DNA of 64,000 nucleotides, taken from positions 62,001 to 126,000 of the forward strand of contig CANOFW010000001.1 in NCBI GenBank assembly GCA_947565425.1. The letters are read 5' to 3'. A model generated the notes under the pieces. It did no database searches, was not told the DNA's origin, and was given only the letters and a program-made list of their open reading frames with translations. The translations under genes were made by a program, and so were the position numbers. The stretch is from an uncultured Lachnospiraceae bacterium. Lineage in GTDB: Bacteria; Bacillota; Clostridia; Lachnospirales; Lachnospiraceae. Shown here piece by piece: positions 1-64,000 of the stretch (position 1 is its first letter; every line of letters starts with the position of its first letter).

Positions 1-52
1 GATTCATAATTTCTTCAAAACGAAGAAGAATATCCTCTAACTTATCAAACAT
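1..52 (-). CDS. prfA: Peptide chain release factor 1, N-terminal fragment
   Basis: Only the first 17 codons lie in the window. They read MFDKLEDILLRFEEIMN, which matches the start of class I release factor RF1, the factor that reads UAA and UAG stops and triggers peptide release. An SD-like AAGAGAGGT lies directly upstream of the ATG. The gene follows prmC by 47 bases, and PrmC methylates the GGQ glutamine of this factor, so the order supports the call. The rest of the gene is outside the window. Confidence 0.85.
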   Translation of the reverse strand, partial: MFDKLEDILLRFEEIMN

Positions 53-99
53 ACCTCTCTTCCTTTCTCTTTCACTAACGGCAAATTCCACAGATAACT

Positions 100-936
100 C
101 TACTTTATAGACGGCAGGTTGCCACGGACAACCCGGGCGTTTCCCGCAAGGTCTTTGATCACTTTCACATTACGATACCCATTCTCTTCCATAAGAAATG
201 CCACCCTGCCGCCTTGATCATGCCCGATTTCCAGGCACAGATAACCGTTAGATTTCAAGAACTGCCCGCTCTTTTTTACAATCTGTCGATAGAAATCCAG
301 GCCATCCTCCCCGCCGTCTAATGCTTCCACCGGCTCAAAATTCTTTACTTCCGGCATCAATGACGCAATCGTCTCTGTGGGAATATAAGGCGGATTGGCA
401 ATTATCATATCATATTTTCCTATAATATTTTGAAATAAATTGCTGCGCACTAACTGCACCTCTACCCGGTTATTCTTCGCATTCTCTTTGGCAATCAAAA
501 GAGCCTGCTTTGAAATATCGCTTGCCGTCCCAAACAATTTCTTTTGTCTCAACAGACTGATAATAACACAACCGGAACCTGTACATAAATCCAACACCGA
601 CATCCCTGGTTCAAGCATTTTCAACGCTTCCTCCACCAAAGTCTCCGTATCCTGGCGTGGAATCAGTACATGAGAGTTGACCTTAAATTCCAAACCCATG
701 AACTCCTGGCTTCCGGTAATATACTGCAATGGCACCCGCTCCGCACGTTTTTTCAACAGCAACTCATACTCCAAGAATTTGCCGTTTTCCATATCATCCG
801 TACTGTGCATATAATACCAACTCTTATCCATTTTGCAAGCATATTCCATAAGATACCACGCATCCAACTCACAGTCCGCTACATCTGCATCCCGTAATAT
901 TCCTTTTCCATATTCCAATGCGCCCTCAAATGTCAT
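100..936 (-). CDS. prmC: Peptide chain release factor N(5)-glutamine methyltransferase
   Basis: A 278-residue SAM-dependent methyltransferase that methylates the glutamine of the GGQ motif in release factors. It has the N-terminal helical domain with the LIPRQDTE segment near residue 92, a SAM-binding LDLCTGSGC motif near 115 and the catalytic NPPY motif near 181. Length is normal for the family. Its ATG overlaps the TGA of the DUF1385 gene (ATGA), which points to translational coupling. prfA follows immediately. Confidence 0.95.
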   Translation of the reverse strand: MTFEGALEYGKGILRDADVADCELDAWYLMEYACKMDKSWYYMHSTDDMENGKFLEYELLLKKRAERVPLQYITGSQEFMGLEFKVNSHVLIPRQDTETLVEEALKMLEPGMSVLDLCTGSGCVIISLLRQKKLFGTASDISKQALLIAKENAKNNRVEVQLVRSNLFQNIIGKYDMIIANPPYIPTETIASLMPEVKNFEPVEALDGGEDGLDFYRQIVKKSGQFLKSNGYLCLEIGHDQGGRVAFLMEENGYRNVKVIKDLAGNARVVRGNLPSIK

Positions 937-1895
937 GTTGCTTCACTCTCCCTCACGGTCCTGACATAACTCTTCCAGTCAAACACTGCCTCCACAGAAG
1001 CAATACCAACTTCTATCATCTCCTCATCCGGTTCTCTGGTTGTCAATTTCTGCATCCATAAGCCCGGCTTACTGAGCAAATTTATTACTGCATTGTCGCT
1101 TCTTCCAGCCAAACGGATAAATTCATATGAAATGCCCGCGATCAGTGGAATAATGGCAATCCTCAGCAAAAGCCTAAGCAGCCTGGAATCCACACGGATA
1201 AACATTGTAGCAATAATAGCAATGATTACCACAAAAAACAGAAAACTTGTACCGCAGCGTTTATGTTCTCTGGAACTCTTTTTCACGTTCTCCACATTCA
1301 AATCCAAACCATGCTCAATACAATTGATACATTTATGCTCTGCGCCATGATACATAAACACCCGCTTGATATCCTCCATTCTAGAAATCAACAGGATATA
1401 AGCAAAAAAGATGAGAAGTCGCAAAATTCCCTCAATAAGAATTACCAGTGTTTCAGAAGGAATGTATTTTTGAAAAAATAAAGATGCATAAAAGGGAAGC
1501 ACCATAAATATTGCTACAGCTAGCACCAGGGACAAGGCAATCGTAAAACCCATTTCAGCTTTCTCTCTCTTTTCATTTCTTGGCTTTGCCCCACTTGCCT
1601 TGTCATCCTCTTCAAAAAATGAAGCAGAAAACGTCAATGTTGACAATCCTAATACCATAGATTCCACAAAACTTATAATTCCCCGTACAAAAATTAAATT
1701 TCTCAACGCCTTATTCTTGCAGATTCCGCGATACTCCCTTTTTTCTACAATGATTTCGTGATCCGGTTTGCGTACTGCCACAGCGTATGTATCTTTGTAT
1801 TTCATCATCACACCTTCCATGACAGCCTGCCCGCCAATTCCTGAATAAGCCAAATCCTTCACATCCTCTCTGACACGGACAACTTCCTCTCGCAC
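933..1895 (-). CDS. DUF1385 family membrane protein (YqhQ-like)
   Basis: About 320 residues with the family signature GGQAVMEGVMM near the N-terminus, a conserved HGAEHKCINC segment in the middle and four or five hydrophobic segments, so it is an integral membrane protein. The function of the family is not established. It sits upstream of prmC and prfA, a common arrangement in Clostridia, and overlaps prmC by 4 bases. The start is uncertain: the longest frame opens with GTG at 1895, and in-frame GTG and TTG codons a few residues downstream have comparable ribosome binding sites. Confidence 0.85.
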   Translation of the reverse strand: MREEVVRVREDVKDLAYSGIGGQAVMEGVMMKYKDTYAVAVRKPDHEIIVEKREYRGICKNKALRNLIFVRGIISFVESMVLGLSTLTFSASFFEEDDKASGAKPRNEKREKAEMGFTIALSLVLAVAIFMVLPFYASLFFQKYIPSETLVILIEGILRLLIFFAYILLISRMEDIKRVFMYHGAEHKCINCIEHGLDLNVENVKKSSREHKRCGTSFLFFVVIIAIIATMFIRVDSRLLRLLLRIAIIPLIAGISYEFIRLAGRSDNAVINLLSKPGLWMQKLTTREPDEEMIEVGIASVEAVFDWKSYVRTVRESEAT

Positions 1896-1903
1896 AAGTG
1901 CGC

Positions 1904-1932
1904 ATATTCTCTTTCACGCTTTAACGTGACAA
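1904..1932 (-). promoter_or_regulatory. Candidate promoter for the DUF1385-prmC-prfA operon inside a short repeat
   Basis: Read leftward, TTGTCA (1927-1932) and GAATAT (1904-1909) are separated by 17 bases. The -35 box lies inside a hairpin-forming short repeat (CACGCTTTAACGTG) that recurs at about 37464 and 45582. The -10 box is a poor match, so this is weak. Confidence 0.3.
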
Positions 1933-1950
1933 GATATTTTCTAATTAGAA

Positions 1951-1989
1951 CGAAAAGAAAGGATGTCCATTTAAAAGACATCCTCTTTC
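1951..1989 (-). terminator. Rho-independent terminator of rpmE
   Basis: The arms at 1961-1967 and 1977-1983 (GGATGTC and GACATCC, extended by AAAG/CTTT-like pairs) form a stem that is followed on the minus strand by TTTCTTTTC. It lies 20 bases after the rpmE stop codon. Confidence 0.85.
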
Positions 1990-2009
1990 GGTTCAAATGA
2001 ACTTTACCA

Positions 2010-2216
2010 TTACTGATTGTTCATGCCATATTTACGGTTGAACTTATCAATACGTCCGCGAGCCTGAGCGGTCTTCTGCTGTCCCGTGTAGAACGGATGG
2101 CACTTGGAACAAATTTCAACGTGGATATCTTCTTTGGTCGAACCTGTCACAAATGTATTTCCACAGTTGCATGTTACGGTTGCCTGATGATATGCCGGAT
2201 GGATTCCTTCTCTCAT
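2010..2216 (-). CDS. rpmE: 50S ribosomal protein L31, zinc-binding type
   Basis: A 68-residue protein of the usual L31 length. It starts [20 protein letters not shown] and carries Cys residues in CxC and CxxC arrangement (CNC and CSKCHPF), as in the zinc-containing C+ form. The [12 protein letters not shown] tail is typical. It has its own promoter and terminator, so it is probably monocistronic. Confidence 0.97.
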
Positions 2217-2296
2217 GTTTTCACCTCTTCACTCTCTATTTAAAATCTAAAAACTGATTTTCCTGTCCTCGCTATTACCTACGCAACAGCTTTATT

Positions 2297-2325
2297 ATTG
2301 TAGCATATATTTTCCATATATGCAA
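2297..2325 (-). promoter_or_regulatory. rpmE promoter
   Basis: Minus strand -35 TTGCAT (2320-2325) and -10 TACAAT (2297-2302) with an exact 17-base spacer and a TGC extended -10. It is about 80 bases upstream of the rpmE start codon. Confidence 0.75.
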
Positions 2326-2355
2326 GTTCTATTTAAAAAATTAATCATAAATTGT

Positions 2356-2535
2356 GTAACAGTTCAGCCAGCCGAAAGAAATTGAGACAAATCATGCTAA
2401 GTGCCCTGTGGGTACGCATGGATTTGATGAGATTTCTTTTGGCTGAGGGAACGCCAAGTAATGAGCAAAGTTAGCTGCGAAGCAGCGAGAAAGTGCCGTA
2501 GGCACCTTTGCGAATGGCGTGGGCTGAACTGTTAC
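2356..2535. repeat. Palindromic element A (180 bp)
   Basis: Bounded by perfect 14-bp inverted repeats, GTAACAGTTCAGCC at 2356-2369 and its complement at 2522-2535. The interior folds into two arms. The right arm (about 2440-2521) is a conserved module found almost unchanged in element B (59840-60002) and shortened in element C (52959-53083). The left arm (about 2366-2442) is a long hairpin with a sequence of its own, and its tip holds the word that recurs at 5534 and 51467. A lone half-copy of the end (GTAACAGTTCAAC) follows at 2541. No protein is encoded; a 90-codon open frame across it is not credible. Most of the otherwise gene-free stretch 2326-2584 is this element. Confidence 0.85.
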
Positions 2536-2584
2536 TAAATTGTAACAGTTCAACACGTATCTCAGCAGCCAACGGCAATTCCCA

Positions 2585-3713
2585 TCAATAAATGGCAGGG
2601 ATGCTGAACAGCCTTGTCCGTGTTCCGCTATAATCTGCATTGTATGACGTCTCCATCCAAACAATTTTCCCTTTACTGAGAATTGGCTGCGAGCTTCCCT
2701 GGAACCTCGTCCTCGAGGTCACCAGATACAGCGTCGAACCCTGCATATCCATCCGGCAGTTGCCGGCATCAAACGGCTCATATATCCCGACAAATGAATT
2801 AGAGGCTCCGCCTTTAATGCTTGCCGTCTTGCCCTTTTTCCATCTGCTATTGTATTTTATCACTTTTATGACAGTCTTCTTCTTGCTTTCCTGATGGTTT
2901 GCATAGCCAACCGCCACATAAAAATTCCCATCCGGTCCATGGTAAAAACCGCCCCAACGGTCATACCCTATATTTACTTTTTTCGTGCTCTTCACTTTCA
3001 GGGCTGAATCCAACGTATAGATTTTCAGGGAAGCGTCTCTCTGTACGCAGACAACATGGAGCTTGCCATTTGCCTGATAATAATATGTATCATCGCTATG
3101 CGCCCAGTTCCCGCCATACTGACCACCGAAGCCGGCATTACCGCTGACATTGTTCTGCTCCACAGCTTTGGCTTTTCCGCTCTTGGGAATAAACTGAGAA
3201 ACAGACCTTGAAAATTCACTTTCCCCTTCCGGATATACTGTAACCAGCTTATAAAAATACGTCACGCCCTTGTCCACTTTCTGCTTATAGGAAGATTTAC
3301 TCCCGCCTCTGATTTTGGATACGCATTTGTACGCGCCGTTCTCATATCTTAATGACATTCGTATTGGAACTTGACACCTGCAGCGTATACGGGGTATCCG
3401 TTACATTTTCATATTCATAGCTTACACCGCTCATATCGCCCGGAAACAGCCCATCTTCCTCGCCATCCCACTGTTCTTTAGATAGTTTAAAATAAAGTCC
3501 TTTGTCCTGCCCATTCGTTTCGTTCCCTACTCCTGCAGCTTTCTTTTCCCCAGCGAATGATGCTTTATCTTCCCATTGCACTTCCCTGGTTTCCGCTTCT
3601 TCATGAAATTGTATTTCCTCTGCGGCTCTTGCTGCTGTAGCCTGATTCATCTGACTTGGATACATTCCTACAAACAATCCTGCCGCCAGTAAAATAGCAG
3701 TTATTTTTTACAT
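2585..3713 (-). pseudogene. Broken secreted protein gene (signal peptide, Fn3-like segment, propeller-like C-terminus)
   Basis: Three lesions are visible. The ATG at 3713 has a good ribosome binding site (GGATGGGGAAAA) and opens a signal peptide, but codon 2 is TAA; a one-base reversion to AAA would give M-K-K-ITAILLAAGLF. The reading frame then runs to 3342 (fragment of about 111 codons, ending VSSSNTNVIKI) and is broken. The next frame (2585-3358) resumes in the middle of an Fn3-like domain (GGSKSSYKQKVDKGVTYFYK), which implies a deletion or frameshift at the join. The C-terminal half has repeated aromatic and glycine-rich strands resembling a beta-propeller and stops abruptly about 50 bases before palindromic element A. 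The original function is not known; it was probably a cell-surface or secreted protein. Confidence 0.7.
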
Positions 3714-3742
3714 AAGTTTTCCCCATCCTTCAAAACCATTCA

Positions 3743-5335
3743 TTATATAAGCTTTGTCTTTTTAATCATCTGACAGAACTCACGGTTATTGTTGGTGCGC
3801 ACAAAGAGATTGAGAATGCTCTCCACCGCCTCATCCGCCCGCATACCATTGATGGCACGACGCATAATCTCCACAGCCTCCTGCTCTTCCCGATTCAACA
3901 ACAAATCTTCCCTTCGCGTCCCTGATTTCGTAATGTCAACCGCCGGGAAAATACGGCGTTCTGAAAGTTTGCGGTCCAGAATCAATTCCATATTGCCTGT
4001 CCCTTTAAATTCTTCATAAATCACATCATCCATACGGCTTCCGGTCTCCACCAGCGCAGTCGCCAAGATTGTGATACTTCCTCCCTCACGCATATTTCTG
4101 GCAGCGCCGAAGAAACGTTTCGGCATATGTAACGCTGCCGGATCAATACCACCGGATAATGTTCTTCCACTCGGCGGGACAATCAAGTTATATGCCCGTG
4201 CCAGGCGCGTGATACTGTCTAAGAGAATCATAACGTCTTTCTTATGCTCTACTAAACGCCTTGCACGCTCAATGACCATTTCCGATACACGCTTATGGTG
4301 CTCTGGAAGTTCATCAAACGTAGAATAAATCACCTCTACATTCTTACCCTCAATTGCTTCCTTGATGTCAGTAACTTCCTCAGGACGCTCATCAATAAGA
4401 AGAATGATCAGGTGCATCTGGGGATTATTCCTGGTTACTGCTTTGGCAACCTGCTTCAACAATGTCGTCTTTCCTGCTTTGGGCGGAGACACAATCATAC
4501 CTCTCTGCCCCTTGCCAATGGGAGAAACTACATCCATGATACGCATAGCAACCGCGCTTCGGTCTGTTTCAAGGCGAATACGCTCATTGGGAAAAATTGG
4601 CGTAAGATCTTCAAAATTCGGCCGGCGCAAGATCTCCGAGGGATGACAGCCATTGATGCTGCGGATATACAAAAGCGCACTAAACTTCTCTTGCTGCGTT
4701 TTCACCCTCGTATTGCCCTGAATAATATCGCCTGTTTTCAAGCCAAATTTGCGAATCTGCGATGGCGAAACGTACACGTCGTTCTCGCCTGGAAGGTAAT
4801 TTTCACACCGGATAAACCCATAACCATCCGGCATAACTTCCAGGATTCCATGCGCGCTGATGCCGCTATCCAGTTCAGGATTATCAATCTCAATACCGTC
4901 TGCCGTGATAACTTTTGTCGGCTTGCGTTCCTGCCGCTCCCCATTCTCTATGCGCTCATTTTTGATATATCTGTCGCTATGTTCACTTTTCGCTGTCCCT
5001 TTATCTGCTGGTACAACCGTCTTCTCTTTGCCTCTTCCTGCGGTCTTCTCCTCACCTCTAGCAGTCCCCTTGTTTCCTGCTCCAGTTATCTCCTCTTCTC
5101 CTTTTTCTGCTTTCTTATCTGCTGCCTTCTTATCTGTCGTCTTTTTCTCTGCTCTGCTCGCATCCTTCTCTTCTGTCTCTTCTAAAGCGTCTTCTTTTAA
5201 CGCATCCTTTTTATCCTCTTCGAGCATCAACTCTACCAGCTCTTTTTTCTTCAAACCGGAAAGATGCTTTAACCCCCTCGCTTTCGCAACATCCCTCAAT
5301 ACTGCCACAGATAAACTCTCATACTTTTCTCTCAT
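3743..5335 (-). CDS. rho: Transcription termination factor Rho
   Basis: A 530-residue hexameric RNA helicase that ends transcription. In order it has an N-terminal SAP-like Rho_N segment (about 1-40), a charged low-complexity insert rich in Lys, Glu and Ala (about 40-135), a cold-shock-like RNA-binding domain ([20 protein letters not shown], about 168-190), and the ATPase core with the Walker A motif [10 protein letters not shown] and the [12 protein letters not shown] segment. The insert makes it about 110 residues longer than E. coli Rho; such inserts are known in several phyla. It is preceded by AAAAGGAGAA and is probably transcribed alone. Confidence 0.97.
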
Positions 5336-5424
5336 ACATTTCTCCTTTTATTATATACATTGGGAATCTATGTCAGAGCAGACAACGACTTCATGCACAG
5401 AACTTGTGCCTCTGTAATGGGTCC

Positions 5425-5453
5425 ATTATACACTATCTTTTTTTAAATAGGAA
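5425..5453 (-). promoter_or_regulatory. Candidate rho promoter
   Basis: A perfect -10 box TATAAT (plus-strand positions 5425-5430) lies about 90 bases upstream of the rho ATG. The -35 region (TTCCTA at 17 bases) is a poor match, so only the -10 supports the call. Confidence 0.45.
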
Positions 5454-5464
5454 GTCCTTTTTTC

Positions 5465-5493
5465 TTGATTTGATTTTTTTTTCATGCTATGAT
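5465..5493 (+). promoter_or_regulatory. Malic enzyme operon promoter
   Basis: TTGATT (5465-5470), a 17-base spacer with a long T run, and TATGAT (5488-5493). It is about 115 bases upstream of the malic enzyme ATG and runs back-to-back with the rho promoter. The leader between contains both recurring short words (see repeat at 5534). Confidence 0.65.
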
Positions 5494-5533
5494 GGGAACA
5501 GCAATACTTTCCTTAGTCAAATATCCGCGCATA

Positions 5534-5584
5534 CCCACAGGGCACTTAGCGTGGCTACTTGGCTCATTGCTCGCGGGAATAAAA
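5534..5584. repeat. Recurring short words in the malic enzyme leader
   Basis: CCCACAGGGCACTTA (5534-5548) and CTCGCGGGAATAAA (about 5570-5583) both occur here. The first word also occurs at about 51467 and in the tip of element A (complement, about 2398-2412). The second also occurs at about 27982 and 51484. They are non-coding and look like pieces of a dispersed repeat. Confidence 0.7.
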
Positions 5585-5609
5585 TGAAAAATATAAAGGA
5601 GCGATACAT

Positions 5610-6764
5610 ATGACTACACAAGAAAAAGCCATCTTCTTACATAAAGAATGGAACGGTAAATTAGAAACCGTTGCAAAATCCCCGGTAACGACACGCGAGG
5701 ATCTGGCTATCGCCTATACGCCTGGCGTGGCGGAACCTTGTAAACTCATTGCCGACAATCCCACCGACGTTTATGTTTACACGATGAAAGCAAACACTGT
5801 CGCTGTCGTCTCTGACGGAAGCGCCGTGCTAGGGCTTGGCAACATCGGCCCTTACGCTGCAATGCCTGTTATGGAAGGTAAATGCGTGCTTTTTAAAGAG
5901 TTCGGTGGTATTAATGCGGTTCCTATCTGCTTAGACACTCAGGACACAGAGGAAATTATCAAAACCATCTCCTACCTGGCTCCCGGATTTGGCGGCATCA
6001 ACTTAGAGGACATCTCTGCTCCCCGCTGTTTTGAAATAGAAGAGCGGCTGAAAGAAACGCTATCCATCCCTGTCTTTCATGATGACCAACATGGAACAGC
6101 CATTGTCGTGCTCGCTGGTATCATCAATGCACTGAAGGTCGTTGGCAAGCAAAAAGAAAACTGCCGGGTCGTTGTAAACGGCGCCGGTTCTGCCGGCATT
6201 GCCATTACAAAACTGCTTCTCACCTACGGTTTCCCCAACATCATTATGTGCGATCGTCTGGGAATTATTGGTGAAGATTATCCTGATTTGAACTGGATGC
6301 AGCAAAAAATGACATCGCTCACCAATCTGGAACATCAAACAGGTTCGCTCGCCGATGCCTTAAAAGGCGCAGATATTTTTGTGGGCGTTTCTGCACCAGG
6401 AATCGTAACTGCCGAAATGGTCTCCTCCATGAACACAGATGCCATTTTGTTTGCTATGGCAAATCCCGTTCCAGAAATAATGCCAGACATCGCCAAAAAA
6501 GCCGGCGCAAGAATTGTGGGTACCGGACGCAGCGACTTTCCCAATCAGGTCAACAATGTCGTAGCATTTCCAGGCATCTTCAAAGGAGCTTTGGAAGGCC
6601 GCGCGTCACAGATAACAGAAGAAATGAAACTTGCCGCCGCCCAAGCCATTGCGCAGCTCGTGTCAGAAGATCAGCTCAATGAGAATTTCATCATGCCGGA
6701 GGCATTTGATCCCAGGGTTGCACAGGCAGTAAGCAAAGCAGTCAAATCCCATATACCAGGTTAA
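5610..6764 (+). CDS. NAD(P)-dependent malic enzyme
   Basis: A 384-residue short-form malic enzyme that decarboxylates malate to pyruvate. It has the AYTPGVAEPC motif near residue 34, the YTMKANTVAVVSDGSAVLGLG segment with the catalytic lysine, metal-binding FHDDQHGT near 155 and the dinucleotide-binding GAGSAGIA motif near 190. Length fits the compact bacterial form without a phosphotransacetylase domain. The start has AAAGGAG 8 bases upstream. The cofactor preference cannot be settled from sequence alone. Confidence 0.93.
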   Translation: MTTQEKAIFLHKEWNGKLETVAKSPVTTREDLAIAYTPGVAEPCKLIADNPTDVYVYTMKANTVAVVSDGSAVLGLGNIGPYAAMPVMEGKCVLFKEFGGINAVPICLDTQDTEEIIKTISYLAPGFGGINLEDISAPRCFEIEERLKETLSIPVFHDDQHGTAIVVLAGIINALKVVGKQKENCRVVVNGAGSAGIAITKLLLTYGFPNIIMCDRLGIIGEDYPDLNWMQQKMTSLTNLEHQTGSLADALKGADIFVGVSAPGIVTAEMVSSMNTDAILFAMANPVPEIMPDIAKKAGARIVGTGRSDFPNQVNNVVAFPGIFKGALEGRASQITEEMKLAAAQAIAQLVSEDQLNENFIMPEAFDPRVAQAVSKAVKSHIPG

Positions 6765-6768
6765 TCAC

Positions 6769-7701
6769 ATGTGGAATGACAAACGCTACTATTCCATAGA
6801 TTACTATTTAAAACAAACATTCGGCGAAAAAGTCTACCGCCTTGCCTTAAACGGCGGTATGACCTGTCCGAACCGTGACGGCACGTTAGGCAGGCGGGGA
6901 TGTATTTTTTGCAGTTCGGCAGGCAGCGGCGACTTTGCCCAGCAAAGCAGTAAGCCTATCGCCCGCCAGCTTGCCGCTGCCAAAGAACAGATACGGCAAA
7001 AACGAAATTGCCAAAAATTCATTGCTTATTTCCAGGCATATACCAATACTTATGCTCCAGTAAGCTATCTGAGAAAAATATTCACGGAGGCAATTACAGA
7101 CCCGGACGTAGTCGTCTTATCCATTGCCACACGGCCTGACTGCCTGTCACCGGATATCTTAGCGCTTTTAACTGAACTGAATCAACGCAAACCTGTCTGG
7201 ATAGAACTTGGCCTGCAATCTATTCATCCCGACACCAGTCGCTTCATTCGCAGCGGATTTACACTGGAATGTTTTCACGCGTCCGTGCAAGCTCTTGCCC
7301 GTTGCAACATCCCAGTGATTGTCCATGTGATACTGGGACTTCCCTGCGAAACAAAAGCACAGATGATAGAAACGGTCCGACACGTAGGCAGTTTAGGTGT
7401 CTTCGGTATAAAACTGCAACTTCTACACATACTGTCTGACACAGATTTAGGCGCATTATACAAAGAATCTCCCTTTCCTCTGCTTTCCCAGGATGAATAC
7501 TGCGAGCTGATTGTCGACTGTCTGGAACAACTGCCCGAGAGTATCACCATCCACCGTCTTACTGGCGACGGACCGAAAGATTTATTGATCGCTCCCATGT
7601 GGAGCCGCGCCAAACGCAGCGTACTCAATCAAATCGAACAAACCCTGAGAAAACGCGATACCTGGCAGGGAAAGTATACAAAGGCGAATCCTTTTATATA
7701 A
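6769..7701 (+). CDS. TIGR01212 family radical SAM protein (YhcC-like)
   Basis: 310 residues. The Fe-S cluster cysteines appear in a spaced arrangement near the N-terminus (CPNRDGTLGRRGCIFC), as in the YhcC/TIGR01212 branch where the first gap is longer than in classical CxxxCxxC enzymes. It also has the HVILGLPCET segment of the Elp3/MiaB-like fold. Its substrate is not known. It starts 4 bases after the malic enzyme stop and is probably co-transcribed. Confidence 0.88.
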   Translation: MWNDKRYYSIDYYLKQTFGEKVYRLALNGGMTCPNRDGTLGRRGCIFCSSAGSGDFAQQSSKPIARQLAAAKEQIRQKRNCQKFIAYFQAYTNTYAPVSYLRKIFTEAITDPDVVVLSIATRPDCLSPDILALLTELNQRKPVWIELGLQSIHPDTSRFIRSGFTLECFHASVQALARCNIPVIVHVILGLPCETKAQMIETVRHVGSLGVFGIKLQLLHILSDTDLGALYKESPFPLLSQDEYCELIVDCLEQLPESITIHRLTGDGPKDLLIAPMWSRAKRSVLNQIEQTLRKRDTWQGKYTKANPFI

Positions 7702-7759
7702 TATCCTTCAGACAACAACAGGAACAAGACTTTTAAAATATTCGATAAGGAGCAATACT

Positions 7760-8275
7760 ATGGCGGAGGCATCGACACAATACAAATTGATTGTACTTTA
7801 TATGCTGGATCAGGTAGATTTTCCCCTGACGAACACGCAAATTTCTAACTTTATGCTCGATAAGGACTATACCACATATTTCACTGTGCAAAAAGCAATC
7901 AGCGAATTGATTGATGCCGGTCTGATGCGTACGGAGTCTACATACAACAACACCCACTATTACATTACACCTGCCGGCAGGGAAACGCTTTCCTACTTTC
8001 CTGATAAAATTTCTGAGGCTATCAAATCAGATGTTCTCAGTTATTTTGCAGAAAACCAAATGAAATTGCGGCAAGAAGTCTCCACAATTGCAGATTATTA
8101 TAAGACAACTTCCCAGGATTTCGCCGCACACTGCCAACTCAAAGAGCGGAATCAATCTCTGATTGACCTGACTATCACTGTCAAATCCAAGGCTGAGGCC
8201 GAGGCAATCTGCTCGAACTGGAAAGCCCAACATGAGGATGTCTATGGTTATCTGATGGATTTATTACTAAGATAA
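7760..8275 (+). CDS. DUF4364 family protein
   Basis: 171 residues. The N-terminal 75 residues look like a winged helix (YMLDQVDFPLTNTQISNFM and a strand-turn-strand at THYYITPAGRETL), followed by a small alpha/beta domain. This matches the DUF4364 family common in Clostridia, whose role is unknown; the fold suggests a DNA-binding regulator. A good SD (AAGGAG) precedes the ATG by 7 bases. It converges on the zinc-ribbon gene at 8407. Confidence 0.85.
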   Translation: MAEASTQYKLIVLYMLDQVDFPLTNTQISNFMLDKDYTTYFTVQKAISELIDAGLMRTESTYNNTHYYITPAGRETLSYFPDKISEAIKSDVLSYFAENQMKLRQEVSTIADYYKTTSQDFAAHCQLKERNQSLIDLTITVKSKAEAEAICSNWKAQHEDVYGYLMDLLLR

Positions 8276-8358
8276 GCATATCTAACAATGCTTATAATCT
8301 CCTCTATCAACATAAAAAACACTTTGAGATTACAAGATATTCCTATAAGAAAGAATCA

Positions 8359-8374
8359 GCGGCCGCATGGCCGC
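8359..8374. terminator. GC hairpin between convergent genes
   Basis: GCGGCC and GGCCGC arms around GCAT form a perfect hairpin between the convergent DUF4364 and zinc-ribbon genes. On the minus strand it is followed by TGATTCTTTCTT, so it could end transcription leftward. The T tract is interrupted. Confidence 0.5.
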
Positions 8375-8406
8375 CGGTAAAACACATAATATAATGTATA
8401 AAAGAT

Positions 8407-8856
8407 TTAATCCTCGCTGTCTGAGCCGTCCTTTTCCAGAAAACGCATTTTACTCTTCTCACCGCCCAACTGCAAAGGTACAAAGCCCGTAGCAGTGTGG
8501 AACTTCTCTCGGTAACATTTCTGGCAGAGTGTGCCAAACGTAATCTCTGCACCACACATAGAACAATGCATATTCATCATCTTCTGCTCTTGTTCCTTAT
8601 ATTCAACCCTTCCTTCCGCAATCCACTTCTTAACCAAAAGATGCGGAATATTGAAATGTTCTGCCACCTGATACTCTGTCACATCCCTGGATCGTATGTA
8701 TTCCTTGACTTCTGAAAACAGATGATTCTCCTGACAAACCGGACACATATCTGCTTCATAATTCTCAGGAAGGCTCCTGTGGCATACTGAACAAAATTTC
8801 ATATTGTCAAACAACGACGTCTGTTCCAATGTCTTCACCACTTTTCTTAATCTCAA
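8407..8856 (-). CDS. Zinc-ribbon / helix-turn-helix / zinc-ribbon protein (YvyF/TIGR03826-like)
   Basis: About 149 residues in the longest frame. It has CSVC...CPVC (residues 22-41), a helix-turn-helix-like middle (VTEYQVAEHFNIPHLLVKKWIAEGRV) and a second CSMC...CQKC pair near 98-115. The layout resembles the flagellar-operon protein TIGR03826/YvyF, but no flagellar genes are nearby. The longest frame starts with TTG at 8856; the ATG at 8802 (MKFCSVCH) is an equally plausible start and removes 18 unconserved residues. Function unknown; binding of nucleic acid is an inference from the fold. Confidence 0.75.
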   Translation of the reverse strand: MRLRKVVKTLEQTSLFDNMKFCSVCHRSLPENYEADMCPVCQENHLFSEVKEYIRSRDVTEYQVAEHFNIPHLLVKKWIAEGRVEYKEQEQKMMNMHCSMCGAEITFGTLCQKCYREKFHTATGFVPLQLGGEKSKMRFLEKDGSDSED

Positions 8857-8862
8857 CTACAA

Positions 8863-9450
8863 TTACTGTTTCTTTTTCTTTACACTATATCCAAAAGTTC
8901 CCAAAATATCGTTTAAACCATAATAAGCGCCATGCGAGTAAATAATCGGCTCCGCCTGCTCTAAATGAAACTTTCCGCTTTTATCCATATAAGCTTCCGA
9001 AGCGTGCACTGCTACAACCTCGGCTAAAAACATATGATGAGAACCTAGTTCTATACACTGCGTCACTCTGCATTCCATATTCACCGGACTTTCCCCTATC
9101 AAGGGCGGCGCAACCTTTGATGCCTTTTGTCTGGTGAGATGCAAAGCTGCAAATTTATCAATATCCCTGCCAGATTTCACGCCGCAATAATCCGTTGCAT
9201 ACGTTAATTCCCTGGTCGTAAGGTTAATCACAAATTCTCCGGTTTGAGCTATCATCTGATAAGAAAACCGTTCCGGCCTCACAGAAATATACGCCATAGG
9301 CGGATTGGTGCAGATCGTACCTGTCCATGCCACTGTAATAATATTATCTCGCCCAGCTTTATCTGCCACAGTCACCATAACTGCCGGAACAGGATAAAGC
9401 ATATTTCCCGGCTTCCACTCCTGTTTTCGATAAACAAAATCTTCCTGCAA
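8863..9450 (-). CDS. Flavin reductase family protein
   Basis: 195 residues. The FMN-binding split-barrel pattern is clear: NMLYPVPAVMVTVAD, NIITVAWTGTICTNPPMAYISVRPER and TGEFVINLTT. These proteins reduce flavin or act as small flavoprotein oxidoreductases. I place the start at the TTG at 9450 because AGGAG lies 7 bases upstream and overlaps the stop codon of the preceding gene; the longer open frame to 9507 would overlap that gene. Substrate unknown. Confidence 0.85.
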   Translation of the reverse strand: MQEDFVYRKQEWKPGNMLYPVPAVMVTVADKAGRDNIITVAWTGTICTNPPMAYISVRPERFSYQMIAQTGEFVINLTTRELTYATDYCGVKSGRDIDKFAALHLTRQKASKVAPPLIGESPVNMECRVTQCIELGSHHMFLAEVVAVHASEAYMDKSGKFHLEQAEPIIYSHGAYYGLNDILGTFGYSVKKKKQ

Positions 9451-9460
9451 AACTATACTC

Positions 9461-10213
9461 CTAGAAAAAACCAAACATATGAGCAAGGATTGCCGCAATG
9501 CCCACAAAATTTACTACGCCAAGGATAATCATTACGCCAAAGTATCCCTTCATCACTTTCATACTCTGCGCGCCCACTTCCACATGCTCGATTTTTGCTT
9601 CTAATTCCTCCACCAAGGTCTGTATATTACGATAACATTTCACATTCTCTCGGTGAATCTTATCTCCGAGCTCTGTTTTGACTGTCTCAAGCTTCTCAGC
9701 AGTATCATCGTCTTCCTTAGAAACTTCTGCCAATTTCTCCACTTCCGCACGGACTTTCGCAAGTTCCGCAGAAAAGCCCTCTAATGTGTCTTTTATAGAC
9801 TTTGTCTGCTGCTCTAACTGCTCTGTTGCAGATGTTGAAAAGTCTTGAATCTTTTTATCCAATTCTGCCATTCCCTGTCGTGAATTACTATTCATCTCCA
9901 CGACCTGCTCCGAAATCTGCTCTTGCAGCGTATTGATCTCACTTCCGATTGTCTCATCCATCACACGCATCTGCGCATCCACGCGTGAAATCAATGCATC
10001 AACCTGAACTCTTACGTTCTGTGTCAACTTATCTGCTTCTTCCTGCTTTCCATCTAGTATCTCCTGAAGATTCTTTGCCTTCTCTTCTTTCTCCTCTAAG
10101 ACGCCCTCCAGCTCTTCTACTTTACTCTCTTTCGTCGTCATCAGATTATGGAGATATTTTGCTTTTTCCTTAAATTCGTCAATTTGTTTTAAAAAAAAGT
10201 CTTCTTTCTGCAC
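9461..10213 (-). CDS. Tail-anchored coiled-coil protein, function unknown
   Basis: 250 residues. Residues 1-195 are almost entirely heptad-like helix rich in Glu, Lys and Gln, with a few breaks. Residues about 222-247 are a single hydrophobic segment (GVMIILGVVNFVGIAAILAHMF), so the protein should sit in the membrane by its C-terminus with the coiled coil in the cytoplasm. It resembles no family I can name. Its stop codon overlaps the SD of the flavin reductase gene, so the two are probably co-transcribed. Confidence 0.75.
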   Translation of the reverse strand: MQKEDFFLKQIDEFKEKAKYLHNLMTTKESKVEELEGVLEEKEEKAKNLQEILDGKQEEADKLTQNVRVQVDALISRVDAQMRVMDETIGSEINTLQEQISEQVVEMNSNSRQGMAELDKKIQDFSTSATEQLEQQTKSIKDTLEGFSAELAKVRAEVEKLAEVSKEDDDTAEKLETVKTELGDKIHRENVKCYRNIQTLVEELEAKIEHVEVGAQSMKVMKGYFGVMIILGVVNFVGIAAILAHMFGFF

Positions 10214-10325
10214 CTTATTATATATCCTTTCTTATGTTATGGATATTATTGTAACATTAGACCTGCCTTTTTGCAAGTTTGAGAAACAAATCGCACTCTG
10301 GGGATTTCTGCCGACAGAACAAATG

Positions 10326-11000
10326 TCATACATTTTCAATCTGCCAATCAATCGGGGCTATGCCATTTTCTTCAAGAAACTGATTTGCCTGGCTAAAGTG
10401 CTTGCAGCCAAAAAATCCACGATATGCAGACAATGGACTAGGATGGGGAGCTTTTAGAATCAAATGCTTTGGATTATTCAGCATGGATATCTTACTCTGT
10501 GCCGGCTTACCCCACAACATATATACGACCGGCCGCTCCTGCGCATTCACTGCATGGATAATCGCATCCGTAAATTGCTCCCAACCCTTTCCCTGATGGG
10601 AAAACGCCTGATGTGCTCGCACAGTCAGTACGGTGTTAAGCATTAATACTCCCTGACTGGCCCATTTTACCAGATAACCATTGTTGGGAATCTCACAGCC
10701 AAGATCCTCATGCAGTTCTTTGTATATATTCTCCAACGACGGTGGAATATCCACCTCCGGTCTCACAGAAAAACAAAGCCCATGTGCCTGCCCTACATTG
10801 TGGTAGGGATCCTGCCCTAAAATTAAAACTTTTACCTTGCTAAGCGGTGTCAGGTGCATAGCATTAAAAATATCATCTGCCGGAGGATAAATAACCCTGG
10901 TATTATACTCTTCCTTCACGAACTGGTAAAGTTTGGCATAATACGGTTTCTTAAACTCTCCGCCAATCGCTTCTACCCAGTCATTTTGCAACATCCCCAT
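10326..11000 (-). CDS. ung: Uracil-DNA glycosylase
   Basis: Removes uracil from DNA. The 224-residue product has the catalytic water-activating motif GQDPYHN and the HPSPLSAYRGFFGC minor-groove loop, both of family 1 UDG. I place the start at ATG 11000, which has AAAGGAG 8 bases upstream; the open frame continues 17 codons further but without a better site. Confidence 0.96.
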   Translation of the reverse strand: MGMLQNDWVEAIGGEFKKPYYAKLYQFVKEEYNTRVIYPPADDIFNAMHLTPLSKVKVLILGQDPYHNVGQAHGLCFSVRPEVDIPPSLENIYKELHEDLGCEIPNNGYLVKWASQGVLMLNTVLTVRAHQAFSHQGKGWEQFTDAIIHAVNAQERPVVYMLWGKPAQSKISMLNNPKHLILKAPHPSPLSAYRGFFGCKHFSQANQFLEENGIAPIDWQIENV

Positions 11001-11068
11001 AGCAAATACTCCTTTCTCATTCGTACCCACTTCTGATAACCCGGCTTCCATTCTCTCCTATGACATTT

Positions 11069-11830
11069 CTAATTTCTTACAGAAACACCTTTTTGTGCCA
11101 AATAATTCTTTAAATCCATAATTTCTAATTCTTTATAATGAAAGAGCGATGCCGCTAAAGCTGCCTCTGCTCCTCCTTCTGTCAATGCATCAAAGAAATG
11201 CTCTTTCGTGCCGGCTCCTCCTGAAGCAATGACTGGAATCGGAACGTTGTCTGCTATCATCCTAGTTAGTTCCAGATCATAGCCCGCTTTCGTACCGTCA
11301 CAATCCATGCTGGTGAGTAAAATCTCCCCCGCACCCATACGAGTTGCGCGCACTGCCCACTCTACCGCGTCCAGCCCGGTATCAATCCGTCCTCCGTTCT
11401 TATATACATTCCAGCCGCTGCCATCCTCCCTGCGTTTCGCGTCAATCGCAACTACCACGCACTGGCTGCCAAACTTATCTGCCGCATCACTGATTAATTC
11501 CGGCGTATTGATTGCAGAAGAATTAATGGAGATTTTATCGGCCCCCTCCCGCAGCAACACCTTAAAATCCTCCACTGTGCGAATGCCGCCGCCCACCGTA
11601 AAGGGGATAAAAACCATCTCTGCCACTCTACGCACCATATCTACCACTGTATTTCTCGCATCTGAGGACGCCGTAATATCCAAAAATACAACCTCATCGG
11701 CGCCCGCCTTATCATAAGCTGCCGCCACAGCTACCGGGTCCCCGGCATCTTTGAGATTGACAAAATTGACGCCTTTTACTACACGTCCGCCATGCACATC
11801 CAGACAAGGGATAATCCGCTTTGTAAACAT
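11069..11830 (-). CDS. hisF: Imidazole glycerol phosphate synthase cyclase subunit
   Basis: 253-residue (beta/alpha)8 barrel. It starts [23 protein letters not shown], with the catalytic Asp of CLDV near residue 11 and a second in [14 protein letters not shown]. It closes the imidazole ring in histidine synthesis with ammonia from HisH. hisH lies 3 bases upstream. The remaining his genes are not in the window. Confidence 0.97.
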
Positions 11831-11833
11831 CGC

Positions 11834-12448
11834 CTACACCTCCCCTATCTTTGCAAAATTGCGTAAAATCTGCAAGCCCACACTGCTGCTTTTTTCCGGG
11901 TGGAACTGACACGCAAATACATTATCCTGCTCCACAGAAGCATGAACACATACGCCATACTCCGTGGATGCCTTGACAATCTGTGGCTGTTCTGCTTTCA
12001 AATAATAAGAATGCACAAAATAAACAAAAGCACCTTCGCCAATTCCTTCAAATAGCCTTCCCTGATGCTGCAAGTGCAGGGAATTCCAGCCAATATGAGG
12101 AATTTTTAACCCCTCCTTCGCCGGAATTTTTACAATTTCTCCGTCCAAAATATGTAAACCTTCCGCTCCGCCATGCTCCTCACTGCCTGCAAACAAAAGC
12201 TGCAATCCCAGGCAGATTCCTAAAAACGGTGTCTGTGCCTCGACCACTTCGCGAATTACTTTATCCAACTCATACCTTTTCAAATGCTCCATAGCTTCCC
12301 CGAAAGCTCCTACTCCTGGTAAAATGACCTTATCTGCCGCCTGGATTTCTCTGTTCTCCCTGGTAACAACAGTCTGCTCACCTAAATAGTGTAACGCCTT
12401 CTCAACACTTTTGAGGTTGCCTGCATCATAATCAATGATCGCTATCAT
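11834..12448 (-). CDS. hisH: Imidazole glycerol phosphate synthase glutaminase subunit
   Basis: 204-residue class I glutamine amidotransferase. It starts MIAIIDYDAGNLKSVEKAL, has the nucleophile elbow PFLGICLGLQLLF and the C-terminal His-Glu pair in FHPEKSS. The start at 12448 has GAGGAG upstream and lies just after the stop of the preceding gene at 12453; a longer frame to 12487 would overlap that gene. It pairs with hisF. Confidence 0.96.
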   Translation of the reverse strand: MIAIIDYDAGNLKSVEKALHYLGEQTVVTRENREIQAADKVILPGVGAFGEAMEHLKRYELDKVIREVVEAQTPFLGICLGLQLLFAGSEEHGGAEGLHILDGEIVKIPAKEGLKIPHIGWNSLHLQHQGRLFEGIGEGAFVYFVHSYYLKAEQPQIVKASTEYGVCVHASVEQDNVFACQFHPEKSSSVGLQILRNFAKIGEV

Positions 12449-12452
12449 ATCA

Positions 12453-14087
12453 CTACTCCTCTTCCTCTGCGCCGAGTCCGAGTGCATCTATCACTTTGTA
12501 TATTTCCAACGTGTAATCTTCCTTCTCCCAGATATCATACAATTCTCTCGCCTGGTCCACGGTCATACCATATTGTTTCTTCAATGCCTTCTCAATCGTT
12601 GACAGCATCTTGTCGTATTCCACCGCAGCGCCTGTTGACGCAGCCTCTCTCGCATTCTTATCATATCTTCCCACACCGAGAATCAATGCGCTCAAAGCCT
12701 CTGCATGCATATTCTGATTCTTATAGACACGATAGCTCTTTATCTGCTGGTGCACGTATGCGGTAAGCCGCGCTTTATTATAAAGCTCCTCATCCACCGC
12801 TTTTACTTTTGTTCCCTGCGTAAAGCAACTATATGCCTCCACATAGTCGCCCGAATCATAGTATTCCTGCGCCTGTTTAATGCTCAGCATATATCCAATC
12901 TGCGTGCTCAGAAGATTAATCAGGATTACCAAAGAAACGCCCACCAGTAAAATAAGGACAACCGGACCTTTGGGAAGAGGCTTGCTCCGCTCTATAACTT
13001 TAAGATCCTTTTTCTTCTTTTCTTTCTTAGGCTTCTTCTCCTTCTCCGCCTTCACTTTCGCTTTCTGAGCTTTCTTTTCCTCTTTGTCTTTCTTCTTCTG
13101 CTCTTTCTTTTCTTCTTTTTGTTCTGATTTTTCCTGCTTCTTCTTCTCTTTTGCAGCCGCCTCATCTTCCAGCTTCTTGAGATCTTCCTTATCTTCCTCC
13201 GAGAGACTATCTACATCGGAAGCATCAATCACCTTATCATCTTCGCCAAACAGAGCAAGGCTCAATCGCTTAAACAATCCGCCTTTCTTCTTCTCACCCT
13301 GATCGTCTTTTGATTTTTTCTTTTTCTTTTCTTTCTCCGAAGACTTTACCGCTCCATGCTCCTGCGCTACTTCTGGGGTTTCCATATCCTCTAAGCCCAG
13401 ACCCTCTAACTGGCGCGCCAAATCCTCCATGTCATCCCCGGAATTTTCCGATTCTGTGTCCTGCAAACCTATCTCTCCGCCAGATTCCTCCGACATCGTA
13501 TTTACAAAATCTTCTCCCATGAAATCCGTATCATCCATAGAAGACAGATTATCCAAAGGCTGCTCCTCTTCCATACTTTCATCTATTCCGGAAAGCATAT
13601 CCAGAAGTTCCTGATTCACCTCTCCAGGATTCTGTGCCACTTCTTCACTTCCATCCAGCGTATTTACCTCAAAATCAGGTTCCGGCTCTGGCTCTGAAAC
13701 TGTCTCCGCATAATCTGCTCCAATATCGTTTAAGCCAAAATCGTCATCATAGTTCTTCAGTGACTCCTCAATTGACAAATCCTTCCCATCATCCAGACTG
13801 CCCATTTCATCCAAATCATCCAGCGTACCGTTCTTTATATTGCTGACAATGTTATCAAGATCATCAAGTTCAAAATCCAAACCGTCTCCGCTTTCAGAAT
13901 TTGCTTTGTCTTGGGAAGCAGATTTGCTCTTCTCAAACGCCTTTAAAAAATCGTCTTCGTCATCATCGGAAACTGAACTCCCAAAGTGACTGAAGAAATC
14001 ATCCTCGTCTTTTGTTACCTCTGATTCACCTTCCACTCCCCGCAACAATTTGTCCAGGTAATCTTCTCTCTCGTTCAAAGATTCCAC
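12453..14087 (-). CDS. Large acidic single-pass membrane protein, function unknown
   Basis: 544 residues in three parts. Residues 1-250 are very acidic and probably disordered, with recurring DDLD and EES clusters. Residues 250-365 are Lys/Glu-rich repeats. One membrane segment lies near 375-397 (VVLILLVGVSLVILINLLST), followed by a 145-residue helical domain that begins like a TPR (YYDSGDYVEAYSCFTQGTKVKA). The acidic part should be cytoplasmic and the TPR-like part outside. It ends 4 bases before hisH. I do not recognise the family. Confidence 0.75.
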   Translation of the reverse strand: MESLNEREDYLDKLLRGVEGESEVTKDEDDFFSHFGSSVSDDDEDDFLKAFEKSKSASQDKANSESGDGLDFELDDLDNIVSNIKNGTLDDLDEMGSLDDGKDLSIEESLKNYDDDFGLNDIGADYAETVSEPEPEPDFEVNTLDGSEEVAQNPGEVNQELLDMLSGIDESMEEEQPLDNLSSMDDTDFMGEDFVNTMSEESGGEIGLQDTESENSGDDMEDLARQLEGLGLEDMETPEVAQEHGAVKSSEKEKKKKKSKDDQGEKKKGGLFKRLSLALFGEDDKVIDASDVDSLSEEDKEDLKKLEDEAAAKEKKKQEKSEQKEEKKEQKKKDKEEKKAQKAKVKAEKEKKPKKEKKKKDLKVIERSKPLPKGPVVLILLVGVSLVILINLLSTQIGYMLSIKQAQEYYDSGDYVEAYSCFTQGTKVKAVDEELYNKARLTAYVHQQIKSYRVYKNQNMHAEALSALILGVGRYDKNAREAASTGAAVEYDKMLSTIEKALKKQYGMTVDQARELYDIWEKEDYTLEIYKVIDALGLGAEEEE

Positions 14088-14151
14088 CTCCGGTGCTTTT
14101 TCTTATAATGTATCCTTATCATAACACACTGTTTCCCAATACACAAGTGCA

Positions 14152-15516
14152 TCAATTTTTAAAGCTGTGTACTGGTGCCGGAATTCTGCCTTTACGGTTG
14201 ATAAAGGCTTCACATCCGTACCGGTTGACCGGCATGACCGGCGCATGCCCAAGCAATCCGCCAAATTCCACAGTCTCGCCAATCCCTTTGCCAATAACTG
14301 GAATCAAACGCACGGCCGTCGTCTTTTGGTTAATCATGCCAATCGCCATCTCATCTGCAATAATGCCAGAAATTGTGGAAGGCGGCACATCCCCAGGAAT
14401 GGCAATCATATCAAGACCTACAGAACAAACACAAGTCATCGCCTCTAATTTTTCTAACGTCAGCGCACCTGCCTCCACAGCATTAATCATACCTTGATCC
14501 TCACTGACCGGAATGAACGCCCCGCTTAACCCTCCAACATAAGAAGAAGCCATAATTCCGCCTTTTTTGACCTGATCATTTAACAGTGCAAGCGCCGCCG
14601 TCGTACCTGGAGCGCCAGCATATTCCAACCCGATTTCCTCTAAAATCTCCGCTACCGAATCGCCAATTGCAGGGGTCGGGGCCAAAGAAAGATCAATAAT
14701 GCCAAATGGAATTCCCATTCTTCGGCTCGCCTCCTGAGCAACTAACTGCCCAACACGCGTAATCTTGAACGCCGTTTTCTTAATGGTCTCGCACAGAACT
14801 TCAAAATCTGCCCCCCGTACCTGCTCCAAAGCTTTTTTCACCACGCCTGGTCCAGAAACCCCAACATTGATAATAGCGTCCGCCTCCGTCACACCGTGAA
14901 AAGCTCCCGCCATAAAGGGGTTATCGTCCGGCGCATTACAAAATACAACCAACTTGGCACAGCCCAAAGAGTCATTCTCTTTCGTAAGCTCGGCTGTTTT
15001 TAAAATAATCTCACCCATTAGCTTTACAGCGTCCATATCGATTCCCGTTTTCGTAGAACCCACATTGACGGAACTGCACACGCGCTCTGTCTCCGCTAAC
15101 GCCTGCGGAATAGAACAAATCAGGTTCTTGTCCCCTGTCGTCATGCCCTTAGACACCAGTGCCGAATACCCGCCGATAAAATTCACTCCCACCGTCTTTG
15201 CCGCCTGATCTAATGTCCTTGCTATCGTCACAAAATCTTCCGGCGTCTTACAAGCCGCCTGTCCAACCAGAGAAATCGGCGTCACAGAAATCCGTTTGTT
15301 TACGATAGGAATACAATACCCACGCTCAATCTCTTCCCCCGTCTCTACAAGCTTCTCTGCCACTGCCGTAATCTTGCGGTAAATATTATCGTTTAACTTT
15401 TGTAAATCCGAATCAATACAGTCTAGCAGGCTGATCCCCAGAGTAATCGTGCGCACATCCAGATTCTCCTGCTCAATCATTTTATTTGTTTCATTTACTT
15501 CCCAGATATTTATCAT
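14152..15516 (-). CDS. PFL family protein (UPF0210/DUF711)
   Basis: 454 residues, the usual family length. The conserved N-terminal [15 protein letters not shown] segment and the glycine-rich central part ([14 protein letters not shown]) match UPF0210. The biochemical role is not established. It lies 11 bases after the ACT-domain gene, the standard partner of this family. Confidence 0.9.
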
Positions 15517-15527
15517 AACGCCGCTCC

Positions 15528-15812
15528 TTAAATCCTGTGCATTTTCTTGAATATTTCTTCACGCTGGCACTTAATGTTCACACCAATTTCTTCACCCAAA
15601 ACTTCCAAATCCTTGGCGCACTGGTCAAAAGGTTTATCTGCGTCCTTCATATCTGCAATCATCATCATATTAAAAAAATCCTGTACAATAGTCTGGCTGA
15701 TATCCAGCACATTGATCTGATGTTCTGAGAGATAGGTACATACCTTGGCAATGATTCCCACGGTATCTTTCCCTACTACTGTGATGATTGTCCTGTCTGC
15801 ATTTCTTTCCAT
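15528..15812 (-). CDS. ACT domain-containing protein (UPF0237)
   Basis: 94 residues, entirely an ACT domain ([20 protein letters not shown] at the start). Such small ACT proteins are expected to bind an amino acid or similar ligand. It is paired with the UPF0210 gene downstream, which suggests it regulates or forms a complex with that protein. Confidence 0.92.
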
Positions 15813-15935
15813 TGATTTTACCTCCGATGACGCTTGATTGCGCCTTATTTCATATCTTAAAACATCTTCATTCCGCCTGCCAAAATTCTCTGAACATAGC
15901 TTCTTGCGCCTATTTCACGCTAGCTGTCATACAGT

Positions 15936-16733
15936 TTAGAACTCTATCACTTCTGAAACTTCCTCCCGCTTTGCCACACAGATTGGAAAATCCCCTGCAC
16001 GGTATGGACTGTCCGCCAAATCAATCTCCAACCGTACCGTCTCATAAGCTAGCCGTTCATAATTATTTTCTTTACTCAAATGCCCAAGAATTGCCATTTT
16101 AAATCCATCATGAAGCACTTCGCCAAGAAGCCTGCCAGAAAGCTCATTGGATAAATGCCCTTTATCTCCAAGAATCCGCTGTTTCAGATAATAAGGATAT
16201 GTCCCCACCTGAAGCATATGTACGTCGTGGTTCGCCTCTAAAAGAAGCACATCCAGGTTTTGCAGCTTTTCTACAATATAACCGTCGTATCTGCCAAGAT
16301 CCGTCATCACTCCCAAAGATTTCCTTCCCTGCCTCAACACAAAAGCTGTGGGCTGGGCAGCATCATGAGATATGGAAATTGGCATCACCGTGATATCCCC
16401 AACTGTAAACTCCTTATCTGGCTGTATTTCCCGGAACAGTTCTGAGGGAATTTCACCAACACTTTTACATTTCAAAATAGCTTCCCGCGTACCTTTTGTC
16501 GTATAAATGGGAATGCCATACCGCCTGGAAACTACACCAAGGCCGCTGATATGGTCTGAATGCTCATGCGTGATTAGAATCCCCGCCATATCTCGGAACT
16601 GACAACCAATCTCCGCGAGCCCCTGTTCCATTCGCTTGCCGCTAATCCCGGCGTCAATCATCAAATTCGTATCATCGGAAGCAGCAAAAATACAATTTCC
16701 ACTGCTTCCGCTTGCAATGCTGCACATTCTCAT
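15936..16733 (-). CDS. MBL-fold metallo-hydrolase (YycJ/WalJ-like)
   Basis: 265 residues. The metallo-beta-lactamase motifs are THEHSDH near residue 54 and later Asp and His ligands (DLG..., LEANHD, LGHLSKENN). The start CSIASGSSGNC is characteristic of YycJ/WalJ. In Bacillus that protein sits with the WalRK genes and affects coordination of division with replication; here it follows the CoaE::FtsA-like gene by 3 bases instead. Substrate unknown. Confidence 0.88.
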   Translation of the reverse strand: MRMCSIASGSSGNCIFAASDDTNLMIDAGISGKRMEQGLAEIGCQFRDMAGILITHEHSDHISGLGVVSRRYGIPIYTTKGTREAILKCKSVGEIPSELFREIQPDKEFTVGDITVMPISISHDAAQPTAFVLRQGRKSLGVMTDLGRYDGYIVEKLQNLDVLLLEANHDVHMLQVGTYPYYLKQRILGDKGHLSNELSGRLLGEVLHDGFKMAILGHLSKENNYERLAYETVRLEIDLADSPYRAGDFPICVAKREEVSEVIEF

Positions 16734-16736
16734 GTC

Positions 16737-19613
16737 CTATGATTCCTCCCAGTAAATCTCAAGGACATCGCCTTCTTTGAGCTCCGCTGTATAAGAGGGG
16801 GATTCGCCATTTAAAAGGGTGACAATGTTCCTTCCATTGCCTGCCTGCATGTCAAAGCCAATCACATCAAATACATCCACAAATACGTACGTCTTTTTTC
16901 CCGTCAATGTCACCGGCATCTTATTCACCACAACATGCATATCCATACCTGCCAGTTTTTTGGCTGCACGTTTGGCAACTCGCTGCTCCGCCCGTTCAAT
17001 GATAGTCGGCTTTATATCGCTCTCTGTCGCTTTCTGCTCCTCTATAAACTTTTCTTCTAACTCTTCCTGGCTAAGTTCACGTTCTGGTTCTTCATACGTC
17101 CTGTCTACATTGCGAATAGCGTCTATTTTCTTCTGTAATTCAGATTTCTCTTTCTTACCATTGTCTGATTCTTCTGAGGATTCTGCTTTTGCTTCTTCCT
17201 CCTTCTTTTTATTGCTCTTTTCCATTTCCGACTGCGGTGTACGGAATGCCTGTACAGTCCATTCAATCGAGAAATTCTCATAGACCAAGGTATCGGCATC
17301 CGCAGGCTTGTTGTTCACGAGTATCTCTTTGTCCATGTCGATTTCCACATCCATGAACTCTATAATCTGAGATACGGTATAATAGCCGCGCATCTCCACG
17401 CGGTCGCCCTCCTTAATCTCGTAATCCGGCATCTCGAGAATTCCATTTACCTCTGCGAACCGTGGACAAGAAACTAGACGGCCATTGACTTCAATGTTGA
17501 GCATAGCTCTGCCGTATTCCTCTAAATCTTCCAGACGGCAAACGGCGTCATGGCCCTGTGTAGAAGGCTCAATTGTAATATCACTGTTCGGCTCCAACGG
17601 CGAATTAATATTTGCCAGATGCCCATTCACACGCACAACCGCGGATTCCCCTGCCTCACCGCGGGCAATTCGCTTTCTGCCATTCACCGTAAAGTTAATC
17701 TCCTTACCACGTCTTGGGAAAAGCTGTTCATTGGGGAAGCCCGCCTGTAATGCCGCATCTACAATCGTCAGCTTATCATTGTCGTAAAGTTTCATCCGCT
17801 CGCCATTAAAGTGTACAAAGATAAAGTTATTCTTCTGGTCATAAAAATTTAGGCAAATACCAATAGGCGTTACCAACAAGGGGTCTTTTTTAATCTCCTT
17901 CTGTTCAAAATGAATCTCTTGCAGCACTTCTTCACCGCGCAGCGCCACACGTTCCTGAGGCAGCCCTAATTCAAAAGAGAGATGATCAATAAAGCCATGG
18001 ATTTTTCCGCCGCCGCCGACTACAAAGGTCGCACTGACAGTCTCTCCGCCGTTGAGTTCCTTAATCTTCGCTGCAATGCTCTCCGCCAAATCATCCACCA
18101 GCGGCTTGAGTAACTGCCACACTTCTTCAGCGGTAACTGTGTGCTTAATCATCATAATATCCTGATATTCAATTTCTTCTTCTATACCTGATTGCAGTTT
18201 GATATGCTCTGCGGTTTTGAAGTCCACCAAATAATGCTGCACCAAAAGCTCGGTCAGTTCATCACCTGCACTTGGAATCATACCGTAAGCAATAATGCTG
18301 CCGTCCCTAGTCACTGAAATATCGCTCGTACCCGCTCCAATATCCACCAACGCAATATTTAACATGCGAAACGTCTCAGGAATCGCTACGTTGATGGCCG
18401 CAATTGGCTCCAACGTCATATTGGCAACCCGCAGGCCGGCAAGTCCAACTGCGGAATACAAACCGTCCACAACATCTTCCGGCAGGAAGGTTACAATGAT
18501 TTCTTCGCTGATTTCTTCTGCTTTATGATTCTCCAAATTAGAAAAAATATCTCCATTCAGGTAATATTTCACTACGGAATACCCTACGCAGTAAAATTTA
18601 AACTTTGTGTCATTGTTCTCATTTAAAATCTGCTGTGCTTTCTCGATACCCAGCAAATCCAAAGTATGCACATCTTCCCTGCTGACAACCGATTCCTCTT
18701 CAAATTCATAACTCACAGTAGTCGTCACCGTCTTTAACACACGTCCCGCTGCTGCAATACAGACGTCGTTGAGCTCAACTTGTAATTGAGCTTCCAACTC
18801 TTTCTTCACCTTATTGATTGTCCGCCCAACACGCCCAATATCATGTATCTGTCCATCTAACATCGAACGTGTTTCATGTTCCTTAATATACTGAGCCATG
18901 ACAATAAATTCATCTTCCTGGCGGTAACCTACGGTACCCACAACATTACGGGTTCCAATATCCAGTCCAAATACCAGGGGAATTCCTTCTATCTGCTGCT
19001 CTTCCATCTGTCCCATTTCTCCTTTATTTTTAATTACCTGCGCAACCTGATAAAAGGCTTCCTCTTTCGTGCCATTATTGTCGATCACAACCTGACAATG
19101 AGCCCGGTACTCTTCCTCCGGCATCTGACTTTCAAAAATCTGCTCAATCTTTGCCGGCGTATAGCCGCGGGAATCCAAAAGACGCTGCCTCCTGACTTCC
19201 TCTGTGGCATAAATATACCAGATTTCATCACAAATTTTATCGTAATGATCTTCAATCAATAATGCTGCTTCGATGATGACGTAATCAAGAATCCGCATCT
19301 GCCGCTGCTCTTCAATCCTCTCCTGGATATATTCTTTGACTGCCGGGTGTACGACCTGGTTCACCTCCTGGCGCAGCTTGGGAGACTCAAACAATTTCTC
19401 TGCCAATGCCGAACGATTAATGGTTTCGTCTTTGTTATAGATTTCCACCGGAAGGAATTTCAATAACTTGTCATAACATTCCGTCCCCGGCTTCATCAGC
19501 ATTTCAGCAATGCGGTCTGCCTCCAGATTCCTCACTTTATAATTTCCCTTCATGTATTCCAGGATGACGGATTTGCCTGCTCCCACTCCGCCGGTGATTC
19601 CTATTACCTGCAT
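16737..19613 (-). CDS. Fused dephospho-CoA kinase and FtsA-like ATPase
   Basis: One uninterrupted frame of 958 residues. Residues 1-195 are a full CoaE: P-loop GGVGAGKS at 8-15 and RQRLLDSRGYTP near 163. It makes the last step of coenzyme A synthesis. From about residue 203 the protein is FtsA/actin-like: LDIGTRNVVG, an SHS2-like region and a second phosphate loop VDIGAGTSDIS. Residues 590-960 are a long extension with ubiquitin-like segments and a charged linker. At the join lie AAAGGAG (19019-19025) and two in-frame ATGs (19016, 19007), so the second half could also be made separately. No ftsZ is near. The long form resembles the FtsA-related proteins of Clostridia more than canonical FtsA. 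Confidence 0.8.
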   Translation of the reverse strand: MQVIGITGGVGAGKSVILEYMKGNYKVRNLEADRIAEMLMKPGTECYDKLLKFLPVEIYNKDETINRSALAEKLFESPKLRQEVNQVVHPAVKEYIQERIEEQRQMRILDYVIIEAALLIEDHYDKICDEIWYIYATEEVRRQRLLDSRGYTPAKIEQIFESQMPEEEYRAHCQVVIDNNGTKEEAFYQVAQVIKNKGEMGQMEEQQIEGIPLVFGLDIGTRNVVGTVGYRQEDEFIVMAQYIKEHETRSMLDGQIHDIGRVGRTINKVKKELEAQLQVELNDVCIAAAGRVLKTVTTTVSYEFEEESVVSREDVHTLDLLGIEKAQQILNENNDTKFKFYCVGYSVVKYYLNGDIFSNLENHKAEEISEEIIVTFLPEDVVDGLYSAVGLAGLRVANMTLEPIAAINVAIPETFRMLNIALVDIGAGTSDISVTRDGSIIAYGMIPSAGDELTELLVQHYLVDFKTAEHIKLQSGIEEEIEYQDIMMIKHTVTAEEVWQLLKPLVDDLAESIAAKIKELNGGETVSATFVVGGGGKIHGFIDHLSFELGLPQERVALRGEEVLQEIHFEQKEIKKDPLLVTPIGICLNFYDQKNNFIFVHFNGERMKLYDNDKLTIVDAALQAGFPNEQLFPRRGKEINFTVNGRKRIARGEAGESAVVRVNGHLANINSPLEPNSDITIEPSTQGHDAVCRLEDLEEYGRAMLNIEVNGRLVSCPRFAEVNGILEMPDYEIKEGDRVEMRGYYTVSQIIEFMDVEIDMDKEILVNNKPADADTLVYENFSIEWTVQAFRTPQSEMEKSNKKKEEEAKAESSEESDNGKKEKSELQKKIDAIRNVDRTYEEPERELSQEELEEKFIEEQKATESDIKPTIIERAEQRVAKRAAKKLAGMDMHVVVNKMPVTLTGKKTYVFVDVFDVIGFDMQAGNGRNIVTLLNGESPSYTAELKEGDVLEIYWEES

Positions 19614-19631
19614 AATCTTCGCTCCTCTTCT

Positions 19632-22370
19632 CTAATGTGCTTCATACCAATCTTTTCCCTGGTTCATATCTATTTCCAGCTTCACGGAAAGCTCCGCTGC
19701 CGCTTCCATTTCCTGTTTCAGAATCGCTTTTACCTGTTCAACCTCATCCTCCCACGTTTCCACTAACAATTCATCGTGCACTTGCAGGATAAGCCTTGAT
19801 TTCAGGTTCTGCTGTCGCAGAGATTCGCTAACTCTAATCATCGCTATTTTGATGATATCTGCCGCCGTTCCCTGGATCGGAGAATTCATTGCCACACGTT
19901 CTCCGAAGGAACGCTGCATATAATTGCTTGAGGACAACTCTGGCACCGGCCTTCTCCTGCCAAACATAGTCGTAACATAGCCCTGTGCTCTCGCCTGCTG
20001 TACCTGCCTATCTAAAAATTGCTTTACGCCCGGATATGTCTCAAAATATGACTCAATATAGTTTGATGCCTCCTTAGTGGTTATGCTTAAATCCTGGCTC
20101 AGCCCAAAAGAACTAATACCATACACAATACCGAAATTGACCGCTTTGGCATTCCTTCGTTGCAAGCTGGTCACTTCCTCAAAGGGTACGTGAAATACTT
20201 GGGATGCCGTCATCCGGTGTATATCCTGCGCCTCCCGGTATGCCTGGATTAAGTTGGCATCCTCTGACATATGGGCCAACACGCGCAACTCAATCTGAGA
20301 ATAGTCTGCGTCAATCAGCACGCACCCCTCTCTCGGAATGAACACTTTGCGGATTTGTCGTCCCAATTCCATACGAATGGGGATATTCTGCAAATTGGGC
20401 TCTGTGCTGCTAAGTCTCCCGGTAGCTGTAATTGTCTGATGGAAGCAAGAATGAATCCTGCCGTCCTCCTCAATATAATTCGCAAGCCCATCTGCATAGG
20501 TGGATTTTAGCTTCGTCAACTGGCGGTATTCTAAGATCTTAGAAACCAGCGGATATTCGCCTGCTAACTTCTCCAATACATCCGCTGCTGTAGAATAACC
20601 AGTCTTTGTCTTCTTGCCATAAGGCATTTTCAGCTTTTCAAACAAAATCACACCCAACTGCTTGGGGGAATTGATGTTGAACTTCTCACCAGCAGCATCA
20701 TAAATATCCTGCTCGACTTCCACAATCTTACCGGAAAGTTCCTCTCCATAAGACTTGAGCTGACTGCTGTTCACCAACACGCCCTCGCGCTCCATCTCAT
20801 AGAGCGTATAGATAAGCGGCATCTCTATCTCTCGATAAAGCTTCCACATGTCACCCTCTTTGAGTTTTGCCCCCAATACTTCTGCCGCCTGCATCGACAC
20901 ATACGCCACCCAACAAGCATATTGCAACAATTCCTGGAGCTTTTCCCGCACTGCCTGTCCGATTGCTAATTTTCCCAGCAAATCCTGCCGTGAGGGAGTC
21001 AGCAAATCAAGATGCTCCTTCGCGATATCGTCATAAGAATAATCATTTTTCAAAGGATTTAAAAGATACGCCCCCAACAACACATCTTCCACATGTTTCT
21101 TCGCTTTCTCTGTGAGAAACAGATATGGAAGCTGTGCTTTCAAATCAAACGTAGACGCCAATGACGCTGCTTCGATCAGTTTCTCCGTCTCTGCTACCAA
21201 AAAATCGCCAGCAATATCCTCACTTGTCAAAATTAGGCAGATTTTCTCTTCACCGTAAGCAATGGCAACACCGACAACTTGGGAATCCTTTTTCTTCTGC
21301 TGCGATTCCCCTTTATCGACATCTGCTTCCAACAACTGTGCCAATGTGATCTGTCCCTCTTTTTCCGTCGGCTCCTGATGAGGATCCGCTAACAAATAAA
21401 ATCCAATCTTTCCCGACTGTTTTGCCTGCTGAAAGATTCTGTCCGCTTCCGATTTCACGGTAATCTTTTGGAAATGCTCTTCCAACGGATTTGCTTGCGT
21501 CTCTAAATCAAACCGCCCCAGCATATTTTTAAATTCCAGCTTCTTCATCCACACATAAGCTTCTGGCGTGAACAGATTGCCCAAGACTGCCTTGGCTATA
21601 TCATATTCGATAGGTGCATTGACTTCAATCGTAGCAAGCTTCTTGCTCATCTGCGCCATATCATAATGTTCCCTGAGATTATTCTTGGCACGCGGCGGCT
21701 TAACCTCCTCAATATGTGCATAGGCATTCTCTATGCTTCCATAAGCCACGATAAGGTTGGTCGCCGTCTTCTCTCCGATGCCCGGCACGCCTGGAATATT
21801 ATCTGCGCTGTCCCCCATTAGAGCCTTGACGTCAATGAATTCCTCCGGCGTTACTTGGTACTTCTCCTTAACGTCTTGGGCATAATAATCTTCAATTTCT
21901 GTTCCGGTGCGCTTCGTCTTGGGAATGCGGATTTTGATATGCTCGCTGGCAAGCTGTAAAAGATCTCTGTCACCTGACACAAGAGATACCTCTATCCCCT
22001 GCTGCTCGCTGCGCTTCGCCAGCGTGCCCAGAATATCATCCGCCTCATATCCCTCTTTCTCGACCACGACAACGCCCATCGCCTGCAACACTTCCTTCAT
22101 GACGGGAACCTGTTGGCGCAACTCCTCTGCCATTGGTTTTCTCGTGCCTTTGTATTCTGCATACATCTTATGTCGAAAGGTCGGCGCATGCACATCAAAT
22201 GCCACCATCAGATATTCCGGCTTCTCCTCCTCTAAGATCTTAAACATAATATTGAGGAATCCATATACTGCGTTTGTGTGGAGCCCTTCTGCATTCGTCA
22301 AATCGGGAATCCCAAAAAATGCCCGGTTTAAAATACTGTGCCCATCAATCAGAACTATTTTTTTACCCAT
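19632..22370 (-). CDS. polA: DNA polymerase I
   Basis: 912 residues. The 5'-3' exonuclease domain fills about 1-290 (EADDILGTLA, DSADNIPGVPGIGEKTA). The middle domain (about 310-490) has the 3'-5' exonuclease position but lacks the DxE metal-binding motif, as in Bacillus stearothermophilus Pol I, so proofreading is not expected. The polymerase domain has DADYSQIELRVLAHMSED (motif A), RRNAKAVNFGIVYG (motif B) and QVHDELL (motif C). It precedes the CoaE::FtsA-like gene by 18 bases. Confidence 0.97.
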   Translation of the reverse strand: MGKKIVLIDGHSILNRAFFGIPDLTNAEGLHTNAVYGFLNIMFKILEEEKPEYLMVAFDVHAPTFRHKMYAEYKGTRKPMAEELRQQVPVMKEVLQAMGVVVVEKEGYEADDILGTLAKRSEQQGIEVSLVSGDRDLLQLASEHIKIRIPKTKRTGTEIEDYYAQDVKEKYQVTPEEFIDVKALMGDSADNIPGVPGIGEKTATNLIVAYGSIENAYAHIEEVKPPRAKNNLREHYDMAQMSKKLATIEVNAPIEYDIAKAVLGNLFTPEAYVWMKKLEFKNMLGRFDLETQANPLEEHFQKITVKSEADRIFQQAKQSGKIGFYLLADPHQEPTEKEGQITLAQLLEADVDKGESQQKKKDSQVVGVAIAYGEEKICLILTSEDIAGDFLVAETEKLIEAASLASTFDLKAQLPYLFLTEKAKKHVEDVLLGAYLLNPLKNDYSYDDIAKEHLDLLTPSRQDLLGKLAIGQAVREKLQELLQYACWVAYVSMQAAEVLGAKLKEGDMWKLYREIEMPLIYTLYEMEREGVLVNSSQLKSYGEELSGKIVEVEQDIYDAAGEKFNINSPKQLGVILFEKLKMPYGKKTKTGYSTAADVLEKLAGEYPLVSKILEYRQLTKLKSTYADGLANYIEEDGRIHSCFHQTITATGRLSSTEPNLQNIPIRMELGRQIRKVFIPREGCVLIDADYSQIELRVLAHMSEDANLIQAYREAQDIHRMTASQVFHVPFEEVTSLQRRNAKAVNFGIVYGISSFGLSQDLSITTKEASNYIESYFETYPGVKQFLDRQVQQARAQGYVTTMFGRRRPVPELSSSNYMQRSFGERVAMNSPIQGTAADIIKIAMIRVSESLRQQNLKSRLILQVHDELLVETWEDEVEQVKAILKQEMEAAAELSVKLEIDMNQGKDWYEAH

Positions 22371-22447
22371 AATCGTCCGGTCTCCTGTCTGTCCCTTTCC
22401 GCTTCCCTAACTAGCCATCTGTCACGAAATCGGCAAAGTAACATCAT
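22355..22447 (-). CDS. Possible 30-residue leader peptide overlapping the polA start
   Basis: Opens with ATG at 22447 (second ATG at 22444), with AGGAG 4 bases upstream, and stops at 22355, 16 bases inside polA in another frame. The peptide is very basic (MMLLCRFRDRWLVREAERDR at its start). It could couple translation to polA. Small size and the lack of a comparison make this a weak call. Confidence 0.3.
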   Translation of the reverse strand: MMLLCRFRDRWLVREAERDRQETGRLWVKK

Positions 22448-22494
22448 ATCACTCCTATTTTACACTATCCGAAGTCTTTTTAAAAGAAAAATTT

Positions 22495-24291
22495 TTATAT
22501 CTCCCGCGTATATTTCCTGAGCCACTCTCGCTCTTCATCATTGAGAAACGGAGAAATTTTCTCATAGACCATCTTATGATACTCATTTAAAAGCCCGCGT
22601 TCTCTCTTTGTCATTTCCTCCGGGAGAATCGCATCTAAATCTATGGGCGCATACGTGATAATTTCAAATTCCATAAACTGCCCATATTCATTTTTCTGCG
22701 CTTTCCGGCAGAGTAATTCATTTTCCGTACGAATGCCATATTGACCTTCCAGATATACCCCAGGCTCATCCGTCGTCACCATGCCCTCTTCCAACACACA
22801 GTCGCCACCCGGTTCCGACGAGTGCTTCCAGCGAAAGGCATTGGGACCTTCATGGACATTGAGTAGGTATCCAATGCCATGCCCAGTTCCACATTTATAA
22901 TCCAGCCCAAGCTCCCACAAAGGACCTCGGGCAAGAATATCCAGATTGGTCCCCCGACAGCCATAAAGAAATTTTGCCGCCGCTAAATGGAGATTGGAAC
23001 GGCATACAGTAGTAAAATACTGCTTCTGTTCATGGCTCAATGCGCCCAGAGACAAGGTACGCGTAATGTCCGTGCTCCCATCCCGATAATGTCCGCCAGA
23101 ATCAACTAAAAGAAATCCTTCCGCGTGCAGCACAGCATCTGTCTCCGGCGTCGGCGCATAATGCATCATTGCCGCATTAGCGCCGTAAGCGCTGATGGTG
23201 TCAAAGCTGACATCCACAAACAATTCCTGCTCCTCTCGGCGCTCTTTCAGGTAATCTGCCGCTGAAATCTCCGTAATCGTTTCTTTTTCGATATGGTTCT
23301 TTAACCAATACATGAACTTCGTGAAAGCTACGCCATCCTTGATATGCGCACGCCGAATATTGGCAATCTCCGTCTCGTTTTTCACAGCTTTCATCCACTC
23401 TGTAGGATTCGGCGCCTGCACAAGCTCTGCCTTCAAGCCGCTGCAAATTCGATAATTGACAATACTTTTATTCAACAGTACACGCTTATCCGACGAAACG
23501 CTTTCAGCATACTCATAAACGGCATCATAATCTCTCATGGAAATATGGTTCTGCTCACAATAATGGCAAACCTCATCATTTAACACTTCTGAATGAACAA
23601 ACCAGATGCACGCTTCCATTGTAATTACAGCAAAGGACATTACCACCGGGACATGCGCAATATCCCAGCCTCGCACATTAAATAGCCAGGCAATATCGTA
23701 CAGCGAAGTTAAAATATGGATGTCCGCCTGTTCTTCTTTCATCTTCTCACGGACTCTTCTCAGCTTGCTCTGCGCACTTTCTCCCGCATATCTTTCTTCT
23801 AGCACAAATACCGGATTCTTCGGAAAGGAAGGGCGTTCTTCCCAAATCGCTCCCACTAAATCCTCCAAGACAGCGAGTTTTCCCCGTTTGTCCTTGACTA
23901 TTTTCTCATACGCCTCCCCATCGCTGGCATTTACGACCCTGCCGTCAAATCCCAGGCAGCCGCCTTCGCGCAAATTCGCTTCCACGTATTCTTTGACTGT
24001 GGGCACGCCTTCTTCTCCCATGCGATAAAGTGTGACAGGACTACCCGAAAGCTCTCCCTGCGCCTGAATAAAATATCTGCCGTCCGTCCACAATCCGGCT
24101 TCTGCTTGCGTAATCACTGCCGTTCCCGCCGAACCGCTAAATCCAGTCAGGTAACTCCTGCTCTTAAAATAATCTCCCACATACTCAGATTCATGGAAAT
24201 CTGAGGTAGGTACGATATACATATCGATCCCACGACCACGCATTTCCCTCCGAAGCGCTCCTATTCTATCAGAAATATTCGCTAATTCCAC
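22495..24291 (-). CDS. Xaa-Pro aminopeptidase (M24B, long form)
   Basis: 598 residues, the long form with two creatinase-like N-terminal domains and a C-terminal pita-bread peptidase. Metal ligands are visible as D in [17 protein letters not shown] in [16 protein letters not shown], and E in TDEPGVY and RTENELL. It removes an N-terminal residue before proline. The start is GTG at 24291 with AAGGAG 10 bases upstream. It lies downstream of ridA, and polA follows. Confidence 0.94.
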
Positions 24292-24354
24292 TTGCTGTAC
24301 ACTCCTTCTTCCACCTTATATCTTCATATCACATTACTGTAGGAGACGCTTTAC

Positions 24355-24735
24355 TCAATCTTTCTTGACGGCAATCACTTCAATCTCCACCAGTCCGCCT
24401 TTGGGGAGCTTTGCCACCTGAACGCAGGAACGCGCGGGCGTCTCCCCCTGAAAATACTGTGCGTAAACCTCATTGACTTTGGCAAAATCATTGATATCAT
24501 CCAAAAAAACGCTGGTCTTTACCACATGCTCCAAATCGCTACCTGCCGCCTCTAAAACTGTGGCAAGATTTTTCAAGCTCTGGTGCGTCTGTGCCTCCAC
24601 GCCCTTTGGCAAGTCGCCGCTCTCCGGAATCAACCCCAACTGCCCTGAGGTAAAAATCAACCCATTAGCTTCTACTGCATGAACATATGGTCCTACTGCT
24701 GCCGGCGCTTTTGACGCATTAATTGTCTTTTTCAT
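24355..24735 (-). CDS. RidA family protein (reactive imine/enamine deaminase)
   Basis: 126 residues of the YjgF/YER057c/UK114 family. The family hallmarks are [13 protein letters not shown], the substrate-binding Arg in PARSCVQV and EIEVIAVKK at the end. RidA hydrolyses reactive 2-aminoacrylate-type imines made by PLP enzymes. It has its own promoter with an operator-like palindrome (24818-24846). Confidence 0.95.
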
Positions 24736-24817
24736 ATTTCTTCCTCTTTCCTTTTGTTTATGATTTGAAAACTACGACTGTCGTTAGTATCTACATATAA
24801 CAGCCATTTCATTATAT

Positions 24818-24846
24818 AGTATAAACATCCATGTTTATTTTGTCAA
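24818..24846 (-). promoter_or_regulatory. ridA promoter with an 18-bp perfect palindrome in the spacer
   Basis: Minus strand TTGACA (24841-24846), 17 bases, TATACT (24818-24823). The spacer and -10 contain ATAAACATCCATGTTTAT (24821-24838), a perfect inverted repeat around a 2-base centre. A dimeric repressor bound there would block the promoter. A second imperfect palindrome (ACTACGACTGTCGTTAGT, about 24769-24788) lies between the promoter and the ridA start. Confidence 0.7.
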
Positions 24847-24864
24847 AAAAAACACAAAAAAGGC

Positions 24865-24893
24865 TTGCTTTTTCATTTTTAATATGCTAGAAT
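24865..24893 (+). promoter_or_regulatory. tRNA-Leu promoter
   Basis: TTGCTT (24865-24870), 17 bases, TAGAAT (24888-24893), with a TGC extended -10. It is 34 bases upstream of the tRNA 5' end. Confidence 0.7.
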
Positions 24894-24927
24894 ACTTTTT
24901 GTTCGAGTAATTAAATTACAGACACGC

Positions 24928-25011
24928 GCCGGTGTGTCGGAATTGGCAGACGAGGCAGACTCAAAATCTGTTGTTGGCAACAACGTATGGGTTCAAGTCC
25001 CATCACCGGCA
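24928..25011 (+). tRNA. tRNA-Leu (anticodon CAA)
   Basis: 84 bases with a 7-bp acceptor stem (GCCGGTG with CACCGGC), discriminator A, an anticodon stem around the loop CTCAAAA giving anticodon CAA, a long variable arm (TTGTTGGCAACAA) as expected for tRNA-Leu, and a T arm with GGTTCAAGTCC. CCA is not encoded. It reads UUG codons. Confidence 0.95.
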
Positions 25012-25054
25012 TTCGTAAATTTATACAGAATGGATGTAGATGTATGAAAAGATT

Positions 25055-25097
25055 GTCGCTTTTACAAGTAGAATTTGTAAGGCGGCTGTTTTTTTCT
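25055..25097 (+). terminator. Terminator after tRNA-Leu
   Basis: GTCGCTTTTACAA pairs with TTGTAAGGCGGC around a short loop and is followed by TGTTTTTTTC. A typical intrinsic terminator about 45 bases after the tRNA. Confidence 0.8.
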
Positions 25098-25110
25098 ATT
25101 TATTTCTCCT

Positions 25111-25132
25111 TTACTTGTGATATGGCGCTCCT
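25111..25132. repeat. Distal copy of the rlmH 3'-end sequence (att-like direct repeat)
   Basis: TTACTTGTGATATGGC followed by GCTCCT. It repeats the last 20 bases of rlmH at 26202-26221, with a 2-base insertion. The same relation is seen for SCC elements, which integrate at the 3' end of rlmH and leave a direct repeat on the far side. Confidence 0.65.
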
Positions 25133-25208
25133 AATGTATCCAAGTACGTAAATTGCAAAAATGAATCTTTTTGAAACATTGTCTTCTCAATATAAATATG
25201 AAATACAA

Positions 25209-25237
25209 TAAGGCAGAACATTTCGGTATGCTCTGCC
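25209..25237 (-). terminator. Terminator after the mini-ORF
   Basis: GGCAGAACAT (25212-25221) pairs with ATGCTCTGCC (25228-25237) around TTCGGT. On the minus strand it is followed by TTATTGTATTTC. It lies 15 bases after the stop codon at 25252, which supports real transcription there. Confidence 0.7.
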
Positions 25238-25251
25238 TGTTACTTTCTCTC

Positions 25252-25374
25252 CTAACTAATATGATATTCGTCATAAAGTTCCTGACGGTATTCTTCATCC
25301 TGTGATACCTTGATGATAGCTGATAACCGACCGTCTTCATTATTTTCCATCTGCCCTTTTTCATTGCCATTCAT
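25252..25374 (-). CDS. 40-residue acidic mini-protein, possibly frameshifted
   Basis: Reads MNGNEKGQMENNEDGRLSAI, then a second half ending ELYDEYHIS. It is bracketed by a good promoter (25451-25479) and a terminator. A 16-codon frame (MEDTVSQQGVIESRLK, 25376-25426) with a better SD (AAAGGAAAG) ends 1 base before its ATG in another frame, so the two may be one gene split by a single-base change. I do not recognise it. Confidence 0.45.
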   Translation of the reverse strand: MNGNEKGQMENNEDGRLSAIIKVSQDEEYRQELYDEYHIS

Positions 25375-25450
25375 TTTATTTTAACCTGCTTTCTATCACT
25401 CCTTGCTGGGAAACTGTATCTTCCATAAAGCTGCTTTCCTTTATGGTTCC

Positions 25451-25479
25451 ATTATACACAGTCCCCGGCTAAATTACAA
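25451..25479 (-). promoter_or_regulatory. Promoter of the mini-ORF
   Basis: Minus strand TTGTAA (25474-25479), 17-base spacer, TATAAT (25451-25456). The first SD/ATG follows about 25 bases downstream. Confidence 0.65.
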
Positions 25480-25505
25480 TCATCCATGCCCTGCTTTTAT
25501 GGTTT

Positions 25506-25680
25506 TTATTCTTTCAAGATAACCAGCTTATTGTGGAAGCACTCTACCCGTACACTGCTCCCTGCTTCAAATCCCCATTTCCTGACCCGGTTTCCCAGTA
25601 GCATAATCTGTGGTATGCTTTTCTCACTATTTATTATAGATGCATAGTACCATGCATTCTCATAATTTTCCTTTCCTGTT
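25506..25680 (-). pseudogene. SymE-like toxin remnant
   Basis: One frame ending at 25506 reads SIPQIMLLGNRVRKWGF followed by EAGSSVRVECFHNKLVILKE. This matches the SpoVT/AbrB-like core of SymE-type proteins (a P-x-I-x-L-x-G segment, then aGF-x-x-G and a final LVI). Upstream the frame is open back to a TAG at 25692-25694 but has no ATG, GTG or TTG start before the core, so it looks broken. SymE is a type I toxin family in E. coli; the role of clostridial relatives is not known. Confidence 0.5.
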
Positions 25681-26070
25681 TTAACGCAAAACTACTGTTT
25701 TATCATTCTTTATCAACTCTCTTTTATCTCTTCCATCTGGCACAAATCTAAATACGATAAATTCAGTTATGTCATCTGTATCATTCTCAAATGTGTGAAT
25801 ACTATCATGAACCTTTATAATATCGTTTTTTACTGCATAACAAGATTTTTCAACGCCATCTTCGTCTATATATTTACACAGTATTTTCCCTCTCGTAATC
25901 AAAAGGGTTTCATCAATTTTTTCATGAAAATGCCATTCTTGAATGGTATGCGGCATAATTTTATTCAAGTGGATCTCAGATTCCTCAAAAATATAATAAT
26001 TGACCTCTGTGCCAGTTTCTTTTTGCACATAGATTGATTCTTCTTTATGTATCACTTCAAAATTCGGCAT
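25681..26070 (-). CDS. Cupin-domain protein
   Basis: 129 residues. A single cupin barrel is indicated by WHFHEKIDETLLITRGK, with the His and Glu of motif 1, and HDSIHTFENDTDD of motif 2. No other domain is present. The ligand is unknown. It is the only intact-looking gene of substance between the rlmH-end repeats and is AT-richer than its neighbours. Confidence 0.8.
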   Translation of the reverse strand: MPNFEVIHKEESIYVQKETGTEVNYYIFEESEIHLNKIMPHTIQEWHFHEKIDETLLITRGKILCKYIDEDGVEKSCYAVKNDIIKVHDSIHTFENDTDDITEFIVFRFVPDGRDKRELIKNDKTVVLR

Positions 26071-26201
26071 AGCTAAACCTCTCCATTTTCTCTTTTACCG
26101 TTAATTCTTGTACATTTAGAATTTTAAGTCAGAATCGCTGCACACTCCCATGGGGTAAAATACAACTCTTATTCTGCCTGAACTTCTGTTCCCTTTCGCA
26201 C

Positions 26202-26221
26202 TTACTTGTGATATGGCTCCT
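26202..26221. repeat. Proximal copy of the rlmH 3'-end repeat
   Basis: TTACTTGTGATATGGCTCCT, the end of the rlmH coding sequence, including its stop codon. See the copy at 25111. Confidence 0.65.
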
Positions 26222-26681
26222 TCATCATAATTCGGTAGCCCCGATAGATTTGCTCGAGCAAGATTACCCGCATCAGTTGATGTGGGAACGTCATCTTTGA
26301 AAAACTAATTTTAAAATCAGCCCGCTTGAGAAGCGCCTCAGAAAGCCCCAGCGAACCGCCGATTACAAACTGAATATGACTCACTCCCGAAACACCAAGC
26401 TGTTCTAACTTATCCGAAAAACCGATAGAGTCCATCATCTTTCCATTGATAGCAAGCGCACAAACCCACGCGTCATCCTTCAAATATTTTGCCAGACGTA
26501 CACCTTCTTTTTCCAAAATCTGCTTTTCTTGCGCATTACTGGCGCCATCTGGAGTCTTCTCGTCGGCAACTTCTATGATTTCCAACTTGCAGTAACGATT
26601 CAGCCGCTTTGTAAATTCTCCGACCGCTTCCCTATAAAAACGCTCCTTCACTTTGCCTACTGCCAAAATTGTTATTCTCAT
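26202..26681 (-). CDS. rlmH: 23S rRNA (pseudouridine1915-N3)-methyltransferase
   Basis: 159 residues, the standard length. It starts MRITILAVGKVKERFYREAV and has the SPOUT knot with GGSLGLSEALLKRAD and the conserved tail QIYRGYRIMMKEPYHK. I take ATG 26681 as the start; a GTG 12 bases upstream (26693) is possible. The 3' end is the att site of SCC elements in staphylococci, and its last 20 bases recur at 25111-25132. Confidence 0.97.
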   Translation of the reverse strand: MRITILAVGKVKERFYREAVGEFTKRLNRYCKLEIIEVADEKTPDGASNAQEKQILEKEGVRLAKYLKDDAWVCALAINGKMMDSIGFSDKLEQLGVSGVSHIQFVIGGSLGLSEALLKRADFKISFSKMTFPHQLMRVILLEQIYRGYRIMMKEPYHK

Positions 26682-26723
26682 CCGTCTGCACACTCTCCAT
26701 CAATTCACATATTATTATGGTAT

Positions 26724-26752
26724 AGTATATCGAATATCTTTTCCTCCTGCAA
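26724..26752 (-). promoter_or_regulatory. rlmH promoter
   Basis: Minus strand TTGCAG (26747-26752), 17 bases, TATACT (26724-26729), about 43 bases upstream of the rlmH start. Confidence 0.6.
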
Positions 26753-26771
26753 TGAGATTCTACTAAAATGA

Positions 26772-26800
26772 TTGTAATATGTCCTCATTTCATTTATAAT
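26772..26800 (+). promoter_or_regulatory. Promoter of the membrane protein-xpt operon
   Basis: TTGTAA (26772-26777), 17 bases, TATAAT (26795-26800), divergent from the rlmH promoter. I see no purine riboswitch in the short leader (26807-26848). Confidence 0.7.
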
Positions 26801-26848
26801 AGTTAATGTTGTATGAGTTTTCGCATAATGTGAACTGGAGGTAGGCAG

Positions 26849-27349
26849 ATGACAGATGTAGCATTGAAACAAAAGCACACTTATGTGGAAGCAGGCAAGA
26901 AACTTGAAGACGCCTCTTCCACTGCATGGTCATTTATGTTTCTCAGTATCATAGGATTTGCTGCGCTCATCCTTATTTGGGCAGGTATTTTTCCGCTTGA
27001 TATTCCCTTTGCTACCTTATTGATGGGAAGCATTGTATTTGGAATCCTGTTTCTCATCTTTATTTTCGTAAGTATCCGGGCATTCTATGACAGAAAGAGA
27101 TTGATTCCTGCCAAGGCCAAAGAAGATGCTGATATTTGCAGAATCCGTAATTGGTTTCAAGACCACTACTCCGCCGATGCGATTTCCCATGGCGTGGACG
27201 AAGAAGATATTTCGATTGAGGAACTCTATTATCTGCGCTCAGAAAATATCAGTCGTCTGCTCACAGAAGAATTCCCCGAGTTAGAAGAATCTTTCTGTGA
27301 ATACCTGTTAGAAAATATTTATCAGATGTACTTTTCAGATGAAATATGA
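26849..27349 (+). CDS. Small two-pass membrane protein, function unknown
   Basis: 166 residues. Two hydrophobic segments near 28-52 (WSFMFLSIIGFAALILIWAG) and 57-85 form a helical hairpin, followed by a soluble, acidic C-terminal domain of about 75 residues. The SD is TGGAGG. It ends 8 bases before xpt, so the two are co-transcribed. Similar small proteins are common in Lachnospiraceae, but I cannot name a family. Confidence 0.8.
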   Translation: MTDVALKQKHTYVEAGKKLEDASSTAWSFMFLSIIGFAALILIWAGIFPLDIPFATLLMGSIVFGILFLIFIFVSIRAFYDRKRLIPAKAKEDADICRIRNWFQDHYSADAISHGVDEEDISIEELYYLRSENISRLLTEEFPELEESFCEYLLENIYQMYFSDEI

Positions 27350-27357
27350 GGTGAAAC

Positions 27358-27930
27358 ATGAAATTATTAGAAGATAAGATAAGACAAGACGGAATCGCCG
27401 TAAATGAACATATTCTAAAAGTGGACAGCTTTATCAACCATCAAATTGACCCCCTGCTTATGCAAGAGATGGGAAAGGACATTGCCAACCATTTCCAAAA
27501 TAAGGGAATCACCAAAGTTGCCACCATTGAAAGTTCCGGCATTGCTCCCGCGCTCATGACGGCGGCAGCCATGAATGTGCCGCTAATTATTCTCAAAAAA
27601 CAACCATCCAAGATTCTCAATCAAGATCTATATCAGACAGTGGTTACATCCTTTACCAAAGAGACCAATTACGAGTTGACGCTTTCCAAGAAATATATTA
27701 ACGATAATGATCATGTACTGATTGTTGATGATTTTCTGGCAAACGGCGAGGCTGCGACCGCTGCTCTTAGGCTGCTGCGCATGTCTCATGCCACAATTGC
27801 CGGTCTCGCCGTCCTCATTGAGAAGTCTTTCCAGCCTGGACGAGACAAACTTCAAAATCAAGGAATTGAAGTCTACGCTTTGGCAAGAATCTCGAAAATG
27901 GCTGAAAACTATATTGAATTTATCCCGTGA
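27358..27930 (+). CDS. xpt: Xanthine phosphoribosyltransferase
   Basis: 190 residues, the usual length. It starts [20 protein letters not shown], has the PRPP-binding motif [14 protein letters not shown] and the family segment PSKIL. It converts xanthine to XMP in purine salvage. An SD-like GAGGTG precedes the ATG. It converges on polC. Confidence 0.95.
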
Positions 27931-27946
27931 GCAATGAGGAAAATGA

Positions 27947-28015
27947 GGCTGTCGCACTAACGTAAATTACAAACCTTTTGACCCTCGCGGGAATAAATTT
28001 ATCAGTGCGACAGCC
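27947..28015. terminator. Long-stem hairpin between xpt and polC
   Basis: GGCTGTCGCACT (27947-27958) pairs with AGTGCGACAGCC (28004-28015), a perfect 12-bp stem with a 45-base loop. The loop contains the recurring word CTCGCGGGAATAAA. It sits between convergent genes and could stop transcription from either side, but it lacks a T tract, so it may instead be a palindromic repeat. Confidence 0.5.
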
Positions 28016-28045
28016 CCATGTGACGATTGCTGCGGGGTATTGTAC

Positions 28046-31000
28046 TTAATCAAACAGCGATAATTGATTCGATTCCGGCAAATCACCCAGGATTCCAAGG
28101 TCGTTCATCAATTCAATGACGGTCTTGGAGACTTTTGTGCGCTGTCGGAAGTCATCTTTTGAAAGGAACGGCCCATCCTTCGCCGCTTCTACTACGGCGT
28201 CCGCCGCCTTATCACCAAGCCCTTCCACACTGTCTAAGGAAGGCATCAGTTTCCCATCTATAATCTGAAATGTATGCGCCTGTGCCCGAAAAATATCCAT
28301 AGGCATAAATTCAAAGCCCCGGGCGTACATTTCCTGGACAATCTTCATATCTTTTATCGTGTCCTGTTCCTTTTTCGTCAAAGTATCTTTCCGCCGCTCA
28401 TAATCTGCCAGAAAATAATTCAGTTTATCCTTCCCCTGACACATCAACTCATAGCTGAACGACGTCGCACGGATACTGAAAAATGCTGCATAGTAGGCTA
28501 GAGGATGAAATACTTTACAATAAGCAATCCGCCACGCCATCATGACGTACGCCGCCGCATGCGCTTTGGGGAACATATATTTAATCTTTTTGCAGGACCA
28601 AATATACCAATCCGGAACATTATGTGCAAGCATTTCCTCTTCCCATTCCGGTTTTAATCCTTTTCCCTTACGCACGCTCTCCATAATGGTAAAACTGAGC
28701 TCACTCTCCAAGCCCATGCCAATTAGATACGTCATAATATCGTCACGCGTACAGATGGCGGTAGAAATGGTCGCCTTTTTCTCTTGAATCAACGTCTGCG
28801 CATTACCAAGCCACACATCCGTCCCATGAGACAACCCGGAAATACGCACCAAATCTGAAAATGACTGCGGATTCGTATCTATCAACATCTGGATTACAAA
28901 ATCTGTGCCAAATTCGGGAATGCCCAGAGAGCCAAGCTTACAGCCGCCAATATCCTCCGGTTCAATGCCAAGCGCTTTCGTACTCTGAAACAGTGACATA
29001 ACATCCGGGTCGTCTAAGCGAATTTTCTTAGCGTCAATGCCCGTCAAATCCTCGAGCATACGAATCATGGTCGGATCGTCGTGCCCCAGAATGTCTAACT
29101 TGAGAAGGTTATGGTCAATGGAATGATAGTCAAAATGCGTAGTAATAATATCGGTAGACATATCATTCGCCGGATGCTGAATGGGCGTAAAAGAATGAAT
29201 TTCCTCCCCCAAGGGAAGCACAATAATTCCACCCGGGTGTTGTCCAGTAGTCCGGCGAATCCCTACGCAGCCCTGAACAATACGGTCAATCTCACAATTT
29301 CGTTTGCGCACTCCACGCTCCTCATAGTAATTCTTAATATAACCAAAAGCTGTCTTATCCGCCAGCGTACCGATGGTCCCGGCACGAAACGTCTGTCCAA
29401 ATCCGAAAATAACCTCACAGTAAGCATGCGCCTTGCTCTGATATTCCCCAGAGAAATTCAAATCAATATCCGGCTCCTTATTTCCTTTAAATCCCAGGAA
29501 TGTCTCGAAAGGAATGTCAAAACCTTCCTTTTCCAGCGGTTCTTTGCATTGCGGGCATTTCTTATCCGGCATATCGCATCCGGCACGCCCAGCATAAGCC
29601 TTAACTTCCGGCGAGTCAAAGTCGCTGTAATGACAATGCTTACAATAATAATGAGGAGCCAAGGGATTTACCTCTGTGATTCCCGACATGGTAGCGACAA
29701 AGGAAGAACCCACAGAGCCACGCGACCCCACCAGATAACCGTCCTCATTCGATTTCCACACCAATTTCTGCGCGATAATATACATTACAGCATAACCATT
29801 GGAAATAATGGAATTTAACTCACGCTCCAACCGCTCCTTGACAATCTCTGGTAAATTATCTCCATAAATCTCATGGGCGCGGTTATAACAGATGTCTCGC
29901 AGCATCTGGTCAGAATTCTCAATCACCGGCGGGCATTTGTCGGGACGCACCGGGGAAATCTTTTCACACATATCTGCAATCTTATTGGTATTTGTAATGA
30001 CGATCTCCTCTGCTTTCTCCTCCCCTAAATAAGCAAATTCCTCCAGCATCTCCTCCGTAGTCCGTAAATACAGCGGCGCCTGATCGTCTGCATCTGAAAA
30101 TCCTTTGCCCGCCATGATAATCCGCCGGTATACCTCATCCTCCGGATCTAAGAAGTGCACGTCGCAGGTTGCCACGACAGGCTTATGAAATGCTTCCCCC
30201 AGCTTGACAATCCGGCGATTAATGTCCTTTAATTCTTCCTCAGAACTCACCATTGCCTTATCCGAGCGCAACATAAACGCGTTATTCCCCAAAGGCTGGA
30301 TTTCCAGGTAATCATAAAAACTTACCAGCCGTGCAATCTCCTCCTCAGAACTCCCACGTAAGATTGCCTGATACAACTCTCCTGCCTCACATGCGGAACC
30401 AATCAACAACCCTTCGCGATGTTTCAAAAATTCGCTCTTAGGAATTCTCGGCTGTCTGTAAAAATACTTCAGGTGTGCATCCGATACCAGACGATAGAGG
30501 TTGATGCGCCCCATATCATTGGTAGCTAAAATAATTGCATGATGGCTGTGCAGTTTCTTGATATTGTCCGCCGAAGCGCTGCCCATCTCATTGACTTCAT
30601 CCAGATTGCGAACATCTCGCTCCTCCATCATGCGGATGAATCTCACGAAAATTTCTGCCGTACACGCCGCATCATCCACCGCACGGTGATGGTTCTCCAA
30701 AGAAATCTTTAACGCTTTCGCCACTGTATTTAGCTTAAACTTATTCAACTGCGGCATCAATACACGGGCAAGCCCCACGGTATCAACCACGGTATATTCA
30801 CAGGGCAGACCCTGCCGTTCACAATTTTTGCTTATAAAGCTCATATCAAACTGCGCATTGTGCGCAACCATCACAGCACCCTCGCAAAACTTGAGAAATT
30901 CTGGCAAAATTTCTTCTATTTTCGGCGCATCTAACACCATATCATCTCGAATATGCGTCAATTCCTCCACCTGAAAGGGTATCGGCACTTCTGGGTTCAC

Positions 31001-32608
31001 AAATGTAGAAAAACGCTCGCAAATCCTACCATTTACGACCCTCACAGCACCAATCTCAATAATCTTATTGTTGAGCGGAGAAAACCCGGTAGTCTCTAAA
31101 TCAAACACGACATAAGTATCTGTAAGCTTCTGCCCCCGCGAATTCTCCACGATATTTTTCAGGTCATCTACCAGATAAGCCTCCACTCCATAGATTACTT
31201 TAAAATCATCCTCCATGGAAACGGCATGTCCCGCATCCGGAAATGCTTGCACATCCCCATGGTCGGTAACCGCCAATGCAGGATGTCCCCATTTCCTGGC
31301 ACGCCCAATGATATCCTTAACCTCAGAGACCCCATCCATATCGCTCATTTTTGTATGACAGTGCAGCTCCACGCGTTTCTGCGGGCTATTATCCATGCGG
31401 GTGCTCGTAAAATCGGCAATCTTCTTCATCCCAGTAACAGAACCAATCGTGAGCTCCCCATCAAACTTATCAATCGTGGCCACACCTTTTATTTTCAGAA
31501 AAGCTCCCTTTTTCACATGCGCTGTAATCTCCGGTACAATTTCATTTTTGGCAAACATCTTTACCATAATCGTATCGGTAAAATCCGTAACAGCAAAGAA
31601 AATAATTGTTTTCTCATTGCGGATTTCTCTCGTCTCCAGGCTCAAAACTTTGCCGCGAATGATAACTTCGCCAATCTCTCCCACAATCTGCTCAAGCGGA
31701 GTAGCTTCCTCTTCAAAATCGCGCCCATAGATTACGTCTGGATTATCGGAACGCTTGTAGCTGCCATAGGATTCTTTTCTGCCCCTACCAAAATTGGAAG
31801 CAACTTTTTTACCCGCATTCTGATTGGCAGCTGAACTTTTTCCTGTTTGGACTATACTCGCGTTCTCATCAGCGACGGCGTCTCCCGGTCTAAGCTTTTC
31901 ATTTTCACTTGTATCGACGCCCACCTGCGCTGTATTTCCATATTCGCCAACTCCTAAACGTTCCGCTTCCCCTGATTGTCCCTCTTGCGAAATTGTCTGT
32001 CTCTCTTCCCCTTGTCCGCCGTTGGCAAAGGATGATTGCGAAATAATATGATGCACTTCATTCTGAATGCGGATATTACTGTTCTTTTTATTCTTCTTTT
32101 CTGTCGGCTCTATGTAAGAAACCTGGATGTTCACATCCATCCCGCATCGTTCACAGATGATTTTTTCTAAAATCTGCAAAATCTCCTCGGATTTCTGCCG
32201 CGCAATGACGGATTCCTCGAAGTCAACTTGCATCTTGTCTTCTTGCGGAAAATGAATCTTTGCCATCCTCAGCACACTATATTCCAAATAACTGTACGCA
32301 CGAAATTCTTCCATAATGCTGTCCCGGTAAACCATCATCAATTTTTTAGGATTATATTGCCCGGAAAGATTATATTTTTCAATTATTTTTACAGATAACT
32401 CATGCTGTGGAAAAAGCTGCCTCTTGATGTCTTTTTCCAGACGGAAAATCCGATTCTTTTCAATCAGCCTGGAACTCAAAAGATACACCCTCAGGTGATC
32501 TCGGCTGCGGTTCGTGGAAACCTTTGTCACCTCCACGTCCGCCATCAGCCTTTCCATGTCTGAAGAGATTTTCAAATCCGGAAATACATCAAAAAACAGC
32601 TTACCCAT
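28046..32608 (-). CDS. polC: DNA polymerase III, PolC type
   Basis: 1520 residues, the replicative polymerase of low-GC Gram-positives. In order: an N-terminal domain, OB fold (about 310-400), PHP domain (HCHTKMSDMDGV), a DnaQ-like 3'-5' exonuclease inserted in the PHP (FDLETTGFSPLNNKIIEIGA), a zinc-binding loop (CKHC...CPQC), and the polymerase palm with NKEPDIDLNFSGEYQ. I place the start at ATG 32608, 4 bases after the ispG stop; the longer frame to 32638 would overlap ispG. Confidence 0.97.
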   Translation of the reverse strand: MGKLFFDVFPDLKISSDMERLMADVEVTKVSTNRSRDHLRVYLLSSRLIEKNRIFRLEKDIKRQLFPQHELSVKIIEKYNLSGQYNPKKLMMVYRDSIMEEFRAYSYLEYSVLRMAKIHFPQEDKMQVDFEESVIARQKSEEILQILEKIICERCGMDVNIQVSYIEPTEKKNKKNSNIRIQNEVHHIISQSSFANGGQGEERQTISQEGQSGEAERLGVGEYGNTAQVGVDTSENEKLRPGDAVADENASIVQTGKSSAANQNAGKKVASNFGRGRKESYGSYKRSDNPDVIYGRDFEEEATPLEQIVGEIGEVIIRGKVLSLETREIRNEKTIIFFAVTDFTDTIMVKMFAKNEIVPEITAHVKKGAFLKIKGVATIDKFDGELTIGSVTGMKKIADFTSTRMDNSPQKRVELHCHTKMSDMDGVSEVKDIIGRARKWGHPALAVTDHGDVQAFPDAGHAVSMEDDFKVIYGVEAYLVDDLKNIVENSRGQKLTDTYVVFDLETTGFSPLNNKIIEIGAVRVVNGRICERFSTFVNPEVPIPFQVEELTHIRDDMVLDAPKIEEILPEFLKFCEGAVMVAHNAQFDMSFISKNCERQGLPCEYTVVDTVGLARVLMPQLNKFKLNTVAKALKISLENHHRAVDDAACTAEIFVRFIRMMEERDVRNLDEVNEMGSASADNIKKLHSHHAIILATNDMGRINLYRLVSDAHLKYFYRQPRIPKSEFLKHREGLLIGSACEAGELYQAILRGSSEEEIARLVSFYDYLEIQPLGNNAFMLRSDKAMVSSEEELKDINRRIVKLGEAFHKPVVATCDVHFLDPEDEVYRRIIMAGKGFSDADDQAPLYLRTTEEMLEEFAYLGEEKAEEIVITNTNKIADMCEKISPVRPDKCPPVIENSDQMLRDICYNRAHEIYGDNLPEIVKERLERELNSIISNGYAVMYIIAQKLVWKSNEDGYLVGSRGSVGSSFVATMSGITEVNPLAPHYYCKHCHYSDFDSPEVKAYAGRAGCDMPDKKCPQCKEPLEKEGFDIPFETFLGFKGNKEPDIDLNFSGEYQSKAHAYCEVIFGFGQTFRAGTIGTLADKTAFGYIKNYYEERGVRKRNCEIDRIVQGCVGIRRTTGQHPGGIIVLPLGEEIHSFTPIQHPANDMSTDIITTHFDYHSIDHNLLKLDILGHDDPTMIRMLEDLTGIDAKKIRLDDPDVMSLFQSTKALGIEPEDIGGCKLGSLGIPEFGTDFVIQMLIDTNPQSFSDLVRISGLSHGTDVWLGNAQTLIQEKKATISTAICTRDDIMTYLIGMGLESELSFTIMESVRKGKGLKPEWEEEMLAHNVPDWYIWSCKKIKYMFPKAHAAAYVMMAWRIAYCKVFHPLAYYAAFFSIRATSFSYELMCQGKDKLNYFLADYERRKDTLTKKEQDTIKDMKIVQEMYARGFEFMPMDIFRAQAHTFQIIDGKLMPSLDSVEGLGDKAADAVVEAAKDGPFLSKDDFRQRTKVSKTVIELMNDLGILGDLPESNQLSLFD

Positions 32609-32612
32609 TTGT

Positions 32613-33680
32613 TCACTCACTCCAATGTAGCAATTCATAGCGGAGAGCCGAAAGCAGCTCTTCCTCTTTTACTTTCTTATAGATTTCTCCATGTTTGATT
32701 ATCAGGCCCTCACCGATACCACCGGCAATTCCGATATCCGCCTCCTTCGCTTCGCCTGGACCGTTGACGACGCAGCCCATGACAGCGACTTTCAAATCGA
32801 GGGGGATGTCCGCCACCACATCTTCGACCTGATTTGCCAGCCCGATCAAATCAATCTGAGTTCTCCCGCAAGTTGGACAGGATACGACTTCAATGCCTCC
32901 CTTACGAATGCCCAGCGTACGCAATATAATCTTTGCCGATTTAATCTCCTCCAAAGGATCTCCTGTCAGAGAAACGCGAATGGTATCGCCAATTCCCTGC
33001 CCTAATATCATCCCCAGACCCATTGCAGATTTAATATTGCCACTGATTATCGTGCCGGACTCAGTAATCCCTACATGCAAGGGATAATCTGTCTCCTCCG
33101 CAATCAGCTCATGTGCCCTCACACACATCAGCACATCCGAGGACTTAATACTGATTACCAGCTTGTCATAACCCATATCTTCAATGATGCGCACCTTATC
33201 AAGCGCGCTCTCCACCAGCCCATGTGCAGTCACACCGCCATATTTTTCTACCAATTCTTTTTCCAGAGAACCGCTGTTGACACCGACACGGATGGGAATC
33301 TCACGTTCACGCGCCACGTCGACAACAGCCTGAATCCGCTCCCTTTCCCCAATATTCCCGGGATTAATGCGAATCTTATCCGCACCATATTCCATAGCGG
33401 CAATGGCGAGTCGATAATCAAAATGAATATCTGCCACCAAGGGAATTGTTATGCCCTTTTTAATTTCTGCAATTGCCTCCGCTGCTTCCATCGTAGGCAC
33501 TGCACAACGAATAATTTCACATCCCGCTGCTGTAAGCTTCTGAATCTGGGCAATCGTTCCTTTCACATCTTCTGTCCTGGTATTTGTCATCGACTGAATT
33601 AAAATCGGATGACTACCGCCAATTGCCCGATTTCCAATGTGTATTTCACGGGTTAATTTTCTTGCAATTTGCTTTTCCAT
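32613..33680 (-). CDS. ispG: 4-hydroxy-3-methylbut-2-enyl diphosphate synthase (flavodoxin)
   Basis: 355 residues, the bacterial short form. It has the IQSMTNT motif near the N-terminus, the TIM barrel with VADIHFDYRLA, and the [4Fe-4S] ligands in SCPTCGRT and GCVVNGPGEA. It is the sixth enzyme of the MEP pathway. The SD is GAGGAAATAGAG. It lies between rseP and polC as in many Clostridia. Confidence 0.97.
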   Translation of the reverse strand: MEKQIARKLTREIHIGNRAIGGSHPILIQSMTNTRTEDVKGTIAQIQKLTAAGCEIIRCAVPTMEAAEAIAEIKKGITIPLVADIHFDYRLAIAAMEYGADKIRINPGNIGERERIQAVVDVAREREIPIRVGVNSGSLEKELVEKYGGVTAHGLVESALDKVRIIEDMGYDKLVISIKSSDVLMCVRAHELIAEETDYPLHVGITESGTIISGNIKSAMGLGMILGQGIGDTIRVSLTGDPLEEIKSAKIILRTLGIRKGGIEVVSCPTCGRTQIDLIGLANQVEDVVADIPLDLKVAVMGCVVNGPGEAKEADIGIAGGIGEGLIIKHGEIYKKVKEEELLSALRYELLHWSE

Positions 33681-33700
33681 CTCTATTTCCTCTATATTAC

Positions 33701-34744
33701 TTAAAAAATATTGCGAATGTCATTAAACATAACAAACACCATCAACGCCATCAACGCAACCAAGCCCACAAAATGTACCATTCCTTCCTTCTCAGGAGAA
33801 ATCTTTTTCCTGCGGATAGCTTCAATAAGCAGGAACACCAGGCGTCCGCCATCCAATGCAGGAATTGGTAAAAGATTCATGATTCCTAAGTTTGCCGACA
33901 GGAAAATTGAGAAATTAATCATGCTCATGAGAGCCAGACCCACTCCGCCTGCCGACTCATTAGAATCATAAGTATCACCCATAACTTTAACAATCCCCAC
34001 CGGGCCAGACAAGTCATTTAATCCTACCCGGCCGGTCACCAACATTTTTAAGCTCTCAATCGTGGTATTTATCTGGTAGCGTATTTCAAAAAAACTGTGC
34101 GTGATTGTCTCAAAAAACGTTCCTTTTTGACGTACCGCTCTGCCATTCATACCCAACATCTGTCTGCCGCTCTCCTCGTCCATCTTAGGGGACAGCATCG
34201 CCTCATAACGTTCTCCCTCACGCTCATAAACTATCTTTACATCTTTTCCCGGATGGAACAAAGAATACTGACTGATCTCACGAAAGAAATGCGTCCGCGA
34301 GCCGTTCATGGAGATAATCTCATCCCCCTCCATAAGTCCAGCCTCAGCAGCCGGAAATCCTTCCCGCACACTACTCAAGATCGGACGGTCAAAACCAACA
34401 CTTGCCATGACAATCAGCGCAAACACCCATGCCATAATAAAATTAAAGACCGGACCAGCGGCAACCACGCTGATACGCGCCCACACAGATTTACTGTTAA
34501 ATGATTTCTCATCCTGACTTTCGCCATCTTCCCCTTCCATCATACAGGCGCCGCCAAACGGCAAAAGCTTAATGGAATACTTTGTCTCCCCCTTGGTAAC
34601 GCCAAATAACGTAGGCCCCAACCCCAAAGAGAACTCATTTACTTTGATCCCATTTGCTTTGGCAAGGAGAAAGTGTCCCAGCTCATGAAAAAGAATAATG
34701 ATACTGAAAATAATAAGCGCAATTATAATGTTCAATCTTACCAC
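33701..34744 (-). CDS. rseP: Site-2 intramembrane metalloprotease RseP
   Basis: 347 residues. It has the zinc motif HELGHF near residue 20, a single PDZ domain (about 110-200; VREGFPAAEAGLMEGDEIIS) and the C-terminal zinc ligand motif LPIPALDGGRL. It cuts transmembrane anti-sigma factors or signal-peptide remnants. The open frame starts at GTG 34744; a TTG at 34735 has a better-placed AGGTGG, so the true start may be three codons later. It overlaps the dxr stop. Confidence 0.95.
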   Translation of the reverse strand: MVRLNIIIALIIFSIIILFHELGHFLLAKANGIKVNEFSLGLGPTLFGVTKGETKYSIKLLPFGGACMMEGEDGESQDEKSFNSKSVWARISVVAAGPVFNFIMAWVFALIVMASVGFDRPILSSVREGFPAAEAGLMEGDEIISMNGSRTHFFREISQYSLFHPGKDVKIVYEREGERYEAMLSPKMDEESGRQMLGMNGRAVRQKGTFFETITHSFFEIRYQINTTIESLKMLVTGRVGLNDLSGPVGIVKVMGDTYDSNESAGGVGLALMSMINFSIFLSANLGIMNLLPIPALDGGRLVFLLIEAIRRKKISPEKEGMVHFVGLVALMALMVFVMFNDIRNIF

Positions 34745-35880
34745 CTGCTTTCTATAAAGGCATAAACTTCTGCTTCCGTTTCGAGAATTTTCTCAACCTT
34801 AGGCTCCCTCTCATATTCACAATGCTCCATACACGCCTGAATAATCTCGGGAATCTGTAAAAACGGAATCTTCCCATCTAAAAATAGCGATACCGCCTTT
34901 TCATTTGCCGCATTATAAGCGGTAGGAATATTGCCTCCCCGCTCCATCGCCGTGAATGCAAGCCTAAGCCCCGGAAATGTTTCAAGGTCAGGCTCTTCAA
35001 AGGTCAGGCTGGCAAGCTGAAAGAAATCCAGCCGCTTCCCAGAAAGACTGCGCCGCTTGGGATAATACAGTGCATATTGAATAGGAAGCCGCATATCTGG
35101 CGTTCCAAGCTGCGCCATCACTGCGCCGTCTTCATACTCCACCATGGAATGAATGACGCTCTGCGGATGCACTACCACCTGAATTTGCTCTAAACTTACA
35201 TCAAAGAGCCAGCTCGCCTCCATCACTTCCAGTCCCTTATTTACCATAGTGGCGGAATCAATCGTAATTTTCCTCCCCATCGACCAGTTGGGATGGTTAA
35301 GAGCGTCCTCCACTCGAATCTGCCCAAGATCCTCCCGCTTTTTACCGCGAAAAGGCCCGCCAGACGCAGTCAACAATATCTTGTGAATGCGATTTCCCCG
35401 CTCTCCATTTAAAGATTGGAAAATTGCGCTGTGCTCGCTGTCTACCGGTAGAATCGGCACCTTGCGCTCCCTGGCTAGCGGCATGATAATATGCCCTGCC
35501 GTCACTAGCGTCTCTTTATTGGCGAGCGCAATTGTCTTCCCCGCCTCAATCGCCGCTATCGTGGGGCGGATTCCCAGCATACCCACAATCGCTGTCACAA
35601 GTATCTCTACTTCCGGCATCACGGCAATTTCTAAAAGTCCATCCATACCAGACAGCACGGTTACGGAAAGATCTTTCACTCGCGCTCTCAAATCTGCGGC
35701 GTCTCTCTCCTCCCACAAAACAGCCGTCCTCGGTTTAAATTCCCGAATCTGTTCCTCAAGTAGCGATACATTTCTACCCGCAGCCAAAGCCACGACTTTA
35801 AGGTCTGGGTGCTCACGGACAATCTCAAGTGTCTGGGTGCCAATCGAACCGGTAGAACCCAGCAATGCAATTTTCTTCAT
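34738..35880 (-). CDS. dxr: 1-deoxy-D-xylulose 5-phosphate reductoisomerase
   Basis: 380 residues. It starts MKKIALLGSTGSIGTQTLEI (NADPH-binding) and has the PVDSEHSAIFQ and LLTASGGPFRG motifs. It is the first committed MEP step. ATG 35880 has AAGGAG 6 bases upstream. Confidence 0.97.
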   Translation of the reverse strand: MKKIALLGSTGSIGTQTLEIVREHPDLKVVALAAGRNVSLLEEQIREFKPRTAVLWEERDAADLRARVKDLSVTVLSGMDGLLEIAVMPEVEILVTAIVGMLGIRPTIAAIEAGKTIALANKETLVTAGHIIMPLARERKVPILPVDSEHSAIFQSLNGERGNRIHKILLTASGGPFRGKKREDLGQIRVEDALNHPNWSMGRKITIDSATMVNKGLEVMEASWLFDVSLEQIQVVVHPQSVIHSMVEYEDGAVMAQLGTPDMRLPIQYALYYPKRRSLSGKRLDFFQLASLTFEEPDLETFPGLRLAFTAMERGGNIPTAYNAANEKAVSLFLDGKIPFLQIPEIIQACMEHCEYEREPKVEKILETEAEVYAFIESRW

Positions 35881-35918
35881 CTGTCTCTCCTTACACCACA
35901 ATTGTTACTAGACAATTG

Positions 35919-36719
35919 TTACAAAAATAATTTCGCCAGATAATACACCATGGGAGCTGTAAAGATAACACTGTCAAACCGATCAAGGATTCCCCCATGT
36001 CCCGGAATCAACTTTCCATAATCCTTAATATCATAATTACGCTTTATGGCAGAAGCCGACAGGTCCCCGATCATGGACACTAATGCGCCAACGCCACTGA
36101 TTGCTGCTAAAACAAAAATATAATCCAGGGTAAGATGTATCTGCTCGCGGAAAATCCAGCCATACAATACCGTTAGAAGCATCGTTCCCAGCACGCCGCC
36201 CACAGCGCCCTCTATAGATTTCTTGGGACTTAACTTGGGAGCCATCTTATGTTTGCCAATGAGCACACCGACACAGTACGCACAAGTATCGCTGCCCCAG
36301 GAACACAAAAAAATTAGCCATACAATATATGCGCCTGTTTCCATCATTCGCGTCTGATAAATACAGGACAACATTACCGCCACATAAAAGACGCCCGTAA
36401 ATGCGGCAAACACCTGTTCTGCCTTATGTTTGGGGAACTGAAAAACATAAAACGCCATCACCAGAATTAAAAATCCCAATACAAAAAATTCAATTTCCGG
36501 AATAAACGGAATACCTAAGTTCACATAATATACAGTTGCCGCCAAATATCCAGCCAACCCCAGCAACGTCCGCTCTATCTGAAATACGCGGTAAAGTTCT
36601 GTCAGACCAACCATAGATATGGCAAACAGTCCTGCCAACAGAATATCACCGCCCGTTATAACCAACACAAGTGCGATTATTACCAATACAATACCACTCA
36701 GTAATCGTGTTCGGAACAA
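35919..36719 (-). CDS. cdsA: Phosphatidate cytidylyltransferase
   Basis: 266 residues, polytopic (about eight hydrophobic segments). The family signature SAIKRNYDIKDYGKLIPGHG followed by GILDRFDS is near the C-terminus. It makes CDP-diacylglycerol for phospholipid synthesis. The start is TTG 36719, with AAGGAGG 7 bases upstream inside the end of uppS. Confidence 0.97.
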   Translation of the reverse strand: MFRTRLLSGIVLVIIALVLVITGGDILLAGLFAISMVGLTELYRVFQIERTLLGLAGYLAATVYYVNLGIPFIPEIEFFVLGFLILVMAFYVFQFPKHKAEQVFAAFTGVFYVAVMLSCIYQTRMMETGAYIVWLIFLCSWGSDTCAYCVGVLIGKHKMAPKLSPKKSIEGAVGGVLGTMLLTVLYGWIFREQIHLTLDYIFVLAAISGVGALVSMIGDLSASAIKRNYDIKDYGKLIPGHGGILDRFDSVIFTAPMVYYLAKLFL

Positions 36720-36721
36720 CC

Positions 36722-37429
36722 TTACTCCTCCTTTACCCCGCCATAACGCCTATCTCTTTTATTATAGTCCTCGATAGCTTTTACTAATTCCTCTTTTGTA
36801 AAATCTGGCCAGGGAACCTCTGTAAAATACAACTCACTATACGCAAGCTGCCACAAAAGATAATTAGACAACCGCTGCTCGCCACTGGTCCTAATCAGTA
36901 AATCCGGAGCTGGAATCCCGCATGTGTCAAGATATCCCTCAAACTTTTCCTCATCCAACTCTTCCAACTGAAACTGCCCTTCCTTGTACTCGGCAAGCAT
37001 CTTTTTCATACCACGCAGCATCTCATCACGGCTGCCATAATTAATGGCAATCTGGAAATTAAGCCCATCCTGATTCTCAGAAAACTCCTCAAGCCTATGT
37101 ATGCTCTCCTGAATGTCTGAATCCAATCTGGAAATATCGCCAATCACGCGCACCCGCATGTGATTTTTCTCCGCAGTCTTGATACAATTTTTCATATAGT
37201 TGCGCAAAAGCTTCATCAGCGCATTGACCTCATTCTGAGGACGTGACCAGTTTTCCGTAGAAAATGCATACACAGTCAAATATTTAATCCCCAGATTCCA
37301 AGCTTCCCGGCAAATTATCTCTACATTCTTTGCCCCCTGGGTGTGCCCATAATTTCTGGGCATACCATGCTGCTTCGCCCATCTGCCGTTTCCATCTAAA
37401 ATAATCGCTACATGTTGTGGAATTTCCAT
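36722..37429 (-). CDS. uppS: Isoprenyl transferase (undecaprenyl diphosphate synthase)
   Basis: 235 residues. It starts with QHVAIILDGNGRWAK, the catalytic Asp and phosphate-binding loop, and ends with the IRTSGEQRLSNYLLWQ region. It builds the C55 lipid carrier for cell-wall synthesis. It lies immediately upstream of cdsA. Confidence 0.97.
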   Translation of the reverse strand: MEIPQHVAIILDGNGRWAKQHGMPRNYGHTQGAKNVEIICREAWNLGIKYLTVYAFSTENWSRPQNEVNALMKLLRNYMKNCIKTAEKNHMRVRVIGDISRLDSDIQESIHRLEEFSENQDGLNFQIAINYGSRDEMLRGMKKMLAEYKEGQFQLEELDEEKFEGYLDTCGIPAPDLLIRTSGEQRLSNYLLWQLAYSELYFTEVPWPDFTKEELVKAIEDYNKRDRRYGGVKEE

Positions 37430-37463
37430 ATTCCCTCCCTAATCTGCATTCCCCTTTTACACT

Positions 37464-37495
37464 TCACGCTTTAGCGTGACAAGGTCTTTCCTATA
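37464..37495. repeat. Short hairpin repeat downstream of the frr terminator
   Basis: CACGCTTTAGCGTG plus ACAAGGTCTTTCCTA. Nearly the same sequence occurs at about 1916-1942 (after the rpmE terminator) and in part at about 45574-45596 (after the cheR terminator). Confidence 0.6.
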
Positions 37496-37499
37496 AGAT

Positions 37500-37528
37500 G
37501 AAAAAGCCAGGAACAAACCCGGCCTTTT
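37500..37528 (-). terminator. Terminator of the pyrH-frr unit
   Basis: GCCGGG and CCTGGC arms (one G-U pair) around TTTGTT, followed on the minus strand by TTTTTCATC. It lies about 36 bases after the frr stop, so uppS probably has a separate promoter or depends on read-through. Confidence 0.75.
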
Positions 37529-37563
37529 ATGCACAATGGATTGCCTGCATCAACAGACAACTC

Positions 37564-38118
37564 TTATACAGTAAGAATTTCTTTTGTTTTCTCTTCTACT
37601 GCCTTATCGACCTTGGCAATATATTTATCCGTCAGTTTCTGTACTTCATCTTCTAACTGCTTCACTTCATCTTCGGAAACGTCGTTTGACTTGGACATTT
37701 TCTTCAGCGAATCATTGGCGTCCCTGCGGATATTGCGAACTGCTACTTTGGCGTTCTCGCCCTTTTTCTTCACATCCTTGGCCAAATCCTTCCTGCGTTC
37801 CTCTGTCAGTTCCGGGAACGTCAGGCGGATTACCTTGCCGTCATTGGTAGGATTAATCCCCAAATCCGATGTCTGAATCGCTTTTTCAATCTCCCGCACC
37901 ATATTGGGTTCCCACGGCTGAATCAATAACATACGCGGTTCTGGGACAGAAATATTTGCTACCTGCTGGAGTGCGGTAGGCGTTCCATAATAATCAACTC
38001 TTAATTTGTCCAATACATGAGGATTTGCACGCCCTGCACGGATAGAGCCAAACTCGCCTAGCAAATTATCAAAAGATTTCTGCATTTTATCGTCATATTG
38101 CTGTAATCTATCATCCAT
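37564..38118 (-). CDS. frr: Ribosome recycling factor
   Basis: 184 residues, the exact family length. It has DDKMQKSFDNLLGEFGSIRA and the conserved RAGRANPHVLD segment. It splits post-termination ribosomes with EF-G. ATG 38118 has GGGAGG 9 bases upstream, so the seven extra codons upstream are not used. Confidence 0.97.
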   Translation of the reverse strand: MDDRLQQYDDKMQKSFDNLLGEFGSIRAGRANPHVLDKLRVDYYGTPTALQQVANISVPEPRMLLIQPWEPNMVREIEKAIQTSDLGINPTNDGKVIRLTFPELTEERRKDLAKDVKKKGENAKVAVRNIRRDANDSLKKMSKSNDVSEDEVKQLEDEVQKLTDKYIAKVDKAVEEKTKEILTV

Positions 38119-38168
38119 AAATAAATTCCTCCCAACCACTACTGATAATCCCTACACAGGATATCACG

Positions 38169-38864
38169 TCAAATAGTAACCTTCGTTCCTGAAAAAGTAC
38201 CACTTATCGCCTTAACAATACTGTTCTCTTCATTTAAACCAAACACAAACATCGGCATTTTATTTTCCATACACATGATGGACGCTGTCAAATCCACTAC
38301 TGCCAATTTCTTATCTATGACTTCCTGTATGGATACCTCGTCGTACTTCACCGCATCTGGATTCGTCTTAGGATCCTTGTCATAAACGCCGTCAATCGCC
38401 TTCGCCAGCAGGATTCCTTCTGCCTCAATCTCCACAGCACGCAAAACAGTCGCTGTATCGGTTGAAAAATAGGGATGACCCGTTCCTCCAGCAAAAAAGC
38501 ACACAATCCCTTTCGTAAAATATTTATTTACGCGGTCTTTGGAAAACAGCTTTGTAAAAGCGCCGCATTCAAAAGGCGTTAAAATCTGCGTCATCATACC
38601 AACAGAGCGGAATATTTCAGAGACATAGATACAGTTCATTACCGTAGCAAGCATACCAATCTGATCAGCCTTTGTACGGTCTATGGTCTCACTTGTTCTC
38701 CCTCTCCAAAAGTTGCCACCGCCAATAACAATCCCTACCTGGGTGCCAGCATCCACCAACTCCTTTACCTGTTTTGCAACTACAGTAACTGTTGCCTCAT
38801 CAAAACCGGTATGCTTTTCCCCTGCTAAAGCTTCTCCGCTCAGCTTTAATATTATTCTTTTCAT
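38169..38864 (-). CDS. pyrH: Uridylate kinase
   Basis: 231 residues of the amino acid kinase fold. It starts with RIILKLSGEALAG and has GTGHPYFSTDTAT, the typical nucleotide-binding region. It phosphorylates UMP to UDP. AAAGG lies 6 bases before the ATG. It is usually followed by frr, as here. Confidence 0.97.
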   Translation of the reverse strand: MKRIILKLSGEALAGEKHTGFDEATVTVVAKQVKELVDAGTQVGIVIGGGNFWRGRTSETIDRTKADQIGMLATVMNCIYVSEIFRSVGMMTQILTPFECGAFTKLFSKDRVNKYFTKGIVCFFAGGTGHPYFSTDTATVLRAVEIEAEGILLAKAIDGVYDKDPKTNPDAVKYDEVSIQEVIDKKLAVVDLTASIMCMENKMPMFVFGLNEENSIVKAISGTFSGTKVTI

Positions 38865-38875
38865 ATATTGCCTTT

Positions 38876-39748
38876 CTATTTTGCGTCAAACAGGCTCTCC
38901 ATATCAACTTCTGCATAGCACTGTGAACAGAATCCTTCGATTACTGCACCATTGTTAATCTGAACAGAACGTGATTTAATATTTCCCATAACAACTGCGG
39001 AAGTATCTACCACAACCGGACCATGAACGTCAATATCCCCCTTGATTGCACCAGCAATTACTGCACTGCTCGCTGCAATATTACCGATCACAACAGAACC
39101 AAGGCCAATCTTAACCGTTCCTGTCGTAGAAATCTCACCTTCAACCTTCGCTGAATCAGCAAAAAATTCTGCTGACTGAGAATTGCCATGAATGCTTCCT
39201 GTGACAGTCATTTTGCCGTTACAGGTAACATTACCCTCAATTCTACCCTTTAATTCAAAAGAACCGGTAGACTGCAAATCACCTTTCAATGAGGTGCCCT
39301 CTGTAATCACGGTAACCTCATCTGACACATCTGCCGGTAAGGTGCTTACACTGTCCATAGTTAATGTATTTTCTGTATTCTCTGTATTCAAAATCGTATC
39401 CTCCTTCTGTCCGGCTTCTACCGGCTCAATTGCACTTTGCTTCTGTTCTTCCTGTATCACTGCTGCTGCCTTTTTCTCTTCTTTCACTTCCTTTGGCTTC
39501 TTCGCTAAATCTGTCGGGCTTTCTGGTGTAAGGATCATCGGTCCTTCCTGCACGGCTTCTTTACCAACCTTTTCAAAAAGTCCTTCCATTTTCTTTAACT
39601 CAGACTTAACATCCACTTCCTGCTCCAGCGTGTTCACAACCAGATCTGGATGCATCTGCGCTGCCTCTTCTTTCAATTCCGCCTCTCCAGGAAGCAATTC
39701 ATTCACTGCCTGAGACAAGTCCTCCTTGAAATCTTTAAAAAAGCTCAT
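38876..39748 (-). CDS. Bactofilin-like polymer-forming cytoskeletal protein
   Basis: 290 residues. The N-terminal 140 are a charged, low-complexity linker. The C-terminal part (about 145-280) is a right-handed beta-helix with a repeating hydrophobic-glycine pattern (GTSLKGDLQSTGSFELKG, GRIEGNVTCNGKMTVTGS), the bactofilin fold, and it ends with a CSQC pair. Bactofilins form filaments at the membrane and affect cell shape. The SD GGAGG is 7 bases upstream. Confidence 0.9.
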   Translation of the reverse strand: MSFFKDFKEDLSQAVNELLPGEAELKEEAAQMHPDLVVNTLEQEVDVKSELKKMEGLFEKVGKEAVQEGPMILTPESPTDLAKKPKEVKEEKKAAAVIQEEQKQSAIEPVEAGQKEDTILNTENTENTLTMDSVSTLPADVSDEVTVITEGTSLKGDLQSTGSFELKGRIEGNVTCNGKMTVTGSIHGNSQSAEFFADSAKVEGEISTTGTVKIGLGSVVIGNIAASSAVIAGAIKGDIDVHGPVVVDTSAVVMGNIKSRSVQINNGAVIEGFCSQCYAEVDMESLFDAK

Positions 39749-39799
39749 ACATGTACCTCCATCTATTATTTTTCATGTAAAAACATACAACACCGCAGA

Positions 39800-40858
39800 C
39801 TACTCTACATCTTCTGCTTTAATATGCTGTATAGGCTTCGTAGCTTCATCAATTGGCAATAACTCCGCTCCCATCTCCTGCAACTGGTCAATCATTGGCA
39901 ACAATGCATCCACTGTACTTCCCTTGGCAGAAGAATCGTGCATCAATACAATGGATGTATGATACTTTACAACATCCTCCATAACATTAGCCACCAGCTC
40001 GTCCGGTGTATAAACCTGGCTGGTTGCGTCCCCACTTACCACATTCCAATCATAATAAGTAATGCCCTTTTCTTTCACATATCGAATGAGCTCCTCTATG
40101 TCCACATTACTTACTTTATTACTACTGCCTCCTGGGAAACGCATAATAGTGGGTGTTACGCCTGTAACCTCTTCCAAATAAGACTGTAAATGCTCCATAT
40201 CCTCTTGAAATGCATCCAGTGATTGATAAATCACATCATATTTATGGGAAAACGAATGCATTCCCAGCGTATGCCCCTCATCCACAATCCTTCGATATAA
40301 CGCTTTGGACTCTTCATCTTCCTGCCCAATCACGAAAAATGTCGCTTTGATGTTCTTCGCCTTCAAAATATCTAATATCTTAGACGTATTCACACTCGGA
40401 CCGTCATCAAACGTCAAGTAAACTTTCGGATGCTCTCCTTCTTCGAGTGCATTACTATCCTCCGCTATCTCTCCTTCAAGCGCATCACTGTCATCTGATA
40501 TCTCCTCTTCGGGTACACCCTCCTGCTCTTCTGGCAACGGTTCCATGCTGTCTTCCTGGTCAATCTTAGCGACTACTCCCTCTGCTGATGTATCATCTGC
40601 CAAATCTATATCTGAAGCGCTCTCTGTCGGAGAGCCTGCACTCTTCGCATCATGCTCCAGTGTGATCTCCTCCTTAGAAACGATTGCTTCATTTAATCTC
40701 TCTTCCAACTGAAGCACTTTCATCAACAAGGCGGCCATCAAAACTGTTAATACTATAATCCAAATTACGATCCCGGCGACCAAAAACATCTTCATTCTGT
40801 TAATACGTTTACGCCTGGCCTGCTGTTCCCGTAACCCGCTCGCCACTTTTTCTTCCAT
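39800..40858 (-). CDS. Membrane-anchored polysaccharide deacetylase (NodB domain)
   Basis: 352 residues. A signal anchor lies near 20-45, then an acidic Ser/Glu-rich linker, then a NodB domain (about 145-340) with LTFDDGPSVNTSKI (catalytic and metal Asp), HSFSHKYD (metal His pair) and RFPGGS. It probably N-deacetylates peptidoglycan or another cell-surface glycan outside the cell. ATG 40858 has AGGAGG 7 bases upstream. Confidence 0.93.
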   Translation of the reverse strand: MEEKVASGLREQQARRKRINRMKMFLVAGIVIWIIVLTVLMAALLMKVLQLEERLNEAIVSKEEITLEHDAKSAGSPTESASDIDLADDTSAEGVVAKIDQEDSMEPLPEEQEGVPEEEISDDSDALEGEIAEDSNALEEGEHPKVYLTFDDGPSVNTSKILDILKAKNIKATFFVIGQEDEESKALYRRIVDEGHTLGMHSFSHKYDVIYQSLDAFQEDMEHLQSYLEEVTGVTPTIMRFPGGSSNKVSNVDIEELIRYVKEKGITYYDWNVVSGDATSQVYTPDELVANVMEDVVKYHTSIVLMHDSSAKGSTVDALLPMIDQLQEMGAELLPIDEATKPIQHIKAEDVE

Positions 40859-41071
40859 GTATGGACCTCCTCGGTCATAAAACACTGCTACGACTATTGT
40901 ATCACATTTTTTTTAAAACGCATTAAAAAAATATCAAAAACATGTACTTTTTTTTGAAACTTTTCCCCTTATTTTCTGTTTTTTTGTTCTTTTTTTATTT
41001 ATTTTTCAGAAAATAAGTTTATCCATTTGTTATTGCGAGAATCCATACATGGGAACAAAGGGTTAAATTCT

Positions 41072-41281
41072 TTATTCTACAGACAATACCTTGTAGTCCT
41101 TAGCTTCCACTGCTTTCCTTAGGACATCATCGGAAACTGTTTCATTGAAACTTACAACTGCTGTACCAGCTTCATGACTTACCTGCGCCGTATCCACTCC
41201 CGCAATTTCTTCCAAGCATTTCTTTACTGCTGCCTCACAGTGTGCACACATCATACCTTCGATTTTCATTGTTTTTTGCAT
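41072..41281 (-). CDS. Embedded CopZ-like copper chaperone (internal start in copA)
   Basis: Inside copA, AAGGAGG (41290-41296) lies 8 bases upstream of an in-frame ATG (41281). Starting there gives a 69-residue protein, MQKTMKIEGMMCAHCEAAVK and so on, which is a complete HMA domain with the CxxC site. This is the size and sequence type of CopZ. Alternative explanation: the SD-like run is only the coding of the KEEEK linker. The stronger form is a copA/copZ pair produced from one frame. Confidence 0.55.
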   Translation of the reverse strand: MQKTMKIEGMMCAHCEAAVKKCLEEIAGVDTAQVSHEAGTAVVSFNETVSDDVLRKAVEAKDYKVLSVE

Positions 41282-43645
41282 TTTTTCTTCCTCCTTGATA
41301 ATTCTTGTCTCTTCTTGCTGCTTTGCCAGCTCTCTCTCACTGGCGTTTTTCTCCTGTTTTGCTTTTCGCTGTGGCTTATCCTTTTGGGAATTGTAAATAT
41401 CCTTCATATTCAGACGCAGCGCATTCGTCACCACACAGAAACTGGACAAACTCATCGCCGCGGCGCCAAACATGGGGTTAAGCTCCCAGCCAAAGATTGG
41501 AATCCAAAGCCCTGCTGCCAGGGGAATACCTATGATATTATAGATAAACGCCCAAAACAGATTCTCATGAATATTTCTCAACGAGGCGCGGCTTAATCTT
41601 ATCGCAGCCGGAACATCACTGAGCCGGCTCTTCATCAGCACAATATCTGCCGCGTCAATGGCGACATCGGTTCCCGCGCCAATGGCAATTCCCATATCGG
41701 CACGCGTCAGAGCCGGGGCGTCATTAATACCATCTCCTACCATGATGACCTTCCCCTCCTGCTGAAGTGAACGGATCACCGCTTCTTTTCCGTCCGGCAG
41801 CACGCCCGCAATCACCTGATCCACTCCTGCCTGTCTGCCAATCGCATTTGCCGTACCTTCATTGTCACCGGTAAGCATCACTACGCGAAGTCCCAGATTC
41901 TCAAGCTCTTGAATCGCCTGCGGACTATCCTCTTTGATGACATCCGCCACGGCAATCAAACCGTATAACGCGCCATCTCGGGCAAAAAACAGCGGCGTTT
42001 TCCCCTCCTGTGCCAAACGTTCTGCCTGTCGCTTCATTTCTTGGGGAATCGTGGCATGTGTGAGGATAAAAGCCTCATTTCCTCCACAGCAAAAGACACC
42101 GTCACATGTTCCAGAAAGTCCATTTCCTGGCTTTATCTGAAATTCCGTTACTTCCGCAGGCTGCAAGTTCTGTTCGCTGGCGTATGAAATCACAGCTTTG
42201 GCCAGAGGATGCTCACTCTTTGCCTCAAGCGTCAGAGCCGTCAATAACAATTCCTGCTCTGTAACGCCCACCATCGGGACTAAGTCTGTCACCTGCGGCT
42301 CGCCCCTGGTAATTGTTCCTGTTTTGTCAAGGGCAATAATCTCCATTTTACCTGTTTCTTCCAAGGAAACTGCCGTCTTAAAGAGAATTCCATTCCTGGC
42401 GCCAATACCATTGCCAACCATAATTGCCACCGGGGTCGCCAGCCCTAAAGCACAAGGGCAGCTTATTACTAACACAGAAATACCCCTTGCCAAAGCAAAA
42501 CCAATACCATAGCCCGCAACTAGCCAAATTACAGTTGTCACCAATGCAATACCGATAACTGCCGGCACAAAAACGCCCGACACCCGGTCTGCCACCTTTG
42601 CGATCGGAGCCTTGGTTGCTGCCGCATCGCTGACCATGCGGATAATCTGCGCCAACGTTGTATCTTCCCCTACCCTGGACGCCTGACATTTCAGAAATCC
42701 CGACTGGTTTGCCGTTGCCGCCGATACAAGGTCTCCCTCCGCTTTATCTACTGGAATGCTTTCTCCGGTAAGCGCCGCTTCATTCACCGCACTGCTCCCT
42801 TCCAAAACAATACCATCAACTGGAATGTTTTCTCCAGGACGAACCACAAAAATATCGCCTTTTTTTAGCTGTTCTATCGGAATCTCTGTCTCCACACCGT
42901 CCTTGAGAATAATCGCTGTCTTAGGCGCCAATTTCATCAACCCTTTTAAGGCGTCCGTCGTCTTTCCTTTTGCACGCGCCTCTAACATCTTACCAACTGT
43001 AATCAATGTTAGAATCATCGCCGCTGACTCAAAATAAAACTCATGCATATAGGACATTACCTGATGCATATCGCCCCTTACCTGCGCATCCGTCATGGCA
43101 AACAAGGCATATGTGCTGTAAATAAACGCCGCTCCTGCGCCCATAGCGACAAGCGTATCCATATTCGGAGCACCGTGACAAAAACTCTTCCAACCACTGA
43201 CAAAAAACTTTTGATTGACTACCATGATGATGATTGTCAATAAGAGCTGTACAAGCCCCATCGCCACATGATTAGCTGCAAGAACTCCTGGCACCGGCCA
43301 GCCCCACATCATATGTCCCATGGAAAGATACATTAAGGCCGCCAAAAATCCCAGCGAATACCAAAGTCGCCGTTTCAGTTGCGGCGTATCTCTATCCTCT
43401 AAGGCATCCTCACTCATCTCTGCCCGGGAAGACTGCGCCGCCTCCGCCGTTTTGAGAGCGGCTCCATAACCTGCTTCCTCCACTGCACGGATAATCTCTG
43501 CCTCCCTAGCAGACCCCTCCACACCCATGGAATTTGTCAACAGGCTTACCGAACACGACGCCACGCCCGGCACTTTGCAAACGGCCTTTTCCACTCTGGC
43601 GCTGCAAGCCGCACAGCTCATTCCGGTCACTGTATATTGCTCCAT
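41072..43645 (-). CDS. copA: Copper-translocating P1B-type ATPase with HMA domains at both ends
   Basis: 858 residues. An N-terminal HMA domain (GMSCAAC, residue 8 on), eight membrane segments, the CPC metal site (about 393-395), DKTGT phosphorylation site (about 437), GDGINDAP hinge, and a second HMA domain at the C-terminus (about 790-858, GMMCAHC). A C-terminal HMA is unusual; most CopA proteins carry theirs only at the N-terminus. ATG 43645 has AAAGGAG 6 bases upstream. It follows csoR in one operon. Confidence 0.95.
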   Translation of the reverse strand: MEQYTVTGMSCAACSARVEKAVCKVPGVASCSVSLLTNSMGVEGSAREAEIIRAVEEAGYGAALKTAEAAQSSRAEMSEDALEDRDTPQLKRRLWYSLGFLAALMYLSMGHMMWGWPVPGVLAANHVAMGLVQLLLTIIIMVVNQKFFVSGWKSFCHGAPNMDTLVAMGAGAAFIYSTYALFAMTDAQVRGDMHQVMSYMHEFYFESAAMILTLITVGKMLEARAKGKTTDALKGLMKLAPKTAIILKDGVETEIPIEQLKKGDIFVVRPGENIPVDGIVLEGSSAVNEAALTGESIPVDKAEGDLVSAATANQSGFLKCQASRVGEDTTLAQIIRMVSDAAATKAPIAKVADRVSGVFVPAVIGIALVTTVIWLVAGYGIGFALARGISVLVISCPCALGLATPVAIMVGNGIGARNGILFKTAVSLEETGKMEIIALDKTGTITRGEPQVTDLVPMVGVTEQELLLTALTLEAKSEHPLAKAVISYASEQNLQPAEVTEFQIKPGNGLSGTCDGVFCCGGNEAFILTHATIPQEMKRQAERLAQEGKTPLFFARDGALYGLIAVADVIKEDSPQAIQELENLGLRVVMLTGDNEGTANAIGRQAGVDQVIAGVLPDGKEAVIRSLQQEGKVIMVGDGINDAPALTRADMGIAIGAGTDVAIDAADIVLMKSRLSDVPAAIRLSRASLRNIHENLFWAFIYNIIGIPLAAGLWIPIFGWELNPMFGAAAMSLSSFCVVTNALRLNMKDIYNSQKDKPQRKAKQEKNASERELAKQQEETRIIKEEEKMQKTMKIEGMMCAHCEAAVKKCLEEIAGVDTAQVSHEAGTAVVSFNETVSDDVLRKAVEAKDYKVLSVE

Positions 43646-43731
43646 TACTCGCTCCTTTCTCAATTAGGGCAAGCCCACTTTCGCTACCCTATCTCTTCCA
43701 TTTCCCAGAGTTAAGCACTATATCAGATTAC

Positions 43732-44040
43732 TTATTTCATCAATTTTTGTATAATTGATACCAACTCATCTATCGTCTCTTCCTTGCCCTCCCGAACATC
43801 CTGGGCTACACAAGTCTTGATATGATTCGCCAACAGTATCTTATTGAAACTATTTAATGCCGCATTCACTGCTGCTACCTGTACCAAAATATCAATACAA
43901 TACGCATCCCGCTCCAACATACCCTTGACTCCCCGCACCTGTCCCTCAATCCGGCTCAGTCGGTTCACTAAATCCTTATACTCTTTCTCTGTACGTTCTT
44001 TTTTCTTAGGAACACCGCATTCTGTCTGTTCCGGCATCAT
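43732..44040 (-). CDS. csoR: CsoR-type copper-sensing repressor
   Basis: 102 residues, DUF156 fold. The copper ligands C48, H73 and C77 keep the same spacing as B. subtilis CsoR (C45, H70, C74). The repressor leaves DNA when Cu(I) binds. It is the first gene of the operon with copA, and its promoter contains a matching operator (44094-44122). Confidence 0.95.
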   Translation of the reverse strand: MMPEQTECGVPKKKERTEKEYKDLVNRLSRIEGQVRGVKGMLERDAYCIDILVQVAAVNAALNSFNKILLANHIKTCVAQDVREGKEETIDELVSIIQKLMK

Positions 44041-44093
44041 CCTTCCTCCTTTGCATACACTCTCAAAATTTTAATATTCCCTGAACAAAATAT

Positions 44094-44122
44094 ATTATAT
44101 ACCCCTTAGAGGTATATTGCAA
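44094..44122 (-). promoter_or_regulatory. csoR-copA promoter with CsoR operator in the spacer
   Basis: Minus strand TTGCAA (44117-44122), 17 bases, TATAAT (44094-44099). The spacer is the palindrome ATATACC-CCTTAGA-GGTATAT (44097-44117), which fits the TACCCC/GGGGTA type of Firmicutes CsoR operators. Bound repressor would cover the whole promoter. Confidence 0.85.
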
Positions 44123-44159
44123 GTCCATCTGGAAATTTTTTATGAATTGTATTATAATT

Positions 44160-44418
44160 GGTTACAGTTCACTTGTCAGCCAATATGGATTTTGAGTTTC
44201 CCTATTTTGTATATGCATAGTACCAAAAGGTTTCCATCACTCTGTGATGGAAACACTTTGCACATAAAAGTGCTATGGAAAGCTAGCTTTCCAGACACTT
44301 TTTGTGCAAGATGTCTATGCTGCCAAAGGCAGCAAGACCTTTTGATACGGAAATATAGGTTATTACAAAAAATGGGCAAACACAAAATATGGATATAATC
44401 ACATAAGTGAATAGTAAC
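44160..44418. repeat. Palindromic element E (about 259 bp)
   Basis: Ends GGTTACAGTTCACTT (44160-44174) and AAGTGAATAGTAACC (44404-44418) are inverted repeats matching at 13 of 15. The interior is a chain of perfect hairpins: GTTTCCATCAC/GTGATGGAAAC, GGAAAGC/GCTTTCC, CTGCC/GGCAG and CAAAAGGT/ACCTTTTG. Its ends share GTTAC-AGTTCA with elements A and B, but its interior is unrelated. It occupies the leader of the yprB-like gene. No gene is visible in 44123-44463 apart from this element and a weak TATAAT at 44153. Confidence 0.75.
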
Positions 44419-44463
44419 CATAGTTATTCACTGAAACCGAAATTTTTACTAACGGAGGAGACC

Positions 44464-45561
44464 ATGAAGATATGGCAGAATGAAGCGGTATTCACTGCAC
44501 AAGATCCAATTACAGAAGAAGTGTTCACAGAATCCGCGCTTTTTTTTGATATTGAGACAACCGGCTTTTCTCCTATGAATACACATATTTACCTGATTGG
44601 CTGTGCCGCCAGAAAAGGCGATCTGATTTGCATCACTCAGTTTTTTGCGGAAAAACCCCAAGAAGAGAAGTCTGTCCTCACTGCTTTTTTCAAGTTAGCA
44701 AACCAATATGAACGCCTGATTTCTTTTAATGGCATGGGATTTGACATCCCCTACCTTCAGAAACGCACAGAGCATTATGGATTTCAGGAACCCCTCAAGG
44801 GCGTGCATTTGGATATTTTTAAAAAAATGTCCAAATTCAAATCCATTCTCAGGCTTCCCAACTTAAAACAAAAGTCTTTAGAAGCATTTCTGGGAATTGA
44901 ACGGAAAGACAAATACTCCGGCGGCGACTTAATCAATTTCTATCTCGATTATGCCAAGCAAGCAGACGCCGAGAAAGCCTCCCTGTTGCAACTTCACAAT
45001 TATGAAGATTTGCTGGGAATGCCCAAACTGCTCCCTATTCTCTCTTATCCCAGGCTTTTTGAGGGAGACTTTGACGTGCTCTCCTGTGAAAAAAACTCCT
45101 ACAAATCATATGAAAACATACAGGAGTTGGAAATGATAATGATACTGGGACTTAACAACCCATTGCCCAAACGTTTCTCTTTTGGCAAAAAAGACATTTA
45201 TCTTACAGGATATGGACGACAGGCAAAACTAAAAGTTTCCATTTATCAGGGAGAACTGAAATATTTTTACCCCAATTACCGGGACTATTATTTCCTCCCA
45301 GAAGAAGACCGCGCCATTCACAAAAGCGTTGCCTTCTATGTAGACAAAAATTTTCGTACAAAAGCAAAAGCCGCTACCTGCTATAGCAAGAAAACCGGCT
45401 GCTTCTTACCGCAATATGAAGAGGTTATCACCCCTTATTTCAAATTAGAATACCATGATAAAGTTACCTGGTTTGAAATGACCGAAGATTTCACTGATTC
45501 CTTAGAGCTTCAGAAAAAATATGCCTGCCACTTGTTAGAATATTTGAAAAAACAGGCATAA
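44464..45561 (+). CDS. RNase H-like exonuclease-domain protein (YprB-like)
   Basis: 365 residues. The N-terminal half is a DnaQ/RNase H-like fold with the FFDIETTGFSP motif (acidic metal ligands), SFNGMGFDIPYL, and HNYEDLLGMPKLL (late acidic ligands). The C-terminal half is of unknown type. It fits the YprB family of DNA/RNA exonuclease-like proteins. ATG 44464 has GGAGGAG about 4 bases upstream; the longer frame to 44407 lies inside element E. Confidence 0.85.
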   Translation: MKIWQNEAVFTAQDPITEEVFTESALFFDIETTGFSPMNTHIYLIGCAARKGDLICITQFFAEKPQEEKSVLTAFFKLANQYERLISFNGMGFDIPYLQKRTEHYGFQEPLKGVHLDIFKKMSKFKSILRLPNLKQKSLEAFLGIERKDKYSGGDLINFYLDYAKQADAEKASLLQLHNYEDLLGMPKLLPILSYPRLFEGDFDVLSCEKNSYKSYENIQELEMIMILGLNNPLPKRFSFGKKDIYLTGYGRQAKLKVSIYQGELKYFYPNYRDYYFLPEEDRAIHKSVAFYVDKNFRTKAKAATCYSKKTGCFLPQYEEVITPYFKLEYHDKVTWFEMTEDFTDSLELQKKYACHLLEYLKKQA

Positions 45562-45607
45562 CCCACAATCCTGTTCGCGTGACAAGATCTTTCTATAAAA
45601 TGAAAAT

Positions 45608-45637
45608 ACGTCTCCTGCGAAAAATCGCAGGAGACGA
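45608..45637. terminator. Bidirectional terminator between yprB-like and cheR
   Basis: CGTCTCCTGCGA and TCGCAGGAGACG form a 12-bp perfect stem around AAAA, between convergent genes. A plus-strand AAAAG follows, and the minus strand runs into GTATTTTCATTTTATAG. It probably serves cheR. Confidence 0.75.
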
Positions 45638-45666
45638 AAAGAGTAGGGAATATACTTATCAAAAGG

Positions 45667-46440
45667 CTAATTCTTCTGGAAGAAGAAGGATTGATGCCTT
45701 TGATAATTCAATTCTTTATAATTCATAATCTGCTCTGTACTTCCAATGAAAAGAACTCCTTGCGGCGTGAGCGCCGCATTAAACTTCTTGTAAATCTCTT
45801 CCTTCGCCTCTTCCGTAAAATAAATCAATACATTTCGGCAAACAATCAAATGACAACCAGTCGGATAAGTATCCCGAAGTAAATTGTGTTCCTTAAATTC
45901 GACCTGGCGCTTAATTTCATTGGAAATCTGATAGGAACTTCCTACCTTAGTAAAATATTTCTTCTTGAAATCTGCTGGCACGGCAGCTATGCTCTTCTCA
46001 TTATAAAGCCCCATTCGCGCTTTGTCGAGCACCTGCTTATCAATATCCGTCGCCGTAATATGAATCTGATTCAATGGAATATGCCGAGATAACGCCATAA
46101 CCAGCGAATACGGCTCGTCGCCTGTGGAGCAGGCTGCGCTCCAAACCTTCAGATTCTTGCCAAACTTTTTAATCAGCGCAGGGAATACGCTCTTATCCAA
46201 GATCTCCCACTGCTCAGGATTTCGGTAAAATTCCGACACATTAATCGTGAGAAAATTTACAAACTGCTCAAATTTCTCTTCATCTTTCTTGATTAACGCC
46301 ACATAGTCCTTATAACTTTTAATTCCATTTTTAGAAATCAACGTGTCAATTCGGCGCTTCATCTGCTTTTCTTTGTATGAATTCAAATCAATTTTAGTTA
46401 ATGCTAAAATATCTTTTTTGAAATCCTCATATCCGTTCAT
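45667..46440 (-). CDS. CheR-type protein-glutamate O-methyltransferase
   Basis: 257 residues. The N-terminal helical CheR domain (FKKDILALTKIDLNSYK) is followed by a SAM methyltransferase domain with SAACSTGDEPYSL. These enzymes methylate chemoreceptors. No other chemotaxis gene is in the window, so the target cannot be inferred. It is the last gene of the rpiR to cheR run, 9 bases after the S1 gene. Confidence 0.93.
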   Translation of the reverse strand: MNGYEDFKKDILALTKIDLNSYKEKQMKRRIDTLISKNGIKSYKDYVALIKKDEEKFEQFVNFLTINVSEFYRNPEQWEILDKSVFPALIKKFGKNLKVWSAACSTGDEPYSLVMALSRHIPLNQIHITATDIDKQVLDKARMGLYNEKSIAAVPADFKKKYFTKVGSSYQISNEIKRQVEFKEHNLLRDTYPTGCHLIVCRNVLIYFTEEAKEEIYKKFNAALTPQGVLFIGSTEQIMNYKELNYQRHQSFFFQKN

Positions 46441-46449
46441 GAAATTCCT

Positions 46450-47565
46450 CTATTCTTCCTCAACAGATTCTTCCTCAACATCTTCTACAGATTCCGCTAC
46501 CGGCTCTTCAGCCGAAGCAAGCATTGCCTTCAAACTAAGGCTAATCTTCTTCTCCTCTTCATTAAAGTCAACAATCTTAGCCTCAATCTCCTGCCCAATC
46601 TTCAGTACATCTGCCGGTTTCTCCACATGTTCCCTGGAAATCTGCGATACATGCAAGAGTGCGTCAACACCAGGAGCCAACTCTACGAATGCACCAAAAT
46701 CTGTCATTCTGGCAACTACGCCCTTAATTACTGTGCCAACTGCATACTTCTCTGAAGCATCTTTCCATGGATTCTCATCTTCAAACTTCATACTAAGCGC
46801 AATCTTCTTCTCGTTGATGTCTTTGATAAATACTCTGACAACCTCGCCAACCTTAAATACCTTCTTGGGATTCTCAACTCTTCCCCAGGACATCTCAGAA
46901 ATATGGAGCAGTCCGTCCGCACCGCCCAGATCAATAAACGCGCCGAAATCTGTTACATTCTTAACGGTTCCCTCTAAAACATCACCGACATTGATTCTCG
47001 CAAACAATGCCTTCTGCATCTCTTCCTTCTTAGCAAGCAGTAATTGCTTCCTATCACCGATGATTCTTCTTCTGCGCGGGTTAAATTCTGTGATAACAAA
47101 CTCAATCTCCTGGTCCTTATACTTGCCAAGATCCTTCTCGTATGTATCAGATACCAGGCTTGCCGGAATAAAAATTCTTGACTCGTCAATTACAACGCTC
47201 AAGCCGCCCTCTAATACCTGTACAACTTTTGCCTTCAATACTTCCTGCGCATTGAAAGCTTCTTCTAACTTCTTGCTTCCTCTCTCAGCAGCAAGACGCT
47301 TGTAGGTCAAAAGCACCTGACCCTCACCGTCATTTACTTTCAGAACCTTTGATTCCATGGTGTCTCCAACGGAAACTACGGTAGTCAAATCAACGTTAGG
47401 TTCGTTCGTATACTCATTCCGGGTAATGATTCCATCGGACTTGTAACCAATGTTCAAGATAATCTCGTCTGGTTTCACATCAATAACGGTACCTTCAACT
47501 ACCTCCCCATTTCTTATTGTTTTAAATGATTCATCTAACATTTGTTCAAAACTCATTTCTGACAT
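46450..47565 (-). CDS. Ribosomal protein S1-like, four S1 domains
   Basis: 371 residues with four S1 RNA-binding domains. The last two are canonical (VTDFGAFIDLGGADGLLHIS and MTDFGAFVELAPGVDALLHVS); the first two are more divergent. Translation or mRNA-binding role by family. ATG 47565 has GAGGAGG 9 bases upstream and lies inside the last 20 bases of ispH in another frame. In several Clostridia ispH and S1 are one fused gene. Confidence 0.93.
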   Translation of the reverse strand: MSEMSFEQMLDESFKTIRNGEVVEGTVIDVKPDEIILNIGYKSDGIITRNEYTNEPNVDLTTVVSVGDTMESKVLKVNDGEGQVLLTYKRLAAERGSKKLEEAFNAQEVLKAKVVQVLEGGLSVVIDESRIFIPASLVSDTYEKDLGKYKDQEIEFVITEFNPRRRRIIGDRKQLLLAKKEEMQKALFARINVGDVLEGTVKNVTDFGAFIDLGGADGLLHISEMSWGRVENPKKVFKVGEVVRVFIKDINEKKIALSMKFEDENPWKDASEKYAVGTVIKGVVARMTDFGAFVELAPGVDALLHVSQISREHVEKPADVLKIGQEIEAKIVDFNEEEKKISLSLKAMLASAEEPVAESVEDVEEESVEEE

Positions 47566-48403
47566 TCTTTTGAACCTCCTCAATAATTTTGTTTGGGGTA
47601 GAAGCCCCTGCGGTAATACCTACGCTATTAATGAACCGTAATTTAGACAAGTCCAAATCCTTAAGTGTCTGTATATAGCAAGTATTTTCACATTCTTTTT
47701 TACATATTTCAAATAGCTTTTGCGTATTGGAACTGTTCTTTCCACCGACCACAATCATGGCTTCCACCTCGGCGGCAATCGCCTTCGCCTCCGTCTGCCT
47801 CTCCTGTGTCGCATTGCAAATCGTATTTAAAACAACTATATCATAACCTTTTTTTGAAATAATTTCAACTAGTTCTTGAAATTTCTTGTTGTTAAATGTC
47901 GTCTGTGAGACAATACAGACCTTTTTGGGGCTCTCCAACACAAACTTTTGTGCTTCCTCAACTGTTGAAATTACGCTGGTCTGCGCAAAATTAGCACTCC
48001 ACCCCTTAATGCCCTCGACCTCCGGGTGATTCTCATTGCCAATAATTAGCACATGGCAGCCCTCGCGACTGTAACGCTCCACAATCCGGTGTATTTTCTG
48101 CACAAAAGGACATGTTGCGTCCACATAAGGAATATTCTCTGCCTCAAGTAATTCATAAACAGACTTTCCTACGCCATGGGAACGGATAATAACGGTACCA
48201 TCCTGGCAATTTTTAAGCTCCTTCACCGTCTCCACCACACAGACACCCTTTTTTTCCAAATCTGCTACAACTTCCTCATTGTGTATAATAGGGCCGAACG
48301 TATATATCTTTCCCTTCTTTTGCTCCACCTGCTCATAGACCGTGTCGACAGCACGCCTGACGCCAAAGCAAAACCCTGCGCTTTTCGCCAAAATCACTTT
48401 CAT
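47546..48403 (-). CDS. ispH: 4-hydroxy-3-methylbut-2-enyl diphosphate reductase
   Basis: 285 residues. The three Fe-S cysteines are in GFCFGVRRAV, DATCPFV and NTICNAT, and the catalytic ENHPEVEG is present. It makes IPP and DMAPP, the last MEP step. It overlaps cmk by 4 bases upstream and the S1 gene by 20 bases downstream, so all three are coupled. Confidence 0.97.
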   Translation of the reverse strand: MKVILAKSAGFCFGVRRAVDTVYEQVEQKKGKIYTFGPIIHNEEVVADLEKKGVCVVETVKELKNCQDGTVIIRSHGVGKSVYELLEAENIPYVDATCPFVQKIHRIVERYSREGCHVLIIGNENHPEVEGIKGWSANFAQTSVISTVEEAQKFVLESPKKVCIVSQTTFNNKKFQELVEIISKKGYDIVVLNTICNATQERQTEAKAIAAEVEAMIVVGGKNSSNTQKLFEICKKECENTCYIQTLKDLDLSKLRFINSVGITAGASTPNKIIEEVQKNVRNEF

Positions 48404-49068
48404 AGCTTCGCATCCCTGACAATCTCTAAAATCTTCGCCACAACTTCTTCAATCGACATCTCGGAACTGTCCACCAAGACGGCGTCCTCCGCCTGCTTTA
48501 ACGGAGAAATCTCGCGCGTCATATCCTGATGATCGCGCTTTTCAATATCCGCACAGATTTCTTCAAGACTGCATTCGACACCCTTCTCCTGTAATTCCAA
48601 AAATCTACGCTTTCCGCGAGTGGCAACGCTCGCTGTCAGATAGATTTTTACCTGTGCCTTCGGCAGCACGCAAGTACCTATATCCCTCCCGTCCATAATT
48701 AAGTCTGTCGTCTGTGCCATCTCGCGCTGAAGCTGTGTCAACTTTTCCCGCACCGGCGCATATACGCTGACTGCGGACGTCATTTTTCCTACTTCCTCCG
48801 TGCGGATAAATCCGTTGACATTCTCCCCATTCAAAAATACCTGCTGTTCCCCCTGCTCATTGGAAAGGGTTACGGTAATCTGTTCGCACGATTTTGTAAT
48901 TGCCGCCTCATCATCCGCCGCAATCCCCGCACGCAGGAAATACAAGGCCATTGCACGATACATCGCACCGGTATCAACATAGATATAAGACAGCTCCTTT
49001 GCCACCCTTTTGGCAATTGTGCTTTTTCCAGCTCCCGCCGGACCATCAATCGCAATATTAAATGCCAT
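48400..49068 (-). CDS. cmk: Cytidylate kinase
   Basis: 222 residues. P-loop GPAGAGKST at the start and the catalytic DGRDIGTCVLP segment. It makes CDP from CMP. ATG 49068 has GGAGG 7 bases upstream; the 21 codons upstream in the open frame are not conserved-looking. It overlaps ispH by ATGA. Confidence 0.96.
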   Translation of the reverse strand: MAFNIAIDGPAGAGKSTIAKRVAKELSYIYVDTGAMYRAMALYFLRAGIAADDEAAITKSCEQITVTLSNEQGEQQVFLNGENVNGFIRTEEVGKMTSAVSVYAPVREKLTQLQREMAQTTDLIMDGRDIGTCVLPKAQVKIYLTASVATRGKRRFLELQEKGVECSLEEICADIEKRDHQDMTREISPLKQAEDAVLVDSSEMSIEEVVAKILEIVRDAKL

Positions 49069-49084
49069 CTGGCTTCCTCCATTT

Positions 49085-50329
49085 CTATCTCTGAATACTA
49101 TCCCCGGCAAGATAGCCGGTAGACCAAGCAATCTGTAAATTAAACCCTCCAGTCAAAGCGTCCAAGTCTAACAGCTCTCCGGCAAAATACAGTCCAGACA
49201 CCAGCTTTGACTCCATCGTAGACGGATTAACTTCTCTGGTACAGACGCCTCCCCGCGTAATAATTGCCTCATTAAAATCCCGGAAACGCTGCAAAGTCAA
49301 AGGAAAATGTTTTATTAAATGCACAAAATCCAACCGCTCCCGCTTGGTAATTATATTTACCTTACTTTCTGCACTTATGCCGCTTAATTTTATGATTACC
49401 GGAATCAATTTCGCCGGAAATAATTGAGATAAGGCATTCTTAAACTGTCGCTTTTGATTCTCCTCAAAATCGCGCAAAACACGTTTGTCCAACTGTTCCT
49501 CCGTCAATGCTGGCTTCAGATCTATTTCCATTGCCAACGGCATGTCCTTTTGATAATCGTTGACAAGACTGCTGGCGCTAATTAACAGCGGCCCGCTCAC
49601 CCCGTAATGCGTAAACAACATCTCGCCAAAATCTTCAAACAGAAGCTTTTTCCCTTTGCGTATACTTACCGTTACATTCTTCAGCGAAAGCCCCTGCAAA
49701 TCCTTCACCCAACTTTCCGCTGTCTCAAACGGCACCAGCGAAGGCGTACGCTCCGTCACAGTGTGTCCCAACTTTTCGGCAAAGCAATAGCCATCTCCTG
49801 TGGAACCGGTAGACACATAAGAACAGCCGCCCGTGGCAAGAATAACATTTTCCGCTCTGAGAACTGATCCATCCGTAAGCAAAACGCCCGACACACTTTT
49901 ATTATCATCACTGCCCACAGTCAAAATATCGGCAACTTTGGCGTTGAGCTGTACCCTGACTTGTTCTTGCTGCAAGGTTTTCTGCAAAGTGCGGATCACA
50001 TCAGATGAGTGGTCGGACTGCGGAAATACACGTCCGCCGCGCTCCGTCTTAATCGTCAGCCCATGAATTTCAAAAAATTCCATGACCTGCCTGCTGTCAA
50101 AGGTATAAAATGCGCTATAAAGGAACCTGCTGTTGCGGATAACATTTTTCAGCAAATGTTCCGTCTCACAGTCATTGGTAATATTACACCTTCCTTTTCC
50201 GGTAATATAGAGCTTCTTACCCAGCTTTTCATTCTGATCTAACAATGTCACCTGATGCCCATTTTCCGCCGCGCGTATGGCTGCCATCATACCCGCCGCG
50301 CCACCGCCAATTACGATCACTTTACTCAT
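49085..50329 (-). CDS. FAD-dependent oxidoreductase, HI0933/BaiN family
   Basis: 414 residues. N-terminal dinucleotide-binding GGGAAGMMAAIRAAENG, the KGRCNITN segment typical of HI0933-like flavoproteins, and LDALTGGFNLQIAWSTGYLAG at the C-terminus. Some relatives act in bile-acid or aromatic reduction, but this clade is mostly uncharacterised. The ATG overlaps the rpiR stop codon (TATGAGTAA). Confidence 0.9.
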   Translation of the reverse strand: MSKVIVIGGGAAGMMAAIRAAENGHQVTLLDQNEKLGKKLYITGKGRCNITNDCETEHLLKNVIRNSRFLYSAFYTFDSRQVMEFFEIHGLTIKTERGGRVFPQSDHSSDVIRTLQKTLQQEQVRVQLNAKVADILTVGSDDNKSVSGVLLTDGSVLRAENVILATGGCSYVSTGSTGDGYCFAEKLGHTVTERTPSLVPFETAESWVKDLQGLSLKNVTVSIRKGKKLLFEDFGEMLFTHYGVSGPLLISASSLVNDYQKDMPLAMEIDLKPALTEEQLDKRVLRDFEENQKRQFKNALSQLFPAKLIPVIIKLSGISAESKVNIITKRERLDFVHLIKHFPLTLQRFRDFNEAIITRGGVCTREVNPSTMESKLVSGLYFAGELLDLDALTGGFNLQIAWSTGYLAGDSIQR

Positions 50330-51260
50330 ACTCTGCTTCTCTTTCCGTCTTATTCTGCGCATATCCCATGCGCACAGAATCCCCTATATAATCAATCTCA
50401 TCACTACCGCAGACCTGATACTCCTCCCAAAGCTGTTCAATCATTTCCAGATTACGCACTACCTTCCTCTGCCGCTTCATACAGATTGCCATAATCAATG
50501 CATTAATTACGCTCAAAGGCGCTACTAAAGAATCTACGATGGACGACATATCGCTCTGCGCCACGAGATTGCAGGAGGAATACAGATTCATCGGAGAATG
50601 TACGCTGTCTGTGAGTGTAATAACCCGGGCATTGCGATTATTGGCAAATTCCATCGCTTTCAACACGCGCATAGAATACCGCGGAAAACTAATTCCAACA
50701 ATCACATCCTCTCTGCCTATATATAACATCTGCTCAAATAATTCACTAGAACTGTTGGTGTGCACAAGCTTCACATTGTCAAACATCATATTCAGGTAAA
50801 AGGATAGAAACTCCGCTATGGGCGCGCAACTCCTTAAACCAATTACATAGATATGTCTGGCCTTTAAAATTGCATCTACCGCCATATCAAACGCTTGCGC
50901 ATCTATCATTTCCAACGTCTCCTGAATACGTTTCGCGTCCGATGTCAACACTGTCGTCAAAATTTCAGACTGTGAAATCCTTCCGTATACATTCTCCATC
51001 TGCTGTACCGTATCGAGTTTTCCACGTACCAGCTCCGCCAATGCCTGCTGAAACTGCGGATAGCCTTTGTAGCCCAACTGCATAGCAAAACGGACAACTG
51101 TGGACTCGCTAACACCCACTGCTTCCCCCAGCTTGGCCGCAGTTAAGAATACCGCCTTGTCATAATAGTCCGTAATGTAGGCTGCAATCATCTTCTGTCC
51201 CTTGCTCAATGCGCTGTATCGTTCGTTGATCCGATTCATCAATTCGTTGGTACTCGCCAT
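50322..51260 (-). CDS. MurR/RpiR family transcriptional regulator
   Basis: 312 residues. HTH domain (1-77) with GEAVGVSESTVVRFAMQLGYKG, then a SIS domain (about 120-260) with IYVIGLRSCAPIAEFLSFY. SIS domains bind sugar phosphates. ATG 51260 has an AGGA 6 bases upstream. It leads the run HI0933-cmk-ispH-S1-cheR. Its ligand and targets are not visible. An inverted repeat (51307-51318 with 51340-51351) lies upstream and may be its operator. Confidence 0.9.
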   Translation of the reverse strand: MASTNELMNRINERYSALSKGQKMIAAYITDYYDKAVFLTAAKLGEAVGVSESTVVRFAMQLGYKGYPQFQQALAELVRGKLDTVQQMENVYGRISQSEILTTVLTSDAKRIQETLEMIDAQAFDMAVDAILKARHIYVIGLRSCAPIAEFLSFYLNMMFDNVKLVHTNSSSELFEQMLYIGREDVIVGISFPRYSMRVLKAMEFANNRNARVITLTDSVHSPMNLYSSCNLVAQSDMSSIVDSLVAPLSVINALIMAICMKRQRKVVRNLEMIEQLWEEYQVCGSDEIDYIGDSVRMGYAQNKTEREAEYE

Positions 51261-51306
51261 ATCCAATCCTCTCCTCAACACAGTTCGCGCGAATGCGCAT
51301 ATTTTC

Positions 51307-51351
51307 CTAATATTTAGAAGAAATACAACACGCTTTCCTCTAAATATTAAG
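51307..51351. promoter_or_regulatory. Inverted repeat upstream of rpiR
   Basis: CTAATATTTAGA and TCTAAATATTAAG are near-perfect inverted repeats separated by about 21 bases, 50-90 bases upstream of the rpiR start. This would suit an autoregulatory operator for a dimeric repressor, but could be a hairpin. Confidence 0.35.
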
Positions 51352-51390
51352 AAAAAGATACTGCTCAAAGGAACAGTATCTTCTCTTTTC
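51351..51390 (-). terminator. Terminator of the decarboxylase operon
   Basis: AAGATACTG and CAGTATCTT arms around a 10-base loop, followed on the minus strand by TTTTTCTTAAT. It lies about 120 bases after the oadA stop. Confidence 0.85.
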
Positions 51391-51441
51391 CTAGTCAAAT
51401 ACTCCACAGCAATCTACGAGGTATGACCTAACTTGTTCTTT

Positions 51442-51498
51442 CCGCCCCAAAGGGCGGGGTATTTGCACCCACAGGGCACTTACCCTCGCGGGAATAAA
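51442..51498. repeat. GC hairpin and recurring words after oadA
   Basis: CCGCCCCAAAGGGCGG forms a hairpin (51442-51457). It is followed by CCCACAGGGCACTTA and CCCTCGCGGGAATAAA (about 51468-51498), both found in the malic enzyme leader, and singly elsewhere. This is the clearest copy in which the two words are adjacent. Confidence 0.65.
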
Positions 51499-51504
51499 AA
51501 CAAT

Positions 51505-52923
51505 TTAAACTGGATATGCTCCGTTCTTAGTATCAGCAACGGAAGCATCCACCTTTGTCTGTTGTGCTTCCCTATACTTGAAGAACTCTGTTGCAACCTG
51601 CGGGAACAGTGCATAAGAGAGAACATCCTCATCCTGCTGCTTCCACTGTTTCATCTCAGCCTCAATCTTATGAAGCTCTGGCTCTAAGAGGTCTGCATAA
51701 CGACAAGTAATCGCATTCTTCTTCTCGTCGCCCAATACCTTATCAATCACTTTTTTGTCGAACGGCTTAACTGTCTGACCATATTTTCCAAGCAATACGT
51801 CCTTGGTCTCCTTGGTAGCAACCTTGTAACGCTCGCCCATCAATACATTGAATACAGCCTGTGTGCCGACAATCTGGGAAGAAGGTGTAACCAGAGGCGG
51901 CTCACCCAAGTCTTTACGCACACGCGGAATCTCTTCGAGCACGTCCATATACTTGTCTTCTGCGTTCTGCTCTTTTAACTGAGATACCATGTTGCTCAAC
52001 ATACCGCCCGGCACCTGGTAAAGTAAGGTCTGGATATCCACGCCCAATACCTTGGGATTCATCAATCCGCTCTTCAACGCCTCTTCTCTCATCGGACGGA
52101 AGTAGTCTGCAATCTCCTTTAACAACATCTGGTCAAATCCCGGATCCATCTCAGTTCCGCGGAATGCCTCAGCCATAACTTCCGTTGCCGGCTGGCTGGT
52201 GCCCAGCGCGAAGGGGGACATAGCCGTATCAATAATATCACAGCCTGCCTCCACAGCTTTCAGATAAGTCATGGAAGCCACACCAGAGGTATAATGAGTA
52301 TGTAACTCAATCGGAAGTTTGGTTGCTTTCTTTAAGGATTTTACAAGTTCTTCTGCCTTATAAGGTGTCAAAAGACCTGCCATATCCTTGATACAGATGG
52401 AGTTAGCGCCCATCTCTTCGATCTTCTTAGCCATATCCGTCCAATACTGCAAGGTGTAAGCATCACCTAACGTATAGGAAAGCGCAACCTGCGCATGGCC
52501 TTTTTCCTTATTGGTAGCGGTTACTGCCGTCTGAAGATTGCGTAAGTCATTCAGACAGTCAAAAATACGGATAATGTCAATACCATTGGCAATGGATTTC
52601 TGTACAAAATATTCTACCACGTCATCCGCATACGGACGGTAACCTAAAATGTTCTGTCCACGGAACAACATCTGCAATTTTGTATTCTTAAATCCTGCTT
52701 TGAGTTTTCTCAAACGATCCCATGGATCTTCCTTCAGGAAACGCAAGGATGCATCAAATGTCGCGCCACCCCAGCACTCTACGGCATTGTAGCCGACTTT
52801 ATCCATTTTATCAATAATAGGCAGCATCTGCTCTGTTGTCATACGAGTAGCAATCAGAGACTGATGCGCATCACGTAATATGGTCTCCGTAATCTTAACG
52901 GGTTTTCTCTTCTTTTCAGCCAT
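51505..52923 (-). CDS. Carboxyltransferase, oxaloacetate decarboxylase alpha / pyruvate carboxylase B type
   Basis: 472 residues. DRE-TIM barrel with LRDAHQSLIATRM (start), the metal/Lys region KDMAGLLTPYKA and HTHYTSGVASM. It transfers CO2 between oxaloacetate or pyruvate and biotin. It lacks the C-terminal biotin domain, as expected since a separate carrier gene is upstream. It is equivalent to the 5S subunit of transcarboxylase. ATG 52923 has GGAGG. Confidence 0.9.
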   Translation of the reverse strand: MAEKKRKPVKITETILRDAHQSLIATRMTTEQMLPIIDKMDKVGYNAVECWGGATFDASLRFLKEDPWDRLRKLKAGFKNTKLQMLFRGQNILGYRPYADDVVEYFVQKSIANGIDIIRIFDCLNDLRNLQTAVTATNKEKGHAQVALSYTLGDAYTLQYWTDMAKKIEEMGANSICIKDMAGLLTPYKAEELVKSLKKATKLPIELHTHYTSGVASMTYLKAVEAGCDIIDTAMSPFALGTSQPATEVMAEAFRGTEMDPGFDQMLLKEIADYFRPMREEALKSGLMNPKVLGVDIQTLLYQVPGGMLSNMVSQLKEQNAEDKYMDVLEEIPRVRKDLGEPPLVTPSSQIVGTQAVFNVLMGERYKVATKETKDVLLGKYGQTVKPFDKKVIDKVLGDEKKNAITCRYADLLEPELHKIEAEMKQWKQQDEDVLSYALFPQVATEFFKYREAQQTKVDASVADTKNGAYPV

Positions 52924-52958
52924 GATTTCCTCCATTCAAATTTTACATTATAAAATAT

Positions 52959-53083
52959 ACTATTCAGCACACACCATTCGCAAAGACGCTTACAACGGAT
53001 GGCGTTCCCTCAGACGAAATATGCTATACAAAATCTGTGCGCGCACGATTTTGCATACCCTTTTCGTCTGGCTGAATTAGTAA
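52959..53083. repeat. Palindromic element C (about 125 bp) between oadB and oadA
   Basis: Degenerate ends (TACTATTCAGCAC and GGCTGAATTAGTA). It keeps CCATTCGCAAAG and GGCGTTCCCTCAG of the conserved module but lacks the central stem of copies A and B. Its arm is a hairpin (CAGACGAAA and TTTCGTCTG ends) of its own sequence. It fills the whole gap between oadB (stop 53085) and oadA. Confidence 0.75.
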
Positions 53084-53084
53084 A

Positions 53085-54233
53085 TTATATTCCAAATATT
53101 GCCATAAACACACCTGCTGCTACGGCCGTACCGATAACGCCTGCAACATTGGGGCCCATCGCATGCATCAGCAAGAAGTTGGTAGGATCTTCTTCTGCTC
53201 CAACCTTCTGGGACACACGCGCTGCCATCGGCACCGCCGACACGCCGGCAGAACCAATCAGCGGGTTAATCTTGCCGCCGGTAATCTTACAAAGCAGCTT
53301 GCCGAACAATGTTCCTGCCGCTGTACCGAACATAAATGCAATTAAACCGAGAGCTACAATCTTCAAAGTTGTGATATTTAAAAATGCCTCTGCGCTGGTC
53401 GTTGCACCTACGGAAGTTCCCAGCAGGATAACTACGATGTACATCATTGCGTTGGAAGCCGTCTCTGACAACTGACGAACCACGCCAGATTCACGGAACA
53501 GGTTACCAAGCATCAGCATACCCACCAACGGAGCCGTTGTTGGCAAGATAATACATACGACTGAAGTAACTACGATAGGGAATAAAATCTTCTCCAGCTT
53601 TGATACTGGACGTAAATTCTCCATCTTGATCGCACGCTCTTTCTTAGTAGTGAAGAGCTTCATGATTGGCGGCTGGATAATCGGCACTAACGCCATATAG
53701 GAATAAGCGGCCACCGCAATCGGTCCCATCAGACCAGTCTGTCCCAACTTACCTGCAAGGAAAATGGACGTAGGACCGTCCGCTCCTCCGATAATAGAAA
53801 CGGCTGCCGCTGCCTTATCGTTAAAACCAAGCAAAATTGCCATGAAATATGCGCCAAAAATACCAAACTGTGCTGCTGCTCCCAACAGGAAACTGATGGG
53901 ATTTGCAATCAGCGGACCAAAGTCTGTCATCGCTCCAACACCCATAAAGATCAAAGATGGGAGGATGGACCACTCATCCAGAGAATAGAAATAATAAAGT
54001 AAACCACCTACGCCATTGCTGGTCTCTTCCGGGGAAGCAATAATATCAGGATAGATATTAACCAGCAGCATACCAAACGCAATCGGAACCAGTAACAGGG
54101 GCTCAAATCCTTTTTTGATTGCCAGGAAAAGGAATATGAATGCAACCAATATCATCACATAGTTACCCCAGGTCAGGTTGAAAAATGCGGTCTGATGCAG
54201 GAGGTTTGATAAAGTTTCTCCTACGTAACTCAT
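53085..54233 (-). CDS. Sodium ion-translocating decarboxylase, beta subunit
   Basis: 382 residues, about nine to ten hydrophobic segments. Family marks are [32 protein letters not shown] and [15 protein letters not shown]. It decarboxylates biotin-CO2 and exports Na+. Upstream lie the biotin carrier and OadG. Confidence 0.95.
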
Positions 54234-54250
54234 ATTTTACCTCCAAATAA

Positions 54251-54622
54251 TTAGTTGTTCATAGTTGCCAATAATGCGCCTGCCTCTACAGCCTGTCCTG
54301 CGCTCACTTCGATGCTTGCCACGGTTCCGTCTTCCGGTGCAACTACAGGCGTCTCCATCTTCATAACTTCCAATACTAAGATTGTATCGCCACGCTTTAC
54401 AGCGTCTCCAGCCTTCTTATCAATGCTGAATACTTTACCTGCCGCGCCTGCCTCAATCTTCACGCTTCCTGCGCCGCCTGCTGCGGGTGCCGGAGCTGCC
54501 GCCGGAGCCGCTACGGGCGCTGCTGCCCTTACTGGTGCTGCTGCCGGAGCTGCACCTGCGCCGTTTTCTTCTACAGTAACATCATAAACGTTTCCATTAA
54601 CAGTAATTGTATAGCTTTTCAT
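54251..54622 (-). CDS. Biotin carrier protein
   Basis: 123 residues. A Pro/Ala-rich hinge (about 22-50) precedes the biotinyl domain with VLEVMKMETPV, whose Lys is the biotinylation site. It links the two carboxyltransferases with the membrane pump. Confidence 0.95.
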   Translation of the reverse strand: MKSYTITVNGNVYDVTVEENGAGAAPAAAPVRAAAPVAAPAAAPAPAAGGAGSVKIEAGAAGKVFSIDKKAGDAVKRGDTILVLEVMKMETPVVAPEDGTVASIEVSAGQAVEAGALLATMNN

Positions 54623-54661
54623 TTTCGTTTCCTCCTGAATATTCTATATATTAGTTGCCTG

Positions 54662-55450
54662 CTACCTTCTTCTGATGGAACGCACTACAAAATCACTTGT
54701 AGAAGTTCCGGTAGATGCTGCAATCGCCGCTGCGATTACGGCTGCCAATTCCAAATCATCCTGTGCCGTCACAGGGGCTGCCACCGGAGCTGCTGCGGGT
54801 GCCTCAGCTACCGCCGGAGCGCTGCTCTGCGCTTTTTTCTTCGCCTCAAGATATGGGAATACCTTGAATCCATAGATAATCAAACTAATCAGTATCAGAA
54901 CAATAAACACGATGCCCATACCCATTAAAGTGTTCAATGCGGCATTCGTCATCTTCTCGCCCAATGTCTGTACTGCCTCTACACCAATGTCCTCCAATTC
55001 CATATTATGGTACTTGTACACATAACTGAGGATCACCGGACGGTCTGTAAATTTAATTTCCTGCTTGCACTCTAATGTCTTGCCGGACTTGGTAATGGTG
55101 AATTCTCCCATTTCCACATATTCGCCTGCTTGGGCAACTGCCTCATCCCAGCGCATAATCATATTCGCCTGCTGAAGAATGCCTGCAATATCCTGCTCCG
55201 TAGCAGAAGGAGCAACAGATTTGATATAGTTGTTGCGCTCTGCATCCGACATATCTTTCATAACAACATACGGCTGCTTCTGCTCATCTGGCATCTCCAA
55301 AAGTGATGTTACAGTTCCTTCACATGTGCTCTTTAACTGGTCATAACTGTAACCGTTATAACTCATTGTGGTAGGATCCGTTTCTCCGCATGCTGCCAAC
55401 CCAAGTGCGATAAGACACAAACTGATTATCAGCAATATTTTCTTTTTCAT
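54662..55450 (-). CDS. OadG-type gamma/delta subunit, lipoprotein form
   Basis: 262 residues. N-terminal lipoprotein signal (LIALGLAAC, Cys about residue 21), an extracytoplasmic domain, a membrane segment near 175-198 (IVFIVLILISLIIYGFKVFP), a Pro/Ala linker and a short basic tail. This is longer than typical OadG (about 85 residues), which lacks the lipoprotein part. The start at 55450 lies 13 bases after the carboxyltransferase stop. Confidence 0.8.
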   Translation of the reverse strand: MKKKILLIISLCLIALGLAACGETDPTTMSYNGYSYDQLKSTCEGTVTSLLEMPDEQKQPYVVMKDMSDAERNNYIKSVAPSATEQDIAGILQQANMIMRWDEAVAQAGEYVEMGEFTITKSGKTLECKQEIKFTDRPVILSYVYKYHNMELEDIGVEAVQTLGEKMTNAALNTLMGMGIVFIVLILISLIIYGFKVFPYLEAKKKAQSSAPAVAEAPAAAPVAAPVTAQDDLELAAVIAAAIAASTGTSTSDFVVRSIRRR

Positions 55451-55463
55451 AAACTTCACCTTT

Positions 55464-56897
55464 CTATTTTGCTGTATGTTTTCTGACCGGCTCGCCCGAT
55501 CCTTTCGTATAGAGCATCTCAAATGCCGCTACCGCATACTTTCTGGTATCTTCCGCTGCAATAATCAAATCAACTTGTCCACGCCTTGCTGCGGTCTGGA
55601 CAGAAGACTGTAACTCTTCGTAAGCTTTTGCTTTCTTGTTGATCACATCTGCGGATTCACCGTCATACATAATCTTAGCTGCCAGCTTCGCGTCCATCAT
55701 GCCAATCTTACTTCCATCCCATGCATAAACAAGGTCTGCACCGATAGATTTGCTGTTCATCATCACATATGCGCTTCCATAAGCGTTACCGATGATAACA
55801 TTTACCTTAGGAACGGTCGCCCCGGCAAATGCCGCCGTCATACGCGCCATTGCCTTTGCCAAAGACTTCTCCGAACATTCGGTAGCTGCAAAACCTTCTA
55901 CATTCGTCAGTGACAATACCGGAATGTCAAACGCATCACAGAACTTAACGAATTCTGCCGCCTTATTGCAGCCTCTTGCCGTCAATGCAGAATCAAAGCT
56001 CTCCGCTTTCTCGCCGCTTTCATCAAACACTGCCGCTGTATTGGCAACTGCGCCAATCGTCATGCCATTGAGCTTAATAAATCCAGTTACCATATTCTTG
56101 GCAAAATCCTTCTTAGTCTCAATAAATAAATTGCTGTCAGAGATGTGTGTCAGCACCAGCCTTGCATCTTCCTTGCATCCGGCAAGGTTCTCGCAAACAC
56201 GGTTCAAATCGTCTGTACACTCGTCTTCCCTGCCGCACTCTGCATTGTTGCCTGGAAGCACACATACCAGCTCGCGGATGGCAGAAAGAATCTCTTCCGT
56301 TGTACCAATTCCATCAATGCAGCCGTTGTTGCTTCCCTGATATTCAGCGCTTGCCGTATCGCATTTGCCGACATGGTTGCCCTCAATAGCATTCGGGGAA
56401 TTGACAAACATTCTGCCGTTTTCTTTCTCTGCAAAAGCGAAGTCGCTCAACGCTGGAACTACGGAAAGTCCGCCGCCGCAGGCACCGAAAATCGCAGAAA
56501 TCTGCGGAATTACACCGCTTGCCTGCACCTGCTTTGCATAGATTTCGCCAAAGCCATTCAACGCATCTACAGATTCCTGTAAACGCATGCCGGCACAGTC
56601 AATCATACCGATAACCGGCGCTCCCATCTTCATTGCCATATCATAGATAGCGGCAATTTTCTTACTGTGCATCTCACCAATCGTTCCGTTTAACACGGAA
56701 GCATCCTGGCTGTACACATACACCAGATTTCCGTCAATCAGACCATAGCCGGTGATGACGCCATCCGACGGAGTCTCAGACTGACTCAAATCAAAATCTG
56801 TACTTCTTGCAGTTACCAGAGCGCCGATTTCCATAAAACTCTTCTCATCGAGAAGTCCGGCAATTCTCTGTCTTGCTGAGTTGGTAGAATTACTCAT
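55464..56897 (-). CDS. Acyl-CoA carboxyltransferase subunit (methylmalonyl-CoA decarboxylase alpha-like)
   Basis: 477 residues. It has the crotonase-type carboxyltransferase fold with ARQRIAGLLDEKSFMEIGAL, AGMRLQESVDALNGFGEIY and FGACGGGLSVVPALSDFAF. It matches the 12S or MmdA type that takes carboxyl from an acyl-CoA such as methylmalonyl-CoA. It is the first gene of the decarboxylase operon. Confidence 0.85.
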   Translation of the reverse strand: MSNSTNSARQRIAGLLDEKSFMEIGALVTARSTDFDLSQSETPSDGVITGYGLIDGNLVYVYSQDASVLNGTIGEMHSKKIAAIYDMAMKMGAPVIGMIDCAGMRLQESVDALNGFGEIYAKQVQASGVIPQISAIFGACGGGLSVVPALSDFAFAEKENGRMFVNSPNAIEGNHVGKCDTASAEYQGSNNGCIDGIGTTEEILSAIRELVCVLPGNNAECGREDECTDDLNRVCENLAGCKEDARLVLTHISDSNLFIETKKDFAKNMVTGFIKLNGMTIGAVANTAAVFDESGEKAESFDSALTARGCNKAAEFVKFCDAFDIPVLSLTNVEGFAATECSEKSLAKAMARMTAAFAGATVPKVNVIIGNAYGSAYVMMNSKSIGADLVYAWDGSKIGMMDAKLAAKIMYDGESADVINKKAKAYEELQSSVQTAARRGQVDLIIAAEDTRKYAVAAFEMLYTKGSGEPVRKHTAK

Positions 56898-56988
56898 CGT
56901 TTAAACCTCCATATGTATTTTGAAATTTTTATAAAATTTTCTTCCGAGTGTAATTGTATCTCTTTTACTGCAATTTTTCAATAGCTAT

Positions 56989-58314
56989 TTAGCGAAAATA
57001 AAAATTCTTTTCCATAAAAAATAGCTTCATCAGAAAATCCTCATACCAGGAAGGTTCCAGTTTCTTTACCGACTTGCCGGCGCATATGGGAACCCGGGCA
57101 ATTTGACGCTCCCCAAGGTAATAAGTAACGCTGCCTACCTCCTGTCCTTCCTCAATGGGAGCCTGCAAATTCTTTGGCACGTCATAAATCGTCTTCACCT
57201 CCTCATCTGCCCGTTTAAGAACATTGATTTTTTCCTCTTTGATGCGCAGGGGCACCGTGATTTTCTGATAGAGACGACCGTTTTCCGGCTCTGCGTCAAC
57301 AGCCACTACCGGCGGAAACTCCTTGCCATACTCACAGACGTCCGTGTTCTGATACTGCTCTAGTCCATAATTCATCAACGCTGTCGTATCTGCCCATTTG
57401 TAACTCTTGTTGTTCGGCCAGCCACAAGCAAGCAGTGCCACCACAAAAGTTCTGCCTTCCCGCTCCAAAGCCCCCACATAGCAATAACCCGCATTTCCAG
57501 TAAACCCGGTCTTACCGGATAACGCACCGTCCATCATCTGCAAAAAAGCGTTGTGGTTATTGCAGTTGTAAGATTTTGTGCCTGCAAGGTTGGTGAACTG
57601 ATGATTTGCCGTCCGCGTAATTTCAAGAAACGTCTCATTTTTAATACAATAGCTCATAATCTTTGCCAAATCCTCTGCCGTCGTCCCATGTACTCCGATC
57701 TCATCCTGCCCATCCAGTCCATTGGGCGTAATAAAATAAGTGTCTTTACAGCCAAGCTCTTTGGCCTTTTGATTCATTTTCTCTGCAAAACCTTCCACAC
57801 TGCCCCCGATATGCTCAGCGATCGCCACCGCTGAATCGTTGTGCGACTCCAACATTAATGAATACAGCAAATCCCGCAGCCGGAACGTATCGTCCGTGCT
57901 CATGCCAAGCCTCACTCTAGGCATAGACGCCGCATAGCTGCTGATTTTTACTTCATCGTCAAGATTTCCCTGCTCCAACGTCAAAATGCAAGTCATAATC
58001 TTTGTTGTGCTGGCATTCGGCATATGCTCATAGCCGTTTTTTTCATAGAGCACCCTGCCACTTGCGGCATCCATGAGAACCGCTGATTTTGCATACAACG
58101 CGATATCCGGCTGCTTCTCCACAACAGATTCCTCTTTCGCTTCCTGCGGTTGTACCTCTTGCGCAAATCCTTGCCGAAACCCGGCGTTTACCTTGTGCGA
58201 AGGCTGCACTGCCAAACCGATGCACATACTAAAGAGCAGGATACGCCCTGCGAATCCTGCTCGAAAGCTATCACCATATAAATTTTTTAAGCTACTTAAT
58301 TTCAATTTTTTCAT
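56989..58314 (-). CDS. D-alanyl-D-alanine carboxypeptidase (DacF type)
   Basis: 441 residues. Signal-anchor near 20-40, SxxK active site in NASTTKIMT, SHN in LESHNDSAVAIAEHIGG and KTG in SGKTGFTGNAGYC. The C-terminal part (about 345-440) is the beta domain of PBP5-type enzymes, with a hydrophobic/aromatic tail. It trims the stem pentapeptide of peptidoglycan. It follows scpB by 65 bases. Confidence 0.94.
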   Translation of the reverse strand: MKKLKLSSLKNLYGDSFRAGFAGRILLFSMCIGLAVQPSHKVNAGFRQGFAQEVQPQEAKEESVVEKQPDIALYAKSAVLMDAASGRVLYEKNGYEHMPNASTTKIMTCILTLEQGNLDDEVKISSYAASMPRVRLGMSTDDTFRLRDLLYSLMLESHNDSAVAIAEHIGGSVEGFAEKMNQKAKELGCKDTYFITPNGLDGQDEIGVHGTTAEDLAKIMSYCIKNETFLEITRTANHQFTNLAGTKSYNCNNHNAFLQMMDGALSGKTGFTGNAGYCYVGALEREGRTFVVALLACGWPNNKSYKWADTTALMNYGLEQYQNTDVCEYGKEFPPVVAVDAEPENGRLYQKITVPLRIKEEKINVLKRADEEVKTIYDVPKNLQAPIEEGQEVGSVTYYLGERQIARVPICAGKSVKKLEPSWYEDFLMKLFFMEKNFYFR

Positions 58315-58379
58315 AATAAGGCTCTCTCATCCACTAACTGACTTCCCTTCATTATATGAAAAAGCCTTCGTTTTATGTC

Positions 58380-58949
58380 TTACACGTCCATTTTCACGTT
58401 CATTTCTTCTTCCGCCTGATGACGGAACTCCTCTAACTGATCTGCATCCAGCGTTGGAAGCTCCTCGATGGACTGAACGCCAAAACTGCGCAAAAATTCC
58501 TCCGTCGTACCGAACAAAAGCGGTCGTCCTGGCGCATCTAGCCTGCCAAGCTCACAAACGAGATTGTATTCTACCAGCTTGCTAACCGCATGGGCACAAG
58601 ACACACCGCGGATTTTCTCAATTTCCAGACGGGTAATGGGTTGCTTATAGGCGATAATCGACAGTGTTTCCAATAGTACATCCGTCAGCACATGGCGTTT
58701 GGGCTGCTTGGCAATCTTAATCAAATACTCGTATAGCTCTTTTTTTGTGCACATCTGCACATTGTCCTCAATCTCCATCAGTTGGATTCCGCGGTCTTCC
58801 CCTGCATACCGCTCCATCATACGATGAATGATTTCACGCACCTTCGCTTCCTCTATTTCCAGCGCCGCGGCAAGTTTTGATATTTCCACGGATTCCCCCA
58901 TGGCAAAAAGAATTCCCTCTATAATTGCTTCATACTGCTCTGAATTCAT
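58380..58949 (-). CDS. scpB: Segregation and condensation protein B
   Basis: 189 residues with two winged-helix domains (SEQYEAIIEGILFAMGES start; TDVLLETLSIIAYKQPITRLE). It joins ScpA and SMC in the condensin complex. I take the ATG 58949 with GGAG 5 bases upstream. Confidence 0.96.
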   Translation of the reverse strand: MNSEQYEAIIEGILFAMGESVEISKLAAALEIEEAKVREIIHRMMERYAGEDRGIQLMEIEDNVQMCTKKELYEYLIKIAKQPKRHVLTDVLLETLSIIAYKQPITRLEIEKIRGVSCAHAVSKLVEYNLVCELGRLDAPGRPLLFGTTEEFLRSFGVQSIEELPTLDADQLEEFRHQAEEEMNVKMDV

Positions 58950-59002
58950 AGTATCTCCATATCCTTGCATTCCCGTACTCTCTTCACGATTCTACACAAA
59001 AT

Positions 59003-59749
59003 TTACGCGGCTATCCTAGACTCAACAAAAATATCATCAAAAATACGTTCCTGGAAAATGTGAATTTTTCCGACCTTCATCAGCTCTAAAATCGACAAGA
59101 ACGTAACAATAATTTCCATCTTACTGCTCTGCGCCTCTAAAAGCCCGCGGAAACTGAATCGCCGGTGCGTCAGCGCATATTGTTCCAGATAACTCATACG
59201 CTCCTCCAACGATACTTCCTCCTTCTCAATTCGGCCAAAGCGGGAACGGATGGGGTCAATCTTGTCCTCTCTTTTGCGCATCACGGATTTAAAAATATCA
59301 TTGAGACGCTTAATACTGACGTCCGCCATCAATTCTTGTAAATTCACTGGTTCCTCATACTGACGAACCTCCCTAGGAATCGTCGGCACTTTAAACAGTA
59401 CCCGCTGCGCTTCTATCTGACGGTCTTTGAGTTCATAAGACATACATTTGTACATCTTATATTCAAGAAGCTTCTGTACCAGCTCTGCCCGCGGGTCTTC
59501 CTCTTCTTCCTCAGCCTCCTCCTTTGGCAACAGCATACGGGACTTAATATCCAAAAGCGTCGCTGCCATCACCAGAAATTCACTGACAATATTGAGATCA
59601 TGACGCTGCATCTCGCTTATGTATTCCATATATTGATTGGTAATCTCCACAATCGGAATATCGTAAATATTTACTTTGTTCTTTTCCAGCAAATGCAAGA
59701 GCAGATCCAACGGTCCCTCAAAGACTTGCAACTTTACTTTTAAATCCAT
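59003..59749 (-). CDS. scpA: Segregation and condensation protein A
   Basis: About 248 residues, kleisin of the SMC complex. It has KLQVFEGPLDLLLHLLEKNK at the start and a C-terminal winged helix. Start options are ATG 59749 (GGGGG 8 bases upstream), ATG 59755 or GTG 59764. scpB follows. Confidence 0.96.
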   Translation of the reverse strand: MDLKVKLQVFEGPLDLLLHLLEKNKVNIYDIPIVEITNQYMEYISEMQRHDLNIVSEFLVMAATLLDIKSRMLLPKEEAEEEEEDPRAELVQKLLEYKMYKCMSYELKDRQIEAQRVLFKVPTIPREVRQYEEPVNLQELMADVSIKRLNDIFKSVMRKREDKIDPIRSRFGRIEKEEVSLEERMSYLEQYALTHRRFSFRGLLEAQSSKMEIIVTFLSILELMKVGKIHIFQERIFDDIFVESRIAA

Positions 59750-59839
59750 TTCCATTTCCCCCACGAAATCACACTGCCTACCATTTTAACCGCATCAGGA
59801 AAATTTTGCAAGGAGTTTTTTATCCTCTGCTTTGAAATC

Positions 59840-60002
59840 GTAACAGTTCAGCCCACGCCATTCGCAAAGGTGCCTACGGCACTTTCTTGCTGCTTTCGCA
59901 GCTAACTTTGCTCATAAAATGGCGTTCCCTCAGCCGTATAAATCGTGTAAAATTCGTGCAAGCACGATTTTACACGATTTATACGGCTGGCTGAACTGTT
60001 AC
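59840..60002. repeat. Palindromic element B (163 bp) between amrS and scpA
   Basis: Perfect 14-bp ends GTAACAGTTCAGCC (59840-59853) and its complement (59989-60002). After the conserved module (to about 59935) comes a 20-bp perfect hairpin, GTATAAATCGTGTAAAAT with its complement around CGTGCAAGCACG. The arm is unrelated to that of copy A. Its last bases supply the amrS stop codon. Confidence 0.85.
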
Positions 60003-60829
60003 CAGCAATTTCCGACAAACACATTTTTCAAGTATTTTCGCGTCGTTTCTGCCAGGCGGTACACCTCCTCAACCGCTGTAGCCTGCGCGTTCAACATACG
60101 GTATCTGGGGAAAAAACGGGTAATGTGAAGCGGAATTTCATTGCTGATAGATGCGATCCACCGCGCCTCATTCTCCATATCAGAGGCGCTGTCATTCTTT
60201 CCCGGCACAATCAGGGTCGTCAGTTCGACATGACAGTCCACAAAAGAACGGGCGATAAATTCCTTTACAACCTGTAAGTCTCCGCCTAGCTCGCGGTAAT
60301 ATTCCTCTCGAAAACCTTTCAGGTCAATGTTCATTGCATCTATATATGGTAAAATTTCCTCGAGAACTTCTAAGCGTGCAGTTCCATTTGTAACCAGCAC
60401 ATTTTTCATACCTTCCGCTCTCACCAATTTGGCTGTGTCACGCACATATTCCCAGCCCACCAACGGTTCATTATAAGTAAATGCCACCCCGATATTTCCC
60501 CTATTTCTCGCCGCTGCCGCCTTCGCTGCCAGCTCCGCCGGAGAAAGGTATGTGAAATCTGCCACGTCCCCGCCTGTCATAGAAATCTGATAGTTCTGAC
60601 AAAACGCACAACGCAGATTACAGCCATAACTGCCCACGGATAAAATCATTTTCCCAGGATAAAACATCCGCAGCGGCTTCTTCTCTATGGGATCGAGCGC
60701 AAGCGAGGTAATGCGGCCATAATTCGCGCATACAACCGCTCCACCTTGATTCTTTCTTGCCCTGCACAAGCCAAACTGCCCGGACTCCAAATTACAATGG
60801 TGCATACACACCTGACAAACAATCCCCAT
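59999..60829 (-). CDS. amrS: AmmeMemoRadiSam system radical SAM enzyme
   Basis: 276 residues. N-terminal Cys/His cluster (CQVCMHHCNLESGQFGLC), radical SAM motif CNLRCAFC, and NYQISMTGGDV. AmrS partners with AmrA/AmrB, encoded just upstream; the reaction is not established. The protein stops at GNCW, so it lacks the C-terminal zinc-ribbon tail I recall in some homologues. The stop codon lies in the end of element B. Confidence 0.9.
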   Translation of the reverse strand: MGIVCQVCMHHCNLESGQFGLCRARKNQGGAVVCANYGRITSLALDPIEKKPLRMFYPGKMILSVGSYGCNLRCAFCQNYQISMTGGDVADFTYLSPAELAAKAAAARNRGNIGVAFTYNEPLVGWEYVRDTAKLVRAEGMKNVLVTNGTARLEVLEEILPYIDAMNIDLKGFREEYYRELGGDLQVVKEFIARSFVDCHVELTTLIVPGKNDSASDMENEARWIASISNEIPLHITRFFPRYRMLNAQATAVEEVYRLAETTRKYLKNVFVGNCW

Positions 60830-60859
60830 ATTTGTAACCGTATTCCTTTCTCAAAAAGT

Positions 60860-61080
60860 AACTATTCAGCCTTAATTTTCTGTACAGCCTTATCCCATAG
60901 AACTCTTATATATGAAATATAAAATACTTATGGGAAGTAAAAATGTTTTTACAGATTTCCCCTCCCTCTGCCATAAGGGAAATCTGTTGGAAACAAAGGG
61001 TTCCCATAAGTATTTTTGCTCAACAGTATAGAAAGTTCTATGGAATAGGGCTGTCCCATATAATTTAAGGCTGAATAGTT
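60860..61080. repeat. Palindromic element D (221 bp) between amrAB and amrS
   Basis: Perfect 16-bp inverted ends AACTATTCAGCCTTAA (60860-60875) and its complement (61065-61080). Three nested stems lie inside: CAGCCTTATCCCATAGAACT with its near-complement; AAAATACTTATGGGAA with its perfect complement; ACAGATTTCCC/GGGAAATCTGT. The ends share ATTCAGCC with the A/B/C ends. It covers nearly the whole gap, so amrS mRNA would begin with this structure if read through. Confidence 0.8.
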
Positions 61081-61112
61081 GCCTCCAAAAACGCCTTGTG
61101 CGCATCACTGAT

Positions 61113-62498
61113 TTAAAAGTGCCGAACTACCTCAAACCTTTCCAACGCTACCTTTTCCGATACGCCGATGCCTGCCTTGCGCTTGGCGATGGCAATCTGT
61201 TCCTCAACAGTGTCTACACCTTCCAGATTTGGCAGCAACAGTCCGCGTTTATTTCCTTTCGTCACAATCACTCCATAACGCAGGACGTCGAGCTCGTCCG
61301 CAGAATTTACGGGCTCACGCTGCCCTAATATATCCACACTGATTGTCAATTGGTCGAGTTCTTCTTCCTCAATGGGAGAAAATCTGTAATCCCTTGAGGA
61401 TGCGCTAATTGCGTTGCCTATAATTTCTTCCGCTATGCACGTCTGGGTCGCCTGAATGGTGCCAATACAGCCGCGCAGCGCACCGTTTTCCTTGATTGAG
61501 ACGAACGCTCCCGCCTGCTCTGTGTACATTTCTTTTGGCAAATCCTTGGGAACTTCTAATACCTTGCGCCCGCGTACATAAGCTTCCACAGCATTGCGCG
61601 CCAACTGTACATAAGCGTCTTCCTGCGCTCTTTGCTCCATAATCCGCGCCCTCTCCTTCTCTTCATACTGTTCCTTATAATTCTGCGCCGCGTTGCTCCC
61701 CACAACCTCATAGGCGCAGACGCCGTACCCAACGCCAAAAGGCCCTTCATACGAAAGGTTTTCCGCCTGGACGTTCGTACGGTCCAGGGTTCCCGCCATA
61801 ATCGTAAAGGAACGATGGCCGCATTCGCCTGCTTTTTCACAGAAATCTTCGCCAAATTCCAACAATTCCCCAAAGGAAGCCTGTCCCATCACACGCATAA
61901 TCCGCCTGTCGTACTCCGGCCCCTCCTTTTGGTAGCCATAAGGCCCGTCCTCTTTCAACCTGTGCGACAAATCCCCGCTGGCAATCACCACGGTTCTGCG
62001 CCCCAATAGTTCTGCCGCCTCCTTAACGCACTGTCCAAGTTCATAATGTTTGGCAAATGAAAGCCCGGACAAGCCAATGCGGACCAGCCGATATTGCCGG
62101 AAATATTGGTTCATAAAATACAACGGCACCATCGTTCCATGGTCAAGCTGTCTTTTCCTCTCCCCCTCCGTGCCCGCCGGCAAGCCCTTCAAAGTGGTTA
62201 AACGGCACAATTTCTCTACAAACTCCGTATCGTACGTTGCCTCAATCTTCGTTCTTCCCGCACCAAACTGCCCGAAATTCCCCTCGGCGCCTTTGCCCGG
62301 CGATATATGGAAATAATCGGCGTACATCACCTGATGCGGCGATATGAGAACAATTGTCTCCGGTAAAAGCGCTGCAACCCTGCGCACCGCCTCCTGATAA
62401 GCGTCAATTGTCCGCTGAATTTTGTGCTCTTCCCCTTTCCCCACATCCGGTATAATCAACGGCGGATGCGGAACCATGATTGCTCCTAAAATTCCCAT
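61113..62498 (-). CDS. Fused AmmeMemoRadiSam proteins B and A (Memo-like plus AMMECR1)
   Basis: 461 residues. Residues 1-270 are Memo/LigB-like (MVPHPPLIIPDVG, SPHQVMYADYF, VVIASGDLSHRLKEDGPYG). Residues about 290-461 are an AMMECR1 domain (GAFVSIKENGALRGCIGTI, DYRFSPIEEEEL). Both halves are separate in many bacteria. The fused gene, together with amrS, makes a complete AmmeMemoRadiSam set. Confidence 0.92.
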   Translation of the reverse strand: MGILGAIMVPHPPLIIPDVGKGEEHKIQRTIDAYQEAVRRVAALLPETIVLISPHQVMYADYFHISPGKGAEGNFGQFGAGRTKIEATYDTEFVEKLCRLTTLKGLPAGTEGERKRQLDHGTMVPLYFMNQYFRQYRLVRIGLSGLSFAKHYELGQCVKEAAELLGRRTVVIASGDLSHRLKEDGPYGYQKEGPEYDRRIMRVMGQASFGELLEFGEDFCEKAGECGHRSFTIMAGTLDRTNVQAENLSYEGPFGVGYGVCAYEVVGSNAAQNYKEQYEEKERARIMEQRAQEDAYVQLARNAVEAYVRGRKVLEVPKDLPKEMYTEQAGAFVSIKENGALRGCIGTIQATQTCIAEEIIGNAISASSRDYRFSPIEEEELDQLTISVDILGQREPVNSADELDVLRYGVIVTKGNKRGLLLPNLEGVDTVEEQIAIAKRKAGIGVSEKVALERFEVVRHF

Positions 62499-62602
62499 AA
62501 TCTACCTCCAATCCTTGCGCTAGCGTGGCTAAACCACCTCACCAAAGACGCCTTTGTCACTCGCATCTGATATGTGTCTTCCCACAGTTAAGCTCTGATA
62601 TA

Positions 62603-63475
62603 CTATCCTCGCCTCTGCGGTACAAATTCCACTGCCAAAAGTTCCGCCCGGTTAAACACCCGTACATGAAAAGTGTGGGTGCCCAGCCCGCGGCTGACAA
62701 TCACAAAACGTCCCTTCAACTCAAACTTCCCTGCATCGTATTTGGGAAATAACGTCCATTGTGGAGAAACCAGGCTGCCAATTCCGGGAATGCGGACAAG
62801 ACCGCCATGATTATGTCCGCAAAACGTAACATCCGCTCCCCACTCGGCATAATGCTCTGCATAGGCGGGGTTGTGAGCAAGTAGAATCTGAAACTTCTCT
62901 GCATCCACAAGCGACAGATGCTCTCGCATATAAGATGCTTCCAGGGGTACGATAGAACCTTTTTCATAATAATCCAATTCCAATTCCAAAGCGGACAGCA
63001 TAACCTGGTTTTCCCCCAGAGTAATGCTGCGCGTCTCCGTACCCATCACTGTCACACCCAGCGCGCGTACGTTCTGCATATACTGTTCAAACAATTCGTG
63101 ATTGACGCACTCTTCCTCCCGCAACCGGCTCTCATGATTGCCATAACTGTAATATACGGGAGCAATTTTCACGAGCTCCGTCAGGGTTTCAAGGACGGTT
63201 CTATAAGTGTGCGGATATTTACTCACCAACAAATCGCCGGGTATAAAAATTGCCTTGGGTTTTATCTTCGCCGTCTCTTCCAGCAGTTTGTGATTTTGCT
63301 CCCCATAAGAGAAGCCATGTAAATCCGAAATTACAGCCACCGAAAGCGGAGATTTTATTTTTGCTGAGGGAACGGTGTAATGGGTAACCTCAAATTTGCC
63401 AAGCTCCCAACGCTGCCAGAAAATAGAAACAAGTACTACAAATAAAATTATCACCAAAATTATCATATCGTCCAT
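62603..63475 (-). CDS. Membrane-anchored metallophosphoesterase
   Basis: 290 residues. N-terminal signal anchor (residues 4-20), then calcineurin-like motifs SDLHG, PGDLL, YGNHESR, and GHNHGG. Related to YkuE/YaeI-type lipid-linked phosphatases; substrate unknown. It precedes amrAB. Confidence 0.93.
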   Translation of the reverse strand: MDDMIILVIILFVVLVSIFWQRWELGKFEVTHYTVPSAKIKSPLSVAVISDLHGFSYGEQNHKLLEETAKIKPKAIFIPGDLLVSKYPHTYRTVLETLTELVKIAPVYYSYGNHESRLREEECVNHELFEQYMQNVRALGVTVMGTETRSITLGENQVMLSALELELDYYEKGSIVPLEASYMREHLSLVDAEKFQILLAHNPAYAEHYAEWGADVTFCGHNHGGLVRIPGIGSLVSPQWTLFPKYDAGKFELKGRFVIVSRGLGTHTFHVRVFNRAELLAVEFVPQRRG

Positions 63476-63564
63476 GCCCTTCGCTTACACTGTAATATAT
63501 TATTATGAGGGTGTTTGCAAAACAGTGAATACTTTGCAGCAGCCTCATTCCCGGAGGTTATGCC

Positions 63565-64000
63565 ATGCGTTGTATTTTATCTTTCCTGTTATCAATCACT
63601 CTGCTGTTTTCCTCTCTGCTGTCCGCCGCCCCTTCCGGGAGCGAACCCGGTACAGAAACTGGAACAAACGCTAGTACGGAAACCGAAACACAATCTCAAA
63701 CGGATACGGAAGCTGGCGCCGAAAACAAAACCGCAACGGCGGAACTCTCCGTCTCCGCCCCTTCCGTAGTGCTGATGGAAGCCTCCACCGGCCAAGTCAT
63801 CTACGAAAAAGAGCCTGACATGCAACGGCACCCGGCAAGCATCACCAAAATCATGACTATGATTCTGATTTTTGACGCCCTGGAAGAAGGAAAAATATCT
63901 TTGGACGACACAGTGACAGTTTCCGAATATGCCGCCAGTATGGGTGGCTCACAGGTATTTTTAGAGCCTGGCGAGACACAGACTGTTGACACCATGCTCA
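63565..64000 (+). CDS. D-alanyl-D-alanine carboxypeptidase, 5' part
   Basis: The frame is open from ATG 63565 (GGAGG 7 bases upstream) to the window end, 145 codons. It begins MRCILSFLLSITLLFSSLLS (signal peptide), then a long Thr/Glu/Ala/Ser-rich linker, then VSAPSVVLMEASTGQVIYEK and the SxxK site SITKIMTM. This is a second PBP5/DacF-type protein. The rest is outside the window. Confidence 0.9.
   Translation, partial: MRCILSFLLSITLLFSSLLSAAPSGSEPGTETGTNASTETETQSQTDTEAGAENKTATAELSVSAPSVVLMEASTGQVIYEKEPDMQRHPASITKIMTMILIFDALEEGKISLDDTVTVSEYAASMGGSQVFLEPGETQTVDTML

Follow-up and report, generated by a model that had tools for sequence, protein, structure and literature searches.

The window analysed here is a stretch of 64,000 nucleotides from the genome of an uncultured Lachnospiraceae bacterium (contig CANOFW010000001.1, positions 62,001 to 126,000 of the forward strand). 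It contains three palindromic elements, A, B and C (Table 1), which share their ends and lie where the original prediction had placed them, as borne out by alignments and by matches to R1, a covariance model of the family built from 58 copies. A search of the window with R1 (E<=1) returned only A, B, C and B read backwards (27.9 bits); because the matches fall at these places and no others, the elements are not chance similarities. An Rfam search of the window at gathering thresholds returned one tRNA and nothing else. The + strand of A is referred to as the folded strand, on which the variable hairpin (arm 2) is read first and the conserved module (arm 1) second. A fourth element with similar ends and the perfect 8-bp duplication around A had both been overlooked earlier.

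Table 1. Positions of the elements and their parts in the window.
Feature	Position	Strand	Remarks
Element A, complete, 180 bp	2356..2535	+	R1 147.2 bits
A, left 8-bp target duplication TAAATTGT	2348..2355		
A, right 8-bp target duplication TAAATTGT	2536..2543		
A, arm 2, variable hairpin	2370..2444	+	boundaries by eye
A, 16-nt tip insert	2399..2414	+	boundaries by eye
A, arm 1, conserved module	2451..2520	+	boundaries by eye
A, tandem G.A loop in arm 1	2463-2464 / 2512-2513	+	
Element B, complete, 163 bp	59840..60002	- (folded strand)	R1 169 bits
B, arm 1 (module)	59855..59925	-	boundaries by eye
B, arm 2	59932..59988	-	all paired except one bulged A and the loop
Element C, degenerate copy	52957..53083	-	R1 65.9 bits
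Related 225-bp single-hairpin element	60858..61082		first end GTAACTATTCAGCC; near-duplication CTCAAAAA/CTCCAAAA

The module predicted to be common to all three elements holds for A and B, whose end and module together show 95% identity across 96 nt, and holds in part for C, where some 36 nt of arm 1 are missing, among them an inner hairpin and the ATGAGC strand. C is alignable to both A and B. The arms had been described as private to each copy, and this did not stand: B and C are 72% identical over 79 columns that include the arm, and nearly the whole of B is matched by five other copies in the same genome (84-94%). The arm of A aligns with the arms of B-like copies from its own genome and differs from other arms by stem substitutions and the tip insert, which was found by exact 12-base match in seven of 113 full-length copies, all seven in this genome. 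Given the alignment of B with C and the five B-like copies, the three elements carry divergent forms of a single arm, which partly refutes the original prediction. On the sequence evidence, all three represent a single non-autonomous transposable element (MITE) that is common in Lachnospiraceae.

Ends, target duplications and candidate mobiliser

Copies of the family are mostly 163-165 bp long, not enough to encode a transposase, and have 14-bp inverted terminal repeats, GTAACAGTTCAGCC. The end 14-mer occurs 101 times in the source genome with at most two mismatches, vs 19 times for the reversed pattern, and GTAACNNTTCAGCC is present in 28 of the 29 genomes of the genus (control matches, 0-1 per strand). 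The loci collected contain 113 full-length copies of the branched family; 26 of these, A included, are flanked by a target duplication of 8 bp without mismatch, and 43 have a duplication with at most one mismatch; when the flanks of different copies were paired as a control, the rates were 0.00024 and 0.0037, respectively. B has no clear target duplication, with four of eight flank positions mismatched. An end-to-end scan of the source genome listed 30 spans, and 11 of these are flanked by perfect 8-bp direct repeats; the shortest listed span is 64 bp and the longest convincing one 702 bp. This genome holds 18 complete or nearly complete copies (alignment A1) and about 12 fragments. The inverted repeats and 8-bp duplications are the marks of transposition.

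The family is located mainly in Lachnospiraceae. With B as query, 18 of 61 genomes were positive (the source genome included), in two of 33 genera. R1 matched 93 of 299 Lachnospiraceae genomes at E<=0.001, although Clostridiales-1 copies may contribute to this number. Among 291 genomes sampled from the class, five were positive with R1 at E<=1e-8, and four of these belong to the same family (the source genome counted). In a separate set of 93 stretches with copies, the listed titles are mostly Lachnospiraceae, Acetatifactor, Dorea and similar, and a few are titled only Ruminococcaceae, Clostridiales or Eubacteriales. Gene context was examined, using crude ORF calls, for 83 copies that have a frame no more than 500 nt away on each side, leaving out repeated flanks and setting aside four copies inside frames. 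In this sample 22 copies lie between divergent genes vs five between convergent genes, and those in tandem gene pairs divide 29 vs 27 by orientation. A cis-regulatory role was rejected because these crude calls give no sense bias in tandem pairs.

We infer that the small elements are mobilised in trans by a transposase of the IS66 type. One candidate structure is a 936-bp element (L373, genome G025) with ends GTAACAGTTCAGCC (0 mismatches) and GTAACAGTTTAGCC (1 mismatch) and a perfect 8-bp duplication, AATTTTTT; its 96-aa frame is 48% identical (E 4e-11) to residues 15-81 of the query piece from a second element, L359, and is assigned to a transposase by this likeness. L359 (genome G018) is 1397 bp long, has GTAACAGTTCAGAC, one base different from the family end, at both ends and a 9-bp repeat, and is broken, with DUF6444 and PF03050 in two separate frames. 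A third locus, L360 (G025), has one perfect end only, beside a 361-aa frame that is 52% identical to the L359 piece and has PF03050 matches just above the cut-off, and two more (L367, L372) have related ends and IS66-type matches without a duplication. Among the IS66-type loci examined, no intact transposase is flanked by both family ends (L373 and L359 are broken and L360 is one-ended), and the IS66 loci L332-L358 have no convincing pair of family ends with up to three mismatches allowed. Counting against this mobiliser, the end pattern is matched exactly 149 times in genome G010, where PF03050 has no match.

The intact IS66 copy of the source genome (L105) has an 8-bp duplication and ends that start with GTAA, as the family ends do; it was rejected as the mobiliser, its ends being otherwise different (GTAAACGTCAAATCCCC). 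Two IS66 elements have the value 8 in what is presumably the direct-repeat column of a table in PMC3281130. End pairs 1.6-3.4 kb apart (L163, L169, L173, L235; L293, L294) were rejected as autonomous elements for want of a duplication. The frames between the ends of L163, L169, L173 and L235 are not transposase-like by eye.

Fold, covariation and strand bias

On the folded strand, the tip of arm 2 is near AATCRTGCNNGCAYGAAT in most copies. The outer stem of arm 2 has little common sequence among distant copies and is still paired, and arms that share little beyond the tip also remain paired. Arm 1 contains ATGAGC / GCGAAT with a tandem G.A and two smaller hairpins; this motif is exact in 50 of 58 copies and G.A/G.A is present in 57 of 58. 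In longer copies (225-295 nt), further hairpins have been acquired within the arm 1 loops.

From a plain MAFFT alignment, RNAalifold recovered only part of the fold (103 of the 113 copies, all 155-200 nt and without C, reduced to 91 once 95%-alike copies were dropped), and the structure was therefore written by hand from B. Pairing was scored on alignment A2, which comprises 57 copies (161-166 nt, less than 88% alike) and B, for 58 sequences and 59 pairs. In A2, 85.9% of cells are paired vs 73.1% in shuffled and 33-37% in slid alignments, with a bias toward B-like pairing from the hand-made structure on which the covariation measures depend less. Double-change cells number 477 vs 178 in shuffled alignments, and for each of five measures none of 500 shuffles reaches the observed value. 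Covariation across the family is very strong. Compensatory changes, which had been expected in the arms, were thus found, and selection for folding independent of sequence, as originally proposed, is well supported at the family level, with all 16 outer arm-2 pairs changing on both sides. At that level the arm-2 stem does drift to unrelated sequence between a conserved tip and module, with pairing kept. The interior is a predicted fold whose precise shape is kept while much of the sequence changes.

Pairing is also strand-biased. In A2, G.T exceeds A.C in 24 of the 31 unequal non-terminal columns, and the terminal repeats have 22 G.T vs 31 A.C cells. By helix, G.T:A.C is 68:47 in outer P2, 28:9 in the P2 tip and 13:3 in P3a, with no G.T excess in P3b (1:2) or P3c (5:4), so that the excess is seen only in arm 2 and at the arm 1 base. 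For single arms, with redundancy cut at 95, 85, 75 and 65% identity, G.T:A.C is 98:48, 63:30, 39:18 and 15:13, respectively, the last for the 23 most diverged arms; the arm-only analyses dropped off-length and near-identical arms, and these G.T:A.C counts also left out arms less than 60% paired. Because the bias is absent in the most diverged arms, the G.T evidence for a strand is moderate, and because the excess is also limited to some helices, shared ancestry may inflate it. Purine-purine mismatches exceed pyrimidine-pyrimidine mismatches in arm 2 throughout, from 226:27 down to 41:9 in the most diverged arms. The strand-biased pairing suggests selection on a folded RNA or single-stranded DNA. 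A tandem G.A can also be stable in single-stranded DNA, and RNA is therefore not proven by the loop.

Similarity to Clostridiales-1

The full RF01699 (Clostridiales-1) model aligned below threshold to five loci of the family (L009, L016, L020, L022 and L241), with a best score on family copies of 25.4 bits, not reaching the 48-bit gathering score. Such sub-threshold matches were present in 4/10, 2/13 and 1/8 of the sources given, and the source genome had no RF01699 match at E<=0.001. MicroRNA families and similar Rfam entries that also matched below threshold were taken as chance hairpins. At E<=1, R1 had a match in 22 of the 30 best RF01699 loci, on the strand that RF01699 itself matches, and none in the other eight; the top scores were 41.3, 38.8 and 37.3 bits. 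On other palindromes with family ends, R1 scored 20.6-29.4 bits (seven matches in five of 26 loci), a range that also holds the score of B read backwards; discrimination is therefore limited to the highest-scoring Clostridiales-1 matches.

RF01699 matches occur in 136 of 250 genomes, often at least 10 per genome. Past the Rfam 3' end, the RF01699 loci continue as far as another inverted repeat. All 30 loci were inspected; 16 have an exact 5-6-bp repeat, and two are without any end pair. For the 24 loci kept with good ends (at most six mismatches), exact 5-6-bp repeats flank 16, vs 12 of 552 control pairings, and an 8-bp duplication flanks none. Given the second inverted repeat and the 5-6-bp duplications, the Clostridiales-1 copies examined are also insertion elements, with other ends. 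The core of the family may share ancestry with Clostridiales-1, a weaker claim than those made for the family itself. The sole main-text mention of the motif describes it as a probable RNA that is not cis-regulatory (Weinberg et al., 2010; PMC2864571). The literature searched (the accessible parts of texts including PMC2864571 and PMC8040213, with supplements outside the scope) contained no such MITE and no account of a mobile Clostridiales-1.

Interpretation and known systems

The family is probably, as a whole, a Lachnospiraceae MITE family that is mobilised by an IS66-type transposase, has a single-strand fold under selection and has a core akin to Clostridiales-1. Small elements with 14-bp inverted repeats and 8-bp duplications would be moved in trans by an IS66-type transposase, and one strand, either as RNA or as single-stranded DNA, would adopt a branched structure whose fold would be under selection. 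Stems would drift through paired substitutions with pairing kept, and copies would at times exchange arms or acquire hairpin modules. If ancestry with Clostridiales-1 is shared, one folded core would be carried by two kinds of transposon end.

The original prediction had invoked an active process that regularly swaps arm 2 for unrelated palindromes, which we consider improbable as the general explanation. In a comparison of 99 copies, median stem identity is 0.88 for the 29 pairs with module identity of at least 0.97, 0.85 at 0.93-0.97, 0.71 at 0.88-0.93 and 0.59-0.62 below (random, 0.54). Arm divergence is thus mostly gradual, ordinary drift with pairing retained, and since stem identity declines with module identity, a routine arm-replacing process is not needed; most arms also have a common tip. 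What the idea does account for is a set of 14 copy pairs in which module identity is 92% or higher and stem identity does not exceed 0.62; the pairs are not independent, since members such as L005 recur in several of them. It also accounts for L005 itself, a copy in the source genome that joins a type-I module to a type-II arm, and for the hairpin modules gained in loops. The 14 pairs look like exchange, and this suggests that copies occasionally exchange arms. Far less plausible still is that the family is a repeated structured RNA gene or cis-element, as Clostridiales-1 is filed, whose repeats arose without transposition. Strong covariation and the similarity to RF01699 would fit such a gene, but both families have inverted repeats and target duplications far over control, pieces of transposase lie within elements with family or near-family ends, and the copies have no orientation preference in tandem gene pairs.

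Non-autonomous elements are usually thought to require their ends only. The same could hold here if the interior palindrome were maintained by hairpin self-copying (template switching or intrastrand conversion), which would give paired changes without selection. We regard this passive MITE as unlikely. Other elements with the family ends are also long quasi-palindromes, up to about 701 bp, and the near parity of G.T and A.C in the 23 most diverged arms and in P3b and P3c is in keeping with it, but a strand-blind process would not preserve the tandem G.A mismatch in 57 of 58 copies, nor would it produce the purine-purine excess in arm 2. Selection on a single-stranded fold is the likeliest source of the covariation; its main rival is template-directed repair of DNA hairpins. 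The claim that this is not an ordinary MITE is half right, the interior being far more constrained than a passive MITE needs and the element moving as a MITE does. A broader reading is possible, and we hold it tentatively: the tandem-G.A fold may be a self-contained domain that parasitises insertion sequences, has been carried by two or more transposon types differing in their ends and duplication lengths, and is selected as a single strand for its own sake, with Clostridiales-1 as one branch. Such a fold could, for example, hold a host or transposase factor.

The covariation of the interior resembles that of a functional RNA, across many genomes, and the family offers a ready test of why a transposon carries a fold. 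The evidence that members of the Rfam sRNA family RF01699 are mobile would alter the reading of its matches in gut genomes.

The family resembles IS66 in its GTAA-starting ends, its 8-bp duplication and the PF03050/DUF6444 pieces inside elements with family or near-family ends, and differs in that the IS66 ends of the source genome are different and the small elements hold a conserved folded interior. Like single-strand elements of the IS200/IS605 type, it has hairpins with strand identity; those elements are not known to make a target duplication, whereas the family here has one. REP/BIME palindromes, associated with RAYT transposases, are likewise intergenic and numerous in each genome, but the family is far longer and has inverted terminal repeats and target duplications. 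Clostridiales-1 has the same order of arms, the arm-2 tip GUGCUUGCAC (GCUUGC), an arm 1 with UGAGCA / UGCGAAU and a tandem G.A, and many copies in Lachnospiraceae; it differs from the family in its ends (TGATG..GGGTCAAAAG vs GTAACAGTTCAGCC), its 5-6-bp duplication and an extra hairpin.

Elements and similar sequences in the window

The fourth element in the window, a long hairpin, is flanked by an 8-bp duplication with one mismatch (see table). An end-like sequence, GTAACAGTTCAACA (2542-2555), adjoins element A and shares two bases with its right target duplication, and an isolated sequence at 5523-5553, CATACCCACAGGGCACTTAGCGTG, resembles the 16-nt insert at the tip of A's variable arm.

Elements and arrays in the window and in other loci and genomes
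Feature	Location	Length or spacing	Remark
Fourth element, one long hairpin	window 60858-61082	225 bp	First end GTAACTATTCAGCC
Expanded family copies	L183, L248, L226, L156, L241, L184, L015	229-295 nt	
Hairpin with second palindrome inside its tip	L095:259-590		By eye
Giant quasi-palindromes	L092:368-1069; L282-L290, L298, L299	~701 bp	Ends similar to the family's
Four elements head-to-tail	G064:C3:77376-78020	~160 bp spacing	
Three elements head-to-tail	G259:C56:8991-9468	~160 bp spacing	

Expanded and nested copies

All of the expanded copies have in common a structured insert, ACCTGAGGGGGGACCCAACGAAGTTGGGG and variants thereof, in the hairpin of the conserved arm 1, and those at L241, L184, and L015 carry two inserts rather than one. 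The palindrome nested in the hairpin tip at L095 has ends resembling TGGGGTTGTCGCAC (by eye). A similar stretch adjoins locus L012, also by eye.

End matches and the putative mobiliser in genome G010

The end pattern was matched exactly 149 times within the single genome G010, and a search of that genome for PF03050, the Pfam domain of the inferred IS66-type transposase, returned no match; either the mobiliser is absent from the assembly or a different transposase is involved.

Giant quasi-palindromes

The ~701-bp quasi-palindromes are 80-83% self-complementary, with 78% identity across two species, and have shorter versions of 591, 500, 338, 160, and 117 bp which look like central deletions. 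Their 8-bp duplications are imperfect or absent at the remaining loci of the L282-L290 group and perfect at L092, L282, L284, L288, L289, L298, and L299.
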